Below are positions 1 to 64,000 of a stretch of DNA of 64,000 nucleotides, piece by piece. Where the stretch lies: positions 31,941-95,940 of the forward strand of contig JAGBTN010000018.1 in the NCBI GenBank assembly GCA_017631315.1, written 5' to 3'. The DNA comes from Bacteroidaceae bacterium (GTDB lineage: Bacteria; Bacteroidota; Bacteroidia; Bacteroidales; Bacteroidaceae). The position numbers were made by a program, and so were the translations under genes. Within the stretch, counting starts at the first letter, position 1. Each line of letters starts with the position of its first letter. A model generated the notes under the pieces. The model was given only the letters and a program-made list of their open reading frames with translations, did not search any database and was not told where the DNA came from.

Positions 1-883
1 AGATTTTCAGTACGGCATTGTCGTAGGCTTCCTTGATGGGGTTCATGATGAGATCGCCAGCCTTGCAAAGACCACCGAAGAAGATGAAGGCTTCGGGGCT
101 GCTGAAGGCTGCGAAGTCGGCACAAGCCTCACCCAGCATCTTGCCTGTGAACTGGAAGATTTCGTTAGCCACTTCGTCACCCTTGCTTGCAGCAATGCTT
201 ACGTCGAGCGATTCGATTTCTTCGGCAGGCTTGTCGCGAAGCAAAGAAGGACGGTCGGTGGTGGCAAGTATCTCGCGAGCAGTACGCGCTACACCGGTGG
301 CAGAGCAGTAAGCCTCGAGGCAACCTGTGCGACCGCAACCGCAGCTGCGACCCTTCTCTGTGCGGTCCATTACAACGTGACCGAGTTCGCCGGCAAAACC
401 GTCGCTGCCATATACCAACTGGCCGTTGATGACGATGCCGCTGCCAACGCCTGTGCCGAGAGTGATGACGATGAAGTTCTTCATGCCACGTGCAGCACCG
501 TATGCCATTTCGCCCATTGCGGCAGCATTGGCGTCGTTGGTGAGTTTAACGGGAATGCCTGTGGCTTCGTTGAACATCTTAGCCAAAGGAATGATGCCGT
601 CGTGTGCCCAGGGAAGGTTGGGAGCGAACTCGATGGTGCCATTGTAGTAGTTGCCGTTAGGAGCACCGATGCCCATGCCCTGAACCTGATCGGCACCGCC
701 AATCTGCTCCAGCAAAGGCTTCATGCAAGCCACGCCTGCCTCGACGAACTCTTCTGCCGTCTTGTACTGCTGCGTCTTGATGCTGTTCTCTGCTACAACT
801 TCGCCACGAGCGTTTACTACTCCGAACACAGTGTTGGTACCACCCAGGTCCACACCAATTACATAGGGTTTCAATTTGTCCAT
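1..883 (-). CDS. ROK-family glucokinase (partial, C-terminus beyond left edge)
   Basis: Sugar kinase of the ROK family, most likely cytoplasmic ATP-dependent glucokinase feeding glycolysis. About 294 residues are visible from the ATG at 883; the 3' end lies outside the window. Seen: the N-terminal phosphate-binding motif GVDLGGTNT (residues ~10-18), the substrate/catalytic motif LTNDANAAA with the catalytic Asp (~115), the glycine-rich ITLGTGVGSG (~140), and the ROK zinc motif CGCGRTGCLEAY (~185). A TATATTTG promoter lies at 957-964, giving a ~60-nt leader, and the gene is divergent from the LysE-type exporter. ROK members also include other hexose or N-acetylhexosamine kinases and repressors; no HTH domain precedes the kinase here, so it is an enzyme. 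Glucose specificity is inferred from overall resemblance to Bacteroidetes glucokinases. Confidence 0.9.
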   Translation of the reverse strand, partial: MDKLKPYVIGVDLGGTNTVFGVVNARGEVVAENSIKTQQYKTAEEFVEAGVACMKPLLEQIGGADQVQGMGIGAPNGNYYNGTIEFAPNLPWAHDGIIPLAKMFNEATGIPVKLTNDANAAAMGEMAYGAARGMKNFIVITLGTGVGSGIVINGQLVYGSDGFAGELGHVVMDRTEKGRSCGCGRTGCLEAYCSATGVARTAREILATTDRPSLLRDKPAEEIESLDVSIAASKGDEVANEIFQFTGKMLGEACADFAAFSSPEAFIFFGGLCKAGDLIMNPIKEAYDNAVLKI

Positions 884-956
884 TGTTTTAGTTTATGAAT
901 TTATGAGTTAATGGTTAGCGTAATTTGTTGACGTCGTTGTCTGACGTTTTTCTGCA

Positions 957-964
957 CAAATATA
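957..964 (-). promoter_or_regulatory. -7 promoter element for glucokinase gene
   Basis: On the minus strand this reads TATATTTG, matching the Bacteroidetes sigma-ABfr -7 consensus TAnnTTTG. It lies ~74 nt before the glucokinase ATG in the divergent intergenic region. Confidence 0.6.
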
Positions 965-1027
965 TAAAAAAATGAAGAGTAAAGTATCAAGCAGAGGGAA
1001 TTATTATGACTTATGAACTTTTTTTCG

Positions 1028-1035
1028 TACTTTTG
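1028..1035 (+). promoter_or_regulatory. -7 promoter element for LysE-family gene
   Basis: TACTTTTG matches TAnnTTTG and ends only 8 nt before the ATG at 1044, so the transcript would have almost no leader. Confidence 0.65.
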
Positions 1036-1043
1036 CGCCCGAA

Positions 1044-1691
1044 ATGATGTGGATTGAATCTGTCAACGCCATAGACCTTGCGGTGCGAGGTATGGTGGTG
1101 GGAATAGTGGCAAGCGCACCTATGGGACCCGTAGGGGTGCTGACCGTTCAACGAACCTTCAACAAGGGACGCTGGTATGGCTTTGCTACAGGGTTGGGTG
1201 CTGCGCTGAGCGACCTTATCTATGCCATGCTGACGGGCTTGGGCATGAGTTTTGTGATGGACTTCATAGAACGTCCCACAACTGTTCTCTGTCTTAAGAT
1301 ACTGGGCAGCATCATGCTCTTCTTCTTTGGAGCATACACCTATTTCGTGAAACCAACAAAACCCCACAAGTCGAGCGGAAAGGTTGGCAGTTTCTGGCAC
1401 AATATGTTCACAGGCTTGGCCATAACGGCAAGCAACCCGCTCATTGTCTTCCTCTTCCTTGCACTCTTTGCCCGTTGCGGTTTCGTTGTGCCCGACCATC
1501 CGGCAGAACAGGCAATAGGCTATGCAGGAGTATTCGTGGGTGCAATAGTCTGGTGGCTCTGCTTGACAACCGCCCTCAATAAACTTGGTTCCCGTTTCGA
1601 CATGAACACCATCAGTGTGCTCAACCGTTTGCTTGGCCTCTTGGTAATGGTGGCGTCGTCGGTGGGATTGATTTATACGCTATTCAGATAG
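1044..1691 (+). CDS. LysE/RhtB-type exporter
   Basis: Inner-membrane protein of the LysE/RhtB/YggA amino-acid exporter superfamily, 215 residues (typical length 190-220). It shows about six hydrophobic segments and the family's N-terminal signature around residues 15-35, with AxxPGP-like ASAPMGPVGVLTVQ followed by a conserved basic turn (RTFNKGR). It is expected to export amino acids or related small metabolites; the substrate cannot be read from sequence. A TAnnTTTG promoter directly precedes the start, so expression is probably leaderless or nearly so. The next gene begins 6 nt downstream of the stop, indicating cotranscription. ATG codons at 1044 and 1047 are both possible starts. Confidence 0.85.
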   Translation: MMWIESVNAIDLAVRGMVVGIVASAPMGPVGVLTVQRTFNKGRWYGFATGLGAALSDLIYAMLTGLGMSFVMDFIERPTTVLCLKILGSIMLFFFGAYTYFVKPTKPHKSSGKVGSFWHNMFTGLAITASNPLIVFLFLALFARCGFVVPDHPAEQAIGYAGVFVGAIVWWLCLTTALNKLGSRFDMNTISVLNRLLGLLVMVASSVGLIYTLFR

Positions 1692-1697
1692 AGAAAT

Positions 1698-2219
1698 ATG
1701 TTCATAGCCCAGAAACTCAGAAGTCAAAGCGTCTGCGCTTACCTGATATACATGTATCAGACAGAAGATTTGGTGCGTGCTTACGGCCTTGATGCCGAAC
1801 GCATCGCTGCGGAATATCTGCCTCGATTCGGTTATGACGACACACAGTTGCAGCAAGCAAAGGAATGGTATGAGTCTCTTGCACGAATGATGCGTGAAGA
1901 AGGAAAGGAACAGGCAGGACATATTCGTGTGGTACAGAACACCATCGACCTCATGGAGGACCACCATCGCGAACTTCTTGACGATAGCGAGGAGCAGGCA
2001 TACAAGACGGCTTACTATAAGGCTCTACCACACATTGTGACTCTCCGTTCGCAAGGCAACAACAAGGATAAGCATGAGATGGAGAACTGCATAGATGCCC
2101 TCTATGGAGCCACATTGCTCCGCATGCAAGGCAAGGACCTTTCGGCAGGAACACAAGCAGCCCTCCAACCTATCAGCGAGCTGCTCCGTCTCGGAGAAGA
2201 AAAGGCGAATCAAGTTTGA
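1698..2219 (+). CDS. DUF4924-like Bacteroidetes protein
   Basis: Soluble, largely alpha-helical protein of 173 residues with no signal peptide or membrane segment. The N-terminus (MFIAQKLRSQSVCAYLIYMYQTED) resembles the opening of DUF4924 proteins, a small family known mostly from Bacteroidetes and without known function; I assign this from memory of the pattern, not a search. It contains a charged central region (residues ~60-110) and no catalytic motif I can identify. It follows the exporter gene by 6 nt and precedes RF3 by 31 nt, so it probably shares their transcript. Confidence 0.6.
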   Translation: MFIAQKLRSQSVCAYLIYMYQTEDLVRAYGLDAERIAAEYLPRFGYDDTQLQQAKEWYESLARMMREEGKEQAGHIRVVQNTIDLMEDHHRELLDDSEEQAYKTAYYKALPHIVTLRSQGNNKDKHEMENCIDALYGATLLRMQGKDLSAGTQAALQPISELLRLGEEKANQV

Positions 2220-2250
2220 TCTTTGAATTTATAAATTTAGAATATAATCA

Positions 2251-3825
2251 ATGCTAAGTGAAATAGAACGCAGACGCACCTTTGCCATTATCTCGCATCC
2301 CGATGCCGGCAAGACAACTCTCACCGAGAAACTGTTGCTCTTCGGTGGTCAGATACAAGTGGCTGGTGCCGTCAAGAGTAACAAGATACGCAAGAGCGCT
2401 ACGAGCGACTGGATGGAAATCGAGAAGCAGCGTGGTATTAGTGTGACCACCTCCGTGATGGAGTTTGACTATGAAGGTTATAAAGTCAATATCCTCGACA
2501 CCCCCGGTCACCAAGACTTTGCCGAAGATACATTTCGCACTCTGACTGCTGTCGATAGCGCAATCATCGTTGTAGATAGTGCAAAAGGCGTGGAGACACA
2601 GACAAGGAAACTGATGGAAGTCTGCCGTATGCGCAAAACTCCTGTCATCATCTTTGTAAACAAGATGGACCGCGAAGGCAGAGACCCTTTCGACCTGCTC
2701 GACGAACTGGAAGAAGAATTGCAAATCAGTGTGCGCCCCCTCTCATGGCCTATCAACCAGGGTGCGAGATTCAAAGGCGTTTATAACATCTACGAGCAGA
2801 ACCTCAACCTTTTCACCCCCGACAAACAGAAGGTGACAGAAAAAGTGGAGGTGGACATCAATAGCCAGGAACTGGACGAACGAGTAGGAGAACGAGATGC
2901 GGAAAAACTTCGTGAAGACCTCGAACTCGTGGATGGTGTTTATCCAGAATTCAACGTACAGAGTTATCTTGATGCCGACGTGGCTCCTGTCTTCTTCGGT
3001 TCTGCTCTCAATAACTTTGGCGTTCAGGAACTGCTCGATTGCTTCGTTCAGATTGCTCCTTATCCTCGCCCGACAAAGGCAGAAGAGAGAACCGTTACCC
3101 CCGATGAACCTAAATTTACGGGTTTCATCTTCAAGATAACGGCAAACATCGACCCGAACCATCGCTCTTGTATTGCTTTCTGTAAGGTTTGTTCAGGCAA
3201 GTTCGTTCGGAATGCTCCTTATCTGCATGTCCGTCAAGGCAAGACGCTTCGATTCTCCAGCCCCACGCAATTCATGGCGCAGCACAAAGAGACCATCGAT
3301 GAGGCTTGGCCAGGCGATATCGTCGGTTTGCCCGACAACGGAACCTTTAAAATAGGCGACACACTGAGCGAAGGCGAAAAACTGCATTATCGTGGTCTTC
3401 CCTCCTTCTCTCCCGAGATGTTTAAGTACATCGAGAATGCCGACCCAATGAAAACTAAACAACTGGAGAAAGGCATCAATCAACTTATGGACGAAGGTGT
3501 GGCGCAATTGTTCATCAATCAGTTCAATAACCGCAAGGTCATAGGTACCGTCGGCCAATTGCAGTTCGAGGTTATTCAGTATCGTCTCGAAAATGAATAT
3601 GGTGCCAAGTGTCGCTGGGAACCAATAAGTCTGTACAAGGCATGTTGGGTGGAGGCAATGCCCGGCTATGAAAGTGAGCTCGATGCATTTAAGAAGCGTA
3701 AGCATCAGTACATGGCTCGCGACAGAGAAGGTAGAGACGTCTTCCTTGCCGATTCGGGTTATGTACTGCAAATGGCTCAACAAGACTTTGAACACATAAA
3801 GTTCCACTTTACAAGCGAATTCTGA
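2251..3825 (+). CDS. prfC: Peptide chain release factor 3
   Basis: Translational GTPase RF3, which recycles RF1/RF2 from the ribosome after peptide release. 524 residues, the usual length. GTPase motifs: G1 [12 protein letters not shown] (~16-27), G2 region near [11 protein letters not shown]3 [11 protein letters not shown] (~88), G4 [10 protein letters not shown] (~143). Domains II-III follow, with a C-terminal region rich in basic residues. The RF3-specific insertion after G4 and the long C-terminus separate it from EF-G and LepA. Its stop is 4 nt before the next ATG, indicating tight coupling with the Sua5-family gene. Confidence 0.96.
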
Positions 3826-3829
3826 CAAG

Positions 3830-4408
3830 ATGACTCAAAAACAAATAGCAGAAGACATAAAGACTGCCGTTCAGACTTTGCGTAAAGGTGGTCTTATCCT
3901 ATATCCGACTGATACGATTTGGGGCATTGGGTGCGATGCCTCCAACGAGGATGCAGTCCGTCGCATATTTCAACTCAAACAGCGTGAGGACAGCAAGGCG
4001 ATGATATGTCTTGTGGACAGTGCCAACCGTATGCAACGGTATTTGCGACAAGTTCCAGATGTTGCTTGGGATTTAGTGGAGTTTGCGGAAAAACCACTTA
4101 CTCTCATTCTCGACGGTGCTGTCAATCTGGCTCCAAGTCTCATTGCCGAAGATGGCAGCGTTGGGATCCGAGTGACAAGGGAGAATATCAGTCATGAGCT
4201 TTGCTATCGTTACGAGCGTGCCATTGTCAGCACAAGTGCTAACATCAGTGGAGCCCCATCGCCGTCTTGCTTTGCGGAAATATCTGATGAGATAAAAAAT
4301 GGCGTGGATTATATTATGTTGTCTCGCCAAAATGACCTTAGTAAAGGTAAACCCAGCCAAATCATCAAGTTGGGACTCGACGGACAGATTCAAATAATCA
4401 GGAAGTAA
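3830..4408 (+). CDS. L-threonylcarbamoyladenylate synthase (Sua5/YrdC/YciO family)
   Basis: Short-form YrdC-domain enzyme (192 residues) that makes threonylcarbamoyl-AMP from Thr, bicarbonate and ATP, the first step of the tRNA t6A37 modification. Seen: the YrdC signature KGGLILYPTDTIWGIGCDA (~20-38), the basic nucleotide-binding stretch FQLKQREDSKAM (~51-62) and the STSANISG motif (~135-142). It lacks the C-terminal Sua5 domain. It lies 4 nt after prfC and 2 nt before the ClC gene, so is likely cotranscribed. MtaB, which methylthiolates the t6A product, is encoded elsewhere in this window (61217-62548). YciO-type paralogues of uncertain role cannot be excluded. Confidence 0.85.
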   Translation: MTQKQIAEDIKTAVQTLRKGGLILYPTDTIWGIGCDASNEDAVRRIFQLKQREDSKAMICLVDSANRMQRYLRQVPDVAWDLVEFAEKPLTLILDGAVNLAPSLIAEDGSVGIRVTRENISHELCYRYERAIVSTSANISGAPSPSCFAEISDEIKNGVDYIMLSRQNDLSKGKPSQIIKLGLDGQIQIIRK

Positions 4409-4410
4409 GC

Positions 4411-6195
4411 GTGAATCATAGGAAACTCATAGCATTTCTCCTTCGTTGGCGTCGCAGGAATCTCAGCGACAGAAACTTCGTACTGCTCATAAGTTTGCTT
4501 GTAGGTGTCTTTACTGCTCTAGCGGGTTTGCTCCTGAAATGGCTTATTGAGCAAATAGAAGTTTTACTGACGCACGAGTTTGCTGCAACGAGTTCCAACT
4601 GGCTTTACTTGGTTTATCCTGTTGTCGGTGTCTGGCTGACAATGCTGTTTATCCGTTATATTGTGAGGGATGATATAGGTCATGGTGTAACTAAGATTCT
4701 ATTTGCCATAGCCCGCAAACAAAGTCGCATCAAGCCCCATAATACATGGACCTCTATTGTCGCTTCTGCCATTACCATCGGCTTTGGTGGAAGTGTGGGA
4801 GCAGAGGCGCCTATTGTCCTTACCGGCAGTGCAATTGGTAGCAGTTTGGGCAAAGTCTGTCGCCTGAGCAATAAATACATGATGCTTCTTGTCGGTTGTG
4901 GTGCAGCCGGAGCAGTGGCAGGCATCTTCAAGGCTCCGATAGCAGGTCTTGTTTTTGTGCTGGAGGTCCTAATGATAGATTTGACAATGACCAGTTTGCT
5001 GCCATTGCTCGTAACGAGTGTTACTGCAGCAGGACTTACCTTTGCAGTCTCCGGCACAAATCCTATCTTTGAGTTTCGCCTTCAAGATGCTTTTACGGTA
5101 GACCGTATTCCTGCATACATTGCGTTGGGTATTGTATGCGGATTGGTGGCTCTGTATTTTACCAGAACCATGAGTTTCCTCGAGAACGTTTTTCGCAAAT
5201 TGCAGGGACGCTACAGAAAATTCCTTTTAGGAGCAGTAATGCTGAGTTTACTGATATATCTTTTTCCATCGCTTTATGGTGAAGGCTATGATCTCATTAC
5301 GCTTCTGCTCAACGGGAACGGACAAGCAGATTGGGATACGGCCATGGACCGGTCTCTTTTCTATGGCAGTAATTATCTGCTAGTTTATCTGTTTTTGATA
5401 GTAATATTTAAGGTCTTTGCTTCTACTGCTACCAATGGTGGCGGTGGCTGTGGTGGAATATTTGCACCCAGCCTGTTTTTGGGTTGCGTCTGTGGTTTTA
5501 TATTCTGCCGTCTTTGGAATACATACGACGTATTAGGTTTCGATATTCCTGAACGCAACTTCGCTATGTTGGGTATGTGTGGACTTATGAGCGGTGTGAT
5601 GCATGCTCCTCTGACGGGTATCTTTCTTATTGCAGAACTCACAGGCGGGTATGCCCTTTTTATGCCGCTCATGATAGTTTCCGTAGGTTCGTATCTTACC
5701 ATTAAGTGTTTTGAACCTCATAGTATTTATGCTATCCGATTAGCTCAGCGTGGTGAACTTCTCACTCATCATACCGACCGTTCAGTTCTTACCTTGATGA
5801 GTATGGATAGTGTGATACAGCATTATGACAAGGTTCTTTACTCCGATATGAACTTGGGAGATGTTGCCACCCAGGTTTCAAATAGCAAGAACCATGTTTT
5901 CCCTGTCGTGAATAAGCAGATGCAGTTTGTTGGCGCAGTTTATTTAGACGATATCCGTCATCTTATTTTCCGTACAGAATTGCACAGGAATTTTACGGTT
6001 TCGCAGCTTATGACGCAGCCCAAAGCCCAACTTTCAGTAAACGATTCGATGGATGTCGTGGTTAAGGTCTTTGACAAGACTGGAGCATGGACGCTTCCTG
6101 TTGTTGACGAAGAAGGTGTTTTTGTGGGATTTATTCGTAAAAGCTCTGTCCTGACAGTCTATCGCCAGGTTCTTGCAGACTTCTCAAATGACTGA
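4411..6195 (+). CDS. ClC-family chloride channel/antiporter with C-terminal CBS pair
   Basis: Inner-membrane ClC protein, 594 residues: a hydrophobic ClC core (~20-440) and two cytoplasmic CBS domains (~460-590). Seen: GGSVGAEAPIVLTG (~125-138), carrying the conserved gating glutamate of the GREGP motif, and GGGGCGGIFAPSLFLG (~345-360), equivalent to the anion-selectivity GxFxP motif. The gating glutamate suggests a Cl-/H+ exchanger or gated channel; the CBS pair suggests nucleotide-regulated gating (inference). The start is GTG at 4411, two bases after the preceding stop, the only start compatible with the N-terminus. A strong hairpin terminator follows at 6220-6243. Confidence 0.92.
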   Translation: MNHRKLIAFLLRWRRRNLSDRNFVLLISLLVGVFTALAGLLLKWLIEQIEVLLTHEFAATSSNWLYLVYPVVGVWLTMLFIRYIVRDDIGHGVTKILFAIARKQSRIKPHNTWTSIVASAITIGFGGSVGAEAPIVLTGSAIGSSLGKVCRLSNKYMMLLVGCGAAGAVAGIFKAPIAGLVFVLEVLMIDLTMTSLLPLLVTSVTAAGLTFAVSGTNPIFEFRLQDAFTVDRIPAYIALGIVCGLVALYFTRTMSFLENVFRKLQGRYRKFLLGAVMLSLLIYLFPSLYGEGYDLITLLLNGNGQADWDTAMDRSLFYGSNYLLVYLFLIVIFKVFASTATNGGGGCGGIFAPSLFLGCVCGFIFCRLWNTYDVLGFDIPERNFAMLGMCGLMSGVMHAPLTGIFLIAELTGGYALFMPLMIVSVGSYLTIKCFEPHSIYAIRLAQRGELLTHHTDRSVLTLMSMDSVIQHYDKVLYSDMNLGDVATQVSNSKNHVFPVVNKQMQFVGAVYLDDIRHLIFRTELHRNFTVSQLMTQPKAQLSVNDSMDVVVKVFDKTGAWTLPVVDEEGVFVGFIRKSSVLTVYRQVLADFSND

Positions 6196-6219
6196 TAAAA
6201 ACTTTTCTGGTAGAAAGCA

Positions 6220-6243
6220 AAGAAGCGCCTTGAGGCGCTTCTT
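6220..6243. terminator. Bidirectional rho-independent terminator
   Basis: Perfect 10-bp inverted repeat AAGAAGCGCC / GGCGCTTCTT with a 4-nt TTGA loop, A/T-rich on both sides, between the convergent ClC gene and DUF1846 gene. Confidence 0.85.
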
Positions 6244-6255
6244 ATTTGTACATGT

Positions 6256-7719
6256 TTAGTTTTTCCTTACTGGGTCGCATGTAAGGTCGATGCCCAATTT
6301 CTTGAATATCTTTCGGTCTACTTCTCCGAGCATAATAGTGGAATGTGCTTGTAGGCCGGCCAAGCCTGGTAATTGAGCAAGAGCTCTGCGGCAGTTCTCG
6401 TCTTGGCGGCTCAGTACGCTGAGGGTAACAAGAACTTCGTCGGTATGCAAACGTGGGTTACGTCCGCCCAGGTATTCAATTTTTGTATGTTGGATAGGTT
6501 CTATGAAATCTTGTGAAATGAGTTTCAATTCGTGGTCTATGCCAGCTAAGTGTTTCATTGCATTGAGCAGGAGCGATGCAGCTGTGCCGAGCAATGGCGA
6601 GGATGCAGCTGTAATGATTGTTCCGTCTTCGAGCTCGATTGCCGATGATGGTACTCCCGACTCTTCCTTCCTAAGACGTGCTTCGACTGTCACCCGCCGG
6701 TTGTCGGTGCTGATTTTAGCTTGTTTGAGAAGTAAATCAATCTTGTTGACTTCGGCTTCATTGCATGCACCTTCAGCCATTCTATTTAAGGCAGTATAGT
6801 AGCGACGAATGATTTCATTGTTGCCTGCTTGCTGGCATATTTCGTCATCGCAAATGCAGAAACCCACCATGTTCACTCCCATGTCTGTAGGAGACTTGTA
6901 GGGGCATTCGCCGTAGATGCCTTCGAAGAGCGCATTGAGCACAGGGAAGATTTCCACATCACGGTTGTAATTGATGGCAACCTTGTTGTAGGCATCCATG
7001 TGGAATGGGTCAATCATGTTCACATCGCCTAAATCTGCTGTAGCTGATTCATAGGCAATGTTAATTGGATGCTTCAAAGGGAGGTTCCAGACAGGGAAGG
7101 TTTCGAATTTTGCATATCCGGCTTCTACTCCGCGTTTGCGTTCTTGGTAAAGCTGGCTTAAACAAACGGCCATCTTTCCGCAGCCAGGGCCAGGAGCTGT
7201 TACGATGACGAGCGGCCGTGTCGTTTCGACATAATCGTTACGGCCGAAGCCTTCGTCGGAATTGATGAATTGTACGTTGTTGGGGTAGCCTTCAATGTTA
7301 TAATGATAGTATGTGCGGATGCCGAGGTTTTCCAGGCGTTTACGATATATGGTAGCGCTGCCTTGTCCGTTATAGTGAGTGATGACAACACCATTTACCA
7401 AGAATCCACGATTTTGGAACTCGGAACGCAGACGGAGGACATCTTCGTCGTAGGTGATGCCTAAGTCCTGACGTACCTTGTTTTTTTCGATGTCGAGAGC
7501 GCTGATGACAATAACAATCTCCGTTGATGAACTCAGTCGCTGCAACATGCGCAGTTTGCTGTCGGGTTGAAAGCCGGGTAATACTCTGCTGGCATGATAA
7601 TCGTCGAAGAGTTTGCCGCCAAGTTCCAAATAAAGTTTGCCGGAGAATTGTGCGATGCGTTCCTGAATATGCTGTGACTGAATGGATATATACTTGTCGT
7701 TGTCGAATCCGTACTTCAT
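6256..7719 (-). CDS. DUF1846 family protein
   Basis: 487-residue soluble protein matching the DUF1846 family in length and in its opening (MKYGFDNDKYISIQSQHIQER), as well as conserved stretches such as TAPGPGCGKMAVCLSQLY (~190-207), a P-loop-like nucleotide-binding segment, and the later IIRRYYTALNRMAEG region. The biochemical function of DUF1846 is not established; the P-loop-like motif suggests ATP or nucleotide binding. Transcribed from a TACATTTGC box at 7749-7757, ending at a bidirectional terminator; apparently monocistronic. Confidence 0.85.
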   Translation of the reverse strand: MKYGFDNDKYISIQSQHIQERIAQFSGKLYLELGGKLFDDYHASRVLPGFQPDSKLRMLQRLSSSTEIVIVISALDIEKNKVRQDLGITYDEDVLRLRSEFQNRGFLVNGVVITHYNGQGSATIYRKRLENLGIRTYYHYNIEGYPNNVQFINSDEGFGRNDYVETTRPLVIVTAPGPGCGKMAVCLSQLYQERKRGVEAGYAKFETFPVWNLPLKHPINIAYESATADLGDVNMIDPFHMDAYNKVAINYNRDVEIFPVLNALFEGIYGECPYKSPTDMGVNMVGFCICDDEICQQAGNNEIIRRYYTALNRMAEGACNEAEVNKIDLLLKQAKISTDNRRVTVEARLRKEESGVPSSAIELEDGTIITAASSPLLGTAASLLLNAMKHLAGIDHELKLISQDFIEPIQHTKIEYLGGRNPRLHTDEVLVTLSVLSRQDENCRRALAQLPGLAGLQAHSTIMLGEVDRKIFKKLGIDLTCDPVRKN

Positions 7720-7748
7720 TTTATAACATTCATTTTACTATTCAATGT

Positions 7749-7757
7749 GCAAATGTA
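7749..7757 (-). promoter_or_regulatory. -7 promoter element for DUF1846 gene
   Basis: Minus strand reads TACATTTGC, matching TAnnTTTG, 30 nt before the ATG at 7719. It lies within a divergent promoter region shared with the HD-domain gene. Confidence 0.65.
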
Positions 7758-7801
7758 CGAAAAAACTCCGAACTCTGGACAACGTATTGCCAATTATTTA
7801 G

Positions 7802-7810
7802 TAATTTTGC
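7802..7810 (+). promoter_or_regulatory. -7 promoter element for HD-domain gene
   Basis: TAATTTTGC matches TAnnTTTG and lies 17 nt before the ATG at 7828. It decides the start of that gene, because the in-frame ATG at 7747 would lie upstream of transcription. Confidence 0.65.
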
Positions 7811-7827
7811 CCGAAATAAGATTCGAA

Positions 7828-8361
7828 ATGGTTGAAGAAATAATATCCAAGTATTGTCAAGGTAATGCACTGTTGGAGGAGGTTTTGTGTCGCCACAGTC
7901 GCGATGTGGCAAATCGGGCGTTGCGTGTAGCGAAAGAACATCCAGAACTGAAGGCGGATGAGAAATTGATTTGGGAAGGTGCAATGCTTCATGATATTGG
8001 TGTTGTGAAGGTCGATGCTCCGTCAATATATTGTTACGGCACAGAACCTTATATCCGTCATGGTATTCTTGGAGCGGAGATTTTACGCAACGAGGGGCTT
8101 CACTTGCATGCACGCATTGCAGAGCGTCATACAGGAACCGGATTGACAATGGCAGAAATAGAAAGGCAGAATCTTCCGTTACCTCTTCAGGATTTTACAC
8201 CGCAGAGCATAGAGGAACAGATCATTTGCTATGCCGATAAATTCTTTTCGAAGACACGTCCGGGCGTAGAGAAGACTTCGGAACAGGCTATCCGAAGCCT
8301 TGAGAAATTTGGAGGCGAAGGGATTGAGGTATTCAAGGCTTGGATGGTGCGTTTTGAGTAG
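7828..8361 (+). CDS. HD-domain phosphohydrolase-like protein
   Basis: 177-residue cytoplasmic protein of the HD superfamily (metal-dependent phosphohydrolases), close to the small TIGR00295-type HD proteins. Seen: HSRDVANRALRVA (~22-34), the HD dyad in MLHDIGVVKVDAP (~53-65), a downstream His in RHGILGAEIL, and the last ligand-bearing segment ICYADKFFSKT. The substrate is unknown; the family acts on nucleotides or phosphorylated metabolites. The reading frame stays open upstream to an ATG at 7747, but that start lies before the likely promoter, so I place the start at 7828. Confidence 0.8.
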   Translation: MVEEIISKYCQGNALLEEVLCRHSRDVANRALRVAKEHPELKADEKLIWEGAMLHDIGVVKVDAPSIYCYGTEPYIRHGILGAEILRNEGLHLHARIAERHTGTGLTMAEIERQNLPLPLQDFTPQSIEEQIICYADKFFSKTRPGVEKTSEQAIRSLEKFGGEGIEVFKAWMVRFE

Positions 8362-8431
8362 AAAAGTAATAAAATAAACGCTTTATAAGAAGTAATTCCA
8401 AATTCTTAATTCTTAATTCTTAAATTCTTTG

Positions 8432-8440
8432 TATCTTTGC
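8432..8440 (+). promoter_or_regulatory. -7 promoter element for lptD
   Basis: TATCTTTGC 25 nt before the proposed TTG start at 8465. It overlaps the longer open frame, which argues against more upstream starts. Confidence 0.6.
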
Positions 8441-8464
8441 AACTTGGAACTATTAGGCACTGGT

Positions 8465-11236
8465 TTGAAGGCAAAGATAGTATTGATATTAACGGCGTGT
8501 TACTTTTGGGCATCGCTGATGGCTCGTCCTGCGGGAGGAAATGTCTTTCTGTTGGAAGGGAGTGATTCGCTTCGTACTGATAGCGCATCGCTCTCTGCTC
8601 ATGTTCTTCAGCCAGACACTACAGTGCAGGATACGCTTTCGGCTGATACGGCATCGCGCAGCAAGAGTTCTTTGGACATGCCTGTAAGTTATTCTGCAGA
8701 GGACTCAATTACCTTTGACTATGCCCGTTCCCGTGCTAATCTCTATGGTGCAAGTAAGGTTAATTATCAGAATCTGGAGTTAGAGGCAGACATTATCAGG
8801 ATATCTATTGATAGCAGTCTAGTGCATGCCACGGGTCGAACCGACTCTGTAGGAAATGTTACGGGAAAACCGCTTTTCAGGCAGGGACAGGATGAGTATG
8901 AGCCCGACAGCATGAGCTATAATTTCAAGACACGTAAGGCTTTCATCTCGAATGTCTATACTCAGCAGGGCGAAGGCTTCATGAAGAGTATGGACGGAAA
9001 ACGTGACAGTAGTGGCACGATGTACGTGAAGAAGGCTTTCTACTCTACATGTGATGCCGAGCATCCGCACTTCTATCTCAACATGACGAGAGCCAAGATG
9101 CGTCCAGGCAAGGATATTGTTTTTGGTCCGACTTATCTTGTTGTAGAGGACATTCCGTTGCCTTTGGCTATTCCCTACGGCTTTTTCCCTTTCAAGAGCA
9201 AGTATAGCAGTGGTTTTATTATGCCTTCTTATGGCGACGAAACATCGCGAGGTTTTTATTTGCGCGATGGTGGTTATTACTTTGCTTTCAATGACTATGT
9301 TGACGCCAAGGTTTTGGGTGAGATATATACGAAGGGCTCTTGGGCTCTTTCTCTGCAATCCAACTACAGAAAGCGTTATCGTTTCAATGGTAACCTCTTT
9401 CTGAGTTATCAGTACACGCAGACGGGCGAGAAGAATATGCCTGACTTTGCAATATCAAAAAGCTTTAAGGTGGTGTGGAGCCACCGGCAAGACCCGAAGT
9501 CCAATCCGACACAGTCTTTCTCTGCCAGCGTGAACTTTGCTACCAGCAGTTATGAGCGTAATAACCTGGTCAGCATGTATAATCCGGAAAGTTACACGCA
9601 GAGTACGCGTACGAGCAGTATATCTTACAGCAAATCGTTCCCTGACATCGGACTGACGTTGAGTGGTACTTTCAATCTTTCCCAAAACATGCGCGACAGC
9701 AGTCTGTCTGTTACATTGCCCAACCTTAACATTCAGCTCAACCGATTCTATCCCTTCAAGCGTAAGAAGACTGCCGGAAAGGAGCGATGGTACGAGAAGA
9801 TTGGCATGAGTTACTCAGGCTCGCTTACGAATAGCATCAACACCAAGGAGAACCTTCTCTTTAAGAGTAGTCTGGTGAAGGATTGGCGTAATGGTATGCG
9901 CCACCAGATTCCCATCAATGCCAGCTTCCCTATATTCAAGTATATCAACGTTACTCCGGGCTTTACATTTGTGGACCGTATGTACACCAACAAGGTCATG
10001 CAGTCGTGGGACGAGGAGAACCGCAGGGTGAAGCGTGATACATTGCAGGGTTTCTACAATGTCTATAACTTCAGTATGTCGTTGAGTGCCAATACTAAAC
10101 TCTATGGCTTCTATACGCCTGCGCCTTGGTTTGGCGGTAAGAAGATACAGGCAATTCGTCATATGATGACGCCTGCTGTTACCTTCAGCTATGCTCCAGA
10201 CTTCAGTTCTCCGAGGTGGGGATTCTATGATACTTATGTTCGAACGGATGCCAACGGTCAGGTTTCTACTGTCACTTATTCTCCGTTCAGCGGCGGAACC
10301 TATGGTACGGCGCCCAGTGCCATGACGGGTAGCGTGCAGTTCGACCTTTCGAATAACGTGGAAATGAAGGTTAGGTCGGACAAGGATACGACAGGAATGA
10401 AGAAAATAAGTCTTATCGACGAGTTTGGCCTTTCTATGAGTTACAACATGGCAGCCAAGCGAAAGCCCTGGAGTGACCTTAATATGCGCCTCCGTCTCAA
10501 ACTTACCAAGAGCTATACCTTCTCCATGAATGCCGTGTTTGCTACATATGCTTACGAGTTCGACAAGAACGGCAACGTCGTTGTGGGCGACCACACGGAG
10601 TGGGGAAGAGGACGTTTTGGACGTTTTCAGGGTATGAGTCAGAACATTTCATACACCTTCAACAACCAGACCCTGAAGAAATTGTTTGGCCTTAGAGATA
10701 AGGTTTCGAGTCGGTTGAGCAGTAATAGCAGTTCGGACGACGAGGATATGGACGACGAGGAAACAGATCCTACGATGCAGAATCTCGACCCCGAGCGCAA
10801 GAAGAGCATGAAGGGTGCCGAGGAAAGTTCTTCTGCCGAATTGGATGCCGACGGCTATCTCAAGTTCCAGATGCCTTGGAGTCTTTCTGTCAGCTATGGT
10901 ATTTCGATGCGTGAGGACACAAGCGCAAAGATCAACCCCAAACGAATGCGTTATCCTTACCGTTTCAATCAGACGCTCAACTTCTCCGGCAATGTTCGTA
11001 TATCCGAGGGTTGGAACATCAACTTCTCGTCAGGTTATGACTTCAACTATAAGAAAATCAGCATGACAACCGTTTCTTTGGCTCGCGACCTCCATTGCTT
11101 CTCCATGTCGTGCAGCATGGTTATTTCGCCCTACACCAGCTTCAATTTCCTTTTTGCAGCGAAGGCCGGTACGCTTGCCGATGCTCTCCGCTGGAAGAAG
11201 CAGAGTTCTTATGGCACCAATGTCGAGTGGTATTAA
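8465..11236 (+). CDS. lptD: LPS-assembly outer-membrane protein LptD (Bacteroidetes type)
   Basis: Outer-membrane barrel that inserts lipopolysaccharide into the outer leaflet together with LptE. About 923 residues from the TTG at 8465. It starts with a signal peptide (KAKIVLILTACYFWASLMA), then a low-complexity Ser/Asp-rich stretch, the OstA-like N-terminal beta-jellyroll (~75-200, including VNYQNLELEADIIRI and the STCDAEHPHFYL Cys segment), and a long run of aromatic-rich amphipathic beta strands ending in Tyr. An acidic Ser-rich loop (SSDDEDMDDEETD, ~770) interrupts the barrel. No in-frame ATG lies near the signal peptide; the TTG is chosen because it follows the promoter and begins a good signal peptide. 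ATG at 8519 would destroy the signal. Confidence 0.88.
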   Translation: MKAKIVLILTACYFWASLMARPAGGNVFLLEGSDSLRTDSASLSAHVLQPDTTVQDTLSADTASRSKSSLDMPVSYSAEDSITFDYARSRANLYGASKVNYQNLELEADIIRISIDSSLVHATGRTDSVGNVTGKPLFRQGQDEYEPDSMSYNFKTRKAFISNVYTQQGEGFMKSMDGKRDSSGTMYVKKAFYSTCDAEHPHFYLNMTRAKMRPGKDIVFGPTYLVVEDIPLPLAIPYGFFPFKSKYSSGFIMPSYGDETSRGFYLRDGGYYFAFNDYVDAKVLGEIYTKGSWALSLQSNYRKRYRFNGNLFLSYQYTQTGEKNMPDFAISKSFKVVWSHRQDPKSNPTQSFSASVNFATSSYERNNLVSMYNPESYTQSTRTSSISYSKSFPDIGLTLSGTFNLSQNMRDSSLSVTLPNLNIQLNRFYPFKRKKTAGKERWYEKIGMSYSGSLTNSINTKENLLFKSSLVKDWRNGMRHQIPINASFPIFKYINVTPGFTFVDRMYTNKVMQSWDEENRRVKRDTLQGFYNVYNFSMSLSANTKLYGFYTPAPWFGGKKIQAIRHMMTPAVTFSYAPDFSSPRWGFYDTYVRTDANGQVSTVTYSPFSGGTYGTAPSAMTGSVQFDLSNNVEMKVRSDKDTTGMKKISLIDEFGLSMSYNMAAKRKPWSDLNMRLRLKLTKSYTFSMNAVFATYAYEFDKNGNVVVGDHTEWGRGRFGRFQGMSQNISYTFNNQTLKKLFGLRDKVSSRLSSNSSSDDEDMDDEETDPTMQNLDPERKKSMKGAEESSSAELDADGYLKFQMPWSLSVSYGISMREDTSAKINPKRMRYPYRFNQTLNFSGNVRISEGWNINFSSGYDFNYKKISMTTVSLARDLHCFSMSCSMVISPYTSFNFLFAAKAGTLADALRWKKQSSYGTNVEWY

Positions 11237-11258
11237 GGCACTTCCTGTTTGACAAAAT

Positions 11259-11290
11259 GTAAGCCACAAGAGGGTTTTTGCTTACTTTTT
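11259..11290 (+). terminator. Terminator after lptD
   Basis: GTAAGC (11259-11264) pairs with GCTTAC (11280-11285) across a 15-nt loop, followed directly by TTTTT, 22 nt after the lptD stop. Confidence 0.6.
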
Positions 11291-11425
11291 GCCTTTTGTG
11301 ATGCACGGAGAAGGCCTCCAGATTTCAGACCCTGTACAGGGGTATAGATTTTCTCAAGGAAATGTTAATTTGTCAGTTTGTTGAGAATGTGCAAGTTATG
11401 CTTTTGGCGATGTCTCAACGGCAGA

Positions 11426-11461
11426 AAAAGCACCCGATTTGGAGTGGGATGTTGTGCTTTT
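11426..11461 (-). terminator. Probable terminator serving engB
   Basis: AAAAGCAC (11426-11433) pairs with GTGCTTTT (11454-11461). On the minus strand the stem is followed by a T tract. It lies beyond the 22-bp repeat array in the engB 3' region. Confidence 0.5.
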
Positions 11462-11479
11462 AGGCACTTTTTGTAGGGT

Positions 11480-11589
11480 AATAAGCTGACGGTTTTTGCC
11501 AAACGACGCACGTGAAGTCGGCAAACTATACACGTGAAGTTTGTCAACTATACACGTTAAGGCAATAAACTTCTCTCGTGAAGTTTGTT
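11480..11589. repeat. Intergenic array A of 22-bp palindromic repeats (class 1)
   Basis: Five tandem units with starts at 11480, 11502, 11524, 11546 and 11568, an exact 22-bp period. The last four begin AAC and carry a core like AACTTCTC..GTGAAGTTTG. Units diverge in sequence but most keep a central CACGTG-type dyad. The 443-bp gap between the convergent lptD and engB holds only this array and the two terminator-like hairpins; no ORF there looks coding. Confidence 0.85.
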
Positions 11590-11679
11590 TCTTTCCTGTT
11601 TTTCGTTCTATTTTGTGCCGTAAGACGTCGGAAATCGAACTGACAAAAAGAAAGCAAAAAGGGGTTTTTAGTGACAAAA

Positions 11680-12273
11680 CTAACCTTGCATGATTGCCTC
11701 GATGCAGCCGAGAACTTCCTCCCTGCCTTGCCTTGTTTCGCTGCTTGTAATGAAGTAGGGCGGCAGTTCTTCCCATTGCTTGGAAAGCGTGTTGAGGTAG
11801 AGCTTGATGTTTGCGGCAAGTTTTCCTCGCGACATTTTGTCGGCTTTCGTGAAAACAATGCCAAACGGGATGCCGTTCTCGCCCAGCCACTCGATGAACT
11901 CCAAATCGATGCGCTGTGGCTCGTGGCGCGAATCGATAAGCAGAAAGAGGTTCATCATTTGCGGGCGTCGCAGGATGTAGCTGCTAATCATCTGCTGAAA
12001 CTGTTCCCGTTGCCCCATGCCTCTGCGTGCATAACCATAGCCGGGAAGGTCCACAAGATACCAATTCCCGTTGATAAGAAAATGGTTGATGAGAACCGTC
12101 TTGCCGGGTGTGGCAGAGGTTTTTGCCAGATGGGTTTTACCCGTCAGCATATTGATGAGGCTTGATTTGCCTACGTTGCTTCGCCCTATGAAGGCAAATT
12201 CGGGCAGCTCTCCCTGCGGACACTGGTCCACTCGGGCACTGCTAATGGTGTATTCGGCGGATTTGATAATCAT
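11680..12273 (-). CDS. engB: Ribosome biogenesis GTPase EngB/YsxC (YihA)
   Basis: 197-residue GTPase required for late 50S subunit assembly. Motifs: G1 [12 protein letters not shown] (~29-40), G2 Thr region in SATPGKT (~54), G3 DLPGYGYA (~75-82), G4 TKADK (~142), G5-like TSS near residue 175. Length and order match EngB exactly. The DUF3078 gene ends 58 nt upstream on the same strand, so the two may be cotranscribed. The 3' end faces lptD across repeat array A. Confidence 0.95.
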
Positions 12274-12330
12274 GAGGCTTCTTTTCTGCTTGCTCCCATC
12301 CTCTGGGAAACAGAGTTTTTAGTTTGAGAG

Positions 12331-13674
12331 TTAGAAGTTGTATTTCAAGCCAAGGCTGAGGAACTCCCTGAACATGAAGTATGTGTCGAAACGGCTCTTT
12401 TGGCGGTAACCTTCGTTGCTGTTGTCGAAACGTGGATAGAGATACAACTGAGTGTTGATGAGTTTTGTAACGGAAAAGTCGATGGTGTTCTCCCATTCCA
12501 GAATGTTATACTCGAAGTTGCTCATCCAATATATGCGGCTCGACCATGAAATCTGCTTGCATATCTGCCATCGTGAATTCAGGGTGATGTTAGGACCGAA
12601 GGTGAACTTGCTGTGGGTGTCTTCCTCAAGACCATAATTCTTCACAATATCGTCGTCGTGGACATAGAGAACCTTCATGGCAAGAGGAGCCACGTTGAGT
12701 TGGCCGGTGAACTGTTTCTTCTTGCCGGCAGCGAAGTCCCACTTCATACCCGGGGCAACGGTTACTTCAAGGGGAGAAAGAATCTTGGAGTTGACCTTGT
12801 CGCTATTTCTTTGAACATTGGGAGCAATCTGGGTCTGCATGATGACCTGCAAAGAGTAGGAAAGAGTCTTCCATGCTTTATAGCCGGCATTGGTGGTGTA
12901 GCGTAGCAGGTTTTGCGAAGGGTGGAAGGAACGTTTTTCGTCGTTTTTCGTCGTTTGGAAACCCAACTGAATGTTCACTTCATTGTCCCAACTTATCTTG
13001 CGCTGGTCGTTGTAGTTCGCCCTCAATGTCATGTTAAGGTTGCCGGTGACGTTCGTCTCGCCACCTCTGTACCAGTTGTCGGAGAAGAAGTTTTGAACGA
13101 ACTGTAACGATACGTCGCCCGAGAATTTCCAGAAGTTTGGTCTGCGAGTAATAACCTCCACAGGCTCGTTAAATTCCGGAGTCAGTTTGGAGTCGACCAC
13201 CTTGTCGGCCAGCTTGTCGGAACTTTGCAGAATCTCATTCACGTCGTCTCGAATGCTCGCCTGCCCCATGATATCGCTTTCTGTCTGCGTAACCAACCAG
13301 GGAGCATCGGTGTATAGCGTGGACAGGGCTCTTCGAGAGGCATAGAGTCGCTGAAGTTGAGGGTCGGGACAAGACGTGTCTGTTTCGCTCATCATTTGCT
13401 GAAGCGGAGAATTGTAGAGCGCAGGAGGGGAAAGAAGCTGGTAGTAGTAGGCATTGAGCATGGACGGCGTTGTTGTAGCGTTGAGCACGTCACGTTCTTT
13501 TGCCAATGTGTCGATAATGGCAAGATACTTGTCAACTAAAGAAATCGAGTCGGTAACCGCATTGGTCACCGAGTCGGTTCTTTCTGTTACTACTTCTTCG
13601 TTTTCTGTTTGTGATGCACAATAAGCGCCCAAAGCCATTGTGCAGACACAGAAAAGTATTATTAAACGCTTCAT
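12331..13674 (-). CDS. DUF3078 outer-membrane protein
   Basis: 447-residue exported protein. Signal peptide MKRLIILFCVCTMALGAYC, then a helical acidic region (~25-165), then an aromatic-rich beta-barrel segment beginning FWKFSGDVSLQFVQNFFSDNWY (~178-199), the hallmark of DUF3078 proteins in Bacteroidetes, and ending GLKYNF with a terminal aromatic typical of BAM substrates. Function unknown; presumed outer-membrane barrel. The promoter TACTTTTGC is at 13690-13698. Confidence 0.82.
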   Translation of the reverse strand: MKRLIILFCVCTMALGAYCASQTENEEVVTERTDSVTNAVTDSISLVDKYLAIIDTLAKERDVLNATTTPSMLNAYYYQLLSPPALYNSPLQQMMSETDTSCPDPQLQRLYASRRALSTLYTDAPWLVTQTESDIMGQASIRDDVNEILQSSDKLADKVVDSKLTPEFNEPVEVITRRPNFWKFSGDVSLQFVQNFFSDNWYRGGETNVTGNLNMTLRANYNDQRKISWDNEVNIQLGFQTTKNDEKRSFHPSQNLLRYTTNAGYKAWKTLSYSLQVIMQTQIAPNVQRNSDKVNSKILSPLEVTVAPGMKWDFAAGKKKQFTGQLNVAPLAMKVLYVHDDDIVKNYGLEEDTHSKFTFGPNITLNSRWQICKQISWSSRIYWMSNFEYNILEWENTIDFSVTKLINTQLYLYPRFDNSNEGYRQKSRFDTYFMFREFLSLGLKYNF

Positions 13675-13689
13675 TTATCCCAATTTTGT

Positions 13690-13698
13690 GCAAAAGTA
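13690..13698 (-). promoter_or_regulatory. -7 promoter element for DUF3078 gene
   Basis: Minus strand TACTTTTGC, 16 nt before the ATG at 13674. Confidence 0.6.
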
Positions 13699-13742
13699 CA
13701 AAATAAATGCGAACTAAGAACCATGAACTATTAACTTTTTTA

Positions 13743-13751
13743 TAACTTTGC
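13743..13751 (+). promoter_or_regulatory. -7 promoter element for yidC
   Basis: TAACTTTGC, matching TAnnTTTG, about 75 nt upstream of the yidC ATG. Confidence 0.6.
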
Positions 13752-13825
13752 ACCCCCGTTATATATAAACGGCACGATTGTTGCCGTCAAAGTAGAAACA
13801 AATCAGTAGAAAATACATAGAACAC

Positions 13826-15685
13826 ATGGATAAGAACACAATTACAGGATTTATTCTCATTGCTCTCGTTGTCATTGGTTTCAGCTGGTACAGCCAGCCC
13901 AGCCGTGAAGAATTGGAGGCAATGGCACAAAGAGACAGTATTGCTGCCGTAGAGCAACAGAAACAGGCAGAAGCAGAGCAGGCAAACAGCCAGACACTTA
14001 CTGCAACTTCAGCAACTCCCGATAGCAGTGCTCTTTTCTTCTCACAACTTACAGGCGAAGGACAGCGCGTACTGCTCCAGAACGAAAAGGTAAAAGTTGG
14101 CATCAATAGCAAGGGCGCAGTGGTAGAAGATGCCGAGATTATTGGTTATAAGAGCCGTCGCAGAGAAGGCGATGTTGTTATTCTTGGCAAGGAAGACGCT
14201 TCGATGCGTCTGACACTGCCCCTCAAACAACAGAATCTCTGTCTTGCCGATCTCTGTTTCAATATCGCAGAGCAGACAGATTCTTCCGTTACGTTTGTGG
14301 CTGAGCAAGGAGAAAAGCAATTGCAGGTGCGTTACATATTGCGTCCCGAATCTTATATGCTCGACATGGAAATTGCAAGCGCAGGAATGGAAGGCATGAC
14401 AATGCCTGGAGCAAGCAATCTCCTTGTAGAATGGGTTGCACGTATCCCTCAACAGGAGAAGGGTGCAGACTTTGAGAACCGTTATAGTTCGCTGACTTAC
14501 AAACGTCAGGAAAAAAGTGTAAAACAACTCAGCGAGACGAGCGACGAGAGTAAAAAACCTGAAGAAGCATTGGAATGGATTGCCTTCAAGAACCAGTTCT
14601 TCAGTGCAGTGCTCATAGGCTCTCAGCCAATGACGCAAGTGTCGCTCTCAACGACACAACTTCCCGACGAGAAAGATTATCTGAAACGATATGAGGCTTC
14701 TTTCCAAGTTCCCTTTGATGCAACGGGAAAGGATGCTACCCAATTGCAGATGTATCTTGGCCCGAATGACTTCCATGTTCTTCAGGCACACAGTAAAATG
14801 ACTGCTTATGGCTCGGATGCAGACCTTGATGAACTCGTTTATCTTGGCTGGTCTTTCTTCCGCTTCATCAATCGTTGGTCAATTCTGTATATCTTTGATT
14901 GGCTCAAGGCAATGGGATTGCCTATGGGCATTGTATTGTTGCTCTTGACTGTGATTGTTAAAATCATAGTTTGGCCAACGCAGAAGAAGAGTTACATGAG
15001 CAGCGCGAAGATGCGTGTCCTCAAGCCGAAACTCGACGAGATAACAAAACAATATCCCAATCCCGACCAGGCTATGCAGAAGCAGCAGGCCATGATGCAG
15101 GTTTATAGTCAGTATGGCGTAAGCCCAATGGGTGGTTGTCTGCCAATGCTCATACAGATGCCAATCTGGTTGGCTTTGTTTAACTTCATTCCAAATGCTA
15201 TTGATCTTCGTGGCGAAAGTTTCCTTTGGGCAGACGACCTGAGCGCTTACGACGACCTTATCCGTTGGGATGCAGACCTTTGGCTGATAGGAAATCACCT
15301 CAGCATCTTCTGTCTCCTCTTTAGTGCAACGAACCTCATCAATACATGGATTTCGATGCGTCAACAGCAGAACCAGTTCACAGGTGAGCAAGCACAACAG
15401 ATGAAGATGATGCAGTGGATGATGTATCTCATGCCTTTGATGTTCTTCTTTATGTTCAATAACTACAGTAGCGGTTTGAGTTACTACTACTTCGTTTCTG
15501 GTTTGCTCAGCATCATTACCATGTGGTACTTGCGTTGGTCAACAGATGACGCAAAACTTTTGGCAAGTCTGGAGGCATATCGTGAGCAACACAAGAACGA
15601 TCCCAAGAAAATGTCAGGTCTTCAGGCACGACTCGAAGCATTGCAGAAGATGCAGCAGGAACAGCAAGCCCGTGGCCGCAAATAA
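13826..15685 (+). CDS. yidC: Membrane protein insertase YidC
   Basis: 619-residue inner-membrane insertase, Gram-negative type. It has an N-terminal TM (ITGFILIALVVIGFSWY, ~6-22), a low-complexity linker, a large periplasmic beta domain (~65-345) and the conserved five-helix core (~355-585). The core contains the Arg-bearing hairpin region KKSYMSSAKMRVLKPKLDEI (~390) and MGGCLPMLIQMPIWLALFNF (~434-453). The C-terminus is basic, suited to ribosome contact. It inserts membrane proteins alone or with Sec. The S9 peptidase gene starts 17 nt downstream, so cotranscription is likely although no functional link is evident. Confidence 0.96.
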   Translation: MDKNTITGFILIALVVIGFSWYSQPSREELEAMAQRDSIAAVEQQKQAEAEQANSQTLTATSATPDSSALFFSQLTGEGQRVLLQNEKVKVGINSKGAVVEDAEIIGYKSRRREGDVVILGKEDASMRLTLPLKQQNLCLADLCFNIAEQTDSSVTFVAEQGEKQLQVRYILRPESYMLDMEIASAGMEGMTMPGASNLLVEWVARIPQQEKGADFENRYSSLTYKRQEKSVKQLSETSDESKKPEEALEWIAFKNQFFSAVLIGSQPMTQVSLSTTQLPDEKDYLKRYEASFQVPFDATGKDATQLQMYLGPNDFHVLQAHSKMTAYGSDADLDELVYLGWSFFRFINRWSILYIFDWLKAMGLPMGIVLLLLTVIVKIIVWPTQKKSYMSSAKMRVLKPKLDEITKQYPNPDQAMQKQQAMMQVYSQYGVSPMGGCLPMLIQMPIWLALFNFIPNAIDLRGESFLWADDLSAYDDLIRWDADLWLIGNHLSIFCLLFSATNLINTWISMRQQQNQFTGEQAQQMKMMQWMMYLMPLMFFFMFNNYSSGLSYYYFVSGLLSIITMWYLRWSTDDAKLLASLEAYREQHKNDPKKMSGLQARLEALQKMQQEQQARGRK

Positions 15686-15702
15686 AGTATTGGAGAAGTA
15701 AT

Positions 15703-17898
15703 ATGAAGTTAAAGGCAATCTTTGCTGCAGCGGTTTTGTTATGTACCGCTTGTGGCGTTCAGAAAGAGAACAACGAGGTGAACATAGAGAGGCAAACCAT
15801 ACAGCTCGATAATGATGTGATGACACCCGAGGCGCTTTGGGCAATGAGTCGCATAGGCGCTTATCAAACGTCACCTGATGGTAAGCATATTGTTTTCCAA
15901 ATGGGCTATTATAGTGTTAAGGAGAACAAGAGCCATCAAGTTCTTTGGTTGATGAATGCTGATGGCACTGAGCAGCGTCAACTGACAAAGGATGCAGACA
16001 ATGAGGCCGACGCTCAATGGATAGACAACGAAACCATTGCCTTCTTAAAGGGAGGCGAGGTGTGGAAGATGTCTCTAAATGGCGACAAGCGTAAGCAGAT
16101 GTCTCAGACCGATGGCAAGGTGGAGGGCTTTATGTTTTCTCCCGACCACAAGAAAGTTATTCTTTTGAAGAGCATTGACTTCAATGAGGTTATTCAGAAG
16201 AACCCCGAAGATTTACCCTATGCGACCGGTCGTGTGGTGAACGATTTGATGTACCGCCATTGGGACCATTACGTCGAGAGCATACAGCATCCTTTTGTGG
16301 CTGTTGTATATGGTGACAAGATTGCCTCAGACATGCAGGATATACTTGTCGGTGAGCCTTATGAGTGTCCGATGGAACCATTCGGAGGCATGGAACAATT
16401 GGCATGGAGTATCGACTCCAAACAGATTGCCTATACATGCCGCAAGAAGGTTGGACTTGCTTACAGCATCTCTACCGACTCGGATATTTTCCTTTATAAT
16501 ATTGAGACGAAGGAAACAAGAAATCTATGTAAGCCTGCCGACTATCAGGCTCCTGCCGTCGAACCTACGAAGTCGCTCAGTACTCAAGGTGTCAACCAAC
16601 AGGCAGCGGACTATAATTTAGGCTACGACACCAATCCTAAGTTCTCACCCGACGGACGCTATTTGGCATGGTTGTCAATGGAGAGAGATGGATATGAAAG
16701 CGACCGTAACCGTCTCTGTATTTACGACTTGAAAGAAGAAACAAAATCTTACATTACCGAATCTTTCGATTCAGGTGTTGATGATTACGGTTGGGCACCG
16801 GATTCTAACACCTTATATTTTATTGGTGTTTGGCATGGTACAGAGAATCTTTACAAAACCAATTTGAAGGGTGAGGTTAAACAACTTACCAAGGATTTGG
16901 CAGACTTTGGTTCTTTACAGGTGGTTAGCAATACAATGCTTTTGGCCGAACGCCATAGTTTTGTAGAACCGTCTGACCTTTATATGGTGACTCCTGGCGA
17001 CAGCGTTGCCGATACAAAGGTTGTTCAGATTACGGAAGTCAATAAGGATATCCTCGACCAACTGGCGAAACCTACTGTAGAACAACGTTGGGTGAAGACA
17101 ACCGACGGAAAGGAGATGCTGACGTGGGTGATCTTGCCTCCTCATTTCGATGCTTCAAAGAAGTATCCCACGTTGCTCTTCTGTGAGGGTGGTCCGCAAA
17201 GTGCCGTTTCGCAGTTCTGGAGTTATCGTTGGAACTTTATGATTATGGCATCGCAAGGTTATGTTGTGATTGCTCCTAACCGCAGAGGTGTGCCTGGATT
17301 CGGTCAGGAATGGTTAGAGGAGATAAGTGGTGACTGGACCGGACAGTGCATGAAGGACTACATGTCTGCCATTGACGATGCCGTCGAAAACTTGCCGTAT
17401 GTGGACAAGGATCGTTTGGCTGCCGTTGGTGCTTCGTTTGGTGGCTTCTCTGTTTATTACCTTGCAGGTCATCACGAAGGCCGTTTCAAGTGCTTTATTG
17501 CTCACGATGGTGCCTTCAATCTTGAGGCTATGTACACCGAGACAGAGGAAAACTGGTTCTCTAACTGGGAGTATGACGATGCCTATTGGAATAAGGACCA
17601 GACAGAAAGAGCACGTCGCACTTATGAGAATAGTCCACATCGCTTTGTTGACAAGTGGGATACGCCCATTCTTTGCATACATGGCGAGAAGGATTATCGC
17701 ATCAATGCAACGCAAGGTATGAGCGCTTTCAATGCAGCTCGTATGAGAGGCATAGAGGCCCAATTGCTCATCTTCCCCGACGAGAATCACTGGGTGCTCA
17801 AACCACAGAATGGTATTCTCTGGCAGAGGACTTATTTTGCATGGCTCGACAAGTGGCTGAATACAGCCTCTGCCTCTTCTTTGGGAGCAGAGAATTGA
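15703..17898 (+). CDS. S9-family dipeptidyl/acylaminoacyl peptidase, lipoprotein
   Basis: 731-residue prolyl-oligopeptidase-family serine peptidase. Signal peptide with lipobox (LLCTAC, Cys17), so periplasmic or outer-membrane anchored. An N-terminal beta-propeller (~35-470) includes TolB-like repeats (QTSPDGKHIVF, FSPDGRYLAWL). The C-terminal alpha/beta hydrolase (~480-725) shows the nucleophile motif GASFGG (~573), the Asp in the HGEKDYRIN segment and the catalytic His in ENHWVLKP. Likely an exopeptidase on oligopeptides. The following gene encodes an MFSD1-like transporter, suggesting that released dipeptides are imported. Confidence 0.92.
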   Translation: MKLKAIFAAAVLLCTACGVQKENNEVNIERQTIQLDNDVMTPEALWAMSRIGAYQTSPDGKHIVFQMGYYSVKENKSHQVLWLMNADGTEQRQLTKDADNEADAQWIDNETIAFLKGGEVWKMSLNGDKRKQMSQTDGKVEGFMFSPDHKKVILLKSIDFNEVIQKNPEDLPYATGRVVNDLMYRHWDHYVESIQHPFVAVVYGDKIASDMQDILVGEPYECPMEPFGGMEQLAWSIDSKQIAYTCRKKVGLAYSISTDSDIFLYNIETKETRNLCKPADYQAPAVEPTKSLSTQGVNQQAADYNLGYDTNPKFSPDGRYLAWLSMERDGYESDRNRLCIYDLKEETKSYITESFDSGVDDYGWAPDSNTLYFIGVWHGTENLYKTNLKGEVKQLTKDLADFGSLQVVSNTMLLAERHSFVEPSDLYMVTPGDSVADTKVVQITEVNKDILDQLAKPTVEQRWVKTTDGKEMLTWVILPPHFDASKKYPTLLFCEGGPQSAVSQFWSYRWNFMIMASQGYVVIAPNRRGVPGFGQEWLEEISGDWTGQCMKDYMSAIDDAVENLPYVDKDRLAAVGASFGGFSVYYLAGHHEGRFKCFIAHDGAFNLEAMYTETEENWFSNWEYDDAYWNKDQTERARRTYENSPHRFVDKWDTPILCIHGEKDYRINATQGMSAFNAARMRGIEAQLLIFPDENHWVLKPQNGILWQRTYFAWLDKWLNTASASSLGAEN

Positions 17899-17946
17899 GA
17901 ATGAAATATCAAATAAAATAGTAAACAATAAATCGTTAAATTGTAA

Positions 17947-19554
17947 ATGGAAAAGACTCTTCGCGACAGTGCCGGTATGCGCTGGACTGCATTGCTGCTT
18001 TTGGCACTTGCCATGTTCTGCAGCTACATCTTTATGGACATCCTTTCTCCCATCAAGGACTTGATGCAGGAGACACGTGGTTGGGACTCTACGGCTTTTG
18101 GCACAATGCAGGGTTCTGAGGTGTTCCTCAACGTTTTTGCTTTCTTCCTTATCTTTGCCGGCATTATTCTCGACAAGATGGGTGTTCGTTTTACGATGCT
18201 TCTCTCTACAGCGCTTATGCTTTTTGGTGCTTGCATCAAGTGGTATGCTGTGAGCGATGGCTTTGTTGGCAGTGGTCTGGAGGCTTGGTTTACAAACAAT
18301 TTGAACTACATACCTTTGTTTGAGGAGTTGGGTGTTTCGCCGTTTTATGAGGGCATGCCTGCTTCTGCAAAGTTTGCCACCACTGGTTTTATGATTTTCG
18401 GTTGCGGCTGTGAGATGGCTGGTATTACCGTTTCCCGCGGAATTGTTAAGTGGTTCAAGGGTCGTGAGATGGCTTTGGCTATGGGATCGGAGATGGCTTT
18501 GGCACGTCTTGGCGTGGCAACTTGTATGATTTTCTCACCTTTCTTTGCTCGTTTGGGCGGTCAGGTCAGCGTGTCTCGCTCGGTTGCTTTTGGCGTTGTT
18601 TTGATGTGTATTGCCCTAATCATGATGGTTGTTTATTTCTTTATGGACAGAAAACTCGATGCACAGACGGGTGAGGCGGAAGAGAAGGACGACCCATTCA
18701 AGATTAGCGACCTTGGTCAGATTCTTACTTCCAGTGGTTTCTGGCTTGTGGCCTTGCTTTGTGTTCTCTACTACAGTGCAATCTTCCCCTTCCAGAAATA
18801 TGCTGTGAACATGCTTCAGTGCAATCTTACTCTGGTGGCTCCCGATGCAGATTCGTTTTGGGCAAAGCCTGATGTCACCATTGTTCAGTATGTCATCATG
18901 CTTATTGTTGCAGCCGCAGGGTTTGCCAGCAACTTCCAGAAGAAGTCCAACATGAAGTATGGATTGCTTGGCCTTAGCATATTGTCACTCATTGCCTACT
19001 GCTATATGGGTTACATGCGACAGTCTGCTGAGAGTATTTTTGCTGTTTTCCCACTGTTGGCTGTGCTGATTACCCCGATTCTCGGTTCTTATGTCGACCA
19101 TAAGGGCAAGGCTGCTTCGATGCTTATTTTAGGTTCGTTGTTGCTCATCTTCTGCCACTTGACCTTTGCTTTCGTTTTGCCGTTGTTTAAGGATTCTGCA
19201 GTAGGCGGTACGGTCATTGCCTATGTTACCATTCTTGTGCTTGGCTCCAGCTTCTCGCTTGTGCCTGCGTCATTGTGGCCTTCTGTTCCCAAATTGGTTG
19301 ATGCCAAGGTGATAGGCTCGGCTTATGCGCTCATCTTCTGGATTCAGAACATTGGTCTCTGGCTTTTCCCGATGCTTATTGGCAAGGTGCTCGATGCTAC
19401 AAATCCCGGTGTTACTGACCCCACGAAGTTCAACTATACTGCTCCGCTCGTAATGTTAGCCTTTTTGGGTGTTGCAGCCTTGTTGCTTGGCTTCGTGCTG
19501 AAGGTTGTTGACAGAAAGAAGGGACTCGGTCTTGAGGAGCCGAATATCAAGTAA
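17947..19554 (+). CDS. MFS transporter, MFSD1-like (putative dipeptide transporter)
   Basis: 535-residue, ~12-TM major facilitator. The segment after TM4 (IVKWFKGREMALAMGSEMALARLG) closely resembles the SWFKGKELNLVFGLQLSMARIG stretch I recall from eukaryotic MFSD1, a lysosomal dipeptide transporter. A hydrophilic insertion with aromatic residues lies at ~95-140, and a charged linker between the halves at ~235-255. It starts 48 nt after the S9 peptidase. The dipeptide substrate is an inference from homology pattern and neighbourhood; other small-molecule substrates remain possible. Repeat array B lies 52 bp past the stop. Confidence 0.85.
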   Translation: MEKTLRDSAGMRWTALLLLALAMFCSYIFMDILSPIKDLMQETRGWDSTAFGTMQGSEVFLNVFAFFLIFAGIILDKMGVRFTMLLSTALMLFGACIKWYAVSDGFVGSGLEAWFTNNLNYIPLFEELGVSPFYEGMPASAKFATTGFMIFGCGCEMAGITVSRGIVKWFKGREMALAMGSEMALARLGVATCMIFSPFFARLGGQVSVSRSVAFGVVLMCIALIMMVVYFFMDRKLDAQTGEAEEKDDPFKISDLGQILTSSGFWLVALLCVLYYSAIFPFQKYAVNMLQCNLTLVAPDADSFWAKPDVTIVQYVIMLIVAAAGFASNFQKKSNMKYGLLGLSILSLIAYCYMGYMRQSAESIFAVFPLLAVLITPILGSYVDHKGKAASMLILGSLLLIFCHLTFAFVLPLFKDSAVGGTVIAYVTILVLGSSFSLVPASLWPSVPKLVDAKVIGSAYALIFWIQNIGLWLFPMLIGKVLDATNPGVTDPTKFNYTAPLVMLAFLGVAALLLGFVLKVVDRKKGLGLEEPNIK

Positions 19555-19605
19555 AATACTCCATACTATATGTCGCTGATAATTAGGCGACGTATTGTGC
19601 ATAAA

Positions 19606-19693
19606 AAGTTCACACGTTAAAATGCCAAACTTAACGTGTGAACTTTGCCATTTTAACGTGTATAGTTTGGCAACTTCACCGTAGTAATTAAAT
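19606..19693. repeat. Intergenic array B of 22-bp palindromic repeats (class 1)
   Basis: Four units starting at 19606, 19628, 19650 and 19672. The first two form a perfect 15-bp inverted repeat, AAGTTCACACGTTAA (19606-19620) with TTAACGTGTGAACTT (19631-19645). The array ends about 10 nt before the GH92 start. Confidence 0.85.
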
Positions 19694-19702
19694 AACGAAC
19701 TT

Positions 19703-21994
19703 ATGGGCAGCCGATATTTTTCTTTTTTCTTTGTTCTCTTGTCGAGTTTTTTGTTCGTTGAGGCAGCCTGCCAATCGGATTTAGTTCAGTATGTAAATAC
19801 TCTGCAAGGCACTCATTCGAACTTTGGTCTTTCACACGGCAACACCTTCCCTGCAACGGCTATGCCGTATGGTCAGCACATGTGGACGCCTCAGACGGGA
19901 CCCAACGGCGAGGGATTTAAGTATCTTTATGAGTCCGACAAAATCAGAGGATTCGGTCAGAGCCACCAGCCTTCGCCCTGGGTTAGCGACTATGCTGTCT
20001 ATACTTTCTTTCCAGAAACGGGCACGCTGGAAGTTGATCCCGATAAGCGAGGCGCAAGCTTCTGCCATTGTAACGAAGTCGGGCAGCCCCATTACTATAG
20101 TGTAACCTTCGATAACGGCATTCAGACAGAGATGGCGCCTACAGAGAGAGGTGTTCACTTGCGTTTCTCTTATCCCAAGAAGGACGATGCCTATTTGGTT
20201 ATTGACGGCTATACAGATCAGTCAGAAATCCATGTAAATCCTGAGAAGAGGCAGGTTACGGGATGGGTTAACAATCATCGTTTCGTCAATCACAGCGAGA
20301 ACTTCCGCTGCTATTTCGTCGTTCAGTTCGACCAGCCAATACTCGATTATGGCATTTGGGAAGGGGAGCAGAAGCAAACGTTTCCGCAAGAGAAGGACGG
20401 CAAGGGCAAGCGTTATGGCTGTTACCTCAAGTTCCGTCCGGGCAGTAAGGTGCAGGCAAGAGCTGCAAGTAGCTATATTTCCGAAGAACAGGCCTGGCAG
20501 AACTGGCAATCGGAACTTGGCGCGGACCGAAAGTTGGAACAGACAAAGGCACGTGGCTTCAAGACGTGGAATGCTCTGCTCAACCGTATAAAGGTCGAAG
20601 GGGGCACTGAAGAACAGATGCGAACCTTTTACAGTTGCCTCTTTCGCGCGAACCTTTTCTCCCGCAAGTTCTATGAAATCAGGTCGGACGGCACGCCTTA
20701 TTACTATAGTCCTTACGACGGAAAGATTTACGACGGCTATATGCTGACTGACAACGGCTTTTGGGATACCTTCCGAAGTCAGTTCCCTTTGACCAACATT
20801 CTGCATCCTACGCAGCAAGGTCATTACATGCAAGCCCTTCTCGATGCGCAAAAGCAGTTCGGATGGTTGCCTGCATGGTCTTGCCCAGGCGAGACCGGAG
20901 GCATGTGTGGCAACCATAGTATCTCGCTTTTAGCTGATGCTTGGGCAAAAGGCATACATTCTTTCGACCCAGATTCTGCATTGGCTGCATATGCTCACGA
21001 GGCTATGAACAAAGGCCCATTAGGTGGTGCGAACGGAAGAGCAGGTTGGAAAGAGTACTGGCAACTGGGTTATGTCACCTTCCCTGAGTCGCATGGAAGT
21101 GTTACTCAAACACTCGAATATGCCTACGACGACTGGTGCGCTTGGAAACTTGCCCGCTCGTGTGGCAATACATTTTACGAGAAGATATTCGAAAGAGTGC
21201 TTCGCAACTACCTGAACCTTTGGGACCCTGAGACGAAATTCTTCAGAGGAAGAGGTAAGGACGGCAGGTGGAGCATGGAGCCTTTCGACCCTCTTGTGTG
21301 GGGCGGACCGTACACCGAAGGCAATGCATGGCATTATATATGGAGCGTTTTCCACGATGTTCAGGGTCTTATCGACCTCTTTGGCAGTGACGAAGCCTTT
21401 GTGGAGAAGATGGACAGCGTCTTTTCGCAACCCAGCACAATTAAGCCCGGATGGTATGGCGGCAAGATTCACGAGATGACGGAGATGGAGATCGCGGGTA
21501 TGGGACAGTATGCTCACGGCAATCAACCCATTCAACATATGCCATATCTCTACAGTTATGCGGGTCAGCCATGGAAGACGCAGTACTGGGTTCGCCAGAT
21601 AATGGAGCGGTTCTATAACAGTACGCCCGATGGTTTCCCTGGTGATGAGGACCAAGGTGGCATGTCGTCGTGGTATGTTCTCTCTGCGTTAGGCCTTTAT
21701 GCAGTTACGCCTGGAACAGACCAATATGTGCTCGGAAGTCCCATCTTCCGTAAGGCAACCATCACAATGGAAGACGGAAAGCAGTTCGTTATTGAGGCAA
21801 AGGACAATTCGAAACAGAATGTCTATGTCGCCGAACGCAGCCTGAACGGTCAGTCTATTACACGCAACTATATCACCTACAAGGAACTGGTTTCTGGTGG
21901 AACACTCTCTTTACAGATGTCTGACAAGCCGAACAAGCAATTGGGAACAGCCAAGAAGGATGCTCCGTACAGTTTGACTTCCGATGGTTACTAA
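19703..21994 (+). CDS. GH92 alpha-mannosidase-family glycosidase 1
   Basis: 763-residue secreted GH92 enzyme (Ca2+-dependent exo-alpha-mannosidase family). The signal peptide ends near VEAACQS. An N-terminal beta-sandwich (~25-250) is followed by an (alpha/alpha)6 barrel. Putative acid Glu in TEGNAWHY and base Asp pair in GDEDQGGMS are 109 and 111 residues apart, the spacing I recall between Glu533 and Asp642/644 of the characterised enzyme BT3990. The common GNEP motif reads GNQP here, which may alter linkage preference (inference). It targets alpha-mannosides of host or yeast glycans in the periplasm or at the surface. No SusCD pair is adjacent, so it is not in a classical utilisation locus. 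Confidence 0.92.
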   Translation: MGSRYFSFFFVLLSSFLFVEAACQSDLVQYVNTLQGTHSNFGLSHGNTFPATAMPYGQHMWTPQTGPNGEGFKYLYESDKIRGFGQSHQPSPWVSDYAVYTFFPETGTLEVDPDKRGASFCHCNEVGQPHYYSVTFDNGIQTEMAPTERGVHLRFSYPKKDDAYLVIDGYTDQSEIHVNPEKRQVTGWVNNHRFVNHSENFRCYFVVQFDQPILDYGIWEGEQKQTFPQEKDGKGKRYGCYLKFRPGSKVQARAASSYISEEQAWQNWQSELGADRKLEQTKARGFKTWNALLNRIKVEGGTEEQMRTFYSCLFRANLFSRKFYEIRSDGTPYYYSPYDGKIYDGYMLTDNGFWDTFRSQFPLTNILHPTQQGHYMQALLDAQKQFGWLPAWSCPGETGGMCGNHSISLLADAWAKGIHSFDPDSALAAYAHEAMNKGPLGGANGRAGWKEYWQLGYVTFPESHGSVTQTLEYAYDDWCAWKLARSCGNTFYEKIFERVLRNYLNLWDPETKFFRGRGKDGRWSMEPFDPLVWGGPYTEGNAWHYIWSVFHDVQGLIDLFGSDEAFVEKMDSVFSQPSTIKPGWYGGKIHEMTEMEIAGMGQYAHGNQPIQHMPYLYSYAGQPWKTQYWVRQIMERFYNSTPDGFPGDEDQGGMSSWYVLSALGLYAVTPGTDQYVLGSPIFRKATITMEDGKQFVIEAKDNSKQNVYVAERSLNGQSITRNYITYKELVSGGTLSLQMSDKPNKQLGTAKKDAPYSLTSDGY

Positions 21995-22005
21995 AGTAGT
22001 CTGCA

Positions 22006-22093
22006 AACTTCTCCTGTGAAGTTCGTCAACTTCTGCAGTGAAGTTTGCCAACATCACTGCAGAAATTCGTCAACATCACTGCAGGGTATTTTA
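22006..22093. repeat. Array C of 22-bp palindromic repeats (class 1), overlapping a gene end
   Basis: Four units starting at 22006, 22028, 22050 and 22072. The first two carry AACTTC..GTGAAGTT cores; the last two share AACATCACTGCAG. The acyltransferase stop codon (22054-22056) lies inside unit 3, so units 3-4 encode the last residues of that protein. Confidence 0.85.
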
Positions 22094-23079
22094 ATCAAAT
22101 CTTTTTGAGCCGTAAACCAAGGCAGGTACTTCTTCAAGAACCAGCAGCATAGAATAGATGTGCCGACGGTGAACGTAAAGAAGATGAGGCTTTCTGTCAA
22201 ACCAGTCTGCTGGTACATCGCTGGCAGGAAATGCTTTGCTGCAACGAGGAGTGTTATGATGACCTGATGCGTGCAAAGCATGATGATGGAGTAGCGGCCC
22301 ACATAAGAGATGATGGGCAACCGGCGAATAATGCTGCTTAAGAGTAGTATAGCCACTGACCCTGCCAATCCGGAGACGTAAAGAAGAGGCAGAGGACTGC
22401 TGTAGGTGTTGCTGTAAAAGTAATTGTCGCCCATGTACAGGTAATGTATCATTGCAAACAAAAGCACGGATATGCTCAGGGCCCAGCCCCACTTGAAGTT
22501 CTTACCCAACAGATGCAACTTTTTGTTCATGAAATAACCCGACCAGAAGAGTGGCATACAAGTCAATGCCGTCCCAAAGTTCAAGTGCCAGTTCCCGACA
22601 TGATAGCCGATTAAACCAACGCCGAACATGCAGATGCCCAATAGAATCTCTCTGCCGACAGACATGCGTAAGAGTTGGTGCGTAGCATAGTATGCCACAG
22701 CAAAGATGATATTCATGAAGAAAAGGCAACGCAGGAACCACAAAGGTCCCCATATTCCGGCAATGTTTACTCCCGTCGAAGCAAAATCTGTGTAGTTCTG
22801 AACCAACCAGGTTATCGCTCTGAATAACAGAATAAAGAAAAGATAAGGGACAAGAATTTTGTTCGTCTTACGTATGAGAAACTCCCAAAGACCACCAGGA
22901 TAGTCTTTGAAGAACAGCCCGGAAAGAATGAAATAGAGCGGCATACGCATCTGGTCGAAGACTTCATTCAGTGGATAGTTGCCACTCCAAAAGTAACCTT
23001 CGTTGGCAACATGGTCCAAAACAACAAGTAGAATGCAGATGCCCTTTGCAAGGTCGATATACCCGATGCGTTCCTTCAT
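22054..23079 (-). CDS. Acyltransferase family 3 membrane protein
   Basis: 341-residue polytopic membrane protein of the acyltransferase-3 (PF01757-type) family, which O-acylates surface sugars and other envelope molecules. Seen: the opening RIGYIDLAKGICILLVVLDHV with the conserved His, the early Arg/Pro-rich loop MRMPLYFILSGLFF, and about ten hydrophobic segments. The substrate is unknown. The C-terminal CSDVDEFLQ is translated from repeat array C, suggesting the repeat invaded or replaced the original 3' end. The start is 12 nt downstream of ispF, so they are cotranscribed. Confidence 0.85.
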   Translation of the reverse strand: MKERIGYIDLAKGICILLVVLDHVANEGYFWSGNYPLNEVFDQMRMPLYFILSGLFFKDYPGGLWEFLIRKTNKILVPYLFFILLFRAITWLVQNYTDFASTGVNIAGIWGPLWFLRCLFFMNIIFAVAYYATHQLLRMSVGREILLGICMFGVGLIGYHVGNWHLNFGTALTCMPLFWSGYFMNKKLHLLGKNFKWGWALSISVLLFAMIHYLYMGDNYFYSNTYSSPLPLLYVSGLAGSVAILLLSSIIRRLPIISYVGRYSIIMLCTHQVIITLLVAAKHFLPAMYQQTGLTESLIFFTFTVGTSILCCWFLKKYLPWFTAQKDLIKIPCSDVDEFLQ

Positions 23080-23091
23080 GAATAGGATTGC

Positions 23092-23571
23092 TTACGCATG
23101 ACGCTCGATGAGGACTGTGGCGTATGCCGAAATGCCTTCTTCGCGGCCGGTAAAACCAAGTTTCTCGGTAGTTGTAGCCTTAATGGAAATGTCGTCGATG
23201 TCAATACCCATCACTTCTGCCAAACATGCTTGCATTTCGGGAATATGTGCCTTCAACTTCGGACGCTCGGCACAAATGGTGGCATCGATGTTGCCTACCG
23301 TATAGCCTTTGGTTGCAATCAGTTCGATTGTCTTGCCGAGTAGAATCTTACTGTCTATGTTGTGAAAGTCGTTACTGTTGTCGGGGAAGTGGTAACCAAT
23401 GTCGCGCATATTGGCTGCACCCAGCAAGGCATCGCAGATGGCATGAATGAGAACATCTGCATCACTGTGTCCGAGTAAGCCCAGCGAGTGCTCAAGGCGA
23501 ATGCCACCCAACCACAATTCACGTCCTTCAACTAACTGATGGACATCAAAACCAAAGCCAACCCGTATCAT
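23092..23571 (-). CDS. ispF: 2-C-methyl-D-erythritol 2,4-cyclodiphosphate synthase
   Basis: 159-residue MEP-pathway enzyme that cyclises CDP-methylerythritol 2-phosphate to MEcPP for isoprenoid synthesis; a cytoplasmic homotrimer. Zinc ligands are visible in GFDVHQL (Asp and His, ~8-12) and GLLGHSDADVL (His ~43); the C-terminal TTEKLGFTGREEGI segment forms the nucleotide-binding and active-site loop. Full length. It lies between porV and the acyltransferase on the same strand. Confidence 0.96.
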   Translation of the reverse strand: MIRVGFGFDVHQLVEGRELWLGGIRLEHSLGLLGHSDADVLIHAICDALLGAANMRDIGYHFPDNSNDFHNIDSKILLGKTIELIATKGYTVGNIDATICAERPKLKAHIPEMQACLAEVMGIDIDDISIKATTTEKLGFTGREEGISAYATVLIERHA

Positions 23572-23686
23572 TTTATTTACGATTTTATGATTAACGATTT
23601 ACTATTTATTGCTTTTGCAGATTTCGTCATTGCTTCCTGTAAATAACTCAAAAGTAAATAGTAAATGGCTAAATGGTAAATGTATT

Positions 23687-24862
23687 TTATCTTCTTCTCA
23701 TCTTACCGAAGAGGTCGCGCATGCCGTCCAGGTCGAAACCGAGTGAGAAACGCATGGTCTGGTCCAGAGGATTGGTCTGTGCCGTTGAGAAGACATAGGC
23801 AGCATCGACCGAGAAAACACTCATGTGGAAGCCTGCACCGACAGTGAAGTACTTGCGGTTACCCTTGTTTTCTGCTTCGTGGTGATAACCGGCACGTAGC
23901 ATAAAACGGTCGTTGTAGGTATATTCGCAACCAAGACTCCATTGAATCTCCTGCATCTCTTCCTTGAAACCACCTGGTGCATCACCGAAGCTCTTGAAGA
24001 TACCGGCAATGGAAGATACATCATAGTAGTCCTTCTCCACACGAGCTGTATATTCTTCTTCTGCCTCGCCCTCATCTTGTTTGGGGTAGGTAGGCACGAG
24101 AAGTTTGTTTATATCTCCGGCAATGCTGAATTTGTTATACTCGTTGAATGGGATTGTCAAGTTCATACCGATACGTAGGTTTGTTGGTATGAACTCGGAG
24201 TAATCACTACCACCGTATGAAATCTTCGAGCCGATGTTGCTAAGATTGATACCCCAACCAAAACTGCACTCGCGGTTGCCAGCCATGAAGTAGCCCAAAC
24301 GGTAGAGGGCAATGTCGGCAGAAAATGCCTTGCCGGCACTGCTTTCGGCAGTGTAGTCGTATTTGATGTCGGAAAGTATGAAGCGCAGATTGACAGCCAT
24401 TGAGAAATTCTCACTCAACATACGGCTATAACCGGCATCGATCGCCATCTCGTAAGGCTTGATAGTCATGTCTTCCATGTCAGAAAGATAAACTTCACCA
24501 AGGCTGAAGTAGCGCAAAGAGGCGTGTACGGCACTGTAGTCACCAATACGGTAGAAGCCGGTCAGGTTTGCCAGATTGATGTCGCTTACCAGTTTGCGAA
24601 GCCATGGCGTATAGCTGATGCCAACACCTGCACGGGCAATGTTGAAAGGATATTTTGCAGGGTTCCAATACTGTGAATAGATGTCGGCTTCTGTTGCTGC
24701 ACCAATATCGCCCATGGAGCCGCCTCTTGCATCAGGTGCAATGGCTAATGAGGTGACACTTGTGTTCACAGGGTTGAACATATTTTGCTTGTCCTGTGCC
24801 AGGACTGTTCCTGCGCTGCATACAACAAGTAGCAGGATAAGAATGATTCTGTGTGCTTTCAT
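23687..24862 (-). CDS. porV: Type IX secretion outer-membrane protein PorV
   Basis: 391-residue FadL-like outer-membrane barrel. PorV acts as a shuttle that receives T9SS substrates from the translocon and presents them to the sortase PorU. It has a signal peptide (MKAHRIILILLLVVCSAGTVLA), then the family's start VTSLAIAPDARGGSMGDIGAATEADIYSQYWNPAKYPF; the remainder is aromatic-rich beta strands. Start chosen at ATG 24862; the frame is open to a TTG at 24883 but that would prefix the signal peptide with polar residues. porU lies 26 nt upstream, the same order as in other Bacteroidetes. Confidence 0.93.
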   Translation of the reverse strand: MKAHRIILILLLVVCSAGTVLAQDKQNMFNPVNTSVTSLAIAPDARGGSMGDIGAATEADIYSQYWNPAKYPFNIARAGVGISYTPWLRKLVSDINLANLTGFYRIGDYSAVHASLRYFSLGEVYLSDMEDMTIKPYEMAIDAGYSRMLSENFSMAVNLRFILSDIKYDYTAESSAGKAFSADIALYRLGYFMAGNRECSFGWGINLSNIGSKISYGGSDYSEFIPTNLRIGMNLTIPFNEYNKFSIAGDINKLLVPTYPKQDEGEAEEEYTARVEKDYYDVSSIAGIFKSFGDAPGGFKEEMQEIQWSLGCEYTYNDRFMLRAGYHHEAENKGNRKYFTVGAGFHMSVFSVDAAYVFSTAQTNPLDQTMRFSLGFDLDGMRDLFGKMRRR

Positions 24863-24888
24863 AACTCTATTATAACTACGCAAGAGCC

Positions 24889-27800
24889 TTATTTATTGTT
24901 TAATACCACAATTTTTTGTGCCTTTGTGGTCCATTTGCTATCTCCACACCTTACACTGCATCGGTAAAGGTAGATTCCTGTACCAACCCTTGAGCCGGCT
25001 CCGTTTGTTAAATTCCATGCAACGCTGTAAACACCGCTTGGTTCGCTTGCTTTTTCTTCGTGCATCCATATGCGACGGCCGGAGAAATCGAAGACCTCTA
25101 CAATGAAGTCGCATTCACTGCCGGGAAGGTCGTAACTAATCATGAAGTTTGTTCCGGTTGTTGCTGGATTTTGGCTTGCCACCATGTGCAGGATGTCTGT
25201 CGCCATGGTGTTGTCAACAACGAAGTCGAGTTGTATCTGGCTTGTGTTGTTCAGTACGTCCCATGCACGGAATGTAAGACTATGTGCGCCATTCGTGAGT
25301 GTAGGAATGTTATAGGCAACTGTTCCTTTTGTGAAGTCGCCAAATTCGTTTGAGTAGTATTCGTTGATATTATATGTGAGGTCGCTTCTGCCATCGATGC
25401 AAAGTGAGAGGTCGTGGCCAATGCCGTTGCCGCTGGAGCTGATGCCGCTAGCATCAGAGAGTTGTGCCACGAAGAGTGGTGTGGCATTCACTGTGCCACC
25501 ATTCTGGAACTCTTCGTTGTTGAGGTAAGCATATATCTGTGGGCCGTCTTTGTCGAAGTCAGTGTTGTCCACAATGCCACCAAGGGGAATGTCTTCGTTG
25601 TGTCCGTTTGCTTCGATGTTTCCTGCATCGTTGATGGCATAGAAAACAAAGCGTCCTTCTTGATTGCTGAAGTTGATGTCAATGGGGATGATAAACTCCT
25701 TGCTGAACAAACCTGCTCGAACACTGTCTTGCGATTCGTGTAACAGAATGTTCTGCTCTGTAAAGACAAATGGTTCAACGTCTTCTCCTGCATTGTTGAG
25801 GCAGACGATATTCTCCTTGCTGTCAAACATACGTGTCTGGATTATGCCATTGAAGTCCGTCATTGTCGTGCCGTCTTCGCGTTCTATATGTCCGGACATC
25901 CTTACGCGTTCGCCTGCCTTTAGGGGGATGGAATTGCCATTCACGTCGTGGTCGTTTATTTTGTCCACAACAATCTTTTGTGTGGGATTGCCTATGGTGA
26001 GAGCCGGGTCGCCAAGCAGAGCGTATTGTAACTTGTTCTCAGTGTATCCCGATTCTTTATTATCGCTGATGATGCTGTTCTTTGCCAATCGTATTGCATC
26101 GCCTATGCGGTTGCGTTCGTTGCTCTTGCCTGTTCTGCGCGAGAAGAGGTATTGCATGAAGTATCGATTCATGTGATAGTTCTGGCTGGCAAAAACGGTA
26201 CGGGCAGTGCCATAGAATGCCAAGGCACCTCCGTTGGGATTGAGAACTGCACTCTCGCCGATATTCTCGGTGTTCGAATCGAAAGGCATTACGTCGCAAG
26301 CGCATGTTACCCACAGAGGTAACTGGGTGCATTTGTTTTCTTCAAAATCACCGCGTAGCAATACATTCTCGTGGCTGAAAGCGTGTGTGCCGGCATGTCC
26401 GGTATAGTTCATGACGAGTGCACCTTCGCTCATTTGCTTCTTTATTTGTTTTGTAGCTTCGGGGAAGGTGTTGCTGTTTGGAGAACTAACTCGGGTGTAT
26501 GCATCCCACATGATTTTGTGTACTTCGATGTCAGGATAGAGTGAGATGGTATTCTCGGCCACATTGTTGGCATACCTCATGTGGCTGTTTTTGTCTCCGT
26601 CATCGCCAAGGAAGTAAACAAGGTTTTTCCATGAGCCAGCATTTTTGTTGCTCATATATGTGATGGTCTTGTCCACCATGATTTTAGCATCTGCAGGGCG
26701 AGTGACGGGGAATCGGCCAATGCCTATGTCGCTTTTCTCACGTTTGATTTCATAACCTTCGTTGTCATCGAGTAAGCCGAAGTAGTCTTCCATGACGAAA
26801 CTTTTTGTGTCGCTGAAGCTGTTTTCGCTTTCGTAGCAGAGAAGATAGTCATCGGGATTTTTGTTTATCCATGCACCAGAAAGCATTCGGTTGTCCCATG
26901 CGCAGTCTCCCATGAGCAGAAGGTAGCGTGGAGCAACGTCAGGGTTCTTGGCCTTGTCGTAAAGCATCTTCATGAAGAGACGGTAGGCTGTAGGGTCTGG
27001 TGTGCCACTGGAGAATTCGTTGTATACTTGGTCGGCACGGACGATGCCTACTCGCAAACCGTCGTATTGCAGGTGTGCGTCTGCCAGGCGTTGTGCTTCG
27101 GAGAGTAATTTGCCGCTGGTGGGGATGATGATAACCATGTCGAGGCTGTCGATGGCGTGCAGGTTTTGGTTCTCGACATTGCCTTCGATGGTTGGTTCCG
27201 GGAAAGTCGCAGAAGGATTGAATGCTACAAAGTGCTGTGTGCCATCGTCAACGCAAATGCGGTAATGACCTCCATGCTGTGTGCCTTCCACGAGGGCATC
27301 TTTTTGACCAACTTTTCCTGTGCGGATAACCTTTACGTTTGAACCTTCAATGTTGAATGCTGTGACAGCCTTTTCGGTAGAACGAAAGTCAATGTAGTTG
27401 GTTGTCGTTATGCTGAGTTTGCGGTCATAGCTATATGCGAGATAGTCTAATCGTGCTCTCTTCCCAACTTCGGAGCGGATGTGCACGTTGAGATTAGCTG
27501 GTGTCCCTCCTTCAAACAGAGTGTCAAGTTCATAGACTCGTTTCGCTTCAGTGGCTTTGGCATATTCGTCACTATTCGCTGCAACGGTAAATGCAAATGG
27601 AACAGTATCATTCAGACTGATATTGACTCTGTTTGATGTGGAGCCGGATGCGGTAAAGACCACAGTCAGTTGCCCGTTTCCAACGGGGTCAATGGCAGAG
27701 AGCTTGTAACTGTGTGAATTGTTTTTTGCATAGTCATCACCGTCGAAAAGATGACGTCCGATGGAGTACCATGCTTCCTTGTCTTTCTCGTATAGGGTGT

Positions 27801-28653
27801 GCGCCCTCGTCGTGTAAATGTTATGCTGCGGTTCGTATTTAGACGATGCGATGGTTTCTATCTGCGAGGGTGTGTCTTCCTGCGTGAGGAAGTAGCAGGC
27901 TTGTCGGGCATAAGTGTTGCTGATGCGTGTATCTTCTTGCCAATGGATGAGGCCATTGCCCCAGAAAAGCCAGCTGTCTGTCTGTGCATTATAATAGAGT
28001 GGCACTTCTACAAGGTCGTCGTGGTGTGTGCCAGGAAAGACATGTTCGGGCAGCAGATAACCACCATATCCGTAAAGATGGACGTTGTCGGGATTGGTGA
28101 AACCCATCTTTCGGAGTGTGGCACGAGAGAATTGGTAAAGCCCATCTTCTGTGATGCTGACCTTTACCCAGGTACCTGTTGCCAGTTTGGAGCTTGTGGC
28201 ATAGCGACCTGTCTCTGCAATTCTTGTGATGGGAGCGTTTTGCTTGCCGTTCCAAGTGGCGTTGATGACTATTTGTGCGCTGATGAGCTTCTCGTATCTG
28301 CCTGCGTTTTTCCGTATAGGGATGAAGGAAATGTCGAGCAAACCTTTCCCGCGTTCCACACCAACGAAGGTCTCTATATCAATGGCTTCACTCAAAAGGC
28401 TGTCGAAACGCTCGGCCACTTGTGCTTCCTTACTGCTGAGTGCGGCATATTCCGGGTAGAGAAGTGCAACTGAATAGGAATGAAGACGATAATCGGTGTT
28501 CAATGGTACTACCTCCGTATAGACGGGCAGTACGGAGTCTATCTTCATTTCCTCCCAATCCAGGCTAGTGAAGCTGAGTCCTTTTTCCTGCTGGGCATTG
28601 ATGCATTGCATCAGCACCATCAGCATCAGGCATATTGTGAAAAGTCGTTTCAT
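24889..28653 (-). CDS. porU: Type IX secretion sortase PorU (gingipain-like, C25)
   Basis: 1254-residue surface cysteine peptidase that removes the C-terminal sorting domain of T9SS cargo and attaches cargo to anionic LPS. Signal peptide MKRLFTICLMLMVLMQCINA. A gingipain-like catalytic domain lies at ~480-870, with the catalytic His in NYTGHAGTHAFSHE and Cys in WVTCACDVMPFDS. Ig-like and FlgD-like domains follow, ending in SGRRIWMHEEKASEPSGVYS...GIYLYR. Next to porV. The rest of the T9SS (porK-N, porT, sov, porQ/Z) is not in this window. Confidence 0.94.
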   Translation of the reverse strand: MKRLFTICLMLMVLMQCINAQQEKGLSFTSLDWEEMKIDSVLPVYTEVVPLNTDYRLHSYSVALLYPEYAALSSKEAQVAERFDSLLSEAIDIETFVGVERGKGLLDISFIPIRKNAGRYEKLISAQIVINATWNGKQNAPITRIAETGRYATSSKLATGTWVKVSITEDGLYQFSRATLRKMGFTNPDNVHLYGYGGYLLPEHVFPGTHHDDLVEVPLYYNAQTDSWLFWGNGLIHWQEDTRISNTYARQACYFLTQEDTPSQIETIASSKYEPQHNIYTTRAHTLYEKDKEAWYSIGRHLFDGDDYAKNNSHSYKLSAIDPVGNGQLTVVFTASGSTSNRVNISLNDTVPFAFTVAANSDEYAKATEAKRVYELDTLFEGGTPANLNVHIRSEVGKRARLDYLAYSYDRKLSITTTNYIDFRSTEKAVTAFNIEGSNVKVIRTGKVGQKDALVEGTQHGGHYRICVDDGTQHFVAFNPSATFPEPTIEGNVENQNLHAIDSLDMVIIIPTSGKLLSEAQRLADAHLQYDGLRVGIVRADQVYNEFSSGTPDPTAYRLFMKMLYDKAKNPDVAPRYLLLMGDCAWDNRMLSGAWINKNPDDYLLCYESENSFSDTKSFVMEDYFGLLDDNEGYEIKREKSDIGIGRFPVTRPADAKIMVDKTITYMSNKNAGSWKNLVYFLGDDGDKNSHMRYANNVAENTISLYPDIEVHKIMWDAYTRVSSPNSNTFPEATKQIKKQMSEGALVMNYTGHAGTHAFSHENVLLRGDFEENKCTQLPLWVTCACDVMPFDSNTENIGESAVLNPNGGALAFYGTARTVFASQNYHMNRYFMQYLFSRRTGKSNERNRIGDAIRLAKNSIISDNKESGYTENKLQYALLGDPALTIGNPTQKIVVDKINDHDVNGNSIPLKAGERVRMSGHIEREDGTTMTDFNGIIQTRMFDSKENIVCLNNAGEDVEPFVFTEQNILLHESQDSVRAGLFSKEFIIPIDINFSNQEGRFVFYAINDAGNIEANGHNEDIPLGGIVDNTDFDKDGPQIYAYLNNEEFQNGGTVNATPLFVAQLSDASGISSSGNGIGHDLSLCIDGRSDLTYNINEYYSNEFGDFTKGTVAYNIPTLTNGAHSLTFRAWDVLNNTSQIQLDFVVDNTMATDILHMVASQNPATTGTNFMISYDLPGSECDFIVEVFDFSGRRIWMHEEKASEPSGVYSVAWNLTNGAGSRVGTGIYLYRCSVRCGDSKWTTKAQKIVVLNNK

Positions 28654-28717
28654 GTACGATTTGACTATTTACGAATTATTATTTATGTCTTTCTCCTCAG
28701 GGGAGTTTTTGTAGGGG

Positions 28718-29359
28718 CTACTTTACGTTGAACTCCAGCACTTTTTCTCCCTCAAGATATCCTTCCAGGTGGTCTTCTATGTTGACAGGGCCTACACCTG
28801 CCGGAGTTCCTGTGAAGATGATGTCACCCGTTTTGAGTGTGAAGTATTGGCTGATGAAACTTACCAATTTATTGACTCCAAACAACATGTCTGCCGTATA
28901 TCCTGTCTGTACTTGCTTCCCGTTTTGAAGCAGATGGAAATGTAGGTTCTGAACATCTTTGTCAAAATGTTTCAGTGGCATCCATTTCCCGACGGCGGCA
29001 CTACCGTCGAAACCTTTGCAGAGATCCCAGGGAAGACCTTCCTGTCGAAACTTTTCTTGCAGGTCGCGAGCAGTGAAATCGATGCCAACTGTTACTTCGT
29101 CGTAGTAGCGGTGTGCAAAACGCTCGGGAATGCTACGCCCAAGATGGTTGATGCGTACACAAAGTTCAGTCTCATATTCACATCGTTTTGTGTAAGACGG
29201 AATAAAGAAAGGCCGTCCGTCTGTCAGTAGAGCAGAGTCTGCTTTTGTGAAGACAACGGGCTGACTTCGCTGTGCGGAATCATCTTCTATATTTAATAAC
29301 GAATTTTGCAGCTCTTTATTGTGTGCTGCATAGTTCATTCCTATACCAAATATCTTCAT
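28718..29359 (-). CDS. Fumarylacetoacetate hydrolase-family protein
   Basis: 213-residue FAH-fold enzyme; small family members cleave acylpyruvates or decarboxylate oxaloacetate. Metal ligands are visible as two Glu in YETELCVRIN (~65-72) and Asp in VGIDFTARDLQ (~93-103); an active-site Lys is in LCKGFDGSAAVG. The opening MKIFGIGMNYAAHNKEL matches this family. Cytoplasmic; substrate not determinable. It precedes porU by 64 nt on the same strand. A promoter-like TATCTTTA box lies ~10 nt upstream of the ATG, with array D further upstream. Confidence 0.87.
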   Translation of the reverse strand: MKIFGIGMNYAAHNKELQNSLLNIEDDSAQRSQPVVFTKADSALLTDGRPFFIPSYTKRCEYETELCVRINHLGRSIPERFAHRYYDEVTVGIDFTARDLQEKFRQEGLPWDLCKGFDGSAAVGKWMPLKHFDKDVQNLHFHLLQNGKQVQTGYTADMLFGVNKLVSFISQYFTLKTGDIIFTGTPAGVGPVNIEDHLEGYLEGEKVLEFNVK

Positions 29360-29415
29360 ATCGGGCGTAAAGATACGAAGAATAGTTTAGAATTAGGAGT
29401 TAAAAGCAAACAAAA

Positions 29416-29547
29416 ACCTTCTCGCGTGACGTTTTCGCGCACCACTCGTCCACTTTGCCAAATGGACACGTCCATTTGGCAAACTTCACACGTGAAGTTG
29501 CCCAACTTCTCTAGAGTAAATTGCAAACTTCTTTGCAGTAGTTTTAT
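29416..29547. repeat. Intergenic array D of 22-bp palindromic repeats (class 1)
   Basis: Six units starting at 29416, 29438, 29460, 29482, 29504 and 29526. Unit 3 and its flanks form a 14-bp inverted repeat, TTTGCCAAATGGAC / GTCCATTTGGCAAA; unit 4 holds AACTTCACACGTGAAGTT. Together with the tsf terminator it fills the 350-bp gap between FAH and tsf; no coding ORF is evident. Confidence 0.87.
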
Positions 29548-29648
29548 GTCGCATTTGTCCCGAATGGCAGCCATGTCAAATGACATTGTCTTGTTTGCGC
29601 TCTTTGCCCTGGATTACAATAATCTTTCTATAGTTGTTGAAACAAAAA

Positions 29649-29682
29649 AGAGAGGGAAATACTTAATTGTATAACCCTCTCT
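29649..29682 (-). terminator. Terminator after tsf
   Basis: AGAGAGGG (29649-29656) pairs with CCCTCTCT (29675-29682); on the minus strand the stem is followed by TTTTTTG. It lies 28 nt past the tsf stop. Confidence 0.8.
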
Positions 29683-29709
29683 CATTATTTAGCGTTTTGC
29701 TAATGTTGC

Positions 29710-30702
29710 TTATTCTGCGCGCAGTGTGAAGCGCTTGAAGTCGGTTACGGTGAGCTCCTTGTCGATGCTCTTGAGGTAAGAATCAACAGTGAGGGTCTTG
29801 TCCCAAATGTATTCCTGACTCATCAAGCAGTTCTCTTTGAGGAACTTGTTCAGACGACCCTTTGCGATGTTCTGAATCATAGCCTCATTGAGGTTAGCAG
29901 CCTTCTCTGCAGAAACTGTTGCGATGATTTCCTTCACCTTAACAACATCCTCAGCGGTGATCCAGCCCTTTGTCTGGTTGCTCTCCATGTGCTCCTCGCT
30001 GTCGAAGTGTGCGGGGTTGAAGCCAGCCTTCTTGATAGCAGCCTCAACAGCCTTCTGCACCTGCTCAGCCTTAGACTTCTCGATGGCAACAGCCAACTCG
30101 TTGTCCTTAACGCTTTGAGCTACACCATTCTCGTCGATAGCAACGGGAGCAGCACTTGCAATCTGCATAGCGATGTTCTTACCGATAGACTCGTCCTCAA
30201 CAGCCTTGTTCAAGGCAAGAATAGCGCAAAGTCCATTGCGGTTCATATGGTTGTAGGTAGCAATGTATTCGCCTTCGATGGTGCAATATCCGTCGAGCTC
30301 CATCTTTTCGCCAGTGATACCGCTGCGAGCAGTAACTGCTTCAGCAACAGTGCTGTCACCCATAGGCAATGCCAATACCTCTTCCAATGTTTTGCACTTA
30401 GCTGCAACTGCGGCATTCAGGATGTCTTGAGTCAAGGCAACGAAGTCTGCATTGTTGGCAACGAAGTCTGTCTCACACTTTAAGGCGATGATAGCACCGA
30501 AGCCATTCTCTGCCTTAACAAGTACGCAACCTTCAGCAGCTTCACGGTCACTGCGCTTAGCAGCAACAGCCTGACCCTTCTTGCGCAGGTATGCAATAGC
30601 ACCGTCCATATCGTCGCTTTCTGCCAGAGCCTTTTTGCAGTCTGCCAGACCAGCACCCGTTACTTCGCGGAGCTTTTTGATGTCATTCATTGTAAATTCC
30701 AT
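29710..30702 (-). CDS. tsf: Translation elongation factor Ts
   Basis: 330-residue guanine-nucleotide exchange factor for EF-Tu. Seen: N-terminal UBA-like domain (IKKLREVTGAGLADCKKAL, ~7-25), the EF-Tu-contacting TDFVANNADF motif (~79-88), two core domains and the C-terminal module ending KRFTLRAE. The start MEFTMNDI aligns with the usual MAVTMADI. It follows rpsB by 44 nt, the classic rpsB-tsf operon. Confidence 0.97.
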   Translation of the reverse strand: MEFTMNDIKKLREVTGAGLADCKKALAESDDMDGAIAYLRKKGQAVAAKRSDREAAEGCVLVKAENGFGAIIALKCETDFVANNADFVALTQDILNAAVAAKCKTLEEVLALPMGDSTVAEAVTARSGITGEKMELDGYCTIEGEYIATYNHMNRNGLCAILALNKAVEDESIGKNIAMQIASAAPVAIDENGVAQSVKDNELAVAIEKSKAEQVQKAVEAAIKKAGFNPAHFDSEEHMESNQTKGWITAEDVVKVKEIIATVSAEKAANLNEAMIQNIAKGRLNKFLKENCLMSQEYIWDKTLTVDSYLKSIDKELTVTDFKRFTLRAE

Positions 30703-30746
30703 AGTATGAATGTCTTTTTAGTGTGTTAATGATGTTTATGCAAGGA

Positions 30747-31541
30747 TTACTCAGCAACTTCTGCTGCTTCCTCACGTGCCTTGCCGTTACGACGACCTCT
30801 CTTTACGGGCTGGTCTTCCTGCTCAGCAGCAGCTTCGCTGTCTGCCTTCTCAACCTTACGCTCCTCGAGACCTTCGTTGATGGCAGCGCAGCAAGCCTGG
30901 AGAATTACCTCGATGCTCTTGCTTGCGTCATCGTTTGCGGGAATAACGAAGTCGATGTTGTCGGGATTGCTGTTTGTGTCAACGATACCGAAAACGGGAA
31001 TACCCAAACGGTTTGCCTCGCGTACTGCAATGTGCTCCTTCATTACGTCAATAACGAAGAGGGCAGAGGGCAGACGGTTAAGGTCGGCAATAGAACCAAG
31101 GTTCTTTTCAAGCTTAGCACGCTGACGGCTTACCTGCAAAACCTCACGCTTTGAAAGGTTGTTGAATGTGCCGTCTGCGAACAACTTGTCGATATTTGTC
31201 ATCTTCTTCACAGCCTTGCGGATTGTGGGGAAGTTGGTGAGCATACCGCCGGGCCAGCGTTCGATAACGTAGGGCATGCCTACTGAAGTGGCGAGGTCGG
31301 CAACGCATTGCTTGGCCTGCTTCTTGGTAGCAACAAAGAGAACCTTTTTGCCGCTCTTGGCAATCTGCTTCAAAGCTTCGGCTGCAACATCAACCTTAGC
31401 AACAGTCTTGTGAAGGTCAATGATATGAATGCCGTTGCGCTCCATGAAGATGTAAGGAGCCATAGCGGGGTTCCACTTTCTCTTGAGGTGACCGAAATGA
31501 CATCCGGCCTCCAACAGTGTATCAAAATTTGTTCTTGACAT
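30747..31541 (-). CDS. rpsB: 30S ribosomal protein S2
   Basis: 264-residue small-subunit protein. Opening TNFDTLLEAGCHFGHLKRKWNPAMAPYIF and the later RLGIPVFGIVDTNSNP are diagnostic. It carries a C-terminal charged tail (~220-264: ERKVEKADSEAAAEQEDQ then a basic KRGRRNGKAR run) that is longer than in many bacteria. Upstream of tsf, downstream of rpsI-rplM on the same strand. Confidence 0.97.
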   Translation of the reverse strand: MSRTNFDTLLEAGCHFGHLKRKWNPAMAPYIFMERNGIHIIDLHKTVAKVDVAAEALKQIAKSGKKVLFVATKKQAKQCVADLATSVGMPYVIERWPGGMLTNFPTIRKAVKKMTNIDKLFADGTFNNLSKREVLQVSRQRAKLEKNLGSIADLNRLPSALFVIDVMKEHIAVREANRLGIPVFGIVDTNSNPDNIDFVIPANDDASKSIEVILQACCAAINEGLEERKVEKADSEAAAEQEDQPVKRGRRNGKAREEAAEVAE

Positions 31542-31599
31542 TGTTTTTGTGTTTGTTTGTGTTGTTTACTTTCTTTGTTAATTCTTTTGTGTTAGAATC

Positions 31600-31661
31600 A
31601 ATCTGCAAGTAGTCCTCTGCATATATATAATATATAATGTATATAGGGAGTCTGGCAGATT
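31600..31661 (-). promoter_or_regulatory. AT-rich hairpin in the rpsB leader
   Basis: AATCTGC (31600-31606) pairs with GCAGATT (31655-31661) around an almost pure-AT core that itself can fold (TATATA repeats). It lies in the 164-bp gap between rpsI and rpsB. It may be an autoregulatory S2 leader or a processing/termination hairpin; unverified. Confidence 0.4.
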
Positions 31662-31705
31662 TAGATGCTAAACAGCTTGACGCAATCCAGTCTGTTATGC
31701 AGCAA

Positions 31706-32101
31706 TTAGCGCTTGCTGAACTGGAAGCGACGACGAGCCTTTGGACGTCCGGGCTTCTTTCTCTCGACCTCGCGGCTGTCGCGTGTCATGAAGCCTTCAG
31801 CACGAAGTGCCTTCTTGTCCTCTGCGTTAATCTTTACAAGAGCGCGGGCAATAGCCAGACGCAAAGCCTGAGACTGACCGGTGTAGCCACCGCCATAGAG
31901 ATTAACATTGATATCGTATTTCTCGGCAACATCAAGCAGAGTCAAAGGTTGCTTTACCACGAACTGCAGGATGGTGCTGGGGAAATACTCGGTAAGGTCG
32001 CGCTTGTTGATAGTAATCTTGCCAGAACCTTCGCTGACATAGACGCGGGCTACGGCGCACTTACGACGGCCCAACGCATTAGCTATGTATTTCGTATCCA
32101 T
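31706..32101 (-). CDS. rpsI: 30S ribosomal protein S9
   Basis: 131-residue small-subunit protein with LGRRKCAVARVYVSEGSGKITINKR at the start and the invariant basic tail KARRRFQFSKR whose terminal Arg contacts P-site tRNA. Full length. The gene starts 9 nt after the rplM stop, the conserved rplM-rpsI operon. Confidence 0.98.
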   Translation of the reverse strand: MDTKYIANALGRRKCAVARVYVSEGSGKITINKRDLTEYFPSTILQFVVKQPLTLLDVAEKYDINVNLYGGGYTGQSQALRLAIARALVKINAEDKKALRAEGFMTRDSREVERKKPGRPKARRRFQFSKR

Positions 32102-32110
32102 GTTTGCTGA

Positions 32111-32572
32111 TTATTTATACTGGTTAATGTCAATAGCCTTGGGGCTCTGTGCCTGCTGCTTGTGCTCTGCACCACCATAGATGTAGAGATTGCCGAGCAG
32201 TTGATCTGCAAGCTTGTTCTTAGGCAGCATGCCTTTAACTACACGACGAAGCAACTTGTCAGCGCCATTGGGCTTAGCCAAAATTGTGGCGGGATTTGTT
32301 GCGCGCTGTCCGCCGGGGTAACCTGTGTATGACAGATAAGTGCGGTCAGTCATTTTCTTACCAGTGATGATAATCTTGTCGGCATTCACGATGATTACGT
32401 TGTCACCGCAGTCTACATTGGGAGTAAACTCTGCCTTGTACTTGCCTCTCAGCAATTTTGCCACCTTTGTGCAGAGACGACCGAGAACCTGGTCTGTAGC
32501 GTCAACTACGACCCATTCTTTCTTTACGGTAGCCTTGTTCATCGAGATGGTCTTGTAGCTCAAAGTATCCAT
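32111..32572 (-). CDS. rplM: 50S ribosomal protein L13
   Basis: 153-residue large-subunit assembly protein. Seen: WVVVDATDQVLGRLCTKVAKLLRGK (~20-44), CGDNVIIVNADKI (~56-68) and VKGMLPKNKLADQLLGNLYIYGG (~112-134). First gene of the rplM-rpsI operon, transcribed from a TACCTTTGC promoter at 32719-32727 with a ~140-nt structured leader. Confidence 0.97.
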   Translation of the reverse strand: MDTLSYKTISMNKATVKKEWVVVDATDQVLGRLCTKVAKLLRGKYKAEFTPNVDCGDNVIIVNADKIIITGKKMTDRTYLSYTGYPGGQRATNPATILAKPNGADKLLRRVVKGMLPKNKLADQLLGNLYIYGGAEHKQQAQSPKAIDINQYK

Positions 32573-32718
32573 TCTTTGTTTTGCTTTTGTTTTTTGTTTC
32601 TACCTTGTTTATTTCTCTTTTCTATGGGCGATTCACGAACCGTTCGTTCAGGCCAAAGAGACGAACTATTCACACGCTCCATAAGGGATTTTAGGAACCC
32701 CTTGATAATAATCGGCTT
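32573..32718 (-). promoter_or_regulatory. Structured 5' leader of rplM-rpsI (candidate L13 autoregulatory leader)
   Basis: The ~140-nt untranslated leader contains three copies of a 6-mer that can pair in two exclusive ways: on the minus strand GTTCGT (32661-32666), ACGAAC (32642-32647) and GTTCGT (32635-32640). A second small helix is possible in GGGGTTCC..AATCCC. I recall an L13 leader motif described for Bacteroidia, which fits the position; sequence identity to it is not verified. Confidence 0.5.
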
Positions 32719-32727
32719 GCAAAGGTA
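32719..32727 (-). promoter_or_regulatory. -7 promoter element for rplM operon
   Basis: Minus strand TACCTTTGC, with a CTTG element about 19 nt further upstream, matching the Bacteroidetes -33/-7 layout. Confidence 0.7.
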
Positions 32728-32780
32728 CAACTTTTTCCCTTTTCTGCAAGCATCCGAAGGAGTTTTTTCTTGTTAAAAGT

Positions 32781-33788
32781 TTAATTTTGTGTTTTTATGG
32801 TTTTAATGATGCTTCTTATATGGCGCATCATTTGCCAAATACCGGGGAATAAGAGAATTTTGCAAATGCGTATTCGGCGATTGTCTTCAATGTTCATTTC
32901 CTGTTGCATTTCCATAGCTTTAATTTTTAATGAAGGTTTACCGCTACGAAATGCGTGCATCATGAGTTTGTGGATGCGAGCTTGGAAGAAGGTGTCAAGT
33001 TGTTTGTCTTTGAGGTTGAATGACTGTGCCAGGTTGTAGGATAGTTTTGTGGCATTTGCCCAAAAATGGAATTGTTTTTCTTCGCTGTTGGGATTGGAAA
33101 TCGTGTGTTTGCCGCAGGAATATGCGAGGGTCGCCTTGTCAATCCATGCAACATTGCCCATGTGAGCGAGGAAGAAAGCTATCTGGACGTCTTCGCATAG
33201 GTATGATTGGGGGTCAAAGAACTGCGGGTATTGTTGCATGGCTTTTCGTATCCAGTCGCTGCGAAAGAGAGATGTGCAAAGGTGAATGGCAGGTCGGGAG
33301 TCTGGCATGAGAATGGCTGCCAGCAGACTTTTCCCGTCGACCTTAGGTTTATGGTTTTGGGCTTTTCCGGGGGAAGACAGTTCTTTGGTGTCTTCATTAT
33401 AGCGGAACCAATCGGTATGGACTATCCCGATGCTTTGATCATTCTCGAGTATAATTGATTCGTCTTCAAGTTTTTTGTTGTCTATCCAGAAGTCATCGCC
33501 GGCACAGTCGGCAATGTATTTGCCTTTGCAAGCGCGAAGGCAGTCGAAGTAGTTCTGGACGAAGCCTTTGTTTGCAGGGTTTGCGATGACACGAATGACG
33601 TCGGGATGTTTCTGTTCGTATTGTTTGCAGATGGCGAGTGTGTTGTCTGTCGAACAATCTTCGCCGATGATAATTTCAAAAGGCAAATGACATTCTTGTG
33701 ACAGGATGCTGTTGAGTGTCCGTCCGATGGTGTCTTGTTGGTTGTAGGTGCATACGATGACGGAGATGAGTTCTCTGGGATTTGTCAT
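32781..33788 (-). CDS. Glycosyltransferase family 2
   Basis: 335-residue GT-A fold inverting glycosyltransferase, probably cytoplasmic face of the inner membrane. Seen: ISVIVCTYNQQDTIGRTLNSIL (~8-29), the EDCSTDNT nucleotide-sugar motif (~43-50) and ADCAGDDFWID (~94-104, DxD-like metal site). The donor and acceptor are unknown. It has its own TACTTTTGC promoter and is divergent from the flippase gene, so the two may serve the same polysaccharide, but no further polysaccharide genes adjoin them. Confidence 0.87.
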   Translation of the reverse strand: MTNPRELISVIVCTYNQQDTIGRTLNSILSQECHLPFEIIIGEDCSTDNTLAICKQYEQKHPDVIRVIANPANKGFVQNYFDCLRACKGKYIADCAGDDFWIDNKKLEDESIILENDQSIGIVHTDWFRYNEDTKELSSPGKAQNHKPKVDGKSLLAAILMPDSRPAIHLCTSLFRSDWIRKAMQQYPQFFDPQSYLCEDVQIAFFLAHMGNVAWIDKATLAYSCGKHTISNPNSEEKQFHFWANATKLSYNLAQSFNLKDKQLDTFFQARIHKLMMHAFRSGKPSLKIKAMEMQQEMNIEDNRRIRICKILLFPGIWQMMRHIRSIIKTIKTQN

Positions 33789-33816
33789 TTACGATTTGCC
33801 TTTTGTCAATTCTAAC

Positions 33817-33825
33817 GCAAAAGTA
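33817..33825 (-). promoter_or_regulatory. -7 promoter element for glycosyltransferase gene
   Basis: Minus strand TACTTTTGC, 29 nt before the ATG at 33788, in the divergent region with the flippase gene. Confidence 0.6.
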
Positions 33826-33869
33826 TAAAATAAATATGAATTGCGTGGTATGTAAATTGATTTTATTTG

Positions 33870-33878
33870 TATCTTTGC
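33870..33878 (+). promoter_or_regulatory. -7 promoter element for flippase gene
   Basis: TATCTTTGC, 20 nt before the ATG at 33899. Confidence 0.6.
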
Positions 33879-33898
33879 AACCCTAATGTTTTTATTTG

Positions 33899-35413
33899 AT
33901 GAGTAAACTCAAGAATCTTCATAGCACAGAGGCGAACGATACTTCTTACGATCATGTATTGAAGTATACGGGTGTCTTTGGTGGCGTGCAGGGATTGAAG
34001 ATGCTTGTGGGTGCTCTGCGAATGAAACTTACGGCTGCCATTATCGGTGCATGGGGTGTAGGCCTGATGTCTGCCTACAACTCTGTTTCTGAGTTCTTGA
34101 ACAATGCCAGTAATATGGGCATCCCGTTGAATGCGACGCGCAGAACCAGTGAATTGTTCGAGAATGGCACGGCGGAGGAGATTGAACATCAGGTGATGGT
34201 CATTCGCACTTGGGTGTTGTGGTCGGCCTTTTTGTCGGTGCTTATTTGTTTGTTCTTTTCGCCTGTCATCAGTTATTTCTTTTTCGATCATGATTGGACG
34301 CGTTGGCCTGTGGTGATGCTTACTTCGCTTGTGGCTTTTAGTCACATTGTTGCGGAGGGAGAATGTGCCATCCTGAAGGGCTTGCGCCAGGTGCGTAAGG
34401 TGGCTCTGATTGAGACGATTATTGCTTTGGGAACGTTGCTTTGCACTATTCCAGTATATTTATTGTTCGGTATTCGAGGTGTTATTGTCGGATTGATTGC
34501 CTGTGGTTTTTTGTCGGCTGCTGCTCATTTCTTTTTCTCGCTCCGTTTGGTTCCGTATAAGGTGCGTCCGTTTTCGGGGAGGATTTTCAGGGAGGGGCTG
34601 CCACTTATTAAGATAGGAATTCCTTATGTGCTTGCCAATCTTTCCAATGCCGGCTTGCAGATGGTGATTCCGGTCATCATTCTTGCTTCCCATTCGATGC
34701 TGGAGTTGGGGTACTACAAGGCGGCTTGGTCGTTGATGATTGGTTATTCCGGGCTAGTCTTCCTGGCATTAGAGTCCGATTATTTCCCGAGGTTGTCGGC
34801 AGTCAATAGTGACAGATTGCGCATGAACGACACCATCAATCAGCAGATTGATGTTTGTACGCTCATCATTACGCCTTTCCTTGTGTTGCTTGTCATGTTC
34901 ATGCCACTGGTTTTGCAACTGCTTTATGTGGATGAATTCCTGGTTGTTACAGGTATGGCCACGCTTTCTGTGTTCTATGTCTTTCTGCGTTGTGTGTCTT
35001 TGCCTATGGCATATAGCATTTTGGCGAAGGGGCACAGCATTGCATATTTGCTGCTGGAGGTTTGCTATGTGTTGCTTTTCTGCCTGCTATTCTGGTTGTG
35101 TTACAGTGCTTTCGGGCTTATAGGTGCAGGCATAGCGTTCTCGATAGGTGCCGTATATGATGTGGTGGTTTATTTTCTTTATTGCCATTTGCGTTATGGT
35201 TTCAAGCTTCGTCGAAGTACGATGCTTTTTTGCCTCGCCCAATTCGTTTGTCTGCTGACGGCTGTGGAGTATTGCTATGTGGTATCTCCGTCGGCAGTAG
35301 AGAAGTACACGATAGGTGGTATTGCCTTCGTTGCATCGGCCTTGTTGAGCATCAGCCGTCTTGTCCGTCGCTCGTCGCTCGTTAGGAATTTGTTCGGTAG
35401 GTTCAGACGTTGA
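33899..35413 (+). CDS. O-antigen/polysaccharide flippase (Wzx-like)
   Basis: 504-residue polytopic membrane protein of the MOP flippase superfamily, expected to flip lipid-linked oligosaccharides across the inner membrane. About 12-14 hydrophobic segments; the opening LKYTGVFGGVQGLKMLVGALRMKLTAAIIGAWGVGLMSAY resembles Bacteroidetes O-antigen translocases. The start is placed at ATG 33899; the frame extends one codon upstream to a TTG. Array E begins 9 bp after the stop. Confidence 0.87.
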   Translation: MSKLKNLHSTEANDTSYDHVLKYTGVFGGVQGLKMLVGALRMKLTAAIIGAWGVGLMSAYNSVSEFLNNASNMGIPLNATRRTSELFENGTAEEIEHQVMVIRTWVLWSAFLSVLICLFFSPVISYFFFDHDWTRWPVVMLTSLVAFSHIVAEGECAILKGLRQVRKVALIETIIALGTLLCTIPVYLLFGIRGVIVGLIACGFLSAAAHFFFSLRLVPYKVRPFSGRIFREGLPLIKIGIPYVLANLSNAGLQMVIPVIILASHSMLELGYYKAAWSLMIGYSGLVFLALESDYFPRLSAVNSDRLRMNDTINQQIDVCTLIITPFLVLLVMFMPLVLQLLYVDEFLVVTGMATLSVFYVFLRCVSLPMAYSILAKGHSIAYLLLEVCYVLLFCLLFWLCYSAFGLIGAGIAFSIGAVYDVVVYFLYCHLRYGFKLRRSTMLFCLAQFVCLLTAVEYCYVVSPSAVEKYTIGGIAFVASALLSISRLVRRSSLVRNLFGRFRR

Positions 35414-35421
35414 TTTGAAAA

Positions 35422-35511
35422 GGTTAACCATTATTGCCCGAAAGGTTAACCATTATTGGCATAATCCTTAACCATTATCCTTAAATAGGTTAACCATTAT
35501 TCCTGCACATG
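35422..35511. repeat. Intergenic array E of 22-bp repeats (class 2, GGTTAACC)
   Basis: Four units with TTAACC at 35424, 35446, 35468 and 35490 (exact 22-bp period). Each unit is GG/CC-TTAACCATTAT plus about eight variable bases. It starts 9 bp after the flippase stop and ends ~110 bp before the GH92 start. Confidence 0.87.
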
Positions 35512-35583
35512 CGTGCTGCGTGTCATTTTTCCTTTATTTGCAATTAGTTGGTTTGTGAGGGTGGTATTTCTCGAAAAAAGTAC

Positions 35584-35592
35584 TATCTTTGC
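35584..35592 (+). promoter_or_regulatory. -7 promoter element for second GH92 gene
   Basis: TATCTTTGC about 32 nt before the ATG at 35625, downstream of array E. Confidence 0.6.
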
Positions 35593-35624
35593 ACCAAGAC
35601 GTATACATTATTATATAATATTCT

Positions 35625-37952
35625 ATGAAAAAAGGATTTCTTTCACTAATGCTTCTTGCTTCTTGCGCTTTTTTGAGAGCAGAAGCACAGACTTCTCAGT
35701 CACTTATTCAGTACGTAGAACCCCGTATTGGTACGGCACATTGTCGTTCTTTCCACTTTGCACCGGGTTCTATGCCTTTCGGTATGGCCAAACCAGGCCC
35801 TTCCACCAATGGCTCTTTGGGTAACGCCGATGGCTGGCAGGCAACGGGCTATGACTATCGCGACACCAGCATCGAAGGCTTTGTCTGCACCCACGAGTTC
35901 CAGGTAGGCGGCATTACTGTAGCCCCTTCTACGGGACAGTTGCGTACTCTCCCCGGCAATCCTGACGGAACAGGTCCTAAGGGTTACCGCTCAGCCTATT
36001 CTCATGACCAAGAGTATGCAACGGCAGGCTACTATCAGGTTATGCTGCAGGACTACAACATCAATGCCGAAGTGACAGCCACCGACCGTGTTGCCTATCT
36101 GCGCTTCACGTTCCCCGAATCAAAGTCATCGCACCTCATCTTCGACATCGGCCATCAGCAAGGCGAGAGCGGCAAGGTGAAGGATTCCGAGGTATGGATT
36201 AACGAAGACGGAAGCGTCGAGGGTTGGGTTGTTACACTGCCCGAATACATCAAGAAGTACCAGCCGGGAGCCGACCAGCGCATCTACTTCTCGGCCATTG
36301 TCGACAAGAAACCCACCAAGGGCGGTGTGTTCAATGGCAACAAGGTAAGTGAGAATCAAACCTACGCCCACGGTATAGGTGCAGGAGCTTATCTTGATTT
36401 CAACACAAGCAAGGACGAGCAAATAACCGTGAAGGTAGGCATCTCCTATACCTCCGTGCAGAATGCTCGCATCAACCTCAAGGCCGAAGCAACCGGCGTG
36501 AGCTTCGACGAGGCGAAGGCTGCATCGCAGAAGGCATGGGAAGAGGCTTTGGGCAGAATCATTGTGGAAGGCAACAATCAGGACGACCTCAAGAAGTTCT
36601 ACTCCGGTCTGTATCATGCTCTGCTCGGCAGAGGCGTAATGAGTGATGTGAATGGTGCATACCCCAAGCATAATGGCACCATCGGCCAGGTTCCAATGGA
36701 AGGCGGAAAGCCTAAGTATCGCATGTACAACACCGACGCAATGTGGGGTGGACAGTGGAATCTCACACAGCTCTGGGCTTTGGCTTATCCGGAACATCTC
36801 TCCGAATTCGTCTCTTCCACACTCCAGGAATACAAGGATTGCGGCTGGCTCGCCGATGGTCTTGCCAACTCGAAATACGTTTCTGGCGTAGGCACCAACC
36901 AGTTGCCTCTCATGATTGATGCAGCCTACCAGTGCGGCATCCGCGACTTCGACCTCGAACTTGCCTACGAGGCTTGCCTCAAGAATGAAATGGATGGCAA
37001 GAACAGGCCGCAGGGCGCAGGCAAAGACGATACTGCCGACTTCGTAGAACTTGGTTATGCTCCGCACAAAGAACTTGGCGAACGTGGTGAGGACTTCTAC
37101 TTCTCTGGCTCACACACTCTGGAATATGCTTTCTCTGCCTATGCCACAGCCATGCTCGGAAAGAGCCTTGGCAAGACACAGGACTACGACAAACTGATGT
37201 GGATGGCTCGTGGTTGGGAGCGTATCTTCGACGAAAAGACCGGTTATATGCACCCCCGTCTGCGCAACGGTGAGTTCATTGCAAACTTCGACCCCATGCA
37301 AGTTTGGCGTGGATTCCAGGAAGGCAACGCTGTTCAATACACTTTCTACGTTCCTCATATGCCCGAAGAACTCATCAAGAAAGTGGGCGAGGACGAATTC
37401 AACAAGCGTTTGAACGACATCTTCACAGCCTCTCAGCCCCAAATCTTCTCTGGTGGTAAGGAGATTGATGCCTTTGCAGGACTTCGTACTTACTACAATC
37501 AGGGCAATCAGCCTTGTCTGCACATCTCTTGGCTCTTCAATCATAGCGGCCGTCCCGACCTCTCACAGAAGTGGGTTCGTGCTATTTGCGACGAGTTCTA
37601 CGGCACCGATGGCATCCATGGCTACGGCTATGGTCAGGACGAAGACCAGGGCCAACTTGGCTCATGGTACGTCTTGGCAGGCATCGGACTCTTTGCAGTG
37701 GATGGACTTACCTCACCGGAACCGGAATTCTCCATTGGCAGCCCCATTTTCGACAAGGTGACCATCAAACTCAATCCCGATTATTTCAAGGGCAAGGAGT
37801 TTGTTATCACAGCCAAGAACAACAGCAAGAAGAACATCTACGTAAAGCCTTCTAAACTTATCAATGGCAAGAAGAGCAAGGCTGGAAGCATCAAATTCTC
37901 CGATGTTACCAATGGTGGCACACTGAATCTGACAATGTCAAAGAAACCATAA
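35625..37952 (+). CDS. GH92 alpha-mannosidase-family glycosidase 2
   Basis: 775-residue secreted GH92 enzyme. The signal peptide ends near LRAEAQT. N-terminal beta-sandwich (~25-280), then the (alpha/alpha)6 barrel. The acid Glu (FQEGNAVQY) and base Asp pair (GQDEDQGQLGSW) are conserved. It differs from the first GH92 at the -1 subsite region, with NTDAMWGGQWNLTQLW where many GH92 enzymes have an xxFWDTxR-type motif, and has GNQP instead of GNEP. This suggests a distinct subfamily and linkage preference (inference). Own promoter and a strong terminator, so monocistronic. Confidence 0.92.
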   Translation: MKKGFLSLMLLASCAFLRAEAQTSQSLIQYVEPRIGTAHCRSFHFAPGSMPFGMAKPGPSTNGSLGNADGWQATGYDYRDTSIEGFVCTHEFQVGGITVAPSTGQLRTLPGNPDGTGPKGYRSAYSHDQEYATAGYYQVMLQDYNINAEVTATDRVAYLRFTFPESKSSHLIFDIGHQQGESGKVKDSEVWINEDGSVEGWVVTLPEYIKKYQPGADQRIYFSAIVDKKPTKGGVFNGNKVSENQTYAHGIGAGAYLDFNTSKDEQITVKVGISYTSVQNARINLKAEATGVSFDEAKAASQKAWEEALGRIIVEGNNQDDLKKFYSGLYHALLGRGVMSDVNGAYPKHNGTIGQVPMEGGKPKYRMYNTDAMWGGQWNLTQLWALAYPEHLSEFVSSTLQEYKDCGWLADGLANSKYVSGVGTNQLPLMIDAAYQCGIRDFDLELAYEACLKNEMDGKNRPQGAGKDDTADFVELGYAPHKELGERGEDFYFSGSHTLEYAFSAYATAMLGKSLGKTQDYDKLMWMARGWERIFDEKTGYMHPRLRNGEFIANFDPMQVWRGFQEGNAVQYTFYVPHMPEELIKKVGEDEFNKRLNDIFTASQPQIFSGGKEIDAFAGLRTYYNQGNQPCLHISWLFNHSGRPDLSQKWVRAICDEFYGTDGIHGYGYGQDEDQGQLGSWYVLAGIGLFAVDGLTSPEPEFSIGSPIFDKVTIKLNPDYFKGKEFVITAKNNSKKNIYVKPSKLINGKKSKAGSIKFSDVTNGGTLNLTMSKKP

Positions 37953-37990
37953 CCGTTTCGTCAGTCAGAACATAAACGACCGATAAAGTT

Positions 37991-38033
37991 GAGACTGCCT
38001 GTAGTTGAATGACGCGGGCAGTCTCATTTTTTT
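37991..38033 (+). terminator. Terminator after second GH92 gene
   Basis: GAGACTGCC (37991-37999) and GGCAGTCTC (38017-38025) form a perfect 9-bp stem followed by a T7 tract. Confidence 0.85.
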
Positions 38034-38094
38034 AGTTGCGATGGCGTTTAGGAAATGAGATGTGGCAGAGAAGTTCCCAAAAGAGCGGAAACAA

Positions 38095-38130
38095 AAAGTG
38101 AGGGATACCTTTGAGATACCCCTCACTTTA
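38095..38130 (-). terminator. Terminator of the LRR gene and its small downstream gene
   Basis: AAAGTGAGGG (38095-38104) pairs with CCCTCACTTT across a ~15-nt loop; the minus-strand product ends in TTTTTG. A near copy occurs at 42095-42137. Confidence 0.75.
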
Positions 38131-38140
38131 TCATGTATGA

Positions 38141-38311
38141 TTACCATTCATTGTCCCAGATGCTGTGGTCGCTATTTTCTTTAGTTAGCGCATTTCCTGG
38201 GTCTTGTGGGTCGTCGTTATAAATGTTTTCATTTGTTGTAGAAGCAGAGACCAGGTGTTTTGTAGAGATAGATACCTGAATCATCTGTGGTGTTTCGTAT
38301 TTTGCTTTCAT
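38141..38311 (-). CDS. Small protein downstream of the LRR gene (56 aa)
   Basis: Unrecognised 56-residue ORF starting 15 nt after the LRR stop: MKAKYETPQMIQVSIS at the start, an Asn/Asp-rich middle and the ending SDHSIWDNEW. No signal peptide or membrane segment. It ends just before the terminator, so it is the last gene of the LRR transcript. A second, decayed copy of its C-terminal end plus terminator lies at 42095-42195, which supports it being a real unit associated with LRR genes. Function unknown; it could be a companion peptide, a precursor or a cargo adaptor. Confidence 0.55.
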   Translation of the reverse strand: MKAKYETPQMIQVSISTKHLVSASTTNENIYNDDPQDPGNALTKENSDHSIWDNEW

Positions 38312-38326
38312 TTTTCTACTTTTACC

Positions 38327-41275
38327 TTATTTAATGAAAACTTTCTTTCCGTTTACGATATTGATTCCTTTCTGTGCCTTACTTACTCTTTGTCCAGCAA
38401 GGTTGTAAATAGTGTTCTCTTCTGTGGGAGAAGTTGAGGTGATGGCGATACCGGTGGGGTCGTCATTCTCATCGAATTCTATCTTCAATGCTTTGATGCC
38501 GGCAACACTTGCCGTCGGTAACTGCAGGTATGCTTTGCCTGCATCCAATGTGCCGGTTTGGGAGAGCGTATAGAAGCCTACACCATAACTGCCATTCGAA
38601 AGAATGTAGTTTGTGTAATTACCATCTGTGGGAGAAATGATTGTTGGCTCTGTTACGCCTTTCAGCAGGTTGGAATAGAACATAGTGGTCTCTGTCTGAG
38701 GAATCTCATGTCTGCCTGGTGTTCCTGCGATGTAGAGTCCCTCGCCTGCGGGCACTTCCGTCACACGAGTGAGCACCAGTGTGCCAGTCTCTTGGTTAAA
38801 TCCACTGACAATGTATGCTTTGATATCCATAACTTCCGAGAAGTCCAAAGCGTTTGTAGAACAATATGTGGCAAAACCAGTCTCGCCGATTTCGATGACG
38901 CTAGGCATTTCCACAATGTTACCAAATTGATTCCATGGAGATGCTGCTTCGTATACTGCCTTGCAACCATATGGTACATGGAGAGTTGCAGAAGAAATAG
39001 AAGAACCATTAAAAGCGTAAGAGTTTGTTCTAGGAACATTTTCAGCATAACAAAAAACGTCTGCTATACTGTTGGCGTACGCAAAAGCATTATTTTCAAT
39101 GTTAGTCACGCTGTTGGGGATGGCAATGGATATCAAACTACAGCAATCAGAGAAAGCCCACTTTCCTATGCTAGTCACGCCGTTGGGGATGGTGATGGAT
39201 GTCAGGCCGCTGCAACCAAAGAATGCTTGATCTGCTATTTCAGTTAGACCGTTTTCTAATGTTACAAATTGTAGATTGTAACAGTCATAAAATGCTCCCG
39301 TACCCATTTTAGTTATACTTGATGGTAAACTAATTGATATCACATTCTCATAATCAGAGAATGCCCAATTTCCTAAGGCGGATATACCATTACAAACTGT
39401 TATTTTTTTTATAGATGCCTTGTGTTCACCTCCAGGGCTGCCCTTAAAAGTTCCAGTGCCTTCAACTATAAGTTCTCCTTCTAATGTTAGTTTCCATATT
39501 AGAATAGATGTATCGTTTGGATGGTTATATGTTTCAGAACCTGAAGCAACGATATCGTTTCTCTGTATATTTTCAAAATCTTTCCATAAGTCTGCGTTTT
39601 TGTATGTGGAAACAGAAGAAACCGGAACATATACTGGGATAGATTTATTAATATTTTCGAAAGAATAATTTCCACATGTGGGTGGAGTTTCTGCATTGCA
39701 AGATATGGATGTTATATTGCGACATCCATATAAAGCATACTCTCCTATAGATATCATACTATTTGGAATAACAACAGATGTAATGCCTTGGCGACCATTT
39801 AATGCATACGGACAAATATATTTCGTGCCTTCTGTTATGTTAATCGACGTGTCCCAAGGGGCATCTCCCTTATATGTATATAGTGCACTGCCTATATACA
39901 AGATGCCATCAGATTGAGCATTATACCACGCAGTGTTTTCAAATGACGATGCACCAATGTAAGTAACACTATTTGGTATAGTAAAGGAATATAAACTTAT
40001 ACAATCTAGGAAGGCTCCGTTACCAATGTATGATAGTTTTTCTGGTAAAGAAATAGTTGAAATTACTGCACAATTTTCAAAAGCATAATTCCCAATATGT
40101 GTTATATCCTTTGATAAATCGATGGTATCCACAAAGCTACAATTATAGAAAGCCAAATCTCCAATTGAAGTGACTCCTTCACTAATACTAATTTTCACAA
40201 TTGAGGTTCTATAATCAAACCAAGGAGTATTATAGTACTTATAATCACTCATATCTCCTTTTCCTTTGATCTTAAGTTCACCCATTGGAGTAAGTTCCCA
40301 GGTAAGATTTGTTCCACAAGTACCAGAAACATTCTTATTTCCTGTTATATTTTTAAAGTCGCTCCAAGGACTTGTTGATTTATATGTATTTATAGAAGAT
40401 GTGGGAACTGAAAGTTTGCAAGAAGAAGTGATAGCAGAGCTAAATGTATTAGTGCCACATGTTGGAGGATTGGAATTTAGGCAAGTAATAGAGTTTAATT
40501 GGCTACAATTGCTAAAGGCATTGTCTTTTAATAAAGAAACCTGGCTACCAATACTAAGTGAGGTCAAAGTTCTTAATGCATAAAATGGAGAATATCCATA
40601 GTCACTAGTTGTATTATATTCTAAGTTACGACCTATATATAAATTCTTAATTGGAGAATCTCGAAATAAGCCTTTACTATATCCTCCTGCTGCACCAAGA
40701 GTTAGGGTTTCAGCGCCATCCTCAACAATAACTTTTTCAATAGATGTACATCTATCAAACGCACCTTTTTTAATTTCTTTCACTCTATTTCTAATAGTGA
40801 CTTTCTTGATATTTTCACACCCTTGAAAAGCATAACTTTCTAAGGTTGTACTTGGTATTATAACACTTTGTAAATTTGTACAATTTGCAAAAGCAGAACT
40901 GCCGATATAGCTAACATTGTTAGGAATTGTAATGTTTATAAGGCTTTTACAACCATAAAACGCATAATAACCGATGCTAGTCACGCTTTCCGCTATAATG
41001 ACATTTGAAAGATTTGAATAACCATCAAAAGCACTGCTTGGAATTGATGTCACCCCCTCTTGAATATCAACAGTGCGAATGTAATTTTGAAATTGTCGCC
41101 ATGAACTTTGTTCTATAGCCCCTTCTCCGCTTATAACTAATTTCCCCGTTTCTGTGTCGAGAGTCCAAGTCAAGTTATTACCACTGGCTCCGCATTCGCC
41201 AGATAAAACCTCGGCTTTTGTCACTAAACAAATAGAGAATAAGCCGACTAATGCTAATAGTAGATGTTTTCTCAT
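38327..41275 (-). CDS. BspA-like leucine-rich-repeat surface protein
   Basis: 982-residue secreted protein. Signal peptide MRKHLLLALVGLFSICLVTKA. Three header modules of the type CG..LTW.L...G.L.I.G.G (~25, ~318 and ~575) each lead into LRR_5/BspA-type repeats (units such as VTSIGDLAFYNCSFVDTIDL). A beta-rich domain (~790-935) follows, then a C-terminal ~40-residue segment ending IYNLAGQRVSKAQKG..IVNGKKVFIK. That ending is common on Prevotella extracellular proteins and may be a sorting domain for the T9SS, whose PorU/PorV are encoded nearby. BspA-like proteins bind host matrix or other bacteria. The LRR-coding DNA (39.2-41.3 kb) is visibly more A/T-rich than its neighbours. Confidence 0.9.
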   Translation of the reverse strand: MRKHLLLALVGLFSICLVTKAEVLSGECGASGNNLTWTLDTETGKLVISGEGAIEQSSWRQFQNYIRTVDIQEGVTSIPSSAFDGYSNLSNVIIAESVTSIGYYAFYGCKSLINITIPNNVSYIGSSAFANCTNLQSVIIPSTTLESYAFQGCENIKKVTIRNRVKEIKKGAFDRCTSIEKVIVEDGAETLTLGAAGGYSKGLFRDSPIKNLYIGRNLEYNTTSDYGYSPFYALRTLTSLSIGSQVSLLKDNAFSNCSQLNSITCLNSNPPTCGTNTFSSAITSSCKLSVPTSSINTYKSTSPWSDFKNITGNKNVSGTCGTNLTWELTPMGELKIKGKGDMSDYKYYNTPWFDYRTSIVKISISEGVTSIGDLAFYNCSFVDTIDLSKDITHIGNYAFENCAVISTISLPEKLSYIGNGAFLDCISLYSFTIPNSVTYIGASSFENTAWYNAQSDGILYIGSALYTYKGDAPWDTSINITEGTKYICPYALNGRQGITSVVIPNSMISIGEYALYGCRNITSISCNAETPPTCGNYSFENINKSIPVYVPVSSVSTYKNADLWKDFENIQRNDIVASGSETYNHPNDTSILIWKLTLEGELIVEGTGTFKGSPGGEHKASIKKITVCNGISALGNWAFSDYENVISISLPSSITKMGTGAFYDCYNLQFVTLENGLTEIADQAFFGCSGLTSITIPNGVTSIGKWAFSDCCSLISIAIPNSVTNIENNAFAYANSIADVFCYAENVPRTNSYAFNGSSISSATLHVPYGCKAVYEAASPWNQFGNIVEMPSVIEIGETGFATYCSTNALDFSEVMDIKAYIVSGFNQETGTLVLTRVTEVPAGEGLYIAGTPGRHEIPQTETTMFYSNLLKGVTEPTIISPTDGNYTNYILSNGSYGVGFYTLSQTGTLDAGKAYLQLPTASVAGIKALKIEFDENDDPTGIAITSTSPTEENTIYNLAGQRVSKAQKGINIVNGKKVFIK

Positions 41276-41344
41276 AATATGTTTCAGTTATACTGTTTTG
41301 TGTTAGCCTGACTCCTGAGCTAACGTTGCAAAACTAAAGTCTGA

Positions 41345-41685
41345 ACATATACAAAAAAAGCGTGGAGCCAGTCTGATGCTCGTTCCACGTAGTAAGGCTC
41401 TGGCATTGCCCAAATTGTCGAAACGAGCAACGCCGAAAGCCCCACGCCGATGAGTATATAGTATACCCTCAAAAGGAACATTGTTTGTAGCCAATGACCT
41501 ATGGGGGCTGTATATAAACATCCCAAGGGGCGTCCCCGTTGCTTTGTTTTTGACAATTTGTTTTAGAACTGCCAGATTCTACTACGTCAAAACCAAAGCG
41601 TTCAGTTACGCCTTTTTATGATATGTGTCGCGCCCGCTTCCGCCCATTGGGGCTTTCGGCAATGGCATCGACGTTTGCAAATTTA
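41345..41685 (-). ncRNA. Candidate structured RNA upstream of the LRR gene
   Basis: On the minus strand a TAAATTTGC box (41677-41685) is followed by ~320 nt without a convincing ORF, ending in a hairpin (CGTGGA 41361-41366 / TCCACG 41384-41389) and a T7 tract (41353-41359). Inside, a 13-nt perfect inverted repeat GCCGAAAGCCCCA (41432-41444) / TGGGGCTTTCGGC (41648-41660) could close the molecule, and a local 8-bp helix GGCGTTGC / GCAATGCC can form near the 3' end. It could be an independent RNA or an attenuating leader of the LRR gene. It lacks the diagnostic motifs of RNase P RNA, tmRNA and SRP RNA. Confidence 0.4.
41353..41389 (-). terminator. Rho-independent terminator or attenuator 5' of the LRR gene
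   Basis: CGTGGA/TCCACG stem (alternatively CGTG + GAGC with GCTC + CACG) followed on the minus strand by seven T residues, about 80 nt before the LRR ATG. Confidence 0.65.
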
Positions 41686-41867
41686 TGTAAATTATTTATA
41701 AAAGTGAGCCATTTTCCACAGAAATTATCATAAATGTAGATTTTATTGCTTGTTGGCTGTCTTGATTCGCATAGAACAAGACAAGGCAAGTAATTAGGTT
41801 TGTTAAAACTTTGACTTATACACGAGCAAAATACTCCTCACAAAAGACAATGTGAGAAGTTACCAAT

Positions 41868-42087
41868 AAGTACGTGAACTTCCGATCATAAGTTCACGTA
41901 CTTATTGGTAGAAGATCGTGAAATTATTGGTGGAAGATCGTGTACTTCTGTGCCCCCCCCCTCGCGAGAGGATTGACGGATACTTGTGAGACCTCTCAAA
42001 AGTTCTCGTGAGAAGTCTGGCATTTTCTCTGCAGAAGTCGAGCGATTTCTGCAGAGAAGTTTTGCCGAAGCTCGTGAGCTTAAAACA
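41868..42087. repeat. Array F: ten 22-bp palindromic repeats (class 1), largest array
   Basis: Ten back-to-back 22-bp units: 41868, 41890, 41912, 41934, 41956, 41978, 42000, 42022, 42044, 42066. Units 1-2 form a perfect 21-bp stem (41861-41881 with 41890-41910) around an 8-nt loop. Units 8-9 form a 12-bp inverted repeat, TTCTCTGCAGAA / TTCTGCAGAGAA. Units 3-4 are near-identical (AAGATCGTG). Lies in the 1,050-bp stretch 41276-42325, which otherwise holds the RNA candidate, the decayed small-ORF tail and the TolC terminator. Confidence 0.9.
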
Positions 42088-42094
42088 TAGCGCA

Positions 42095-42195
42095 AACAAA
42101 AAGTGAGGGACACCTTCCTGAAAGGCATTTCTCACGCTACTAGATTTGTTTATCATTCGTTGTCCCCTGCAAGAGTGGGATAAGCGCATTCCTAT
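42095..42195 (-). pseudogene. Decayed copy of the LRR-associated small ORF tail plus terminator
   Basis: Aligns with 38091-38190: both begin (plus strand) with ACAAAAAGTGAGGGA, contain CATT[CA/CG]TTGTCCC, and end near AGCGCATT. In the minus-strand frame matching WDNEW it reads AGDNE then a stop, with another stop about 12 codons upstream, so the ORF is broken. It forms a direct repeat flanking the LRR gene. Confidence 0.55.
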
Positions 42196-42243
42196 GCTGT
42201 AGGCAGTTTAGAGAAAAGGGAAATTTGTAGATGTATAAAAAAA

Positions 42244-42265
42244 GCCAATGGCATATGCCACTGAC
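42244..42265 (-). terminator. Terminator of the RND efflux operon
   Basis: GTCAGTGGCA / TGCCATTGGC 10-bp stem with a 2-nt loop on the minus strand followed by TTTTTTT; about 60 nt after the TolC-family stop. Confidence 0.8.
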
Positions 42266-42325
42266 TTTTTTTTATTGAGTATGAGTTAAACAGCGTCAAA
42301 AGGTACGCCGCAATGTGTGTTGGCA

Positions 42326-43702
42326 TTACTCTGCTCCGCCACCAAGAGCCTGATAGAGGTTGATTGTTGCATTGATGGCGTTCATGCGATTGCTGATCTG
42401 GCTCATCTGGGCACTGAGCAGTGAGTTCTGGGCTGTGATGACATTCAGGTAGTTTGTGCCAGTGTTCAGATAGAGCTGTTGTGTTGCACCGAGTGCACGG
42501 TTCAGTGCTTCTACTTGTTTGTCAATCAAAACCTGCATGTCATTTGCCACGTGGATGTTGTCCATGGCATCGTGTACTTCGTTGCCTGCAGCAAGAACTG
42601 CTTGCTTGAAGTCGTTGGTGGCAATCTCCAGCTCGGCTTTCGAAATCTTGTATTGCGCACGGATGCGGCCATTCTGGAAGAGAGGCTGTGCCAGATTGGC
42701 AATAGCATTTCCTATCATGACGCCGGGGTTGATGACAGAACCTGCAGAGTTTGTGTACTGGCCGGTGACGGAGAAGCTTATCTGTGGAAAGAAGCTGCTA
42801 CGGGCGATGTTCTTGTCGTAGAATGCAGAAGCCAGTGTGAGTTCGGCATTGCGAACGTCGGGACGTCTGTCCAGAATGCTGATGGGCAAGCCTGTACCGA
42901 TGACAGCCGGTGTCTGGAATGAAGCCAGTGAGCTGCGCTGTACGTGGCTGTATGTTTCGCCGATGAGTGTGCTGAGTGCAATTTCAAGGCCGTGGATGTT
43001 GTCCTCAAGTGATACGATAGAGGTTGAGATGCTGTAGTATGTAGCCTCGATGCTTGCAACGGCAGCGGTGTTGGACTGGCCGGCATCCATGAGTTGCTTT
43101 TGCATCTGCAGGTATTTGCCCCAGTTCTGTTCTGTCTGGCGAGTGAGTGCCAGTTGTTCGTCGAACATGCAGAGGTTGTAATACATGGCTGCAATGTTGG
43201 CAACAAGTTGTGCCTGGATGGCTTGCTTTGCATTACGAAGCTGTTCGCGAGACACTTCGGCCTTCTTCTTTGTGTTGCGCAACGAACCGATGCTGCCTAT
43301 CTGCCAACTCATGGTTACAGGCAGAGCGTAGGACTTGCTTGCCGTGAAACTGGATCTGTCGTATGGATCCCAAGGACGGCTAATGGAACCGCTGGGGTTG
43401 AAATAGAAGCTGGGAATGTAGGCAAGCTTGGCACATTGCAGTGCATAGTCAGCCTCCTTGATGCGAAGTTCGGCATTCTTCATGTCGGAGTTTTGCTTCA
43501 AACCCCGTTCGATAAGTGCCTGCAGATTGGTGTCTGTGAAGATGTCGCGCCATCCGAGGTCGCCAAGACTGTTGTCGCCGGCGGTCTGCATTTCTCCGTA
43601 TATGCCATCTGTAATGATGTCGGACGGACGCTCATAGTTTTTGTATAGTCCACAGGAGCTGAAAAGCATGCCTGCAATGACAAATGGAAATATTTTTTTC
43701 AT
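42326..43702 (-). CDS. RND efflux outer-membrane lipoprotein (TolC/NodT family)
   Basis: 458-residue outer-membrane channel of a tripartite efflux pump. Lipobox in MLFSSCGLY (Cys17). It contains the duplicated OEP fold with coiled-coil helices (~60-240 and ~270-450) and the conserved GLPISILDRRPDVRNAELTLASA segment (~270-292) typical of NodT-type channels. Last gene of the adaptor-pump-channel operon, 19 nt after the pump gene, followed by a terminator. Substrates unknown. Confidence 0.93.
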   Translation of the reverse strand: MKKIFPFVIAGMLFSSCGLYKNYERPSDIITDGIYGEMQTAGDNSLGDLGWRDIFTDTNLQALIERGLKQNSDMKNAELRIKEADYALQCAKLAYIPSFYFNPSGSISRPWDPYDRSSFTASKSYALPVTMSWQIGSIGSLRNTKKKAEVSREQLRNAKQAIQAQLVANIAAMYYNLCMFDEQLALTRQTEQNWGKYLQMQKQLMDAGQSNTAAVASIEATYYSISTSIVSLEDNIHGLEIALSTLIGETYSHVQRSSLASFQTPAVIGTGLPISILDRRPDVRNAELTLASAFYDKNIARSSFFPQISFSVTGQYTNSAGSVINPGVMIGNAIANLAQPLFQNGRIRAQYKISKAELEIATNDFKQAVLAAGNEVHDAMDNIHVANDMQVLIDKQVEALNRALGATQQLYLNTGTNYLNVITAQNSLLSAQMSQISNRMNAINATINLYQALGGGAE

Positions 43703-43721
43703 AGCTTAATACTTAATGTAA

Positions 43722-46700
43722 TTATGCTTCGTGAGCTTCCTGTTTTTCTTTCTTCGAGCGTTCGAGTTCCTTGAGGAATTGCTGGTCGACCTCCTCGTGC
43801 ATAACAGGACGGATACGTTCTTGCAGCCACTCAAAGATGATGAAGAAGAGAGGCACTGTGATGAGGATGGCAATTGTACCAACTGTCATGCCACCGATGA
43901 CACCCAAACCTATGGTGCGGTTACCATTGGCACCTGCGCCAGTTGCAAGTACAAGAGGAATCATACCGAATATCATGGTTAATACCGTCATCAGGATTGG
44001 ACGCAAACGTGCTTCGGCAGCAGCAAAGGCAGCTTCAACAATGCCCATACCTTTTCTGCGACGCTCCAGAGCAAACTCTGTAATAAGAATAGCTGTTTTT
44101 GCAAGCAGACCAATCAACATGATAACACCTGTCTGCAGATAGATGTTGTTTTCTATCTGACCAAGGAATATGATGGGCAATGCTGCATAGCCTTGGTTCC
44201 AGAGCCATGCGAAGCCAAAGCTACCCATAAGGCCTGCAGGAACACTAAAGATAACGGAGAACGGAATGAGGAAACTCTCATAAAGACATGAAAGGATGAG
44301 GAAGATAAGCAACACGCAGACAGCATATATAAGATATGTGTCAATGCTGCCAATGGTCTGTGCTTCTTCTCGTGACATGCCACTAAATTCATAGTCGTAG
44401 CCAATGGGGAACACTTCCTCTTTAACTTCATGAATTGCTTCCATGACTTGTGTGTTACTATATCCTGTTGCTGCGGCAACATTTACAGAGATAGAACTGA
44501 AGAGGTTGAATCGTGTGTCAATTTCAGGACCTACAACCTGTTCCAACTTAATGAACTGACTGAGAGGTGCCATTTCAGCGCCATTACGTACAAACATGTT
44601 AGCAAGGTCAGCCTCTGTCATACGATATTCGGGAGCCGACTGCAACATGACGCGGTAAACCTTAGAGAATTGGTTCATGTTGCTGACATATGCACCACCA
44701 CAATAGCTTCCCAGTGCGCTGAGCACAGAGGCTGGGCTGATGCCTGCACGTTTGCATTGTGCGGCATCGACAGTTACACGGTATTGTGGGAAGTTACGGG
44801 CATAAGTACTCACGGCACGACCTACCTCGGGGCGCTGGCCGAGTTTTGCCAGGAATTCTTGTGTGTAGTTGTAGAAGACTTCCTTGTCTGATGCAACCGT
44901 CTTGTCTTGCAGCTGGAGTTCGATGCCACCCATGCCGTAGCCGGGAATCATGCCAGGCTCGAAGACGAAACATTGTGCATCGGGAATTTCTGCCATAAGG
45001 CGTGCGTTGAGCTTCGCATTGGCAACCATCGTCGAAGTTGACATAAAGTTGTCAATGGGGTGCCAGAAGCCATATCGACGTTCGCTCCATGGCTTAAGTT
45101 TCAAAATCATCATGCCATAGCTGGAACCTTGTCCGGACATGAAACCATATCCGGCCACTTTACTCCGCTGTGCAACTTCGGGTATTTCCTTAACGATGTT
45201 TTCTGCACGGTTTAAGATGTCGTATGTTGAGGCAACATTATTACCGGGTACACCACTTACGTTCATCATGCAAACACCCTGGTCTTCTTGTGGAACAAGT
45301 CCTTGTGGCAAGTGTTTGGTGAAGAGAAGTACTGCAAGGATGGCAATAGCAAGCGCACCGAAGCTGACAACGTAGCGGGCACGACGACCAACGAGGCGGC
45401 GTAACAGATGGCAGTACTTGGTGAGTAGAGCATTGTATGTTGCTTCGTATGCCAAGCGAGTGCGGTAGTTGATTGTGCCGAAGAATCCTTTACGGCGTTC
45501 TTCGCTGGCGGGTTTCATCATCATTGCGCAAAGGGCGGGGCAAAGCACGAGGGCGCAAATACATGATATGCCGACAGATGTTGCCAAAGTGACACCGAAT
45601 TGCGTGTAGAAGATACCACTTGTTCCGGGCATAAAGCTTACGGGGATGAACACAGCCATGAAGACAAGTGTACAAGATATAACGGCCATTGTTACATCGT
45701 TCATTGCATCTTTCGTTGCTTCGTATGGGCTTGTGTAGCCTGCATCGAACTTGGCTTGTACAGCTTCGACGACAACAATGGCATCGTCCACAACCGTGCC
45801 GATGGCAAGTACCAGAGCAAAGAGCGTGAGCAGGTTGAGCGTGAAACCGGCAAGTGCCATACATGCAAAGGTGCCAACGAGTGAAACAATAATAGCGATT
45901 GAAGGGATGATGGTTGCACGGAAGTCTTGGAGGAAGAAATATACAACGAGGACAACAAGGATGATTGCCACGATGAGTGTTTCTTCTACATTTGCGATAG
46001 AGGCAAGCAGGAAGTCGTTGCTCGACATCATGCTTACGAATTCGAGTCCTTCTGGCAACTCCTCGGAAATTTCATCAAGCAGGGCCGTAATGCGATCGTT
46101 TGTTTCTTTAGCATTGGCACCTGCAAGCTGGAAGCAAAGGAACTGCACACCTTCCTTGCCATTTGTTTCACCATGGAATGCATAGCTTGCTGCACCAAGT
46201 TCAACGGTGGCAATGTCTTTCAGGCGGAGAACGCTACCATCGTCGTTAGCACGAATAACGATGTCTTCGAACTCTGTAACTTCTTTCAGACGACCTTTAT
46301 ATTTCAGTGTATATTGGAAGACGTTTTGTACGGCTAATCCGTGGTTGCCGTTAATAGGCTTTTCACCCAATTGTCCGGCAGGGGCTTCCAGGTTCTGCTC
46401 TGCCAGTGCGGCTGTGATGTCGTCTGGCATTACTTTGTATTGTGCCATCACGTCTGGTTTCATCCAGATGCGCAACGAATATGTTCCTCCCAACAGTGTG
46501 ACGTCGCCTACACCTTCGAGTCGTTTGATTCGCGGAACGACGTTGATGTCAAGATAGTTGGCAATAAATGTTTCGTCATACTGTCCGTTGGTACAGGTGA
46601 GGGCATCAATTTGCAGGAAGGATGTCTGACGTTTCTGCGTTTGCACACCGATTCGTGTTACTTCGGAGGGCAGTAGGCCTTGTGCTTTCGATACGCGGTT

Positions 46701-47027
46701 CTGTACGTTGACGGCTGCCATGTCGGGGTCTGTGCCTTGCTTGAAGAAGATATTGATGGTGGCAGAACCGGCATTGGTTGCAGTAGAAGTCATGTAGAGC
46801 ATGTTTTCTACACCGTTGATGCTTTCTTCAAGTGGTTGAATAACGGCATTCATTACGGCGTCGGCACTTGCTCCGACGTAGGTGGTGTTGACGCTTACCG
46901 TTGGGGGTGCGATGTCGGGATATGATTCCATCGGCAGTGAGAAGTAACTGATGGCTCCGACAAAGACTATCATGATGGCAATGGACATGGCCATCACGGG
47001 GCGCTTTATGAAGATATTACCTTTCAT
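43722..47027 (-). CDS. RND multidrug efflux pump (HAE1/AcrB type)
   Basis: 1101-residue inner-membrane proton/drug antiporter. Opening FIKRPVMAMSIAIMIVFVGAISYFSLPMESYPDIAPPTVSV is the HAE1 signature. Proton-relay residues are present: the Asp pair in GTVVDDAIVVVEAV (~404) and Lys in GLLAKTAILITEF (~970). The charged C-terminal tail (ERSKKEKQEAHEA) is longer than AcrB's. It pumps hydrophobic or amphiphilic compounds from periplasm or membrane outward with the adjacent adaptor and TolC-like channel. Confidence 0.95.
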   Translation of the reverse strand: MKGNIFIKRPVMAMSIAIMIVFVGAISYFSLPMESYPDIAPPTVSVNTTYVGASADAVMNAVIQPLEESINGVENMLYMTSTATNAGSATINIFFKQGTDPDMAAVNVQNRVSKAQGLLPSEVTRIGVQTQKRQTSFLQIDALTCTNGQYDETFIANYLDINVVPRIKRLEGVGDVTLLGGTYSLRIWMKPDVMAQYKVMPDDITAALAEQNLEAPAGQLGEKPINGNHGLAVQNVFQYTLKYKGRLKEVTEFEDIVIRANDDGSVLRLKDIATVELGAASYAFHGETNGKEGVQFLCFQLAGANAKETNDRITALLDEISEELPEGLEFVSMMSSNDFLLASIANVEETLIVAIILVVLVVYFFLQDFRATIIPSIAIIVSLVGTFACMALAGFTLNLLTLFALVLAIGTVVDDAIVVVEAVQAKFDAGYTSPYEATKDAMNDVTMAVISCTLVFMAVFIPVSFMPGTSGIFYTQFGVTLATSVGISCICALVLCPALCAMMMKPASEERRKGFFGTINYRTRLAYEATYNALLTKYCHLLRRLVGRRARYVVSFGALAIAILAVLLFTKHLPQGLVPQEDQGVCMMNVSGVPGNNVASTYDILNRAENIVKEIPEVAQRSKVAGYGFMSGQGSSYGMMILKLKPWSERRYGFWHPIDNFMSTSTMVANAKLNARLMAEIPDAQCFVFEPGMIPGYGMGGIELQLQDKTVASDKEVFYNYTQEFLAKLGQRPEVGRAVSTYARNFPQYRVTVDAAQCKRAGISPASVLSALGSYCGGAYVSNMNQFSKVYRVMLQSAPEYRMTEADLANMFVRNGAEMAPLSQFIKLEQVVGPEIDTRFNLFSSISVNVAAATGYSNTQVMEAIHEVKEEVFPIGYDYEFSGMSREEAQTIGSIDTYLIYAVCVLLIFLILSCLYESFLIPFSVIFSVPAGLMGSFGFAWLWNQGYAALPIIFLGQIENNIYLQTGVIMLIGLLAKTAILITEFALERRRKGMGIVEAAFAAAEARLRPILMTVLTMIFGMIPLVLATGAGANGNRTIGLGVIGGMTVGTIAILITVPLFFIIFEWLQERIRPVMHEEVDQQFLKELERSKKEKQEAHEA

Positions 47028-47082
47028 CAGAATTCAAAATTTAGAAATTCAAAATTCAAAGTTCTTTTCGCTTCTTGTGTGT

Positions 47083-48192
47083 TCAGTTTTTTACTTTTTG
47101 GCCTTCTTTGACCATGCCTGCTCCTTCGCTGACGATTTCTTCGCCGCCGTTGAGGCCGCTTGTTACGATGTATTGCTTGCCGTTTGTTTGGGGCATAATG
47201 CTGATGATTTGGCTATGGGCAATACTGTCTTTGTCTACGACGAATACTTTGTACTTGTCTTGCAGCTGTACAGCGGCGGTGGTGGGAACGACGATTACGT
47301 TTTTGTATTCGGCGGGGAGGATTACATTGCCGGTAGAACCGGAATGTAGGATGTGGTTGGGGTTGGTGAATGCGGCACGCAGTTGTACTGAGCCGGTGTT
47401 GCGATCCACTACGCCACTGGCAGATTCTACCTTGCCTTTGTGTTCGTATTCGCTGCCGTCCACGAGTTGCAGTGTCAGTTCGGGTATGGATGCGATGGCT
47501 TCTTCTACGTTGTTGTTGTTACGAACCATTTGCAGGAACTGTGCTTCGGAAACAGAGAAGTAGACGTACATCTCGTTGTTGTCGGAAACGGTGGTGAGGG
47601 GTTGTGGCATTGCACTGCTCACGAGTGCGCCTTGGCGATAGGGGAGTGTGCCTACAACGCCGTTTGCGGGGCTCTTTACTACGGTGTAGCTGAGGCTGTT
47701 GCGTGCATTGACTACTTGTGCATCGGCTTGTGCCACTTGTGCTTTTGCGGTGAGCAGGGTGTTGTTTGCTGTTTGGAGTTCGACGTCGCTGATGATTTGC
47801 TGGTCGAAGAGCTTCTTCTTGCTGTCGTATGTCAGCTGTGCTGTAGCGAGGGCGGCATTGGCTGCTTTTTGTGCTGCCTCTGCGGTGTTCAGTGCTGCTT
47901 GATAGGGAACTTGGTCGATGATGAAGAGGGTTTGACCTTTTGTTACCTTCTGTCCTTCTGTAACGCAGAGTTTTTGCAGGGTGCCTGCTACTTGCGGATA
48001 TACGTCGATGTCTTGGCGGCCGCGGATTGTAGCTGAATACTTTTGTGTGAGTGTGATGTCTTGTCTTTCTACCTTGCCGGTTTTGAAGGTGGGTGTAGGC
48101 ATGGCGCCTTGCTGCTTCTTACCGCTGCAGGAACTCAGTAATGCCATTGCTGTCAATGACATAATCGTTAGGAGTGTTGATAGAGTTTTCAT
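47083..48192 (-). CDS. RND efflux periplasmic adaptor (membrane fusion protein)
   Basis: 369-residue lipoprotein adaptor (Cys in LLSSCSGKK, ~22). Lipoyl-type half-motifs flank a coiled-coil hairpin (~95-160: LNTAEAAQKAANAALATAQLTYDSKKKLFDQQIIS), then beta-barrel and membrane-proximal domains. It links the RND pump to the outer channel. First gene of the operon, promoter at 48295-48303, ~100-nt leader. Confidence 0.93.
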   Translation of the reverse strand: MKTLSTLLTIMSLTAMALLSSCSGKKQQGAMPTPTFKTGKVERQDITLTQKYSATIRGRQDIDVYPQVAGTLQKLCVTEGQKVTKGQTLFIIDQVPYQAALNTAEAAQKAANAALATAQLTYDSKKKLFDQQIISDVELQTANNTLLTAKAQVAQADAQVVNARNSLSYTVVKSPANGVVGTLPYRQGALVSSAMPQPLTTVSDNNEMYVYFSVSEAQFLQMVRNNNNVEEAIASIPELTLQLVDGSEYEHKGKVESASGVVDRNTGSVQLRAAFTNPNHILHSGSTGNVILPAEYKNVIVVPTTAAVQLQDKYKVFVVDKDSIAHSQIISIMPQTNGKQYIVTSGLNGGEEIVSEGAGMVKEGQKVKN

Positions 48193-48294
48193 ACAGTTAT
48201 ATAAATTGTTTGGTTATTTTCTTGTTCAACTGGCAGAAATCTGGTAAACTGTCAGGCGGAAATGTTATTCCTCTCTGTGCTTCGTAAATCGGCT

Positions 48295-48303
48295 GCAAAG
48301 GTA
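48295..48303 (-). promoter_or_regulatory. -7 promoter element for the RND efflux operon
   Basis: Minus strand TACCTTTGC, matching TAnnTTTG, ~103 nt before the adaptor ATG. No regulator gene is adjacent. The 374-bp gap 48193-48566 contains this promoter and array G only. Confidence 0.65.
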
Positions 48304-48470
48304 CGAAAAAATATCGAAACGGCGAGAGCCCTCATGGTCTAAATGGCACATTGATTTGTTCATTTTTCCTTTTGGACTTTGTTTTTAAGAATTTTTAAGT
48401 GCGGGCTTGAACAAATGCTTTTTGTTTGCGTAGGCTGTAGATTGCCTTCGGCGGAGAGGTCGTGGGAAAT

Positions 48471-48560
48471 GCTTAACCATTATTCGCGAAAAGGTTAAGC
48501 ATTATGGCTGGAATGGTTAACCATTATTGCTGAAAGGGTTAACCTAATTTTCGAGCCATC
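48471..48560. repeat. Intergenic array G of 22-bp repeats (class 2, GGTTAACC)
   Basis: Four units with TTAACC/TTAAGC at 48473, 48495, 48517 and 48539. Consensus GGTTAACCATTATT plus eight variable bases. It begins 6 bp beyond the stop codon of the TPR gene, in its 3' region. Confidence 0.87.
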
Positions 48561-48566
48561 TGTTGG

Positions 48567-50678
48567 CTATGATTGTGTCTGCTGTGTTGAGTTGTTGGAA
48601 TCGGCTATTATGATGTCGCGAACGAGCAGGAGATCCGACTCTTTTATCCCTTTTTCGATGAGCATTTCGCGGTTTTTGTTCCATTGTGAAAGTGCGGAAC
48701 TGATGTCCTCGTTGTGCTGCTTGCAATAGAGATTGACAAACTGCTCGTAGTTGTCCAGACTGCTTTTCCAGTCTCCTTGGAGGAGTTTGATGTGCCCTGC
48801 CCGGAGCAGTGCATCGGCATCTTTGCCGTTTTGGCGTTCCAATACCTTCTCTGTGTATCGCTCTGCGATGTCTAATTTCCCGAGAGAAAGTGCAGTGTCT
48901 GCTATGTGGGAGAGTATCTCGTTGTAGTCGTCGTCGTTTTCTGTGGATTCGTAATCCAGTTTGAAGAGGTGTTTCAAGGCTTCCTCTTTTCTCCCCACCT
49001 TGTTCATTGTCAGCGGAATGAGCTTTTGCACTCTCTTGTCTTCGGGCATGAGTTCTGCAAGTTTTTGCAAGTATTCCAGCACTTCTTCGTGGCGACTCTG
49101 CAACCCGTAGCATTGAGCGAGGAATCCAAGAACATCGGTATTTTCCGGTTCGAGGAGTTCGGCACTGCGAGTACAACTGATGGCGTCTGCTATTTGCTTA
49201 GTCTTGAGCAGTGCCTGACCCTTTAATAGTAAAATGGATGCAGAGGCCCCTTCGCGTTCGATGACACTGTTCAGCACGGCAATCGCTTGCCTCGGTTGCT
49301 CCAATTCCAGTAGCAATTCGCAACAAGCGATGCTTTCGTTGGCTGGAATGAGACGGGCAAGTTCGGGGAAATCGAACAGCGTTAGTTTTTCGCGGAAAGG
49401 GTTGATGAGCTGTGAACTCAAGGGCGAATGTACAAAAAAGCGAAAGAGGTCTTGTATGACAAAACGCAGTGAATACTCTGGAACAGCGGCATTCTCCAAA
49501 TCGGGCAACTCCTGCTTGTCTAATTGCAAGGCCGCTTTCGAGAAATCCTTGTCGTTGGCAACAAGATAGAGCATGGCCAGCTTGTCGACATCGCAATCCA
49601 GAATAAAGTCAACAAGTGTGGAAAGTTTCTGCTTTTCGTTGCCCTTCTCGTCAATCATAATCGACTGGAAGAGCGGATGATTCTTGTCGAAAGGCAAGAA
49701 CCAGTGGGCTATGCGGCGCAGGTATTCACAGCTGTGCAGCAAGGGAGCCTTTGCCAAATTGGGGTCGAGCCCTCGCTGGAGGCGGTTTTGCATGTAGCGG
49801 GCTTTCAGCGTCACAATAGCCTTGATGTTGGATGCGTTGAGCGAATTTTTAGACGAAAAGAGTTCTTGCGAGAGCCTCTCTGCCTCTTCCAACTCCTGCT
49901 TCATGTCCTTTTCAGACAGAAGCATAAGCAACATCTCATAACATGTGTCAGCAACAAGTCGTTTCTTCCGCGAGAGACAACATTCCGGGAGTGTTGGCAT
50001 CAGTGCTGTCACCTCTTTATGCCGTAGGCGAAGCAATAGCAGATAGGCAACAGCCGTAATATGGGTGCGTCGACATTCGCTTTCTGCCATAAGGCACAGG
50101 AGCTGCATCTTCTCCCCATCATAATGTTCCCAAATGGAAAGAAAAAGGGCCCCGGTCAAATGCTGTTGCACCATGTCGTGCTGTTCTGTTATGAAGCCAT
50201 ACCAAAAGGCCAAATCCTGTGGTGTCCAAAACCCTGATGTCCAAAGCAAATCAAAGAGGTCATCCTGAATATCGCTTCTCTCTTCTGGCGTGAGCAGGCT
50301 GTCCCATTTTTCGAAAAGAACAGACATCGGCTCGCTATAGGTGCTTTGCAAACGATTGAAAGCCTCAGAATATCGATCGTCATTCAGATGCAGGCGAATC
50401 TTCCTGCCTGTTTGTTCAATAAGAGAAATGCCACTTCGCTGAATTTTTGTCTGTACCTCGTTGCGCTTTTCATCATCCCCGCCGCCACGCAGAAAAGAAA
50501 GCATGTAGTGATAATTCTTTTCCAAACTCTCGGCGTCAGCACAGATAACAGCCTCGTTAGTACAATAAGGCAAAAGCGATTTCAATGCGGCAATGCCGTC
50601 CAAAATGCGCCCTTGTGCAAAAGCTTGCAACCCATTTTGAGTAATGAGACGAAGAGTTTTGGCATCAATCATATACAA
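48567..50678 (-). CDS. TPR-repeat protein of unknown role
   Basis: 703-residue soluble, helical protein without signal peptide. The C-terminal half (~440-700) contains degenerate tetratricopeptide repeats, e.g. LLLKGQALLKTKQIADAISCTRSAELLEPEN, VLGFLAQCYGLQSRHEEVLEYLQKLAELMPED and ALLRAGHIKLLQGDWKSSLDNYEQFVNLY. The N-terminal half is helical and not recognised. Likely a scaffolding or adaptor protein. ATG codons at 50678 and 50672 are both possible starts. It follows the substrate-binding lipoprotein by 60 nt and may belong to a pgk-led transcript. Confidence 0.75.
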   Translation of the reverse strand: MYMIDAKTLRLITQNGLQAFAQGRILDGIAALKSLLPYCTNEAVICADAESLEKNYHYMLSFLRGGGDDEKRNEVQTKIQRSGISLIEQTGRKIRLHLNDDRYSEAFNRLQSTYSEPMSVLFEKWDSLLTPEERSDIQDDLFDLLWTSGFWTPQDLAFWYGFITEQHDMVQQHLTGALFLSIWEHYDGEKMQLLCLMAESECRRTHITAVAYLLLLRLRHKEVTALMPTLPECCLSRKKRLVADTCYEMLLMLLSEKDMKQELEEAERLSQELFSSKNSLNASNIKAIVTLKARYMQNRLQRGLDPNLAKAPLLHSCEYLRRIAHWFLPFDKNHPLFQSIMIDEKGNEKQKLSTLVDFILDCDVDKLAMLYLVANDKDFSKAALQLDKQELPDLENAAVPEYSLRFVIQDLFRFFVHSPLSSQLINPFREKLTLFDFPELARLIPANESIACCELLLELEQPRQAIAVLNSVIEREGASASILLLKGQALLKTKQIADAISCTRSAELLEPENTDVLGFLAQCYGLQSRHEEVLEYLQKLAELMPEDKRVQKLIPLTMNKVGRKEEALKHLFKLDYESTENDDDYNEILSHIADTALSLGKLDIAERYTEKVLERQNGKDADALLRAGHIKLLQGDWKSSLDNYEQFVNLYCKQHNEDISSALSQWNKNREMLIEKGIKESDLLLVRDIIIADSNNSTQQTQS

Positions 50679-50738
50679 TCGTCTGTAAAATGAAGAATCG
50701 AGAAAAAGGAAAAGTAATCCCCCCGTTGTCGAAATGGC

Positions 50739-51638
50739 TTATTTCTTAGCTTTCCTTTTGTTAAGCCAGATTTCAGCATCCTTCATGTCTTCTGGGTGAA
50801 TAGCAGAAGGACTTTTGACGGGTTTAAGTTCAAGAGTGTCGGCAAAGGCAGGCGGCAATTGATAATCTTGCTTAAGAATGTTGCGCACTATAACGTTCTC
50901 AGCATCTCTCTCCATGTAGATTATAGCCGAATCCAACATGCTCAGGAAAGTTTCTTCTTGTGCCTGTGTGGCAGAAACATTAGCCCAAACATAGAGCCAA
51001 GGTCGTTTCCCCTCCGAAGAGAAAAGGCGTTTGTTCCCCAATCTTGTCATCCAAGTTGCAAAAGGTTCGCTCATCATTGCAGCATCGACAAGTCCCTGTC
51101 GAAGCATCTCGGCACGCAAACAAACATCATTAACTTGTGGACGATATATATCATCATGGCTCGTGTTGGCTTCGTCAAGCAGGCGGTCACACCAATAATC
51201 TGTTGCAGAAAGGCGGCTTATTGCTATCATTTGTTGCTTCATCTGGTTGATTTTCTTCACCCGTTTCGTTTTGAGTGAGATAAGTGATAGCGGTTCGTCG
51301 CAAGAAGCAATCGGTTTGACAGGTGTTTTTGCTTGTGCTAATCTTGTGCAGCGGATAAGGTCGGTAAAGGCAATGTCTGTGTGTCCGCGTTGGATAGCCG
51401 TGTCAATATCCATTTGGGCCTGGAAGCGAAGCAACTGTATCTTCATGCCAAGTTTGTTCGCAAGCCCGCTTTGTTCGGCATAATATACAGGCAAACAATT
51501 CATGGTGGGCATGACAGCAATGCGCAATACCGTAGTATCGATGCTTATACTGTCAGCCTTAAATTGCATGGCCTCCTGTCGCTCGGAGCAGGAGGCCAGC
51601 ATGATAGTGGCTATTATTGCCAGTAGTGTTTGTTTCAA
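50739..51638 (-). CDS. NMT1/SsuA-like substrate-binding lipoprotein (orphan)
   Basis: 299-residue lipoprotein (lipobox IMLASC, Cys17) with a type-2 periplasmic-binding fold: VLRIAVMPTMNCLPVYYAEQSGL (~36-58), GHTDIAFTDL (~91-100) and a second lobe with LRQGLVDAAMMSEPFATWM (~180). The fold resembles NMT1/SsuA proteins for thiamine precursors or sulfonates, but the ligand cannot be read. No ABC permease or ATPase is nearby, so it works with a distant transporter or acts as a sensor. Starts 23 nt after the pgk stop. Confidence 0.7.
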   Translation of the reverse strand: MKQTLLAIIATIMLASCSERQEAMQFKADSISIDTTVLRIAVMPTMNCLPVYYAEQSGLANKLGMKIQLLRFQAQMDIDTAIQRGHTDIAFTDLIRCTRLAQAKTPVKPIASCDEPLSLISLKTKRVKKINQMKQQMIAISRLSATDYWCDRLLDEANTSHDDIYRPQVNDVCLRAEMLRQGLVDAAMMSEPFATWMTRLGNKRLFSSEGKRPWLYVWANVSATQAQEETFLSMLDSAIIYMERDAENVIVRNILKQDYQLPPAFADTLELKPVKSPSAIHPEDMKDAEIWLNKRKAKK

Positions 51639-51661
51639 TGTTCAAAAAAGTGGTCGATGGC

Positions 51662-52930
51662 TTAACCTTTGATGGCTGCAACACCGGGAAGTACTTTGCC
51701 TTCGATTGCTTCAAGCAGTGCGCCACCACCAGTGCTGATGTAGCTAACCTTGTCGGTCAGGCCGAACTTGGTGCAGCATGCTACGCTGTCACCGCCACCG
51801 ATGAGTGAGAATGCGCCTTCTGCTGTTGCCTGTGCAATAGCTTCGCCAACGGCTTTGCTGCCTGCTGTGAAGTCGTCGCACTCGAAGCATCCGGCAGGAC
51901 CATTCCAGAGGATTGTCTTTGCGCCCTTGATGGCGTTGGCGAACTTCACACGGCTTTCTGGACCTGCGTCCAATCCGTCCCAACCTTCTTCGATGGCGTT
52001 TGAGGGGAATACCTTCACTTGCTCGCCTGGCTTTACGCAGAAGTTGCCGAAGTCATAGCCGGTGCAGCATACGCTGTCTACGCCCAAAACGAGTTCTACG
52101 CCATTTTCTTTGGCTTTCTTTTCTACTTCGAGTGCAACGTCCAGCTTGTCGAGCTCTACGATAGATGCGCCGATTTCGCCGCCATGAGCTTTGGAGAATG
52201 TGTATGTCATGCCACCACAGAGGATGAGTTTGTCTACCTTGCTCAGCAGGTTTTCGATGATGCCAATCTTGGTGCTTACTTTAGAGCCGCCCATGATTGC
52301 TACGAAGGGGCGCTTGATGTTAGAGAGTACGTTGTCGACAGCGGTTACTTCTTTCTCCATAAGCAGGCCGAGCATCTTGTTGTCGGCGTCGAAGTAGTCT
52401 GCGATGACTGCTGTAGAGGCGTGCTTGCGGTGTGCTGTACCGAAGGCATCCATTACGTAGCAGTCGGCATAGGCTGCCAGTGTTTTTGCGAATTCTTTTT
52501 GACTTTCCTTCATTGCCTTCTTTGCTTCGTCGTAGGCGGGATCTTCTTTGTCGATGCCTACGGGCTTGCCTTCCTCTTCGGGATAGTAGCGGAGGTTTTC
52601 GAGAAGGAGTGCTTCGCCCATTTTGAGTGCTTGGGCTGCATCTTGAGCTTTAGCGCAGTCGGGTGCAAAGGCTACGGGGCAGCCGAGTGCTTCTTCTACG
52701 GCAGCGCGAATCTGGCCGAGTGAGAATTTTGGGTTTACCTTGCCTTTGGGTTTGCCCATGTGGCTCATGATGATTGCTGCGCCACCGTCGGCGATAATCT
52801 TCTTCAGTGTGGGAAGTGCGCCACGGATGCGGGTGTCGTCGGTAATTTCACCATTCTCGTTCAGGGGTACGTTGAAGTCAACGCGCACGATTGCCTTTTT
52901 GCCGGCAAAGTTATACTCATTGAAAGTCAT
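51662..52930 (-). CDS. pgk: Phosphoglycerate kinase
   Basis: 422-residue glycolytic enzyme transferring phosphate from 1,3-bisphosphoglycerate to ADP. Seen: substrate motif [25 protein letters not shown] (~11-35), HMGKPKG (~58-64), the hinge and nucleotide domain with [14 protein letters not shown] (~205-218) and the C-terminal [25 protein letters not shown]. Slightly longer than the ~390-residue E. coli enzyme, as usual in Bacteroidetes. Promoter at 52990-52997. Confidence 0.97.
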
Positions 52931-52989
52931 AAATGTAATGTGTTATATTGTTGTTTGTTGTTTTGTTATCTTCTTAGGAGATTCCGCCA

Positions 52990-52997
52990 CAAAGGTA
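52990..52997 (-). promoter_or_regulatory. -7 promoter element for pgk
   Basis: Minus strand TACCTTTG, 60 nt before the pgk ATG, between nth and pgk. Confidence 0.65.
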
Positions 52998-53031
52998 CGA
53001 CATTTCTATGAAATGTGCAAGTTTTACGGGC

Positions 53032-53715
53032 TTACTTTTTTGATTCGCTTGTGTGGGGGATGGTGGTTTGTTTGTGCAATGGTGTGTTATGGGCTTTGCA
53101 GAGGTGGCGAAGTCCGCATTTGTCGCACTTGGGTCGAAGGGCGGTGCAGGTGTATCGGCCGTGGAGAATGAGCCAATGGTGTGCATTGGGGATTTCTTCT
53201 TCGGTGAAATGTTTGGTGAGTGTTTGTTCTACGGATAATGGTGTGGTAGAGGATTTTGGTACGAGTCCCAGTCTGTGGCTTACGCGAAAGACATGGGTAT
53301 CGACTGCCATCCTTGCTTCTCCCCAGACAACACTCAGTATGACGTTGGCTGTTTTGCGTCCGACGCCTGGCAGTGCTGTCAGTTGCTTCAGGTCTTGCGG
53401 TACTTCTCCGCCGTGTTTTTCCCACAGCATTCGTGCCATTTCTACAAGGTGTTTGGCTTTGTTGTTGGGGTAGGAGACGGTACGGATGTATTCGTAGATG
53501 ACTTCTGGTGTGGCCAGAGCCATTGCTTCGGCGTTGGGATAGTCTTCAAAGAGTTTGGGAGTGACCTGGTTGATGCGCTTGTCGGTACACTGTGCGCTGA
53601 GGATGACGGCTACGAGCAGCTGGAATGGATTGCCGTAGTGCAGTTCTGTTTTTGCATCCGGCATTGCCTGGCGGAAGTATGTTGCTACTTCGCGATATAA
53701 CTGTTTGCGAGTCAT
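53032..53715 (-). CDS. nth: Endonuclease III (DNA glycosylase/AP lyase)
   Basis: 227-residue base-excision repair enzyme removing oxidised pyrimidines. Helix-hairpin-helix with catalytic Lys in LPGVGRKTANVI (~114-125), catalytic Asp in VDTHVFRV (~138), and the four-Cys iron-sulfur motif C-x6-C-x2-C-x5-C in CTALRPKCDKCGLRHLC (~191-207). A Lys-rich tail follows. Array H lies 35 bp upstream of its start. Confidence 0.96.
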   Translation of the reverse strand: MTRKQLYREVATYFRQAMPDAKTELHYGNPFQLLVAVILSAQCTDKRINQVTPKLFEDYPNAEAMALATPEVIYEYIRTVSYPNNKAKHLVEMARMLWEKHGGEVPQDLKQLTALPGVGRKTANVILSVVWGEARMAVDTHVFRVSHRLGLVPKSSTTPLSVEQTLTKHFTEEEIPNAHHWLILHGRYTCTALRPKCDKCGLRHLCKAHNTPLHKQTTIPHTSESKK

Positions 53716-53749
53716 TGTTTTGAGAGGGGAGTGTGGTGCTTCAAAAAAA

Positions 53750-53841
53750 GGTTAACCTTTCTGTTGAATTAGGTTAACCATTCTTGCCATAAGGGTTAAC
53801 CTATTTGCCCAATTAGGTTAACCTTTTCGGGCAAATAGGTA
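53750..53841. repeat. Intergenic array H of 22-bp repeats (class 2, GGTTAACC)
   Basis: Four units with TTAACC at 53752, 53774, 53796 and 53818. Variable segments pair with each other: CCTATTTGCCC and GGGCAAATAGG are perfect 11-bp arms around unit 4. It starts 35 bp upstream of nth and ends ~20 bp beyond the GH43 stop. Confidence 0.87.
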
Positions 53842-53860
53842 TGCTGATGTTTTGGGGTTG

Positions 53861-54844
53861 TTATTTCTTGATTTTGCTTTTGCCGACGCCTTCGAAGGTC
53901 ATCTTCACGGGAGCGATGGTTCCGTCTTCGTTGAAGATGAGTTTGTCGATGCAGGTAACGCGGTGGTTTCCATCTGTTTCGTTGAGGGGACGACGGTGGT
54001 AAACGATGTAGTACTCATCCTTGCCGGGCACCTGGATTACGCTGTGGTGGCCGGCTCCGCGAGCGATGCTTTCGTCTCTCTGCAGGATTTTGCCCTTGAG
54101 TTCAAAGGGGCCCAGAGGAGAATCGCTGATGCCGTATGCCACACAGTAGTCGGGACCGGTCCAACCACCCTGGCTCCACATGAAGTAATACTTGCCGTTT
54201 CTCTTCAGCATGAAGGGACCTTCCACATATTCTTTGCAAGGTGTTATCTCGTGGAACTTCTGGCCGTCTTCCCAGGGGATGATGGAAAGGAGGTCGGGAC
54301 TCAGTTTGCAGACGTTGCAATGCCTCCATCCGCCATAGAACATGTAGTGCTGTCCGTCGTCATCACGGAAGACAAACTGGTCGATAGGCTGTGCTCCGTT
54401 TACGATTTCATTGATGAGCGGCTTGCCGAGAGCGTCTTTGTAGGGGCCTTCGGGCTTGTCGCTTACAGCAACACCGATACCGCCAATCTCGCCTTCGTGC
54501 ACATCGTTTCCGCCAAAGAAAAGGTAGAACTTGTTGTTAGCCTCGATAATGGAAGGAGCCCAAAGAGCACGTTTCAGCCAAGGAATGTCTGCCTTGGTGA
54601 TGACATTCTCGTGCTTCGTCCAGTTCACAAGGTCTTTGCTGGAGAATGCATCAAAGTGAATCTGCTGGTCATAAGGAGCACTGTAGGTGGGGAAAATCCA
54701 ATACTTACCGTCGAGAACCGCACCCTCGGGGTCGGCATACCAACCGGGGAAAATGGGGTTGCCACTGGTTTTTTTCTTCTTCGCATCAGCCGTGCCGGCA
54801 ATACAGCCTAAAGCAAGGGCAAGGAGAATCAGTTTTGTTTTCAT
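53861..54844 (-). CDS. GH43-family glycosidase
   Basis: 327-residue secreted five-bladed beta-propeller enzyme, signal peptide ending GTADA. The GH43 catalytic triad is visible: base Asp in GWYADPEG (~36), pKa-modulating Asp in GAQPIDQFVF (~154) and acid Glu in EYVEGPFML (~208). GH43 members are mainly arabinofuranosidases, xylosidases or galactosidases on plant glycans; which applies cannot be told. The N-terminus is a bare catalytic domain without carbohydrate-binding module. An inverted repeat lies between it and the upstream DUF4468 gene. Confidence 0.9.
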   Translation of the reverse strand: MKTKLILLALALGCIAGTADAKKKKTSGNPIFPGWYADPEGAVLDGKYWIFPTYSAPYDQQIHFDAFSSKDLVNWTKHENVITKADIPWLKRALWAPSIIEANNKFYLFFGGNDVHEGEIGGIGVAVSDKPEGPYKDALGKPLINEIVNGAQPIDQFVFRDDDGQHYMFYGGWRHCNVCKLSPDLLSIIPWEDGQKFHEITPCKEYVEGPFMLKRNGKYYFMWSQGGWTGPDYCVAYGISDSPLGPFELKGKILQRDESIARGAGHHSVIQVPGKDEYYIVYHRRPLNETDGNHRVTCIDKLIFNEDGTIAPVKMTFEGVGKSKIKK

Positions 54845-54880
54845 AGTTTATTGCTTGATGTTAATAGTATGTGCATGTCT

Positions 54881-54959
54881 TTTCCCTCAAGTCCTTTACT
54901 TTTATGATGTCATTGAATTAGAAGCAACTCAATAAAATAACATCTCACTTGAGGGGAAA
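54881..54959 (-). promoter_or_regulatory. Long-stem inverted repeat between DUF4468 and GH43 genes
   Basis: TTTCCCTCAAGT (54881-54892) and ACTTGAGGGGAAA (54947-54959) are complementary with one bulged base, separated by 54 nt. It begins 5 nt after the DUF4468 stop and ends ~36 nt before the GH43 ATG. Could be a 3'-end structure or a GH43 leader element. Confidence 0.45.
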
Positions 54960-54964
54960 TGCTC

Positions 54965-55615
54965 TTATTCCTCTACAATACCTTTTCTTTTCTTCGTGAT
55001 GACCTGTTCTTCAACCTCCATTGTAGAGAGAGCGTCCATGAAGCCTTCGAAGATATTTTGTACGCGGTCCACAGTTAAACGACGGAACTTGCCGCTGCGA
55101 GGATAGAGCTTTGTGCCCTTCTTGTTGACGGCAGCTTTGTCCGTAATCCACTCTTCAGCTCTGTAGTGTACGCCGTTCTTGCCGTCCATGTCTTCGTTAT
55201 AGTAATAAGAGATTTGTGTCAGAACAAGGCTAACCTTCTGTCCCTTTACGCTGGCAGACAGCATATAGCGAAAGCGAGTGCGATCCAGACTGAGGAACAT
55301 CTTGTGGAAGGTCATGTACTCGTCAACGCGAGCCACGATGGTGCCGTTCTCCTTTTCCTCGGAAGTGATGCGTGTGTACTCGGATTGAGGAAACTGGATG
55401 GCGTTGCCGATAAGGGAGTTTTTGATGTATGCGAGCATGACATCATAGATCTGTTGCTCGTTCTTGTCAGTAACGCTGAAGTTCTTTTGGAAGGTTACGA
55501 CACCATCCACTTCAGGCACAGCTCCAAGCAGATACTTGGGGTTCTTGTCGTCCTTGTGTGCCATTAGGAGAAGTGGCAAACAAAGAAGTGCTGCAAATAG
55601 AATGTTCTTTTTCAT
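54965..55615 (-). CDS. DUF4468 (TBP-like fold) exported protein
   Basis: 216-residue protein with signal peptide (MKKNILFAALLCLPLLLMA) and a domain resembling DUF4468, a Bacteroidetes family with a TBP-like fold: VTFQKNFSVTDKNEQQIYDVMLAYIKN (~40-66), then beta-rich segments (YMTFHKMFLSLDRTRFRYML) and a C-terminal helix. Function unknown; periplasmic. It starts 12 nt after the ABC permease, at the end of the MacAB-type operon. Confidence 0.75.
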   Translation of the reverse strand: MKKNILFAALLCLPLLLMAHKDDKNPKYLLGAVPEVDGVVTFQKNFSVTDKNEQQIYDVMLAYIKNSLIGNAIQFPQSEYTRITSEEKENGTIVARVDEYMTFHKMFLSLDRTRFRYMLSASVKGQKVSLVLTQISYYYNEDMDGKNGVHYRAEEWITDKAAVNKKGTKLYPRSGKFRRLTVDRVQNIFEGFMDALSTMEVEEQVITKKRKGIVEE

Positions 55616-55627
55616 AATTATATAGTT

Positions 55628-56851
55628 TTATTCGTATCTTATTGCTTCGATGGGGTCCATGAGTGCAGCCTTTCGTGCAGGAACATATCCGAAGAATATT
55701 CCGATAAAAGCACAGATGCAGAAACTCAAACCCACACTCCAGAAGGGCACGCTGCTTGGCAACATGAAAAGATTGCTTGCCAGCCAACTGCCACCATAAC
55801 CTAATGCTACGCCAAGTAAGGCTCCCGTTAGCGATATCATTATGCTTTCAATAAGGAATTGGCTCATGATGTCTATGCCTCTTGCACCAACACTCATGCG
55901 CAAACCAATCTCTTTGGTTCGTTCCGTAACACTTACCAGCATAATGTTCATGATGCCAATGCCAGCCACAAGCAATGAAAATGCAGCTGCAACAACAAGA
56001 ATAATGGTAATTGTATCCATCGTTGACGACATCGTTTCCATCCATTCTGCCTGCGAACGAATCGTGAAGTCATTCTCCGCGTCTTCCTTCAATTTGTGAT
56101 TGCGGCGCAGTATTTGCGTCACTTCTTCAATGGCTTCGTCGCTCAATTCTTCGGCCAAAGCGCTGACAACAATACTGCTGAAATAGGTTTGCGCAGCAAT
56201 ACGCTTCATCACCGTTGTGTATGGGGCAATCATTACATTATCTTGGTCCATGCCCCAATTGTTGAAGCCTTTTGATTTGAGAACACCTACAATACGGAAA
56301 GGAATGCTTTTGAAACGAATGATTTTACCAACACAATCGGCATCCTCGCTGCCGAACAGCTCCTTGACAATCGTGGTGCCGACAATGCAAACCTTCGCAC
56401 TCTTTATGACATCCTCTTCTGTAAAGCAGTCCCCGCTCTTGATGTCCCAGAGTTTGATAGTCATGTAGTCGGGACTTTCTCCGTACATCGTGCTGTTAGT
56501 GTTCTTAGATCCGTAAATGACTTGTCCGCTACTTGTCACTTCTGGGCTGACGTGCGTAATGAGTTTGGCATCGCTAAGGATGCTTTCGTAGTCTTCGATT
56601 TTGAGAGTTTGCATTGCCGAAGGATCCAGACGAACACCGCCTCGCATTTCGCCTCCTGGTCGTATGGTGAGCAGATTCGTGCCCATTTTACTCAGGTCGG
56701 CTCGTATGCTTTGTTTAGAACCTTGTCCAATGGCCATCATGATAATAACAGCAGCAACACCGATGATAATGCCAAGCATGCTCAAGAAGGAGCGAAACTT
56801 GTTACTCAATATCGCTGTTATTGCAACTTTAAGTAGATTAGTGATGCTCAT
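55628..56851 (-). CDS. MacB-type ABC transporter permease
   Basis: 407-residue inner-membrane protein with one N-terminal TM (~18-40), a periplasmic MacB_PCD domain (~45-270) and three C-terminal TMs with the FtsX signature VTERTKEIGLRMSVGARG..I..QFLIESI (~310-345) and a final PARKAALMDPIEAIRYE. As part of a MacB system it is a mechanotransmitter that couples ATP hydrolysis to export through TolC. Two bases separate it from the ATPase gene. Confidence 0.92.
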   Translation of the reverse strand: MSITNLLKVAITAILSNKFRSFLSMLGIIIGVAAVIIMMAIGQGSKQSIRADLSKMGTNLLTIRPGGEMRGGVRLDPSAMQTLKIEDYESILSDAKLITHVSPEVTSSGQVIYGSKNTNSTMYGESPDYMTIKLWDIKSGDCFTEEDVIKSAKVCIVGTTIVKELFGSEDADCVGKIIRFKSIPFRIVGVLKSKGFNNWGMDQDNVMIAPYTTVMKRIAAQTYFSSIVVSALAEELSDEAIEEVTQILRRNHKLKEDAENDFTIRSQAEWMETMSSTMDTITIILVVAAAFSLLVAGIGIMNIMLVSVTERTKEIGLRMSVGARGIDIMSQFLIESIMISLTGALLGVALGYGGSWLASNLFMLPSSVPFWSVGLSFCICAFIGIFFGYVPARKAALMDPIEAIRYE

Positions 56852-56853
56852 AA

Positions 56854-57612
56854 TTAATCGTCGTTTGTCTTAGGCAATGCGGCCAATGCTTCTGCTGCGG
56901 AAAGGATATTAGTGTTTATTGCGTCCTCACGTATCTTCCCGTCGCGCAACATAATATTTCTGCTGCTGTATTGTGCTATTTCGGGGTTGTGGGTAACGAA
57001 GATAATGGTACGACCTTGACGGTGTAATTCCTGGAAAAGGCATAATATCTCAAATGAGGTTCGTGTGTCGAGATTTCCTGTTGCTTCGTCGGCAAGAATG
57101 ACAGCGGGATTGTTTACTAGAGCTCTTGCGATGGCCACACGTTGCATTTGTCCACCAGACATCTGGTTGCTTTTATGTTCAAGGCGGTCTCCAAGCCCTA
57201 CAGCTTGTAATGCTTTGACGGCAGCTTCTCTGCGTTGGTGAGAGTTGTATGTTTTGTTATACATAAGAGGCAATTCTACGTTTTCTACTGCAGTTGTTTT
57301 AGCAAGTAGATTATAATTCTGAAAAATAAACCCAATTTTCCGATTACGAAGAATTGCTCTTTCGCTGCGACGCATTTTACGAACAGGCACGCCGTCCAAA
57401 ATGTATTCGCCACTGGTGGGCGTATCCAAACAACCTAATTGGTTTAGCAATGTACTTTTGCCGGAACCAGACGTGCCCATGATGGTGACGAACTCGCCTT
57501 CGTGTATTTTAAAGCTAACACCTCGAAGAGCCTTCACCACTTCACTGCCGACATGGAATTCTCGACGAACGTCCTGCAGCTCGATGACTACCTTCCTGTC
57601 CTTCTTTTCCAT
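56854..57612 (-). CDS. MacB/LolD-type ABC transporter ATPase
   Basis: 252-residue ATPase. Walker A GTSGSGKSTLL (~46-56), Q-loop FIFQNYNLLAK (~95-105), ABC signature MSGGQMQRVAIARAL (~150-164), Walker B AVILADEATGNLDT (~170-183), H-loop FVTHNPEIA (~203). Its ATG overlaps the adaptor's TAA by one base (TAATG), indicating translational coupling. It pairs with the downstream permease, so this MacB is split into two polypeptides. Confidence 0.94.
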   Translation of the reverse strand: MEKKDRKVVIELQDVRREFHVGSEVVKALRGVSFKIHEGEFVTIMGTSGSGKSTLLNQLGCLDTPTSGEYILDGVPVRKMRRSERAILRNRKIGFIFQNYNLLAKTTAVENVELPLMYNKTYNSHQRREAAVKALQAVGLGDRLEHKSNQMSGGQMQRVAIARALVNNPAVILADEATGNLDTRTSFEILCLFQELHRQGRTIIFVTHNPEIAQYSSRNIMLRDGKIREDAINTNILSAAEALAALPKTNDD

Positions 57613-58787
57613 TACTTCTTTTTGTCTTTGTTTTGGTTTCTGTTCCGAGGCTTAGGCATGAAGGGGTTGCTATTTTGTTGTTGAGTGTCCATCATTTCGC
57701 TGATATTGCTCTGTACATCAGTGATAATTTTTGCTCCTGCTTGTAACCCATTCGTTACTTGTGTCAATGTGCCATTAGTAACACCCGTCTGTATTGCTAT
57801 GGCTTTAAGATTTGAACCTTCTTTTGTCCAAACTTTAATAGGGCTATTGGTATCTATGATTGTTTCTCCTTTATTGAGCATCGCTTCGCTTGGCTTGAAA
57901 CGAAGAGCTTTACTCGGGATGGCAAGCACGTTGGGTACTTCAAGAGTATAGATTACAACATTGGCTGTAAGGCCAGGCTTTAACTTGAGGTCTTGATTTG
58001 GAGCGCTGATGACAACCTCATAAGTTACGACATTGCTCTCTGTTGTTGCTTGCTGGCGAACTTGGGTGACGGCTCCAAGGAATGTGTCGTTGGGGAATGC
58101 GTCAACAGTGAATTTGACACGTTGTCCTTCCTTTACTTCTCCTATATCTGCTTCGTCAACATCTGCAATTACACGCATGTCGGTTAAATCACGTGCGATT
58201 GTAAAAAGAGTAGGGGTATTGAAACTTGATGCAACTGTTTGTCCTTCTTCTACCTCTTTCTTTAGGACAATGCCATCTATGGGGCTTGTAATTGTGGCAT
58301 ACCCAAGATTGGTTTGAGCTTTTTTTACGCTTTCTTTATGATGTGTTACGGTCTGCTGCGCTTTAATATATGAGAGGCGGGCCTGTTCGTAGTCATTTGC
58401 AGAAATCAACCCCTTGTCATACAGAATTTGATACCGTTCGTAATTAGTCTTTTGGTAGTTAAGGTCGCTTTGTGCGCTTTTTAGATTAGCTTGCGCACTG
58501 CTCAATTCGCTTATTAGATTGGTCCGATCTAATTCGGCAATAACATCTCCTGCTTTAACGACACTATTATAATCAACGTAGAGTTTGCTGACGATACCAC
58601 TAACCTGTGTACCGACATCAACACTTGTGACAGGTTCAATTGTGCCCGTTGCTGTCACGCTTGTTGTAACGTCTTGTACTATTGCCTCCTCTTCAATATA
58701 AGTAAATTCTATTCCTTTTTCGCAGCTGCTAGCAATGGCTAGTACTACTGTTAGCATGGTAGCTTTGATGATTGTTTGATGTTTCAT
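57612..58787 (-). CDS. MacA-like periplasmic adaptor
   Basis: 391-residue membrane-fusion protein. Lipobox-like IASSCEKG (Cys22). Lipoyl half-domain VDVGTQVSGIVSKLYVDYNSVVKAGDVIAELD (~56-87), a coiled-coil hairpin (~90-165) and second lipoyl half ATITSPIDGIVLKKEVEEGQ (~165-185), then beta-barrel. The C-terminal tail is basic and Asn/Gln/Pro-rich (QQNSNPFMPKPRNRNQ). Bridges the MacB-like ABC unit to the TolC-family channel encoded just upstream. Confidence 0.93.
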   Translation of the reverse strand: MKHQTIIKATMLTVVLAIASSCEKGIEFTYIEEEAIVQDVTTSVTATGTIEPVTSVDVGTQVSGIVSKLYVDYNSVVKAGDVIAELDRTNLISELSSAQANLKSAQSDLNYQKTNYERYQILYDKGLISANDYEQARLSYIKAQQTVTHHKESVKKAQTNLGYATITSPIDGIVLKKEVEEGQTVASSFNTPTLFTIARDLTDMRVIADVDEADIGEVKEGQRVKFTVDAFPNDTFLGAVTQVRQQATTESNVVTYEVVISAPNQDLKLKPGLTANVVIYTLEVPNVLAIPSKALRFKPSEAMLNKGETIIDTNSPIKVWTKEGSNLKAIAIQTGVTNGTLTQVTNGLQAGAKIITDVQSNISEMMDTQQQNSNPFMPKPRNRNQNKDKKK

Positions 58788-58822
58788 CTTATATGAAATG
58801 TTATATAGTGTATTCGGAAAAT

Positions 58823-60154
58823 TTACAACTCTAACTTTTCTCCAGTATAGAATTTAAGTAGTTGTATGTATAACAGTGCCATGTACTTGCTTTGTAGCAT
58901 ATCTTGTTCTGCACTGATGACGTTGTCGCGTCCTTGCAATACATCGACGGTATTTTTTAATCCGTTTTGGAATTGCTCGTTTAATAATTCATAACTTGCT
59001 TTTTGGCTTTTCGCACGACTTTTTGCAGCAACGTAGTTCTGTTGTCCATTGTTTGCGTTGAGCCAATACTGTTCAATAGTGTTGGATAGTGTGTTCTTCT
59101 TATCTTGTAAATCAAGTTTTGAAGTAACTTGTTGCAATTTTGCATTTTTGACGTTCGTCATGTTGCGTCGATTGTCAAAGATAGGCACGCTAAAGTTTAT
59201 GCCGGCACTCATGTTTAGGTTGGTCTTCATCTGTTCTCCCCATCCATTTTTGCTACCTGTAGAATGATTGCTTCCGAGACTTGCGCTGGCGCCAATGGTA
59301 GGAAGGAATCCACGCTTCGCAATATCAAGCTGCATATTGGCCGCTTCAATGCTTAGCTCGGCGCTTTTGATTTCAGGTCGCATCTCAAGTGCTTTAGAAT
59401 AGGCTTCTTGTGCACTTGGTACGAGAGAGAGAACTTGTTCGTCGGTAGGGATATTGCCTGTTATGTCAAAAGGAGTGTTGAGGTCAAGCTCCAGCAGGGC
59501 CTTGAGTTGACGCTTGTAATTGGCAAGTTGTGTTTTGGTGTTAACAACAGAGTATTTTGCACTATTCAGTTGTGCTTCGAGTTGAACAACATCGGCTTTT
59601 GCCATTTGTCCTTGTGCCATCATTTCAACTCCTCTATTGTATTGGCTTTGTGCGGTAGTAAGCAATTGTTCGTTAACCTTCTCCGCTTCTCTTGTGTACA
59701 TTATCTGCACATAGAATTGGGCAATTTGTTCTTGGATGGTAAGCTCGCTTTGTTCCGTGGTAAGGGCTGTTATGCGATTTTGTAGTTCTTGTGCTTTGAT
59801 ATTTTTGTGGTTAATGCCACCATTCCAAAGTGTGATATTAGCATTTAAACCGTATGTGCCTTGATATGTAACATTGCTGCGTGTGCTAGTTACTTGGTCG
59901 CCTTGGACGATACTGATGACTTCCGTGAATGGACGATAGCCAACCCCTTGGTTTGTGTTGAAACTAAGACTGGGAAGAAGTGTACCTTTGTCTTGCCATA
60001 AGCTGACTTCGCCACGCTCCTCATTTATACGATTTTTTTGTACTTGTATGTTGTGCTTCAGCGCATAGTCAATGCAGTCTTGTAGTGTCCACGTTTGTTG
60101 AGCTGGTGCAGCGCTTGCACAAAGCAGGAAAAAGAGAAGAAAACTTTTTTTCAT
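58823..60154 (-). CDS. TolC-family outer-membrane channel
   Basis: 443-residue outer-membrane efflux protein. Signal peptide MKKSFLLFFLLCASAAPAQQ, then WTLQDCIDYALKHNIQVQ (~21-38), the typical OEP start. Paired coiled-coil segments lie at ~110-220 and ~310-420. No lipobox, unlike the channel of the RND operon. First of the export cluster tolC-macA-ATPase-permease; the glycosyltransferase gene ends 3 nt upstream, so they are likely cotranscribed. Confidence 0.92.
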   Translation of the reverse strand: MKKSFLLFFLLCASAAPAQQTWTLQDCIDYALKHNIQVQKNRINEERGEVSLWQDKGTLLPSLSFNTNQGVGYRPFTEVISIVQGDQVTSTRSNVTYQGTYGLNANITLWNGGINHKNIKAQELQNRITALTTEQSELTIQEQIAQFYVQIMYTREAEKVNEQLLTTAQSQYNRGVEMMAQGQMAKADVVQLEAQLNSAKYSVVNTKTQLANYKRQLKALLELDLNTPFDITGNIPTDEQVLSLVPSAQEAYSKALEMRPEIKSAELSIEAANMQLDIAKRGFLPTIGASASLGSNHSTGSKNGWGEQMKTNLNMSAGINFSVPIFDNRRNMTNVKNAKLQQVTSKLDLQDKKNTLSNTIEQYWLNANNGQQNYVAAKSRAKSQKASYELLNEQFQNGLKNTVDVLQGRDNVISAEQDMLQSKYMALLYIQLLKFYTGEKLEL

Positions 60155-60157
60155 CTT

Positions 60158-61201
60158 TTAGTTATGATGCGTATGGGTGTTATTTTCTTTAAGTGGTAGT
60201 TGGTTGAATGTGTGGCGGCGTTTTGCATAATATTGCCAGAGTAGGTTTATAGGGCTAAGTATTTGCTCGGGTGGAACGATAGTTGCTGCCAAATTGGAAT
60301 CTCGGTCTGTTTGGAAGTCTTTGTGAATACGTCGGAAGTCGATGTGGGCTTGAATAACTGCATGGCAAGCAGCCCAATGGCCGCCTGCCAAGAAGTGAAG
60401 TGCTGCAGCCATGTCTAGTAGTCGACGCCAAAACATAACTGTTCGGAACTTTTTCTCAGGCAAATTTTTGTAGAGAAGAAGCAGGTTGTTTCGAAAGTTA
60501 AGGTATGCTTTGCGTGGACTTTCTTTCGGTAAGGTGCCACCGCCAACATGGTAGACAATACTCTCCGGAATGCATACGATATTATATCCACGGCTTCTGA
60601 GACGCCAACAGAGATCAATTTCTTCTTGATGTGCAAAAAATCGAGCGTCCAATCCGCCGACTTCTAAATAAATTCCCCGACGGATGAATAGGGCTGCTCC
60701 TGTGGCCCAAGCTAGGGTGGCAATATTGTCGTATTGCCCATTGTCGTGCTCTACAGTACCAAGGATACGTCCCCGGCAAAAAGGGAATCCCAATCGGCCA
60801 ATATAGCCACCACACGCTCCAGCATATTCTAACATGTCAGGTGACCACTCGCATCTTATTTTGGGCTGACATGCTGCTGCTTCAGGATGGTTGTCCATAT
60901 AATCAAGCATGGGTTTTAACCATCCTTTTTCTACGCGGACATCGCTATTGAGAAGCAAACAATAATTACATTCAATTTGAGCTATGGCTTTGTTGTATCC
61001 TTCTGCAAATCCATAGTTACGGTCAAAGGCAAGGACTCGGATGTCTGGAAATCTTTCTGCAAGAAGTTGAAGCGATTCGTCTGTGCTGCCATTGTCTGCA
61101 ACAATAATTTCGGCTTCGGGCGAATGCTCGATGACAGATGGCAGAAATCGACGCAACATGTCGACTCCATTCCAATTGAGTATGATGATGCTCAATTTCA
61201 C
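60158..61201 (-). CDS. Glycosyltransferase family 2 (rhamnosyltransferase-like)
   Basis: 347-residue GT-A glycosyltransferase. Seen: LSIIILNWNGVDML (~3-16), VADNGSTDESL (~34-44), the NSD metal-binding motif in CLLLNSDVRVE (~84) and the acceptor-side motif HQEEIDLCWRLRSRG (~190-204). This pattern is typical of dTDP-rhamnose-type transferases, but the sugar is not determinable. It lies between mtaB (15 nt upstream) and the tolC-type gene (3 nt downstream). Confidence 0.88.
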   Translation of the reverse strand: MKLSIIILNWNGVDMLRRFLPSVIEHSPEAEIIVADNGSTDESLQLLAERFPDIRVLAFDRNYGFAEGYNKAIAQIECNYCLLLNSDVRVEKGWLKPMLDYMDNHPEAAACQPKIRCEWSPDMLEYAGACGGYIGRLGFPFCRGRILGTVEHDNGQYDNIATLAWATGAALFIRRGIYLEVGGLDARFFAHQEEIDLCWRLRSRGYNIVCIPESIVYHVGGGTLPKESPRKAYLNFRNNLLLLYKNLPEKKFRTVMFWRRLLDMAAALHFLAGGHWAACHAVIQAHIDFRRIHKDFQTDRDSNLAATIVPPEQILSPINLLWQYYAKRRHTFNQLPLKENNTHTHHN

Positions 61202-61216
61202 GGTTTTGCGATTTAA

Positions 61217-62548
61217 CTAATATATAATTTCTCCAATCAGTGCATCTTTACTCTCGTTCCAATCTCCTAAACGTACTTGAACGATGTCGTTAGCCTTCAT
61301 CTGCTCACTTTCTATGGGAAGTGAAACGTCAACCCGTATATAGTTGTCCGTGAAGCCGCTCATTATTCTATGATTTTGACAAGATGTGGAACTTTTTTCA
61401 AGGAGAACGGGACGTGTTTGTCCTATATATATATTATAATATGTGTGTAATTTGTTGTTGCTAAGATTTATGATTTGTTGCGTACGCTGGTGTTTCTTTT
61501 CGGGCGAGACGACGGTAGGGATATTAAGTGCCTTTGTCCCTGGTCGCTCGCTATAACTGAAGACATGGTATTGGCTGACAGGCAGTGATTCCATAAAACT
61601 AAGAGCGTTAGCAAACATGTCGTCTGTTTCGCCACGCATTCCTGCGATGACGTCTACGCCAATAAATGCATCGGGAATATAATGTCGTACTTCGGCTATT
61701 TTCTCAGAGAAGAAAGTCGTGTCGTAGCGTCGGTGCATGAGGCGAAGTACTTCATCGCTTCCGCTTTGAAGCGGAATGTGAAAGTGAGGCATGAACGCAC
61801 GGCTTTGGCTGCAAAAGCGTATGACTTCTTCTGTAAGCAGATTGGGCTCTATGCTGCTAATCCTGTATCGTTGTACTCCTTCTATGTCGTCGAGCGCACG
61901 GATGAGATCAATGAACTTTTCTCCAGTAGTTCTTCCAAAATCGCCAATGTTAACGCCCGTCAATATAATTTCCTTGCCTCCTTGGCGTACTACGTCTTCT
62001 GCTTGTTTGACAAGAGAGGCGATACTCCCATTTCTGCTTCTCCCTCTGGCAAAAGGAATTGTGCAGTAAGTACAGAAATAATCGCATCCATCTTGTACTT
62101 TTAGGAAGAATCGTGTGCGATCGCCGCATGCACAAGCAGGGAAGAAAGGTTCGTTTATATGCTTTTCGATACAACTTACTGTTTCTTTGGTGTTGGAGAA
62201 GTTCTGGATTAGATTGATAATATCTCCTTTTTGTTTTGTTCCAACAACTAAATCAACGCCTTCAAGTGCAGCAACTCGTTCTGGGCGAAGTTGTGCATAA
62301 CAACCGGTAACGACAATCATTGCTCCAGGGTTTTTGCGTCGCAACTTGCTAATGGCTTGTCGACATTTGCTCTCTGCAACTTCTGTAACACTACATGTAT
62401 TCACGATGCAAATGTCGGCACCGATTCCATTGTGAGCAATTACAGCACCTGCAGCCTCCATCTGTTGCTGAATAGTACTAGTTTCTGCAAAATTCAATTT
62501 GCAGCCCAGTGTGCAGAATACCGCCTTTTTCCCTTTTAGTGTATTCAT
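61217..62548 (-). CDS. mtaB: tRNA t6A37 methylthiotransferase MtaB
   Basis: 443-residue radical-SAM enzyme converting t6A37 to ms2t6A37 in ANN-decoding tRNAs. N-terminal UPF0004 domain with Cys ligands (CTLGCKLNFAETS ~12-24, NTCSVTE ~50), the radical-SAM motif CDYFCTYC (~154-161), and a C-terminal TRAM domain (~375-440). The ATG at 62548 lies 3 nt after a TATCTTTGC promoter box, so the mRNA is probably leaderless. Uses the t6A base whose synthesis begins with the Sua5-family enzyme at 3830-4408. Confidence 0.93.
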   Translation of the reverse strand: MNTLKGKKAVFCTLGCKLNFAETSTIQQQMEAAGAVIAHNGIGADICIVNTCSVTEVAESKCRQAISKLRRKNPGAMIVVTGCYAQLRPERVAALEGVDLVVGTKQKGDIINLIQNFSNTKETVSCIEKHINEPFFPACACGDRTRFFLKVQDGCDYFCTYCTIPFARGRSRNGSIASLVKQAEDVVRQGGKEIILTGVNIGDFGRTTGEKFIDLIRALDDIEGVQRYRISSIEPNLLTEEVIRFCSQSRAFMPHFHIPLQSGSDEVLRLMHRRYDTTFFSEKIAEVRHYIPDAFIGVDVIAGMRGETDDMFANALSFMESLPVSQYHVFSYSERPGTKALNIPTVVSPEKKHQRTQQIINLSNNKLHTYYNIYIGQTRPVLLEKSSTSCQNHRIMSGFTDNYIRVDVSLPIESEQMKANDIVQVRLGDWNESKDALIGEIIY

Positions 62549-62551
62549 GTC

Positions 62552-62560
62552 GCAAAGATA
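62552..62560 (-). promoter_or_regulatory. -7 promoter element directly abutting mtaB
   Basis: Minus strand TATCTTTGC followed by GAC and then the mtaB ATG. Likely start point for the mtaB-glycosyltransferase-export cluster transcript. Confidence 0.6.
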
Positions 62561-62720
62561 AGAAAAAAAGTTTAAATTATAAAACCATTAATAAAAAGTT
62601 TATCTTTTATTAAGAAAGACAACAAAATGCGGGGCCTGATTATCAGTGTTTTACTATATAAGTACTAAAAATAGTTGAAAAAAAGTATTTAATAATTGTT
62701 GTTAATTCGGAAAATCGTCG

Positions 62721-62729
62721 TACCTTTGC
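62721..62729 (+). promoter_or_regulatory. -7 promoter element for the Cys-rich lipoprotein gene
   Basis: TACCTTTGC, about 50 nt before the ATG at 62780. Confidence 0.65.
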
Positions 62730-62779
62730 AGCGTTTTAATAAACAATTGATTGTTTTACACGTTTTAAAAAGCAAAAAA

Positions 62780-62989
62780 ATGAAGAAATTAGCATTTTTG
62801 TTCGCAGCTGTGGTTGCTGTATCTTTCGCATCTTGCGGTCAGAAGACAGAACAGGGTTCTTGCTGCGATAGCGACAGCGTATGTGTAGAAGAGGTTGCTT
62901 GCTGCGCTGACAGCTGCTGCGCTGACTCTTGCGCTGCTGACTCTTGCGTTGCTGACTCTTGCTGCGCTGAGGCTCCCGCTGCTGAATAA
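62780..62989 (+). CDS. Cysteine-rich small lipoprotein
   Basis: 69-residue protein, 12 of which are Cys. Signal peptide with lipobox MKKLAFLFAAVVAVSFASC (Cys19), then CCDSDSVC and repeats of the five-residue unit [C/A/V]ADSC, encoded by imperfect 15-bp tandem DNA repeats (62904-62970), ending in an Ala/Pro-rich tail. The clustered Cys and acidic residues suggest metal binding or disulfide cross-linking in the periplasm (inference). The frame is open upstream to 62696, but the promoter at 62721 and the signal peptide support the ATG at 62780. Has its own promoter and terminator. No family recognised. Confidence 0.8.
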   Translation: MKKLAFLFAAVVAVSFASCGQKTEQGSCCDSDSVCVEEVACCADSCCADSCAADSCVADSCCAEAPAAE

Positions 62990-63012
62990 GCAATAGCTGA
63001 GCAAAAAGTTTT

Positions 63013-63042
63013 AGAGGGCTATACCAATTGGTGTAGCCCTCT
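63013..63042. terminator. Hairpin terminator between convergent genes
   Basis: AGAGGGCTATACC (63013-63025) pairs with GGTGTAGCCCTCT (63030-63042) around AATT, 13 bp with one G-T wobble. On the minus strand a TTTTT run follows shortly after; serves the Cys-rich gene and probably the hydroxyacid dehydrogenase gene. Confidence 0.75.
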
Positions 63043-63062
63043 CTATGTTTGACGGTTTTGTT

Positions 63063-64000
63063 TTAAACTTGATTTTGCGGTTCCCCACATGCAAATGCTT
63101 TTACATTTGATATTGCGATGTCGATGAGGCGACGTCGAGCGGCTTTACTGGCCCATGCGATGTGAGGTGTAATGTAGCATCGTGGGGCAGAAATAAGAGG
63201 GCTTCCCTTTAGTGGCGGCTCTTCGGTTAAGACATCTATGCCAACAGCATAGATTTTTTTTGTTGAAAGTGCTTCTGCAACTGCTTCTTCATCGAGCAAG
63301 GGGCCGCGACCTGTGTTGATGATTATGGCCGTGGATTTCATTAGAGATAGACGCTCTTGATTGATAATATGGTGCGTGTCGTCGGTCAACGGACAATGCA
63401 GACTTATAACATCTGCTTCGCTGAAAAGCTGTTCATAGTTCTTGGCTTTTTGGACGTCTATTTGCAGGAGCGCTTCTTCCGTTTTACTACTGATGGCCAT
63501 TACCTTCATTCCCATTGCTTGTGCCATGCGTGCTGTGGCGGAGCCTATATTACCAAGGCCGATGATGCCCATTGTTAGCCCGTCAAGTTCAGTGATGGGT
63601 GATTTTGTAAATGAGAAGTCGGGGCTCTGTTCCCATTCACCTTGTTTAACCGCGTCAGAATGGAGTGCCACTTGGTTTGTGATATTTAGTAGATGCGCCA
63701 TTACCATTTGCGCTACCGACATTGTGCTATATGCTGGTATGTTGGTTACGATAATGTTGCGTCGGTGTGCTTCTGCTATGTCTACAACGTTGTAGCCTGT
63801 TGCGGTGACTCCAATGTAGCGTAGGCAAGGTAGAGCAGCCATTGTTTCTGCATCAATAATAACCTTATTGGTTAATAGTACTTCGGCCCCTTCTGCGCGG
63901 GTTAATAATTCTTCAGGAGCCGTGCGGTCGTAAACTTCGAGTTTGCCTATTTCTCCAAGTTCGTCCCACGAAAGGTCGCCGGGATTTGCTGTAAAGCCAT
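63063..64000 (-). CDS. D-2-hydroxyacid dehydrogenase (partial, N-terminus beyond right edge)
   Basis: NAD-dependent D-isomer 2-hydroxyacid dehydrogenase, resembling glycerate dehydrogenase/hydroxypyruvate reductase. About 312 residues are visible; in-frame sequence NPGDLSWDELGEIGKLEVYDRTAP runs to the window edge, so only some 7-8 N-terminal residues are missing and the ATG at 63842 is internal. Seen: Rossmann motif GIIGLGNIGSATARMAQAMG, catalytic Arg in IINTGRGPLLDEEAVAEAL, Glu in LTEEPP and His in TPHIAWASKAAR. Cytoplasmic. Convergent with the Cys-rich gene. Confidence 0.9.
   Translation of the reverse strand, partial: GFTANPGDLSWDELGEIGKLEVYDRTAPEELLTRAEGAEVLLTNKVIIDAETMAALPCLRYIGVTATGYNVVDIAEAHRRNIIVTNIPAYSTMSVAQMVMAHLLNITNQVALHSDAVKQGEWEQSPDFSFTKSPITELDGLTMGIIGLGNIGSATARMAQAMGMKVMAISSKTEEALLQIDVQKAKNYEQLFSEADVISLHCPLTDDTHHIINQERLSLMKSTAIIINTGRGPLLDEEAVAEALSTKKIYAVGIDVLTEEPPLKGSPLISAPRCYITPHIAWASKAARRRLIDIAISNVKAFACGEPQNQV

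What the first reader, a model, noticed from the sequence alone, without database searches (positions are those of the whole stretch)
11480..53841. Dispersed family of intergenic arrays with an exact 22-bp period built of palindromes
Eight intergenic sites (11480-11589, 19606-19693, 22006-22093, 29416-29547, 35422-35511, 41868-42087, 48471-48560, 53750-53841) each hold 4-10 head-to-tail units, about 41 units in 64 kb. Unit starts fall at exact 22-bp steps in every array I counted. Two sequence classes share the same period: one with AACTTCNC..GTGAAGTTTGCC-type units, one with GGTTAACCATTATT plus eight variable bases. Twenty-two bp is about two helical turns, so symmetric sites would lie on one DNA face, as expected for a dimeric DNA-binding protein or a series of short RNA hairpins. 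No transposase, nuclease or integrase is nearby. I have a vague memory of 22-bp direct repeats reported in Porphyromonas, which I could not check.
Basis: seen in the sequence. Interest (0 to 1): 0.9.

Follow-up and report, generated by a model that had tools for sequence, protein, structure and literature searches.

The report
Genome-wide operator arrays of HU-like proteins
A gut bacterium and its relatives scatter short tandem runs of 22-base palindromes between their genes, and similar runs sit in front of genes for unusual HU-like DNA-binding proteins, which points to those proteins as the likely, still untested, binders of a multi-code system for marking or folding the chromosome.

Summary
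In detail: eight arrays, exact 22-bp register. A scan using only dyad symmetry and spacing picks out 22 bp in 444 kb of this genome. Genome-wide, class B (GGTTAACC) gives 350 site pairs against 2 in the control, class A 154/143 against 0/2. Related species hold arrays of the same period with different palindromes. Units tolerate uncompensated changes in one half and the class B core evolves about four times slower than other intergenic DNA: a protein that reads DNA, rather than RNA hairpins.

The new link is to HU-HIG genes (PF18291), many of which carry arrays upstream. In 12 genomes the upstream arrays tend to match that genome's dispersed arrays (permutation p 5e-5; 4 of 12 do not). In one HU-HIG clade all 11 sampled genes have a class C-type array, in a fixed register to a promoter box in 9. 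A motif read from an HU-HIG promoter in another family found dispersed arrays there and in none of nine other genomes. Against: predictions failed in three genomes, enrichment shrinks with matched controls, the class B link is weak, and binding is untested.

The parts
11480..11589 (.). Class A array, 5 units of 22 bp (first unit weak); ACACGT and CTCGTGA centres; convergent gap between an LptD gene and a GTPase gene
19606..19693 (.). Class A array, 4 units, mostly ACGT centres; between an MFS transporter gene and a GH92 gene
22006..22093 (.). Class A array, 4 units, CTGCAG-type centres; after the GH92 gene, overlapping the 3' end of an acyltransferase ORF by 40 bases
29416..29547 (.). Class A array, 6 units, including a GGACACGTCC palindrome; 3' of tsf (EF-Ts)
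35422..35511 (.). Class B array, 4 units with GGTTAACC or CCTTAACC cores; between a polysaccharide biosynthesis gene and a GH92 gene
41868..42087 (.). Class A array, 10 units in one register, mixed centres; between a BspA-like LRR gene and an outer membrane efflux gene
48471..48560 (.). Class B array, 4 units; between an HlyD-type gene and a TPR protein gene
53750..53841 (.). Class B array, 4 units, preceded by an A-tract; between an endonuclease III-like gene and a GH43 gene

Best explanation
The arrays are operator arrays of HU-HIG proteins: HU/IHF-type DNA-binding proteins (PF18291), multiplied in these Bacteroidales, each paralog reading its own palindrome. Shown by computation: the arrays, their period, their genome-wide number, conserved class B cores, and arrays of matching class in front of many HU-HIG genes. 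Inferred: a dimer occupies each 22-bp unit, neighbouring dimers stack on one face of the DNA, the promoter array autoregulates the HU-HIG gene, and the tens to hundreds of intergenic arrays are fixed landing sites that shape or partition the nucleoid. The last step is the least certain; ordinary gene regulation by some arrays is not excluded.
For: Period 22 from symmetry alone in own genome, in 80 named loci (23 positions vs 0-8 at other periods) and in 38 stretches of other genus members (20 places vs 0-5, 13 at the harmonic 33). Class B core substitution 21/640 (3.3%) vs 13.5% in other intergenic DNA and 14.4% at third codon positions, 22 orthologous arrays. One-sided changes: class B pair +-3 is GC 82, GG 23, CC 21, CG 0 of 126. 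Dispersed arrays match the HU-HIG-upstream arrays of the same genome: 12 genomes, permutation p 5e-5; own genome ranks first for 7 of 12 and second for G000. All 9 class C-linked HU-HIGs of the first set form one clade (100/99); the two held-out genes with class C arrays fall in it (11 rows, 100/99). There, units start at about -153, -131, -109 and TAnnTTTG lies at -33/-34 in 8 of 9, and both held-out members agree. Three sister genes (L255, L324, L325) with other palindromes keep the same register to a TAnnTTTG box, 109 bp modulo 22. Held-out HU-HIGs from 11 species: 9 of 20 with an upstream array (score 19 or more) vs 11 of 114 control genes with an upstream gap of 150 bp or more, p 4e-4. 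G059, another family: a promoter-derived motif finds 14 pairs at 5 loci, 4 of them away from the 15 of 17 HU-HIG matches listed; 0 in 9 other genomes. Class B protein: 95% identical in G023 (332 pairs), 76% in G019 (34 pairs), 78% or less in the others, which have 0-7 pairs.
Against: In G018, G025 and G031 none of the 21 HU-HIG matches examined (of 25) carries the class dispersed in that genome; G015 also fails (rank 8 of 12). With controls restricted to upstream gaps of 250 bp or more, the first set is not significant at score 19 (11/51 vs 8/72, p 0.09), only at 17 (20/51 vs 16/72, p 0.03). Most sampled HU-HIG genes stay below score 19 (53 of 75 in the first set). Class B arrays are common (36 arrays, 131 gaps of 100 bp or more), so one beside an HU-HIG gene may be chance; the class B-type proteins of G026 (78%) and G019 (76%) have a different array or none upstream. 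Fixed geometry within one clade can come from common descent. HU proteins are mostly known as weakly sequence-specific (recalled). No binding data.
Confidence: 0.68

Rival explanations
1. Another DNA-binding protein reads the arrays; HU-HIG genes are merely among its targets.
For: Many HU-HIG genes have no clear array and some array classes have no HU-HIG found carrying them. A canonical HU gene lies beside the class B-linked HU-HIG gene in G000 and G023.
Against: Array class follows the HU-HIG clade and differs between paralogs of one genome (TCATGA and TACATGTA types over two HU-HIGs in G034 and in G026). A single other regulator would not explain several classes per genome.
Confidence: 0.13
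2. RNA-level hairpin arrays: terminators or 3' mRNA stabilisers.
For: Where a gene end faces a class B array, the array starts a median 39 bp after the stop codon (38 gene ends); arrays begin with A-tracts and end with T-tracts; 36 of 38 of those class B gene ends lack a terminator called before the array.
Against: No compensatory covariation about either class B centre beyond near-invariant pairs; in class A only at +-3 (z 5.0) and +-4 (z 2.9), which a mixture of site types can explain. Class B gap types are tandem/convergent/divergent 22/8/6 vs 81/25/25 for gaps of 100 bp or more, so no bias to 3' ends. Few array-free gene ends have a terminator by the same finder (10 of 94), so its absence says little. 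The tsf array lies beyond a terminator-like hairpin in L071.
Confidence: 0.06
3. A REP/BIME- or MITE-like mobile minisatellite without a dedicated binding partner.
For: Intergenic, hundreds of copies, class content differs sharply between species; whole-unit length changes (+22, +22, -66 bp); copies in G059 share flanking sequence.
Against: No Y1 transposase match in G000 or G023. Of 24 class B arrays anchored on both flanks, 22 keep their length within 23 bp in G023; one has shrunk by 66 bp to a single unit and one is absent. Core constraint and HU-HIG promoter placement are unexplained.
Confidence: 0.1
4. Neutral concerted evolution: unequal exchange between arrays keeps cores alike without function.
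For: Spacer positions change faster than other intergenic DNA (81/318, 25%, at +-6 and +-7), as if segments are swapped.
Against: Does not explain a 22-bp palindromic period kept across unrelated sequences, or promoter geometry.
Confidence: 0.03

Closest known systems
HU-HIG family (PF18291), HU/IHF superfamily
   Same: The eight proteins scanned score over the family's cut-off. I recall a 2017 study that tied the family's expansion in Bacteroidetes to recognising mobile elements; the paper was not held.
   Different: The listings seen show no report of tandem palindromic operator arrays for them (lists of 63 and 75 were capped). Arrays kept in place on the own chromosome suggest own-chromosome sites rather than invader recognition.
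P. gingivalis HU PG0121 and the 77-bp inverted repeat of the capsule locus (PMC3969353, abstract and outline seen)
   Same: An HU-type protein of a Bacteroidales species studied for binding at an inverted repeat.
   Different: A canonical HU judged non-discriminatory by its authors' section heading; one inverted repeat, not dispersed 22-bp arrays.
REP/BIME elements with RAYT transposases
   Same: Hundreds of intergenic palindromic repeats, species-specific (recalled definition).
   Different: No Y1 transposase match in this genome; exact 22-bp tandem period; several unrelated sequence classes share the architecture.
BrickBuilt and PgRS elements of Porphyromonas gingivalis
   Same: Intergenic short-period tandem repeats in a Bacteroidales genome (PMC4596501, passages seen).
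   Different: 23-nt and 41-nt units, about 10-20 copies, inside MITE-like elements; different consensus.
MatP/matS, SlmA, Noc: chromosome-organising proteins with dispersed palindromic sites (recalled)
   Same: A sequence-specific protein with many dispersed palindromic sites.
   Different: HU fold, tandem arrays rather than single sites, several paralogs each with a private site class.
Mycobacteriophage L5 repressor and stoperators (recalled)
   Same: A regulator with an operator at its own promoter plus many dispersed copies.
   Different: Cellular chromosome, palindromic tandem arrays, HU-type protein.

Membership tests
REP/BIME with RAYT | Y1 (REP-associated) transposase in the genome | tested here: not met
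   PF01797: 0 matches in G000 and G023; G000 is 86.6% complete, G023 72%
REP/BIME with RAYT | Intergenic palindromes in high copy | tested here: met
   36 of 36 class B arrays centre outside predicted genes in 444 kb; counts
BrickBuilt MITE | 23-nt repeat AGAYCATARTATCCTCTCRTRTG | tested here: not met
   Consensus read; units here differ in length and sequence
BrickBuilt MITE | Leader, tail and terminal inverted repeats | not tested
   No alignment to these parts was made
HU-HIG operator arrays (proposed) | Array in front of HU-HIG genes more often than of other genes | tested here: inconclusive
   20 of 71 HU-HIGs (ten species plus held-out) vs 11 of 342 genes; with control gaps of 150 bp or more p 0.036 (first set) and 4e-4 (held-out), with 250 bp p 0.09 and 0.0016
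HU-HIG operator arrays (proposed) | Upstream class matches dispersed class of the same genome | tested here: met
   Permutation p 5e-5 over 12 genomes, though 4 of 12 genomes do not match and three stayed unmatched on fuller HU-HIG lists
HU-HIG operator arrays (proposed) | Protein binds the array | not testable with these tools
   Needs EMSA, footprinting or ChIP
RNA hairpin array | Compensatory base changes within units | tested here: not met
   with class A exceptions at +-3 and, weaker, +-4
Described Rfam families | Match at gathering score | tested here: not met
   Only the L13 leader at 32630-32701 in the window

The most novel reading that the evidence does not exclude
Each cell carries several HU-HIG paralogs, each addressing its own genome-wide set of 22-bp-period arrays, so that the chromosome bears several parallel sequence codes for folding or compartments; codes and proteins change together between species, like a bacterial analogue of fast-evolving centromere repeats and their binders.
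Probability: 0.3. Interest if true: 0.95.

Novelty: new variant of a known kind. Interest (0 to 1): 0.85.

Why it matters
HU proteins are regarded as the general, barely sequence-specific packers of bacterial DNA (recalled). A family of HU relatives with private, predictable operator arrays would give a testable role to a large Bacteroidales protein family, explain a whole class of unexplained intergenic repeats, and provide many natural protein-site pairs for learning how an HU fold gains specificity.

Tried and rejected
RNA hairpin reading: rejected on covariation and gap types. Terminator reading: a simple terminator finder called few terminators anywhere, so it decided little. REP/RAYT: no Y1 transposase. 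BrickBuilt/PgRS: different units. Separation of classes A and B along the chromosome: not significant (18 switches vs 23.1 shuffled, p 0.08). Sequence search for solved structures of two HU-HIG proteins: no credible match. Search for HU-HIG in the window and the 80 named loci: one hit, L116, without an array. Prediction that the remaining HU-HIGs of G018, G025 and G031 would carry the dispersed class: failed; 21 of 25 matches looked at, the other four below the cut-off. Other families of the order: no period-22 place at score 23 in 20 stretches, 272,622 bp. Of four G059 HU-HIG promoters, three score 18-20 at period 22 against 17-19 for the best other period, so there the array calls are weak by score.

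Limits: gene calls come from my own simple codon-usage caller. HU-HIG start codons were chosen by rule; mis-set several, corrected. HU-HIG lists were partial in the first set (for example 8 of 11 in G026, 13 of 19 in G016, 3 of 10 in G008), and the 70 genes include six of two other families. HU-HIG was tried because of a recalled paper and the adjacency was then seen in call listings, so the first set is not blind; two of the 20 held-out genes were picked for looking like the class C type. Control genes for the held-out set come from ten other species. In one search, three dispersed arrays were drawn at random where a genome had more, and seven genomes had two or fewer. Array classes were labelled by eye. 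Shuffles keep base but not dinucleotide composition. Lists include likely chance hits near the threshold.
Full report
What is there. The eight window arrays are real and in exact 22-bp register. A scan that knows no sequence, only four dyads at spacing p, gives 44 positions at p=22 with score 24 or more of 36 in 444,317 bp of this genome, 9 at the harmonic 33, and 0-1 at every other period from 12 to 44. Pattern searches of the whole 2,684,086-bp genome give 350 class B pairs (up to 2 mismatches, reversed control 2) and 154 forward/143 reverse class A matches (up to 3 mismatches, control 0/2). A third class, C, with TTG-N6-CATG-N6-CAA units, gives 13 pairs here.

Anatomy. In 444 kb, class B gives 36 arrays; 26 have 4 units, 4 have 3, 3 have 5 and 3 have 2; they start after an A-tract and end in a T-tract. 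All 36 centre outside predicted genes, in tandem, convergent and divergent gaps in about the proportions of all gaps of 100 bp or more (22/8/6 vs 81/25/25). Class A gave 28 clusters: 20 intergenic, none divergent, and 8 inside predicted genes, 6 of these single 28-bp matches that are probably chance.

Protein site or RNA hairpin. In class B units, deviations fall in one half and are not compensated: at pair +-3, GC 82, GG 23, CC 21, CG 0 of 126; four pairs are less complementary than shuffled (z -2.2 to -3.9). High z at two near-invariant pairs (7.2 and 8.2) rests on one or two units; nothing else is positive about either centre beyond z 1.5. Class A shows positive covariation at +-3 (z 5.0) and weaker at +-4 (z 2.9), and negative at +-1 and +-5 (77 units). 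Class A mixes site types that cluster by array (p 0.008), which may explain the +-3 signal.

Constraint. In 22 class B arrays aligned with the relative G023, the GGTTAACC core changed at 21/640 positions (3.3%), against 13.5% in other intergenic DNA (5,062 positions) and 14.4% at third codon positions; spacer positions +-6 and +-7 changed at 81/318 (25%). Of 54 arrays, 26 were spanned by an alignment and 27 anchored on both flanks; of the 27, length changes were +22, +22, +23, +10, -66, -129 and otherwise 3 bp or less. The -129 case lacks the array, the -66 case keeps one unit.

Other species. Class content varies greatly among 36 genus members: class B 332 in G023 and 34 in G019, 7 or fewer elsewhere; class C up to 243; class A up to 139/137 in G023. 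The blind scan finds 22-bp arrays with other palindromes in other species: 20 places in 38 stretches (718,653 bp) vs 0-5 at other periods, 13 at 33; also in named loci of Equimonas, Mediterranea and a Bacteroides MAG, within 80 loci where period 22 gives 23 positions vs 0-8. Twenty stretches from 20 other families gave none.

The partner. HU-HIG (PF18291) was tested because I recalled its expansion in Bacteroidetes; it finds 8 matches in this genome, canonical HU included. Arrays lie upstream of many HU-HIG genes. At score 19 or more, in 51 HU-HIGs of ten species 11 have one, vs 11 of 342 control genes (p 1.5e-5). That control is too easy, since many genes have no large upstream gap: with gaps of at least 150 or 250 bp it is 11/51 vs 11/114 (p 0.036) and vs 8/72 (p 0.09). 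A held-out set of 20 HU-HIGs from 11 species gave 9/20 (p 4e-4 and 0.0016 against the same controls). Across the 75 upstream regions of the first set, 22 reach this score at period 22, 13 at 33, 6 at 44 and 0-4 at other periods.

Specificity. Dispersed arrays resemble the HU-HIG-upstream arrays of their own genome (12 genomes, p 5e-5): G016 GAACCATGGTTC, G024 GCACC..GGTGC, G012 TTGCTTCATCGCGATGAAGCAA and others; G015, G018, G025 and G031 do not, and fuller HU-HIG lists for the last three did not rescue them. All nine class C-linked HU-HIGs of the first set form one clade (100/99), with units at about -153, -131 and -109 and a TAnnTTTG element at -33/-34 in eight. Two held-out genes, L317 and L318, join that clade (11 rows, 100/99) with the same geometry. 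Taking array centre to box, nine of the 11 and three sister genes with other palindromes (L255, L324, L325) share the register of 109 bp modulo 22; L272 is off by 2 bp and L217 has no such box. That TAnnTTTG is the Bacteroidetes -7 box is recalled. Shared descent can explain the geometry; yet the array sequence differs between paralogs and, in the matching genomes, agrees with dispersed sites. In G059, of another family, a motif read from one HU-HIG promoter finds 14 pairs at five loci, four of them near contig ends and away from the 15 of 17 HU-HIG matches listed, and none in nine other genomes.

Class B link. The class B candidate (L215) has a class B array about 226 bp upstream, between it and a canonical HU gene. 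Because class B arrays are common, adjacency alone is weak. Its close ortholog (95%) is in the only other genome of 61 with hundreds of class B pairs; relatives at 78% (G026) and 76% (G019) have none and 34.

Conclusion. The likeliest reading is a set of HU-HIG paralogs, many with their own operator array in the promoter and, for some, tens to hundreds of further intergenic arrays. Binding, autoregulation and the chromosomal role are inferred. In the papers library the listings, several of them capped, showed no report of this.

Noticed in passing
window 32630-32701 (-): L13-Bacteroidia ribosomal protein leader, the only Rfam match in the window at gathering score.
   Followed up: no
window 23687-28653 (-): Peptidase C25 gene (1254 aa) beside a PorV gene, resembling the porU-porV pair of type IX secretion (porU name recalled).
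   Followed up: no
window 38327-41275 (-): BspA-type leucine-rich repeat protein of 982 aa next to the ten-unit array.
   Followed up: no
L076 8991-9410: Downstream of tsf in this relative lies a longer-period tandem repeat (about 41-44 bp by eye) instead of a 22-bp array.
   Followed up: no
L122 5659-6080: Tandem units of about 23 bp by eye downstream of tsf in a Bacteroides MAG, which has 22-bp arrays elsewhere in the locus.
   Followed up: no
class B arrays, G000/G023 alignments: Spacer bases between cores change about twice as fast as other intergenic DNA.
   Followed up: partly
class B array flanks in G000: Units just outside the array look like GC-rich palindromes (CC..GG) in the same 22-bp phase, like caps.
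   Followed up: partly
L310, L314: Dispersed arrays of G059 sit near contig ends and share flanking sequence, as if copied as longer elements.
   Followed up: partly
G016: This relative has 19 HU-HIG matches; several of the 13 fetched have different upstream palindromes such as GATAATTATC and AAATACCTATTT.
   Followed up: partly
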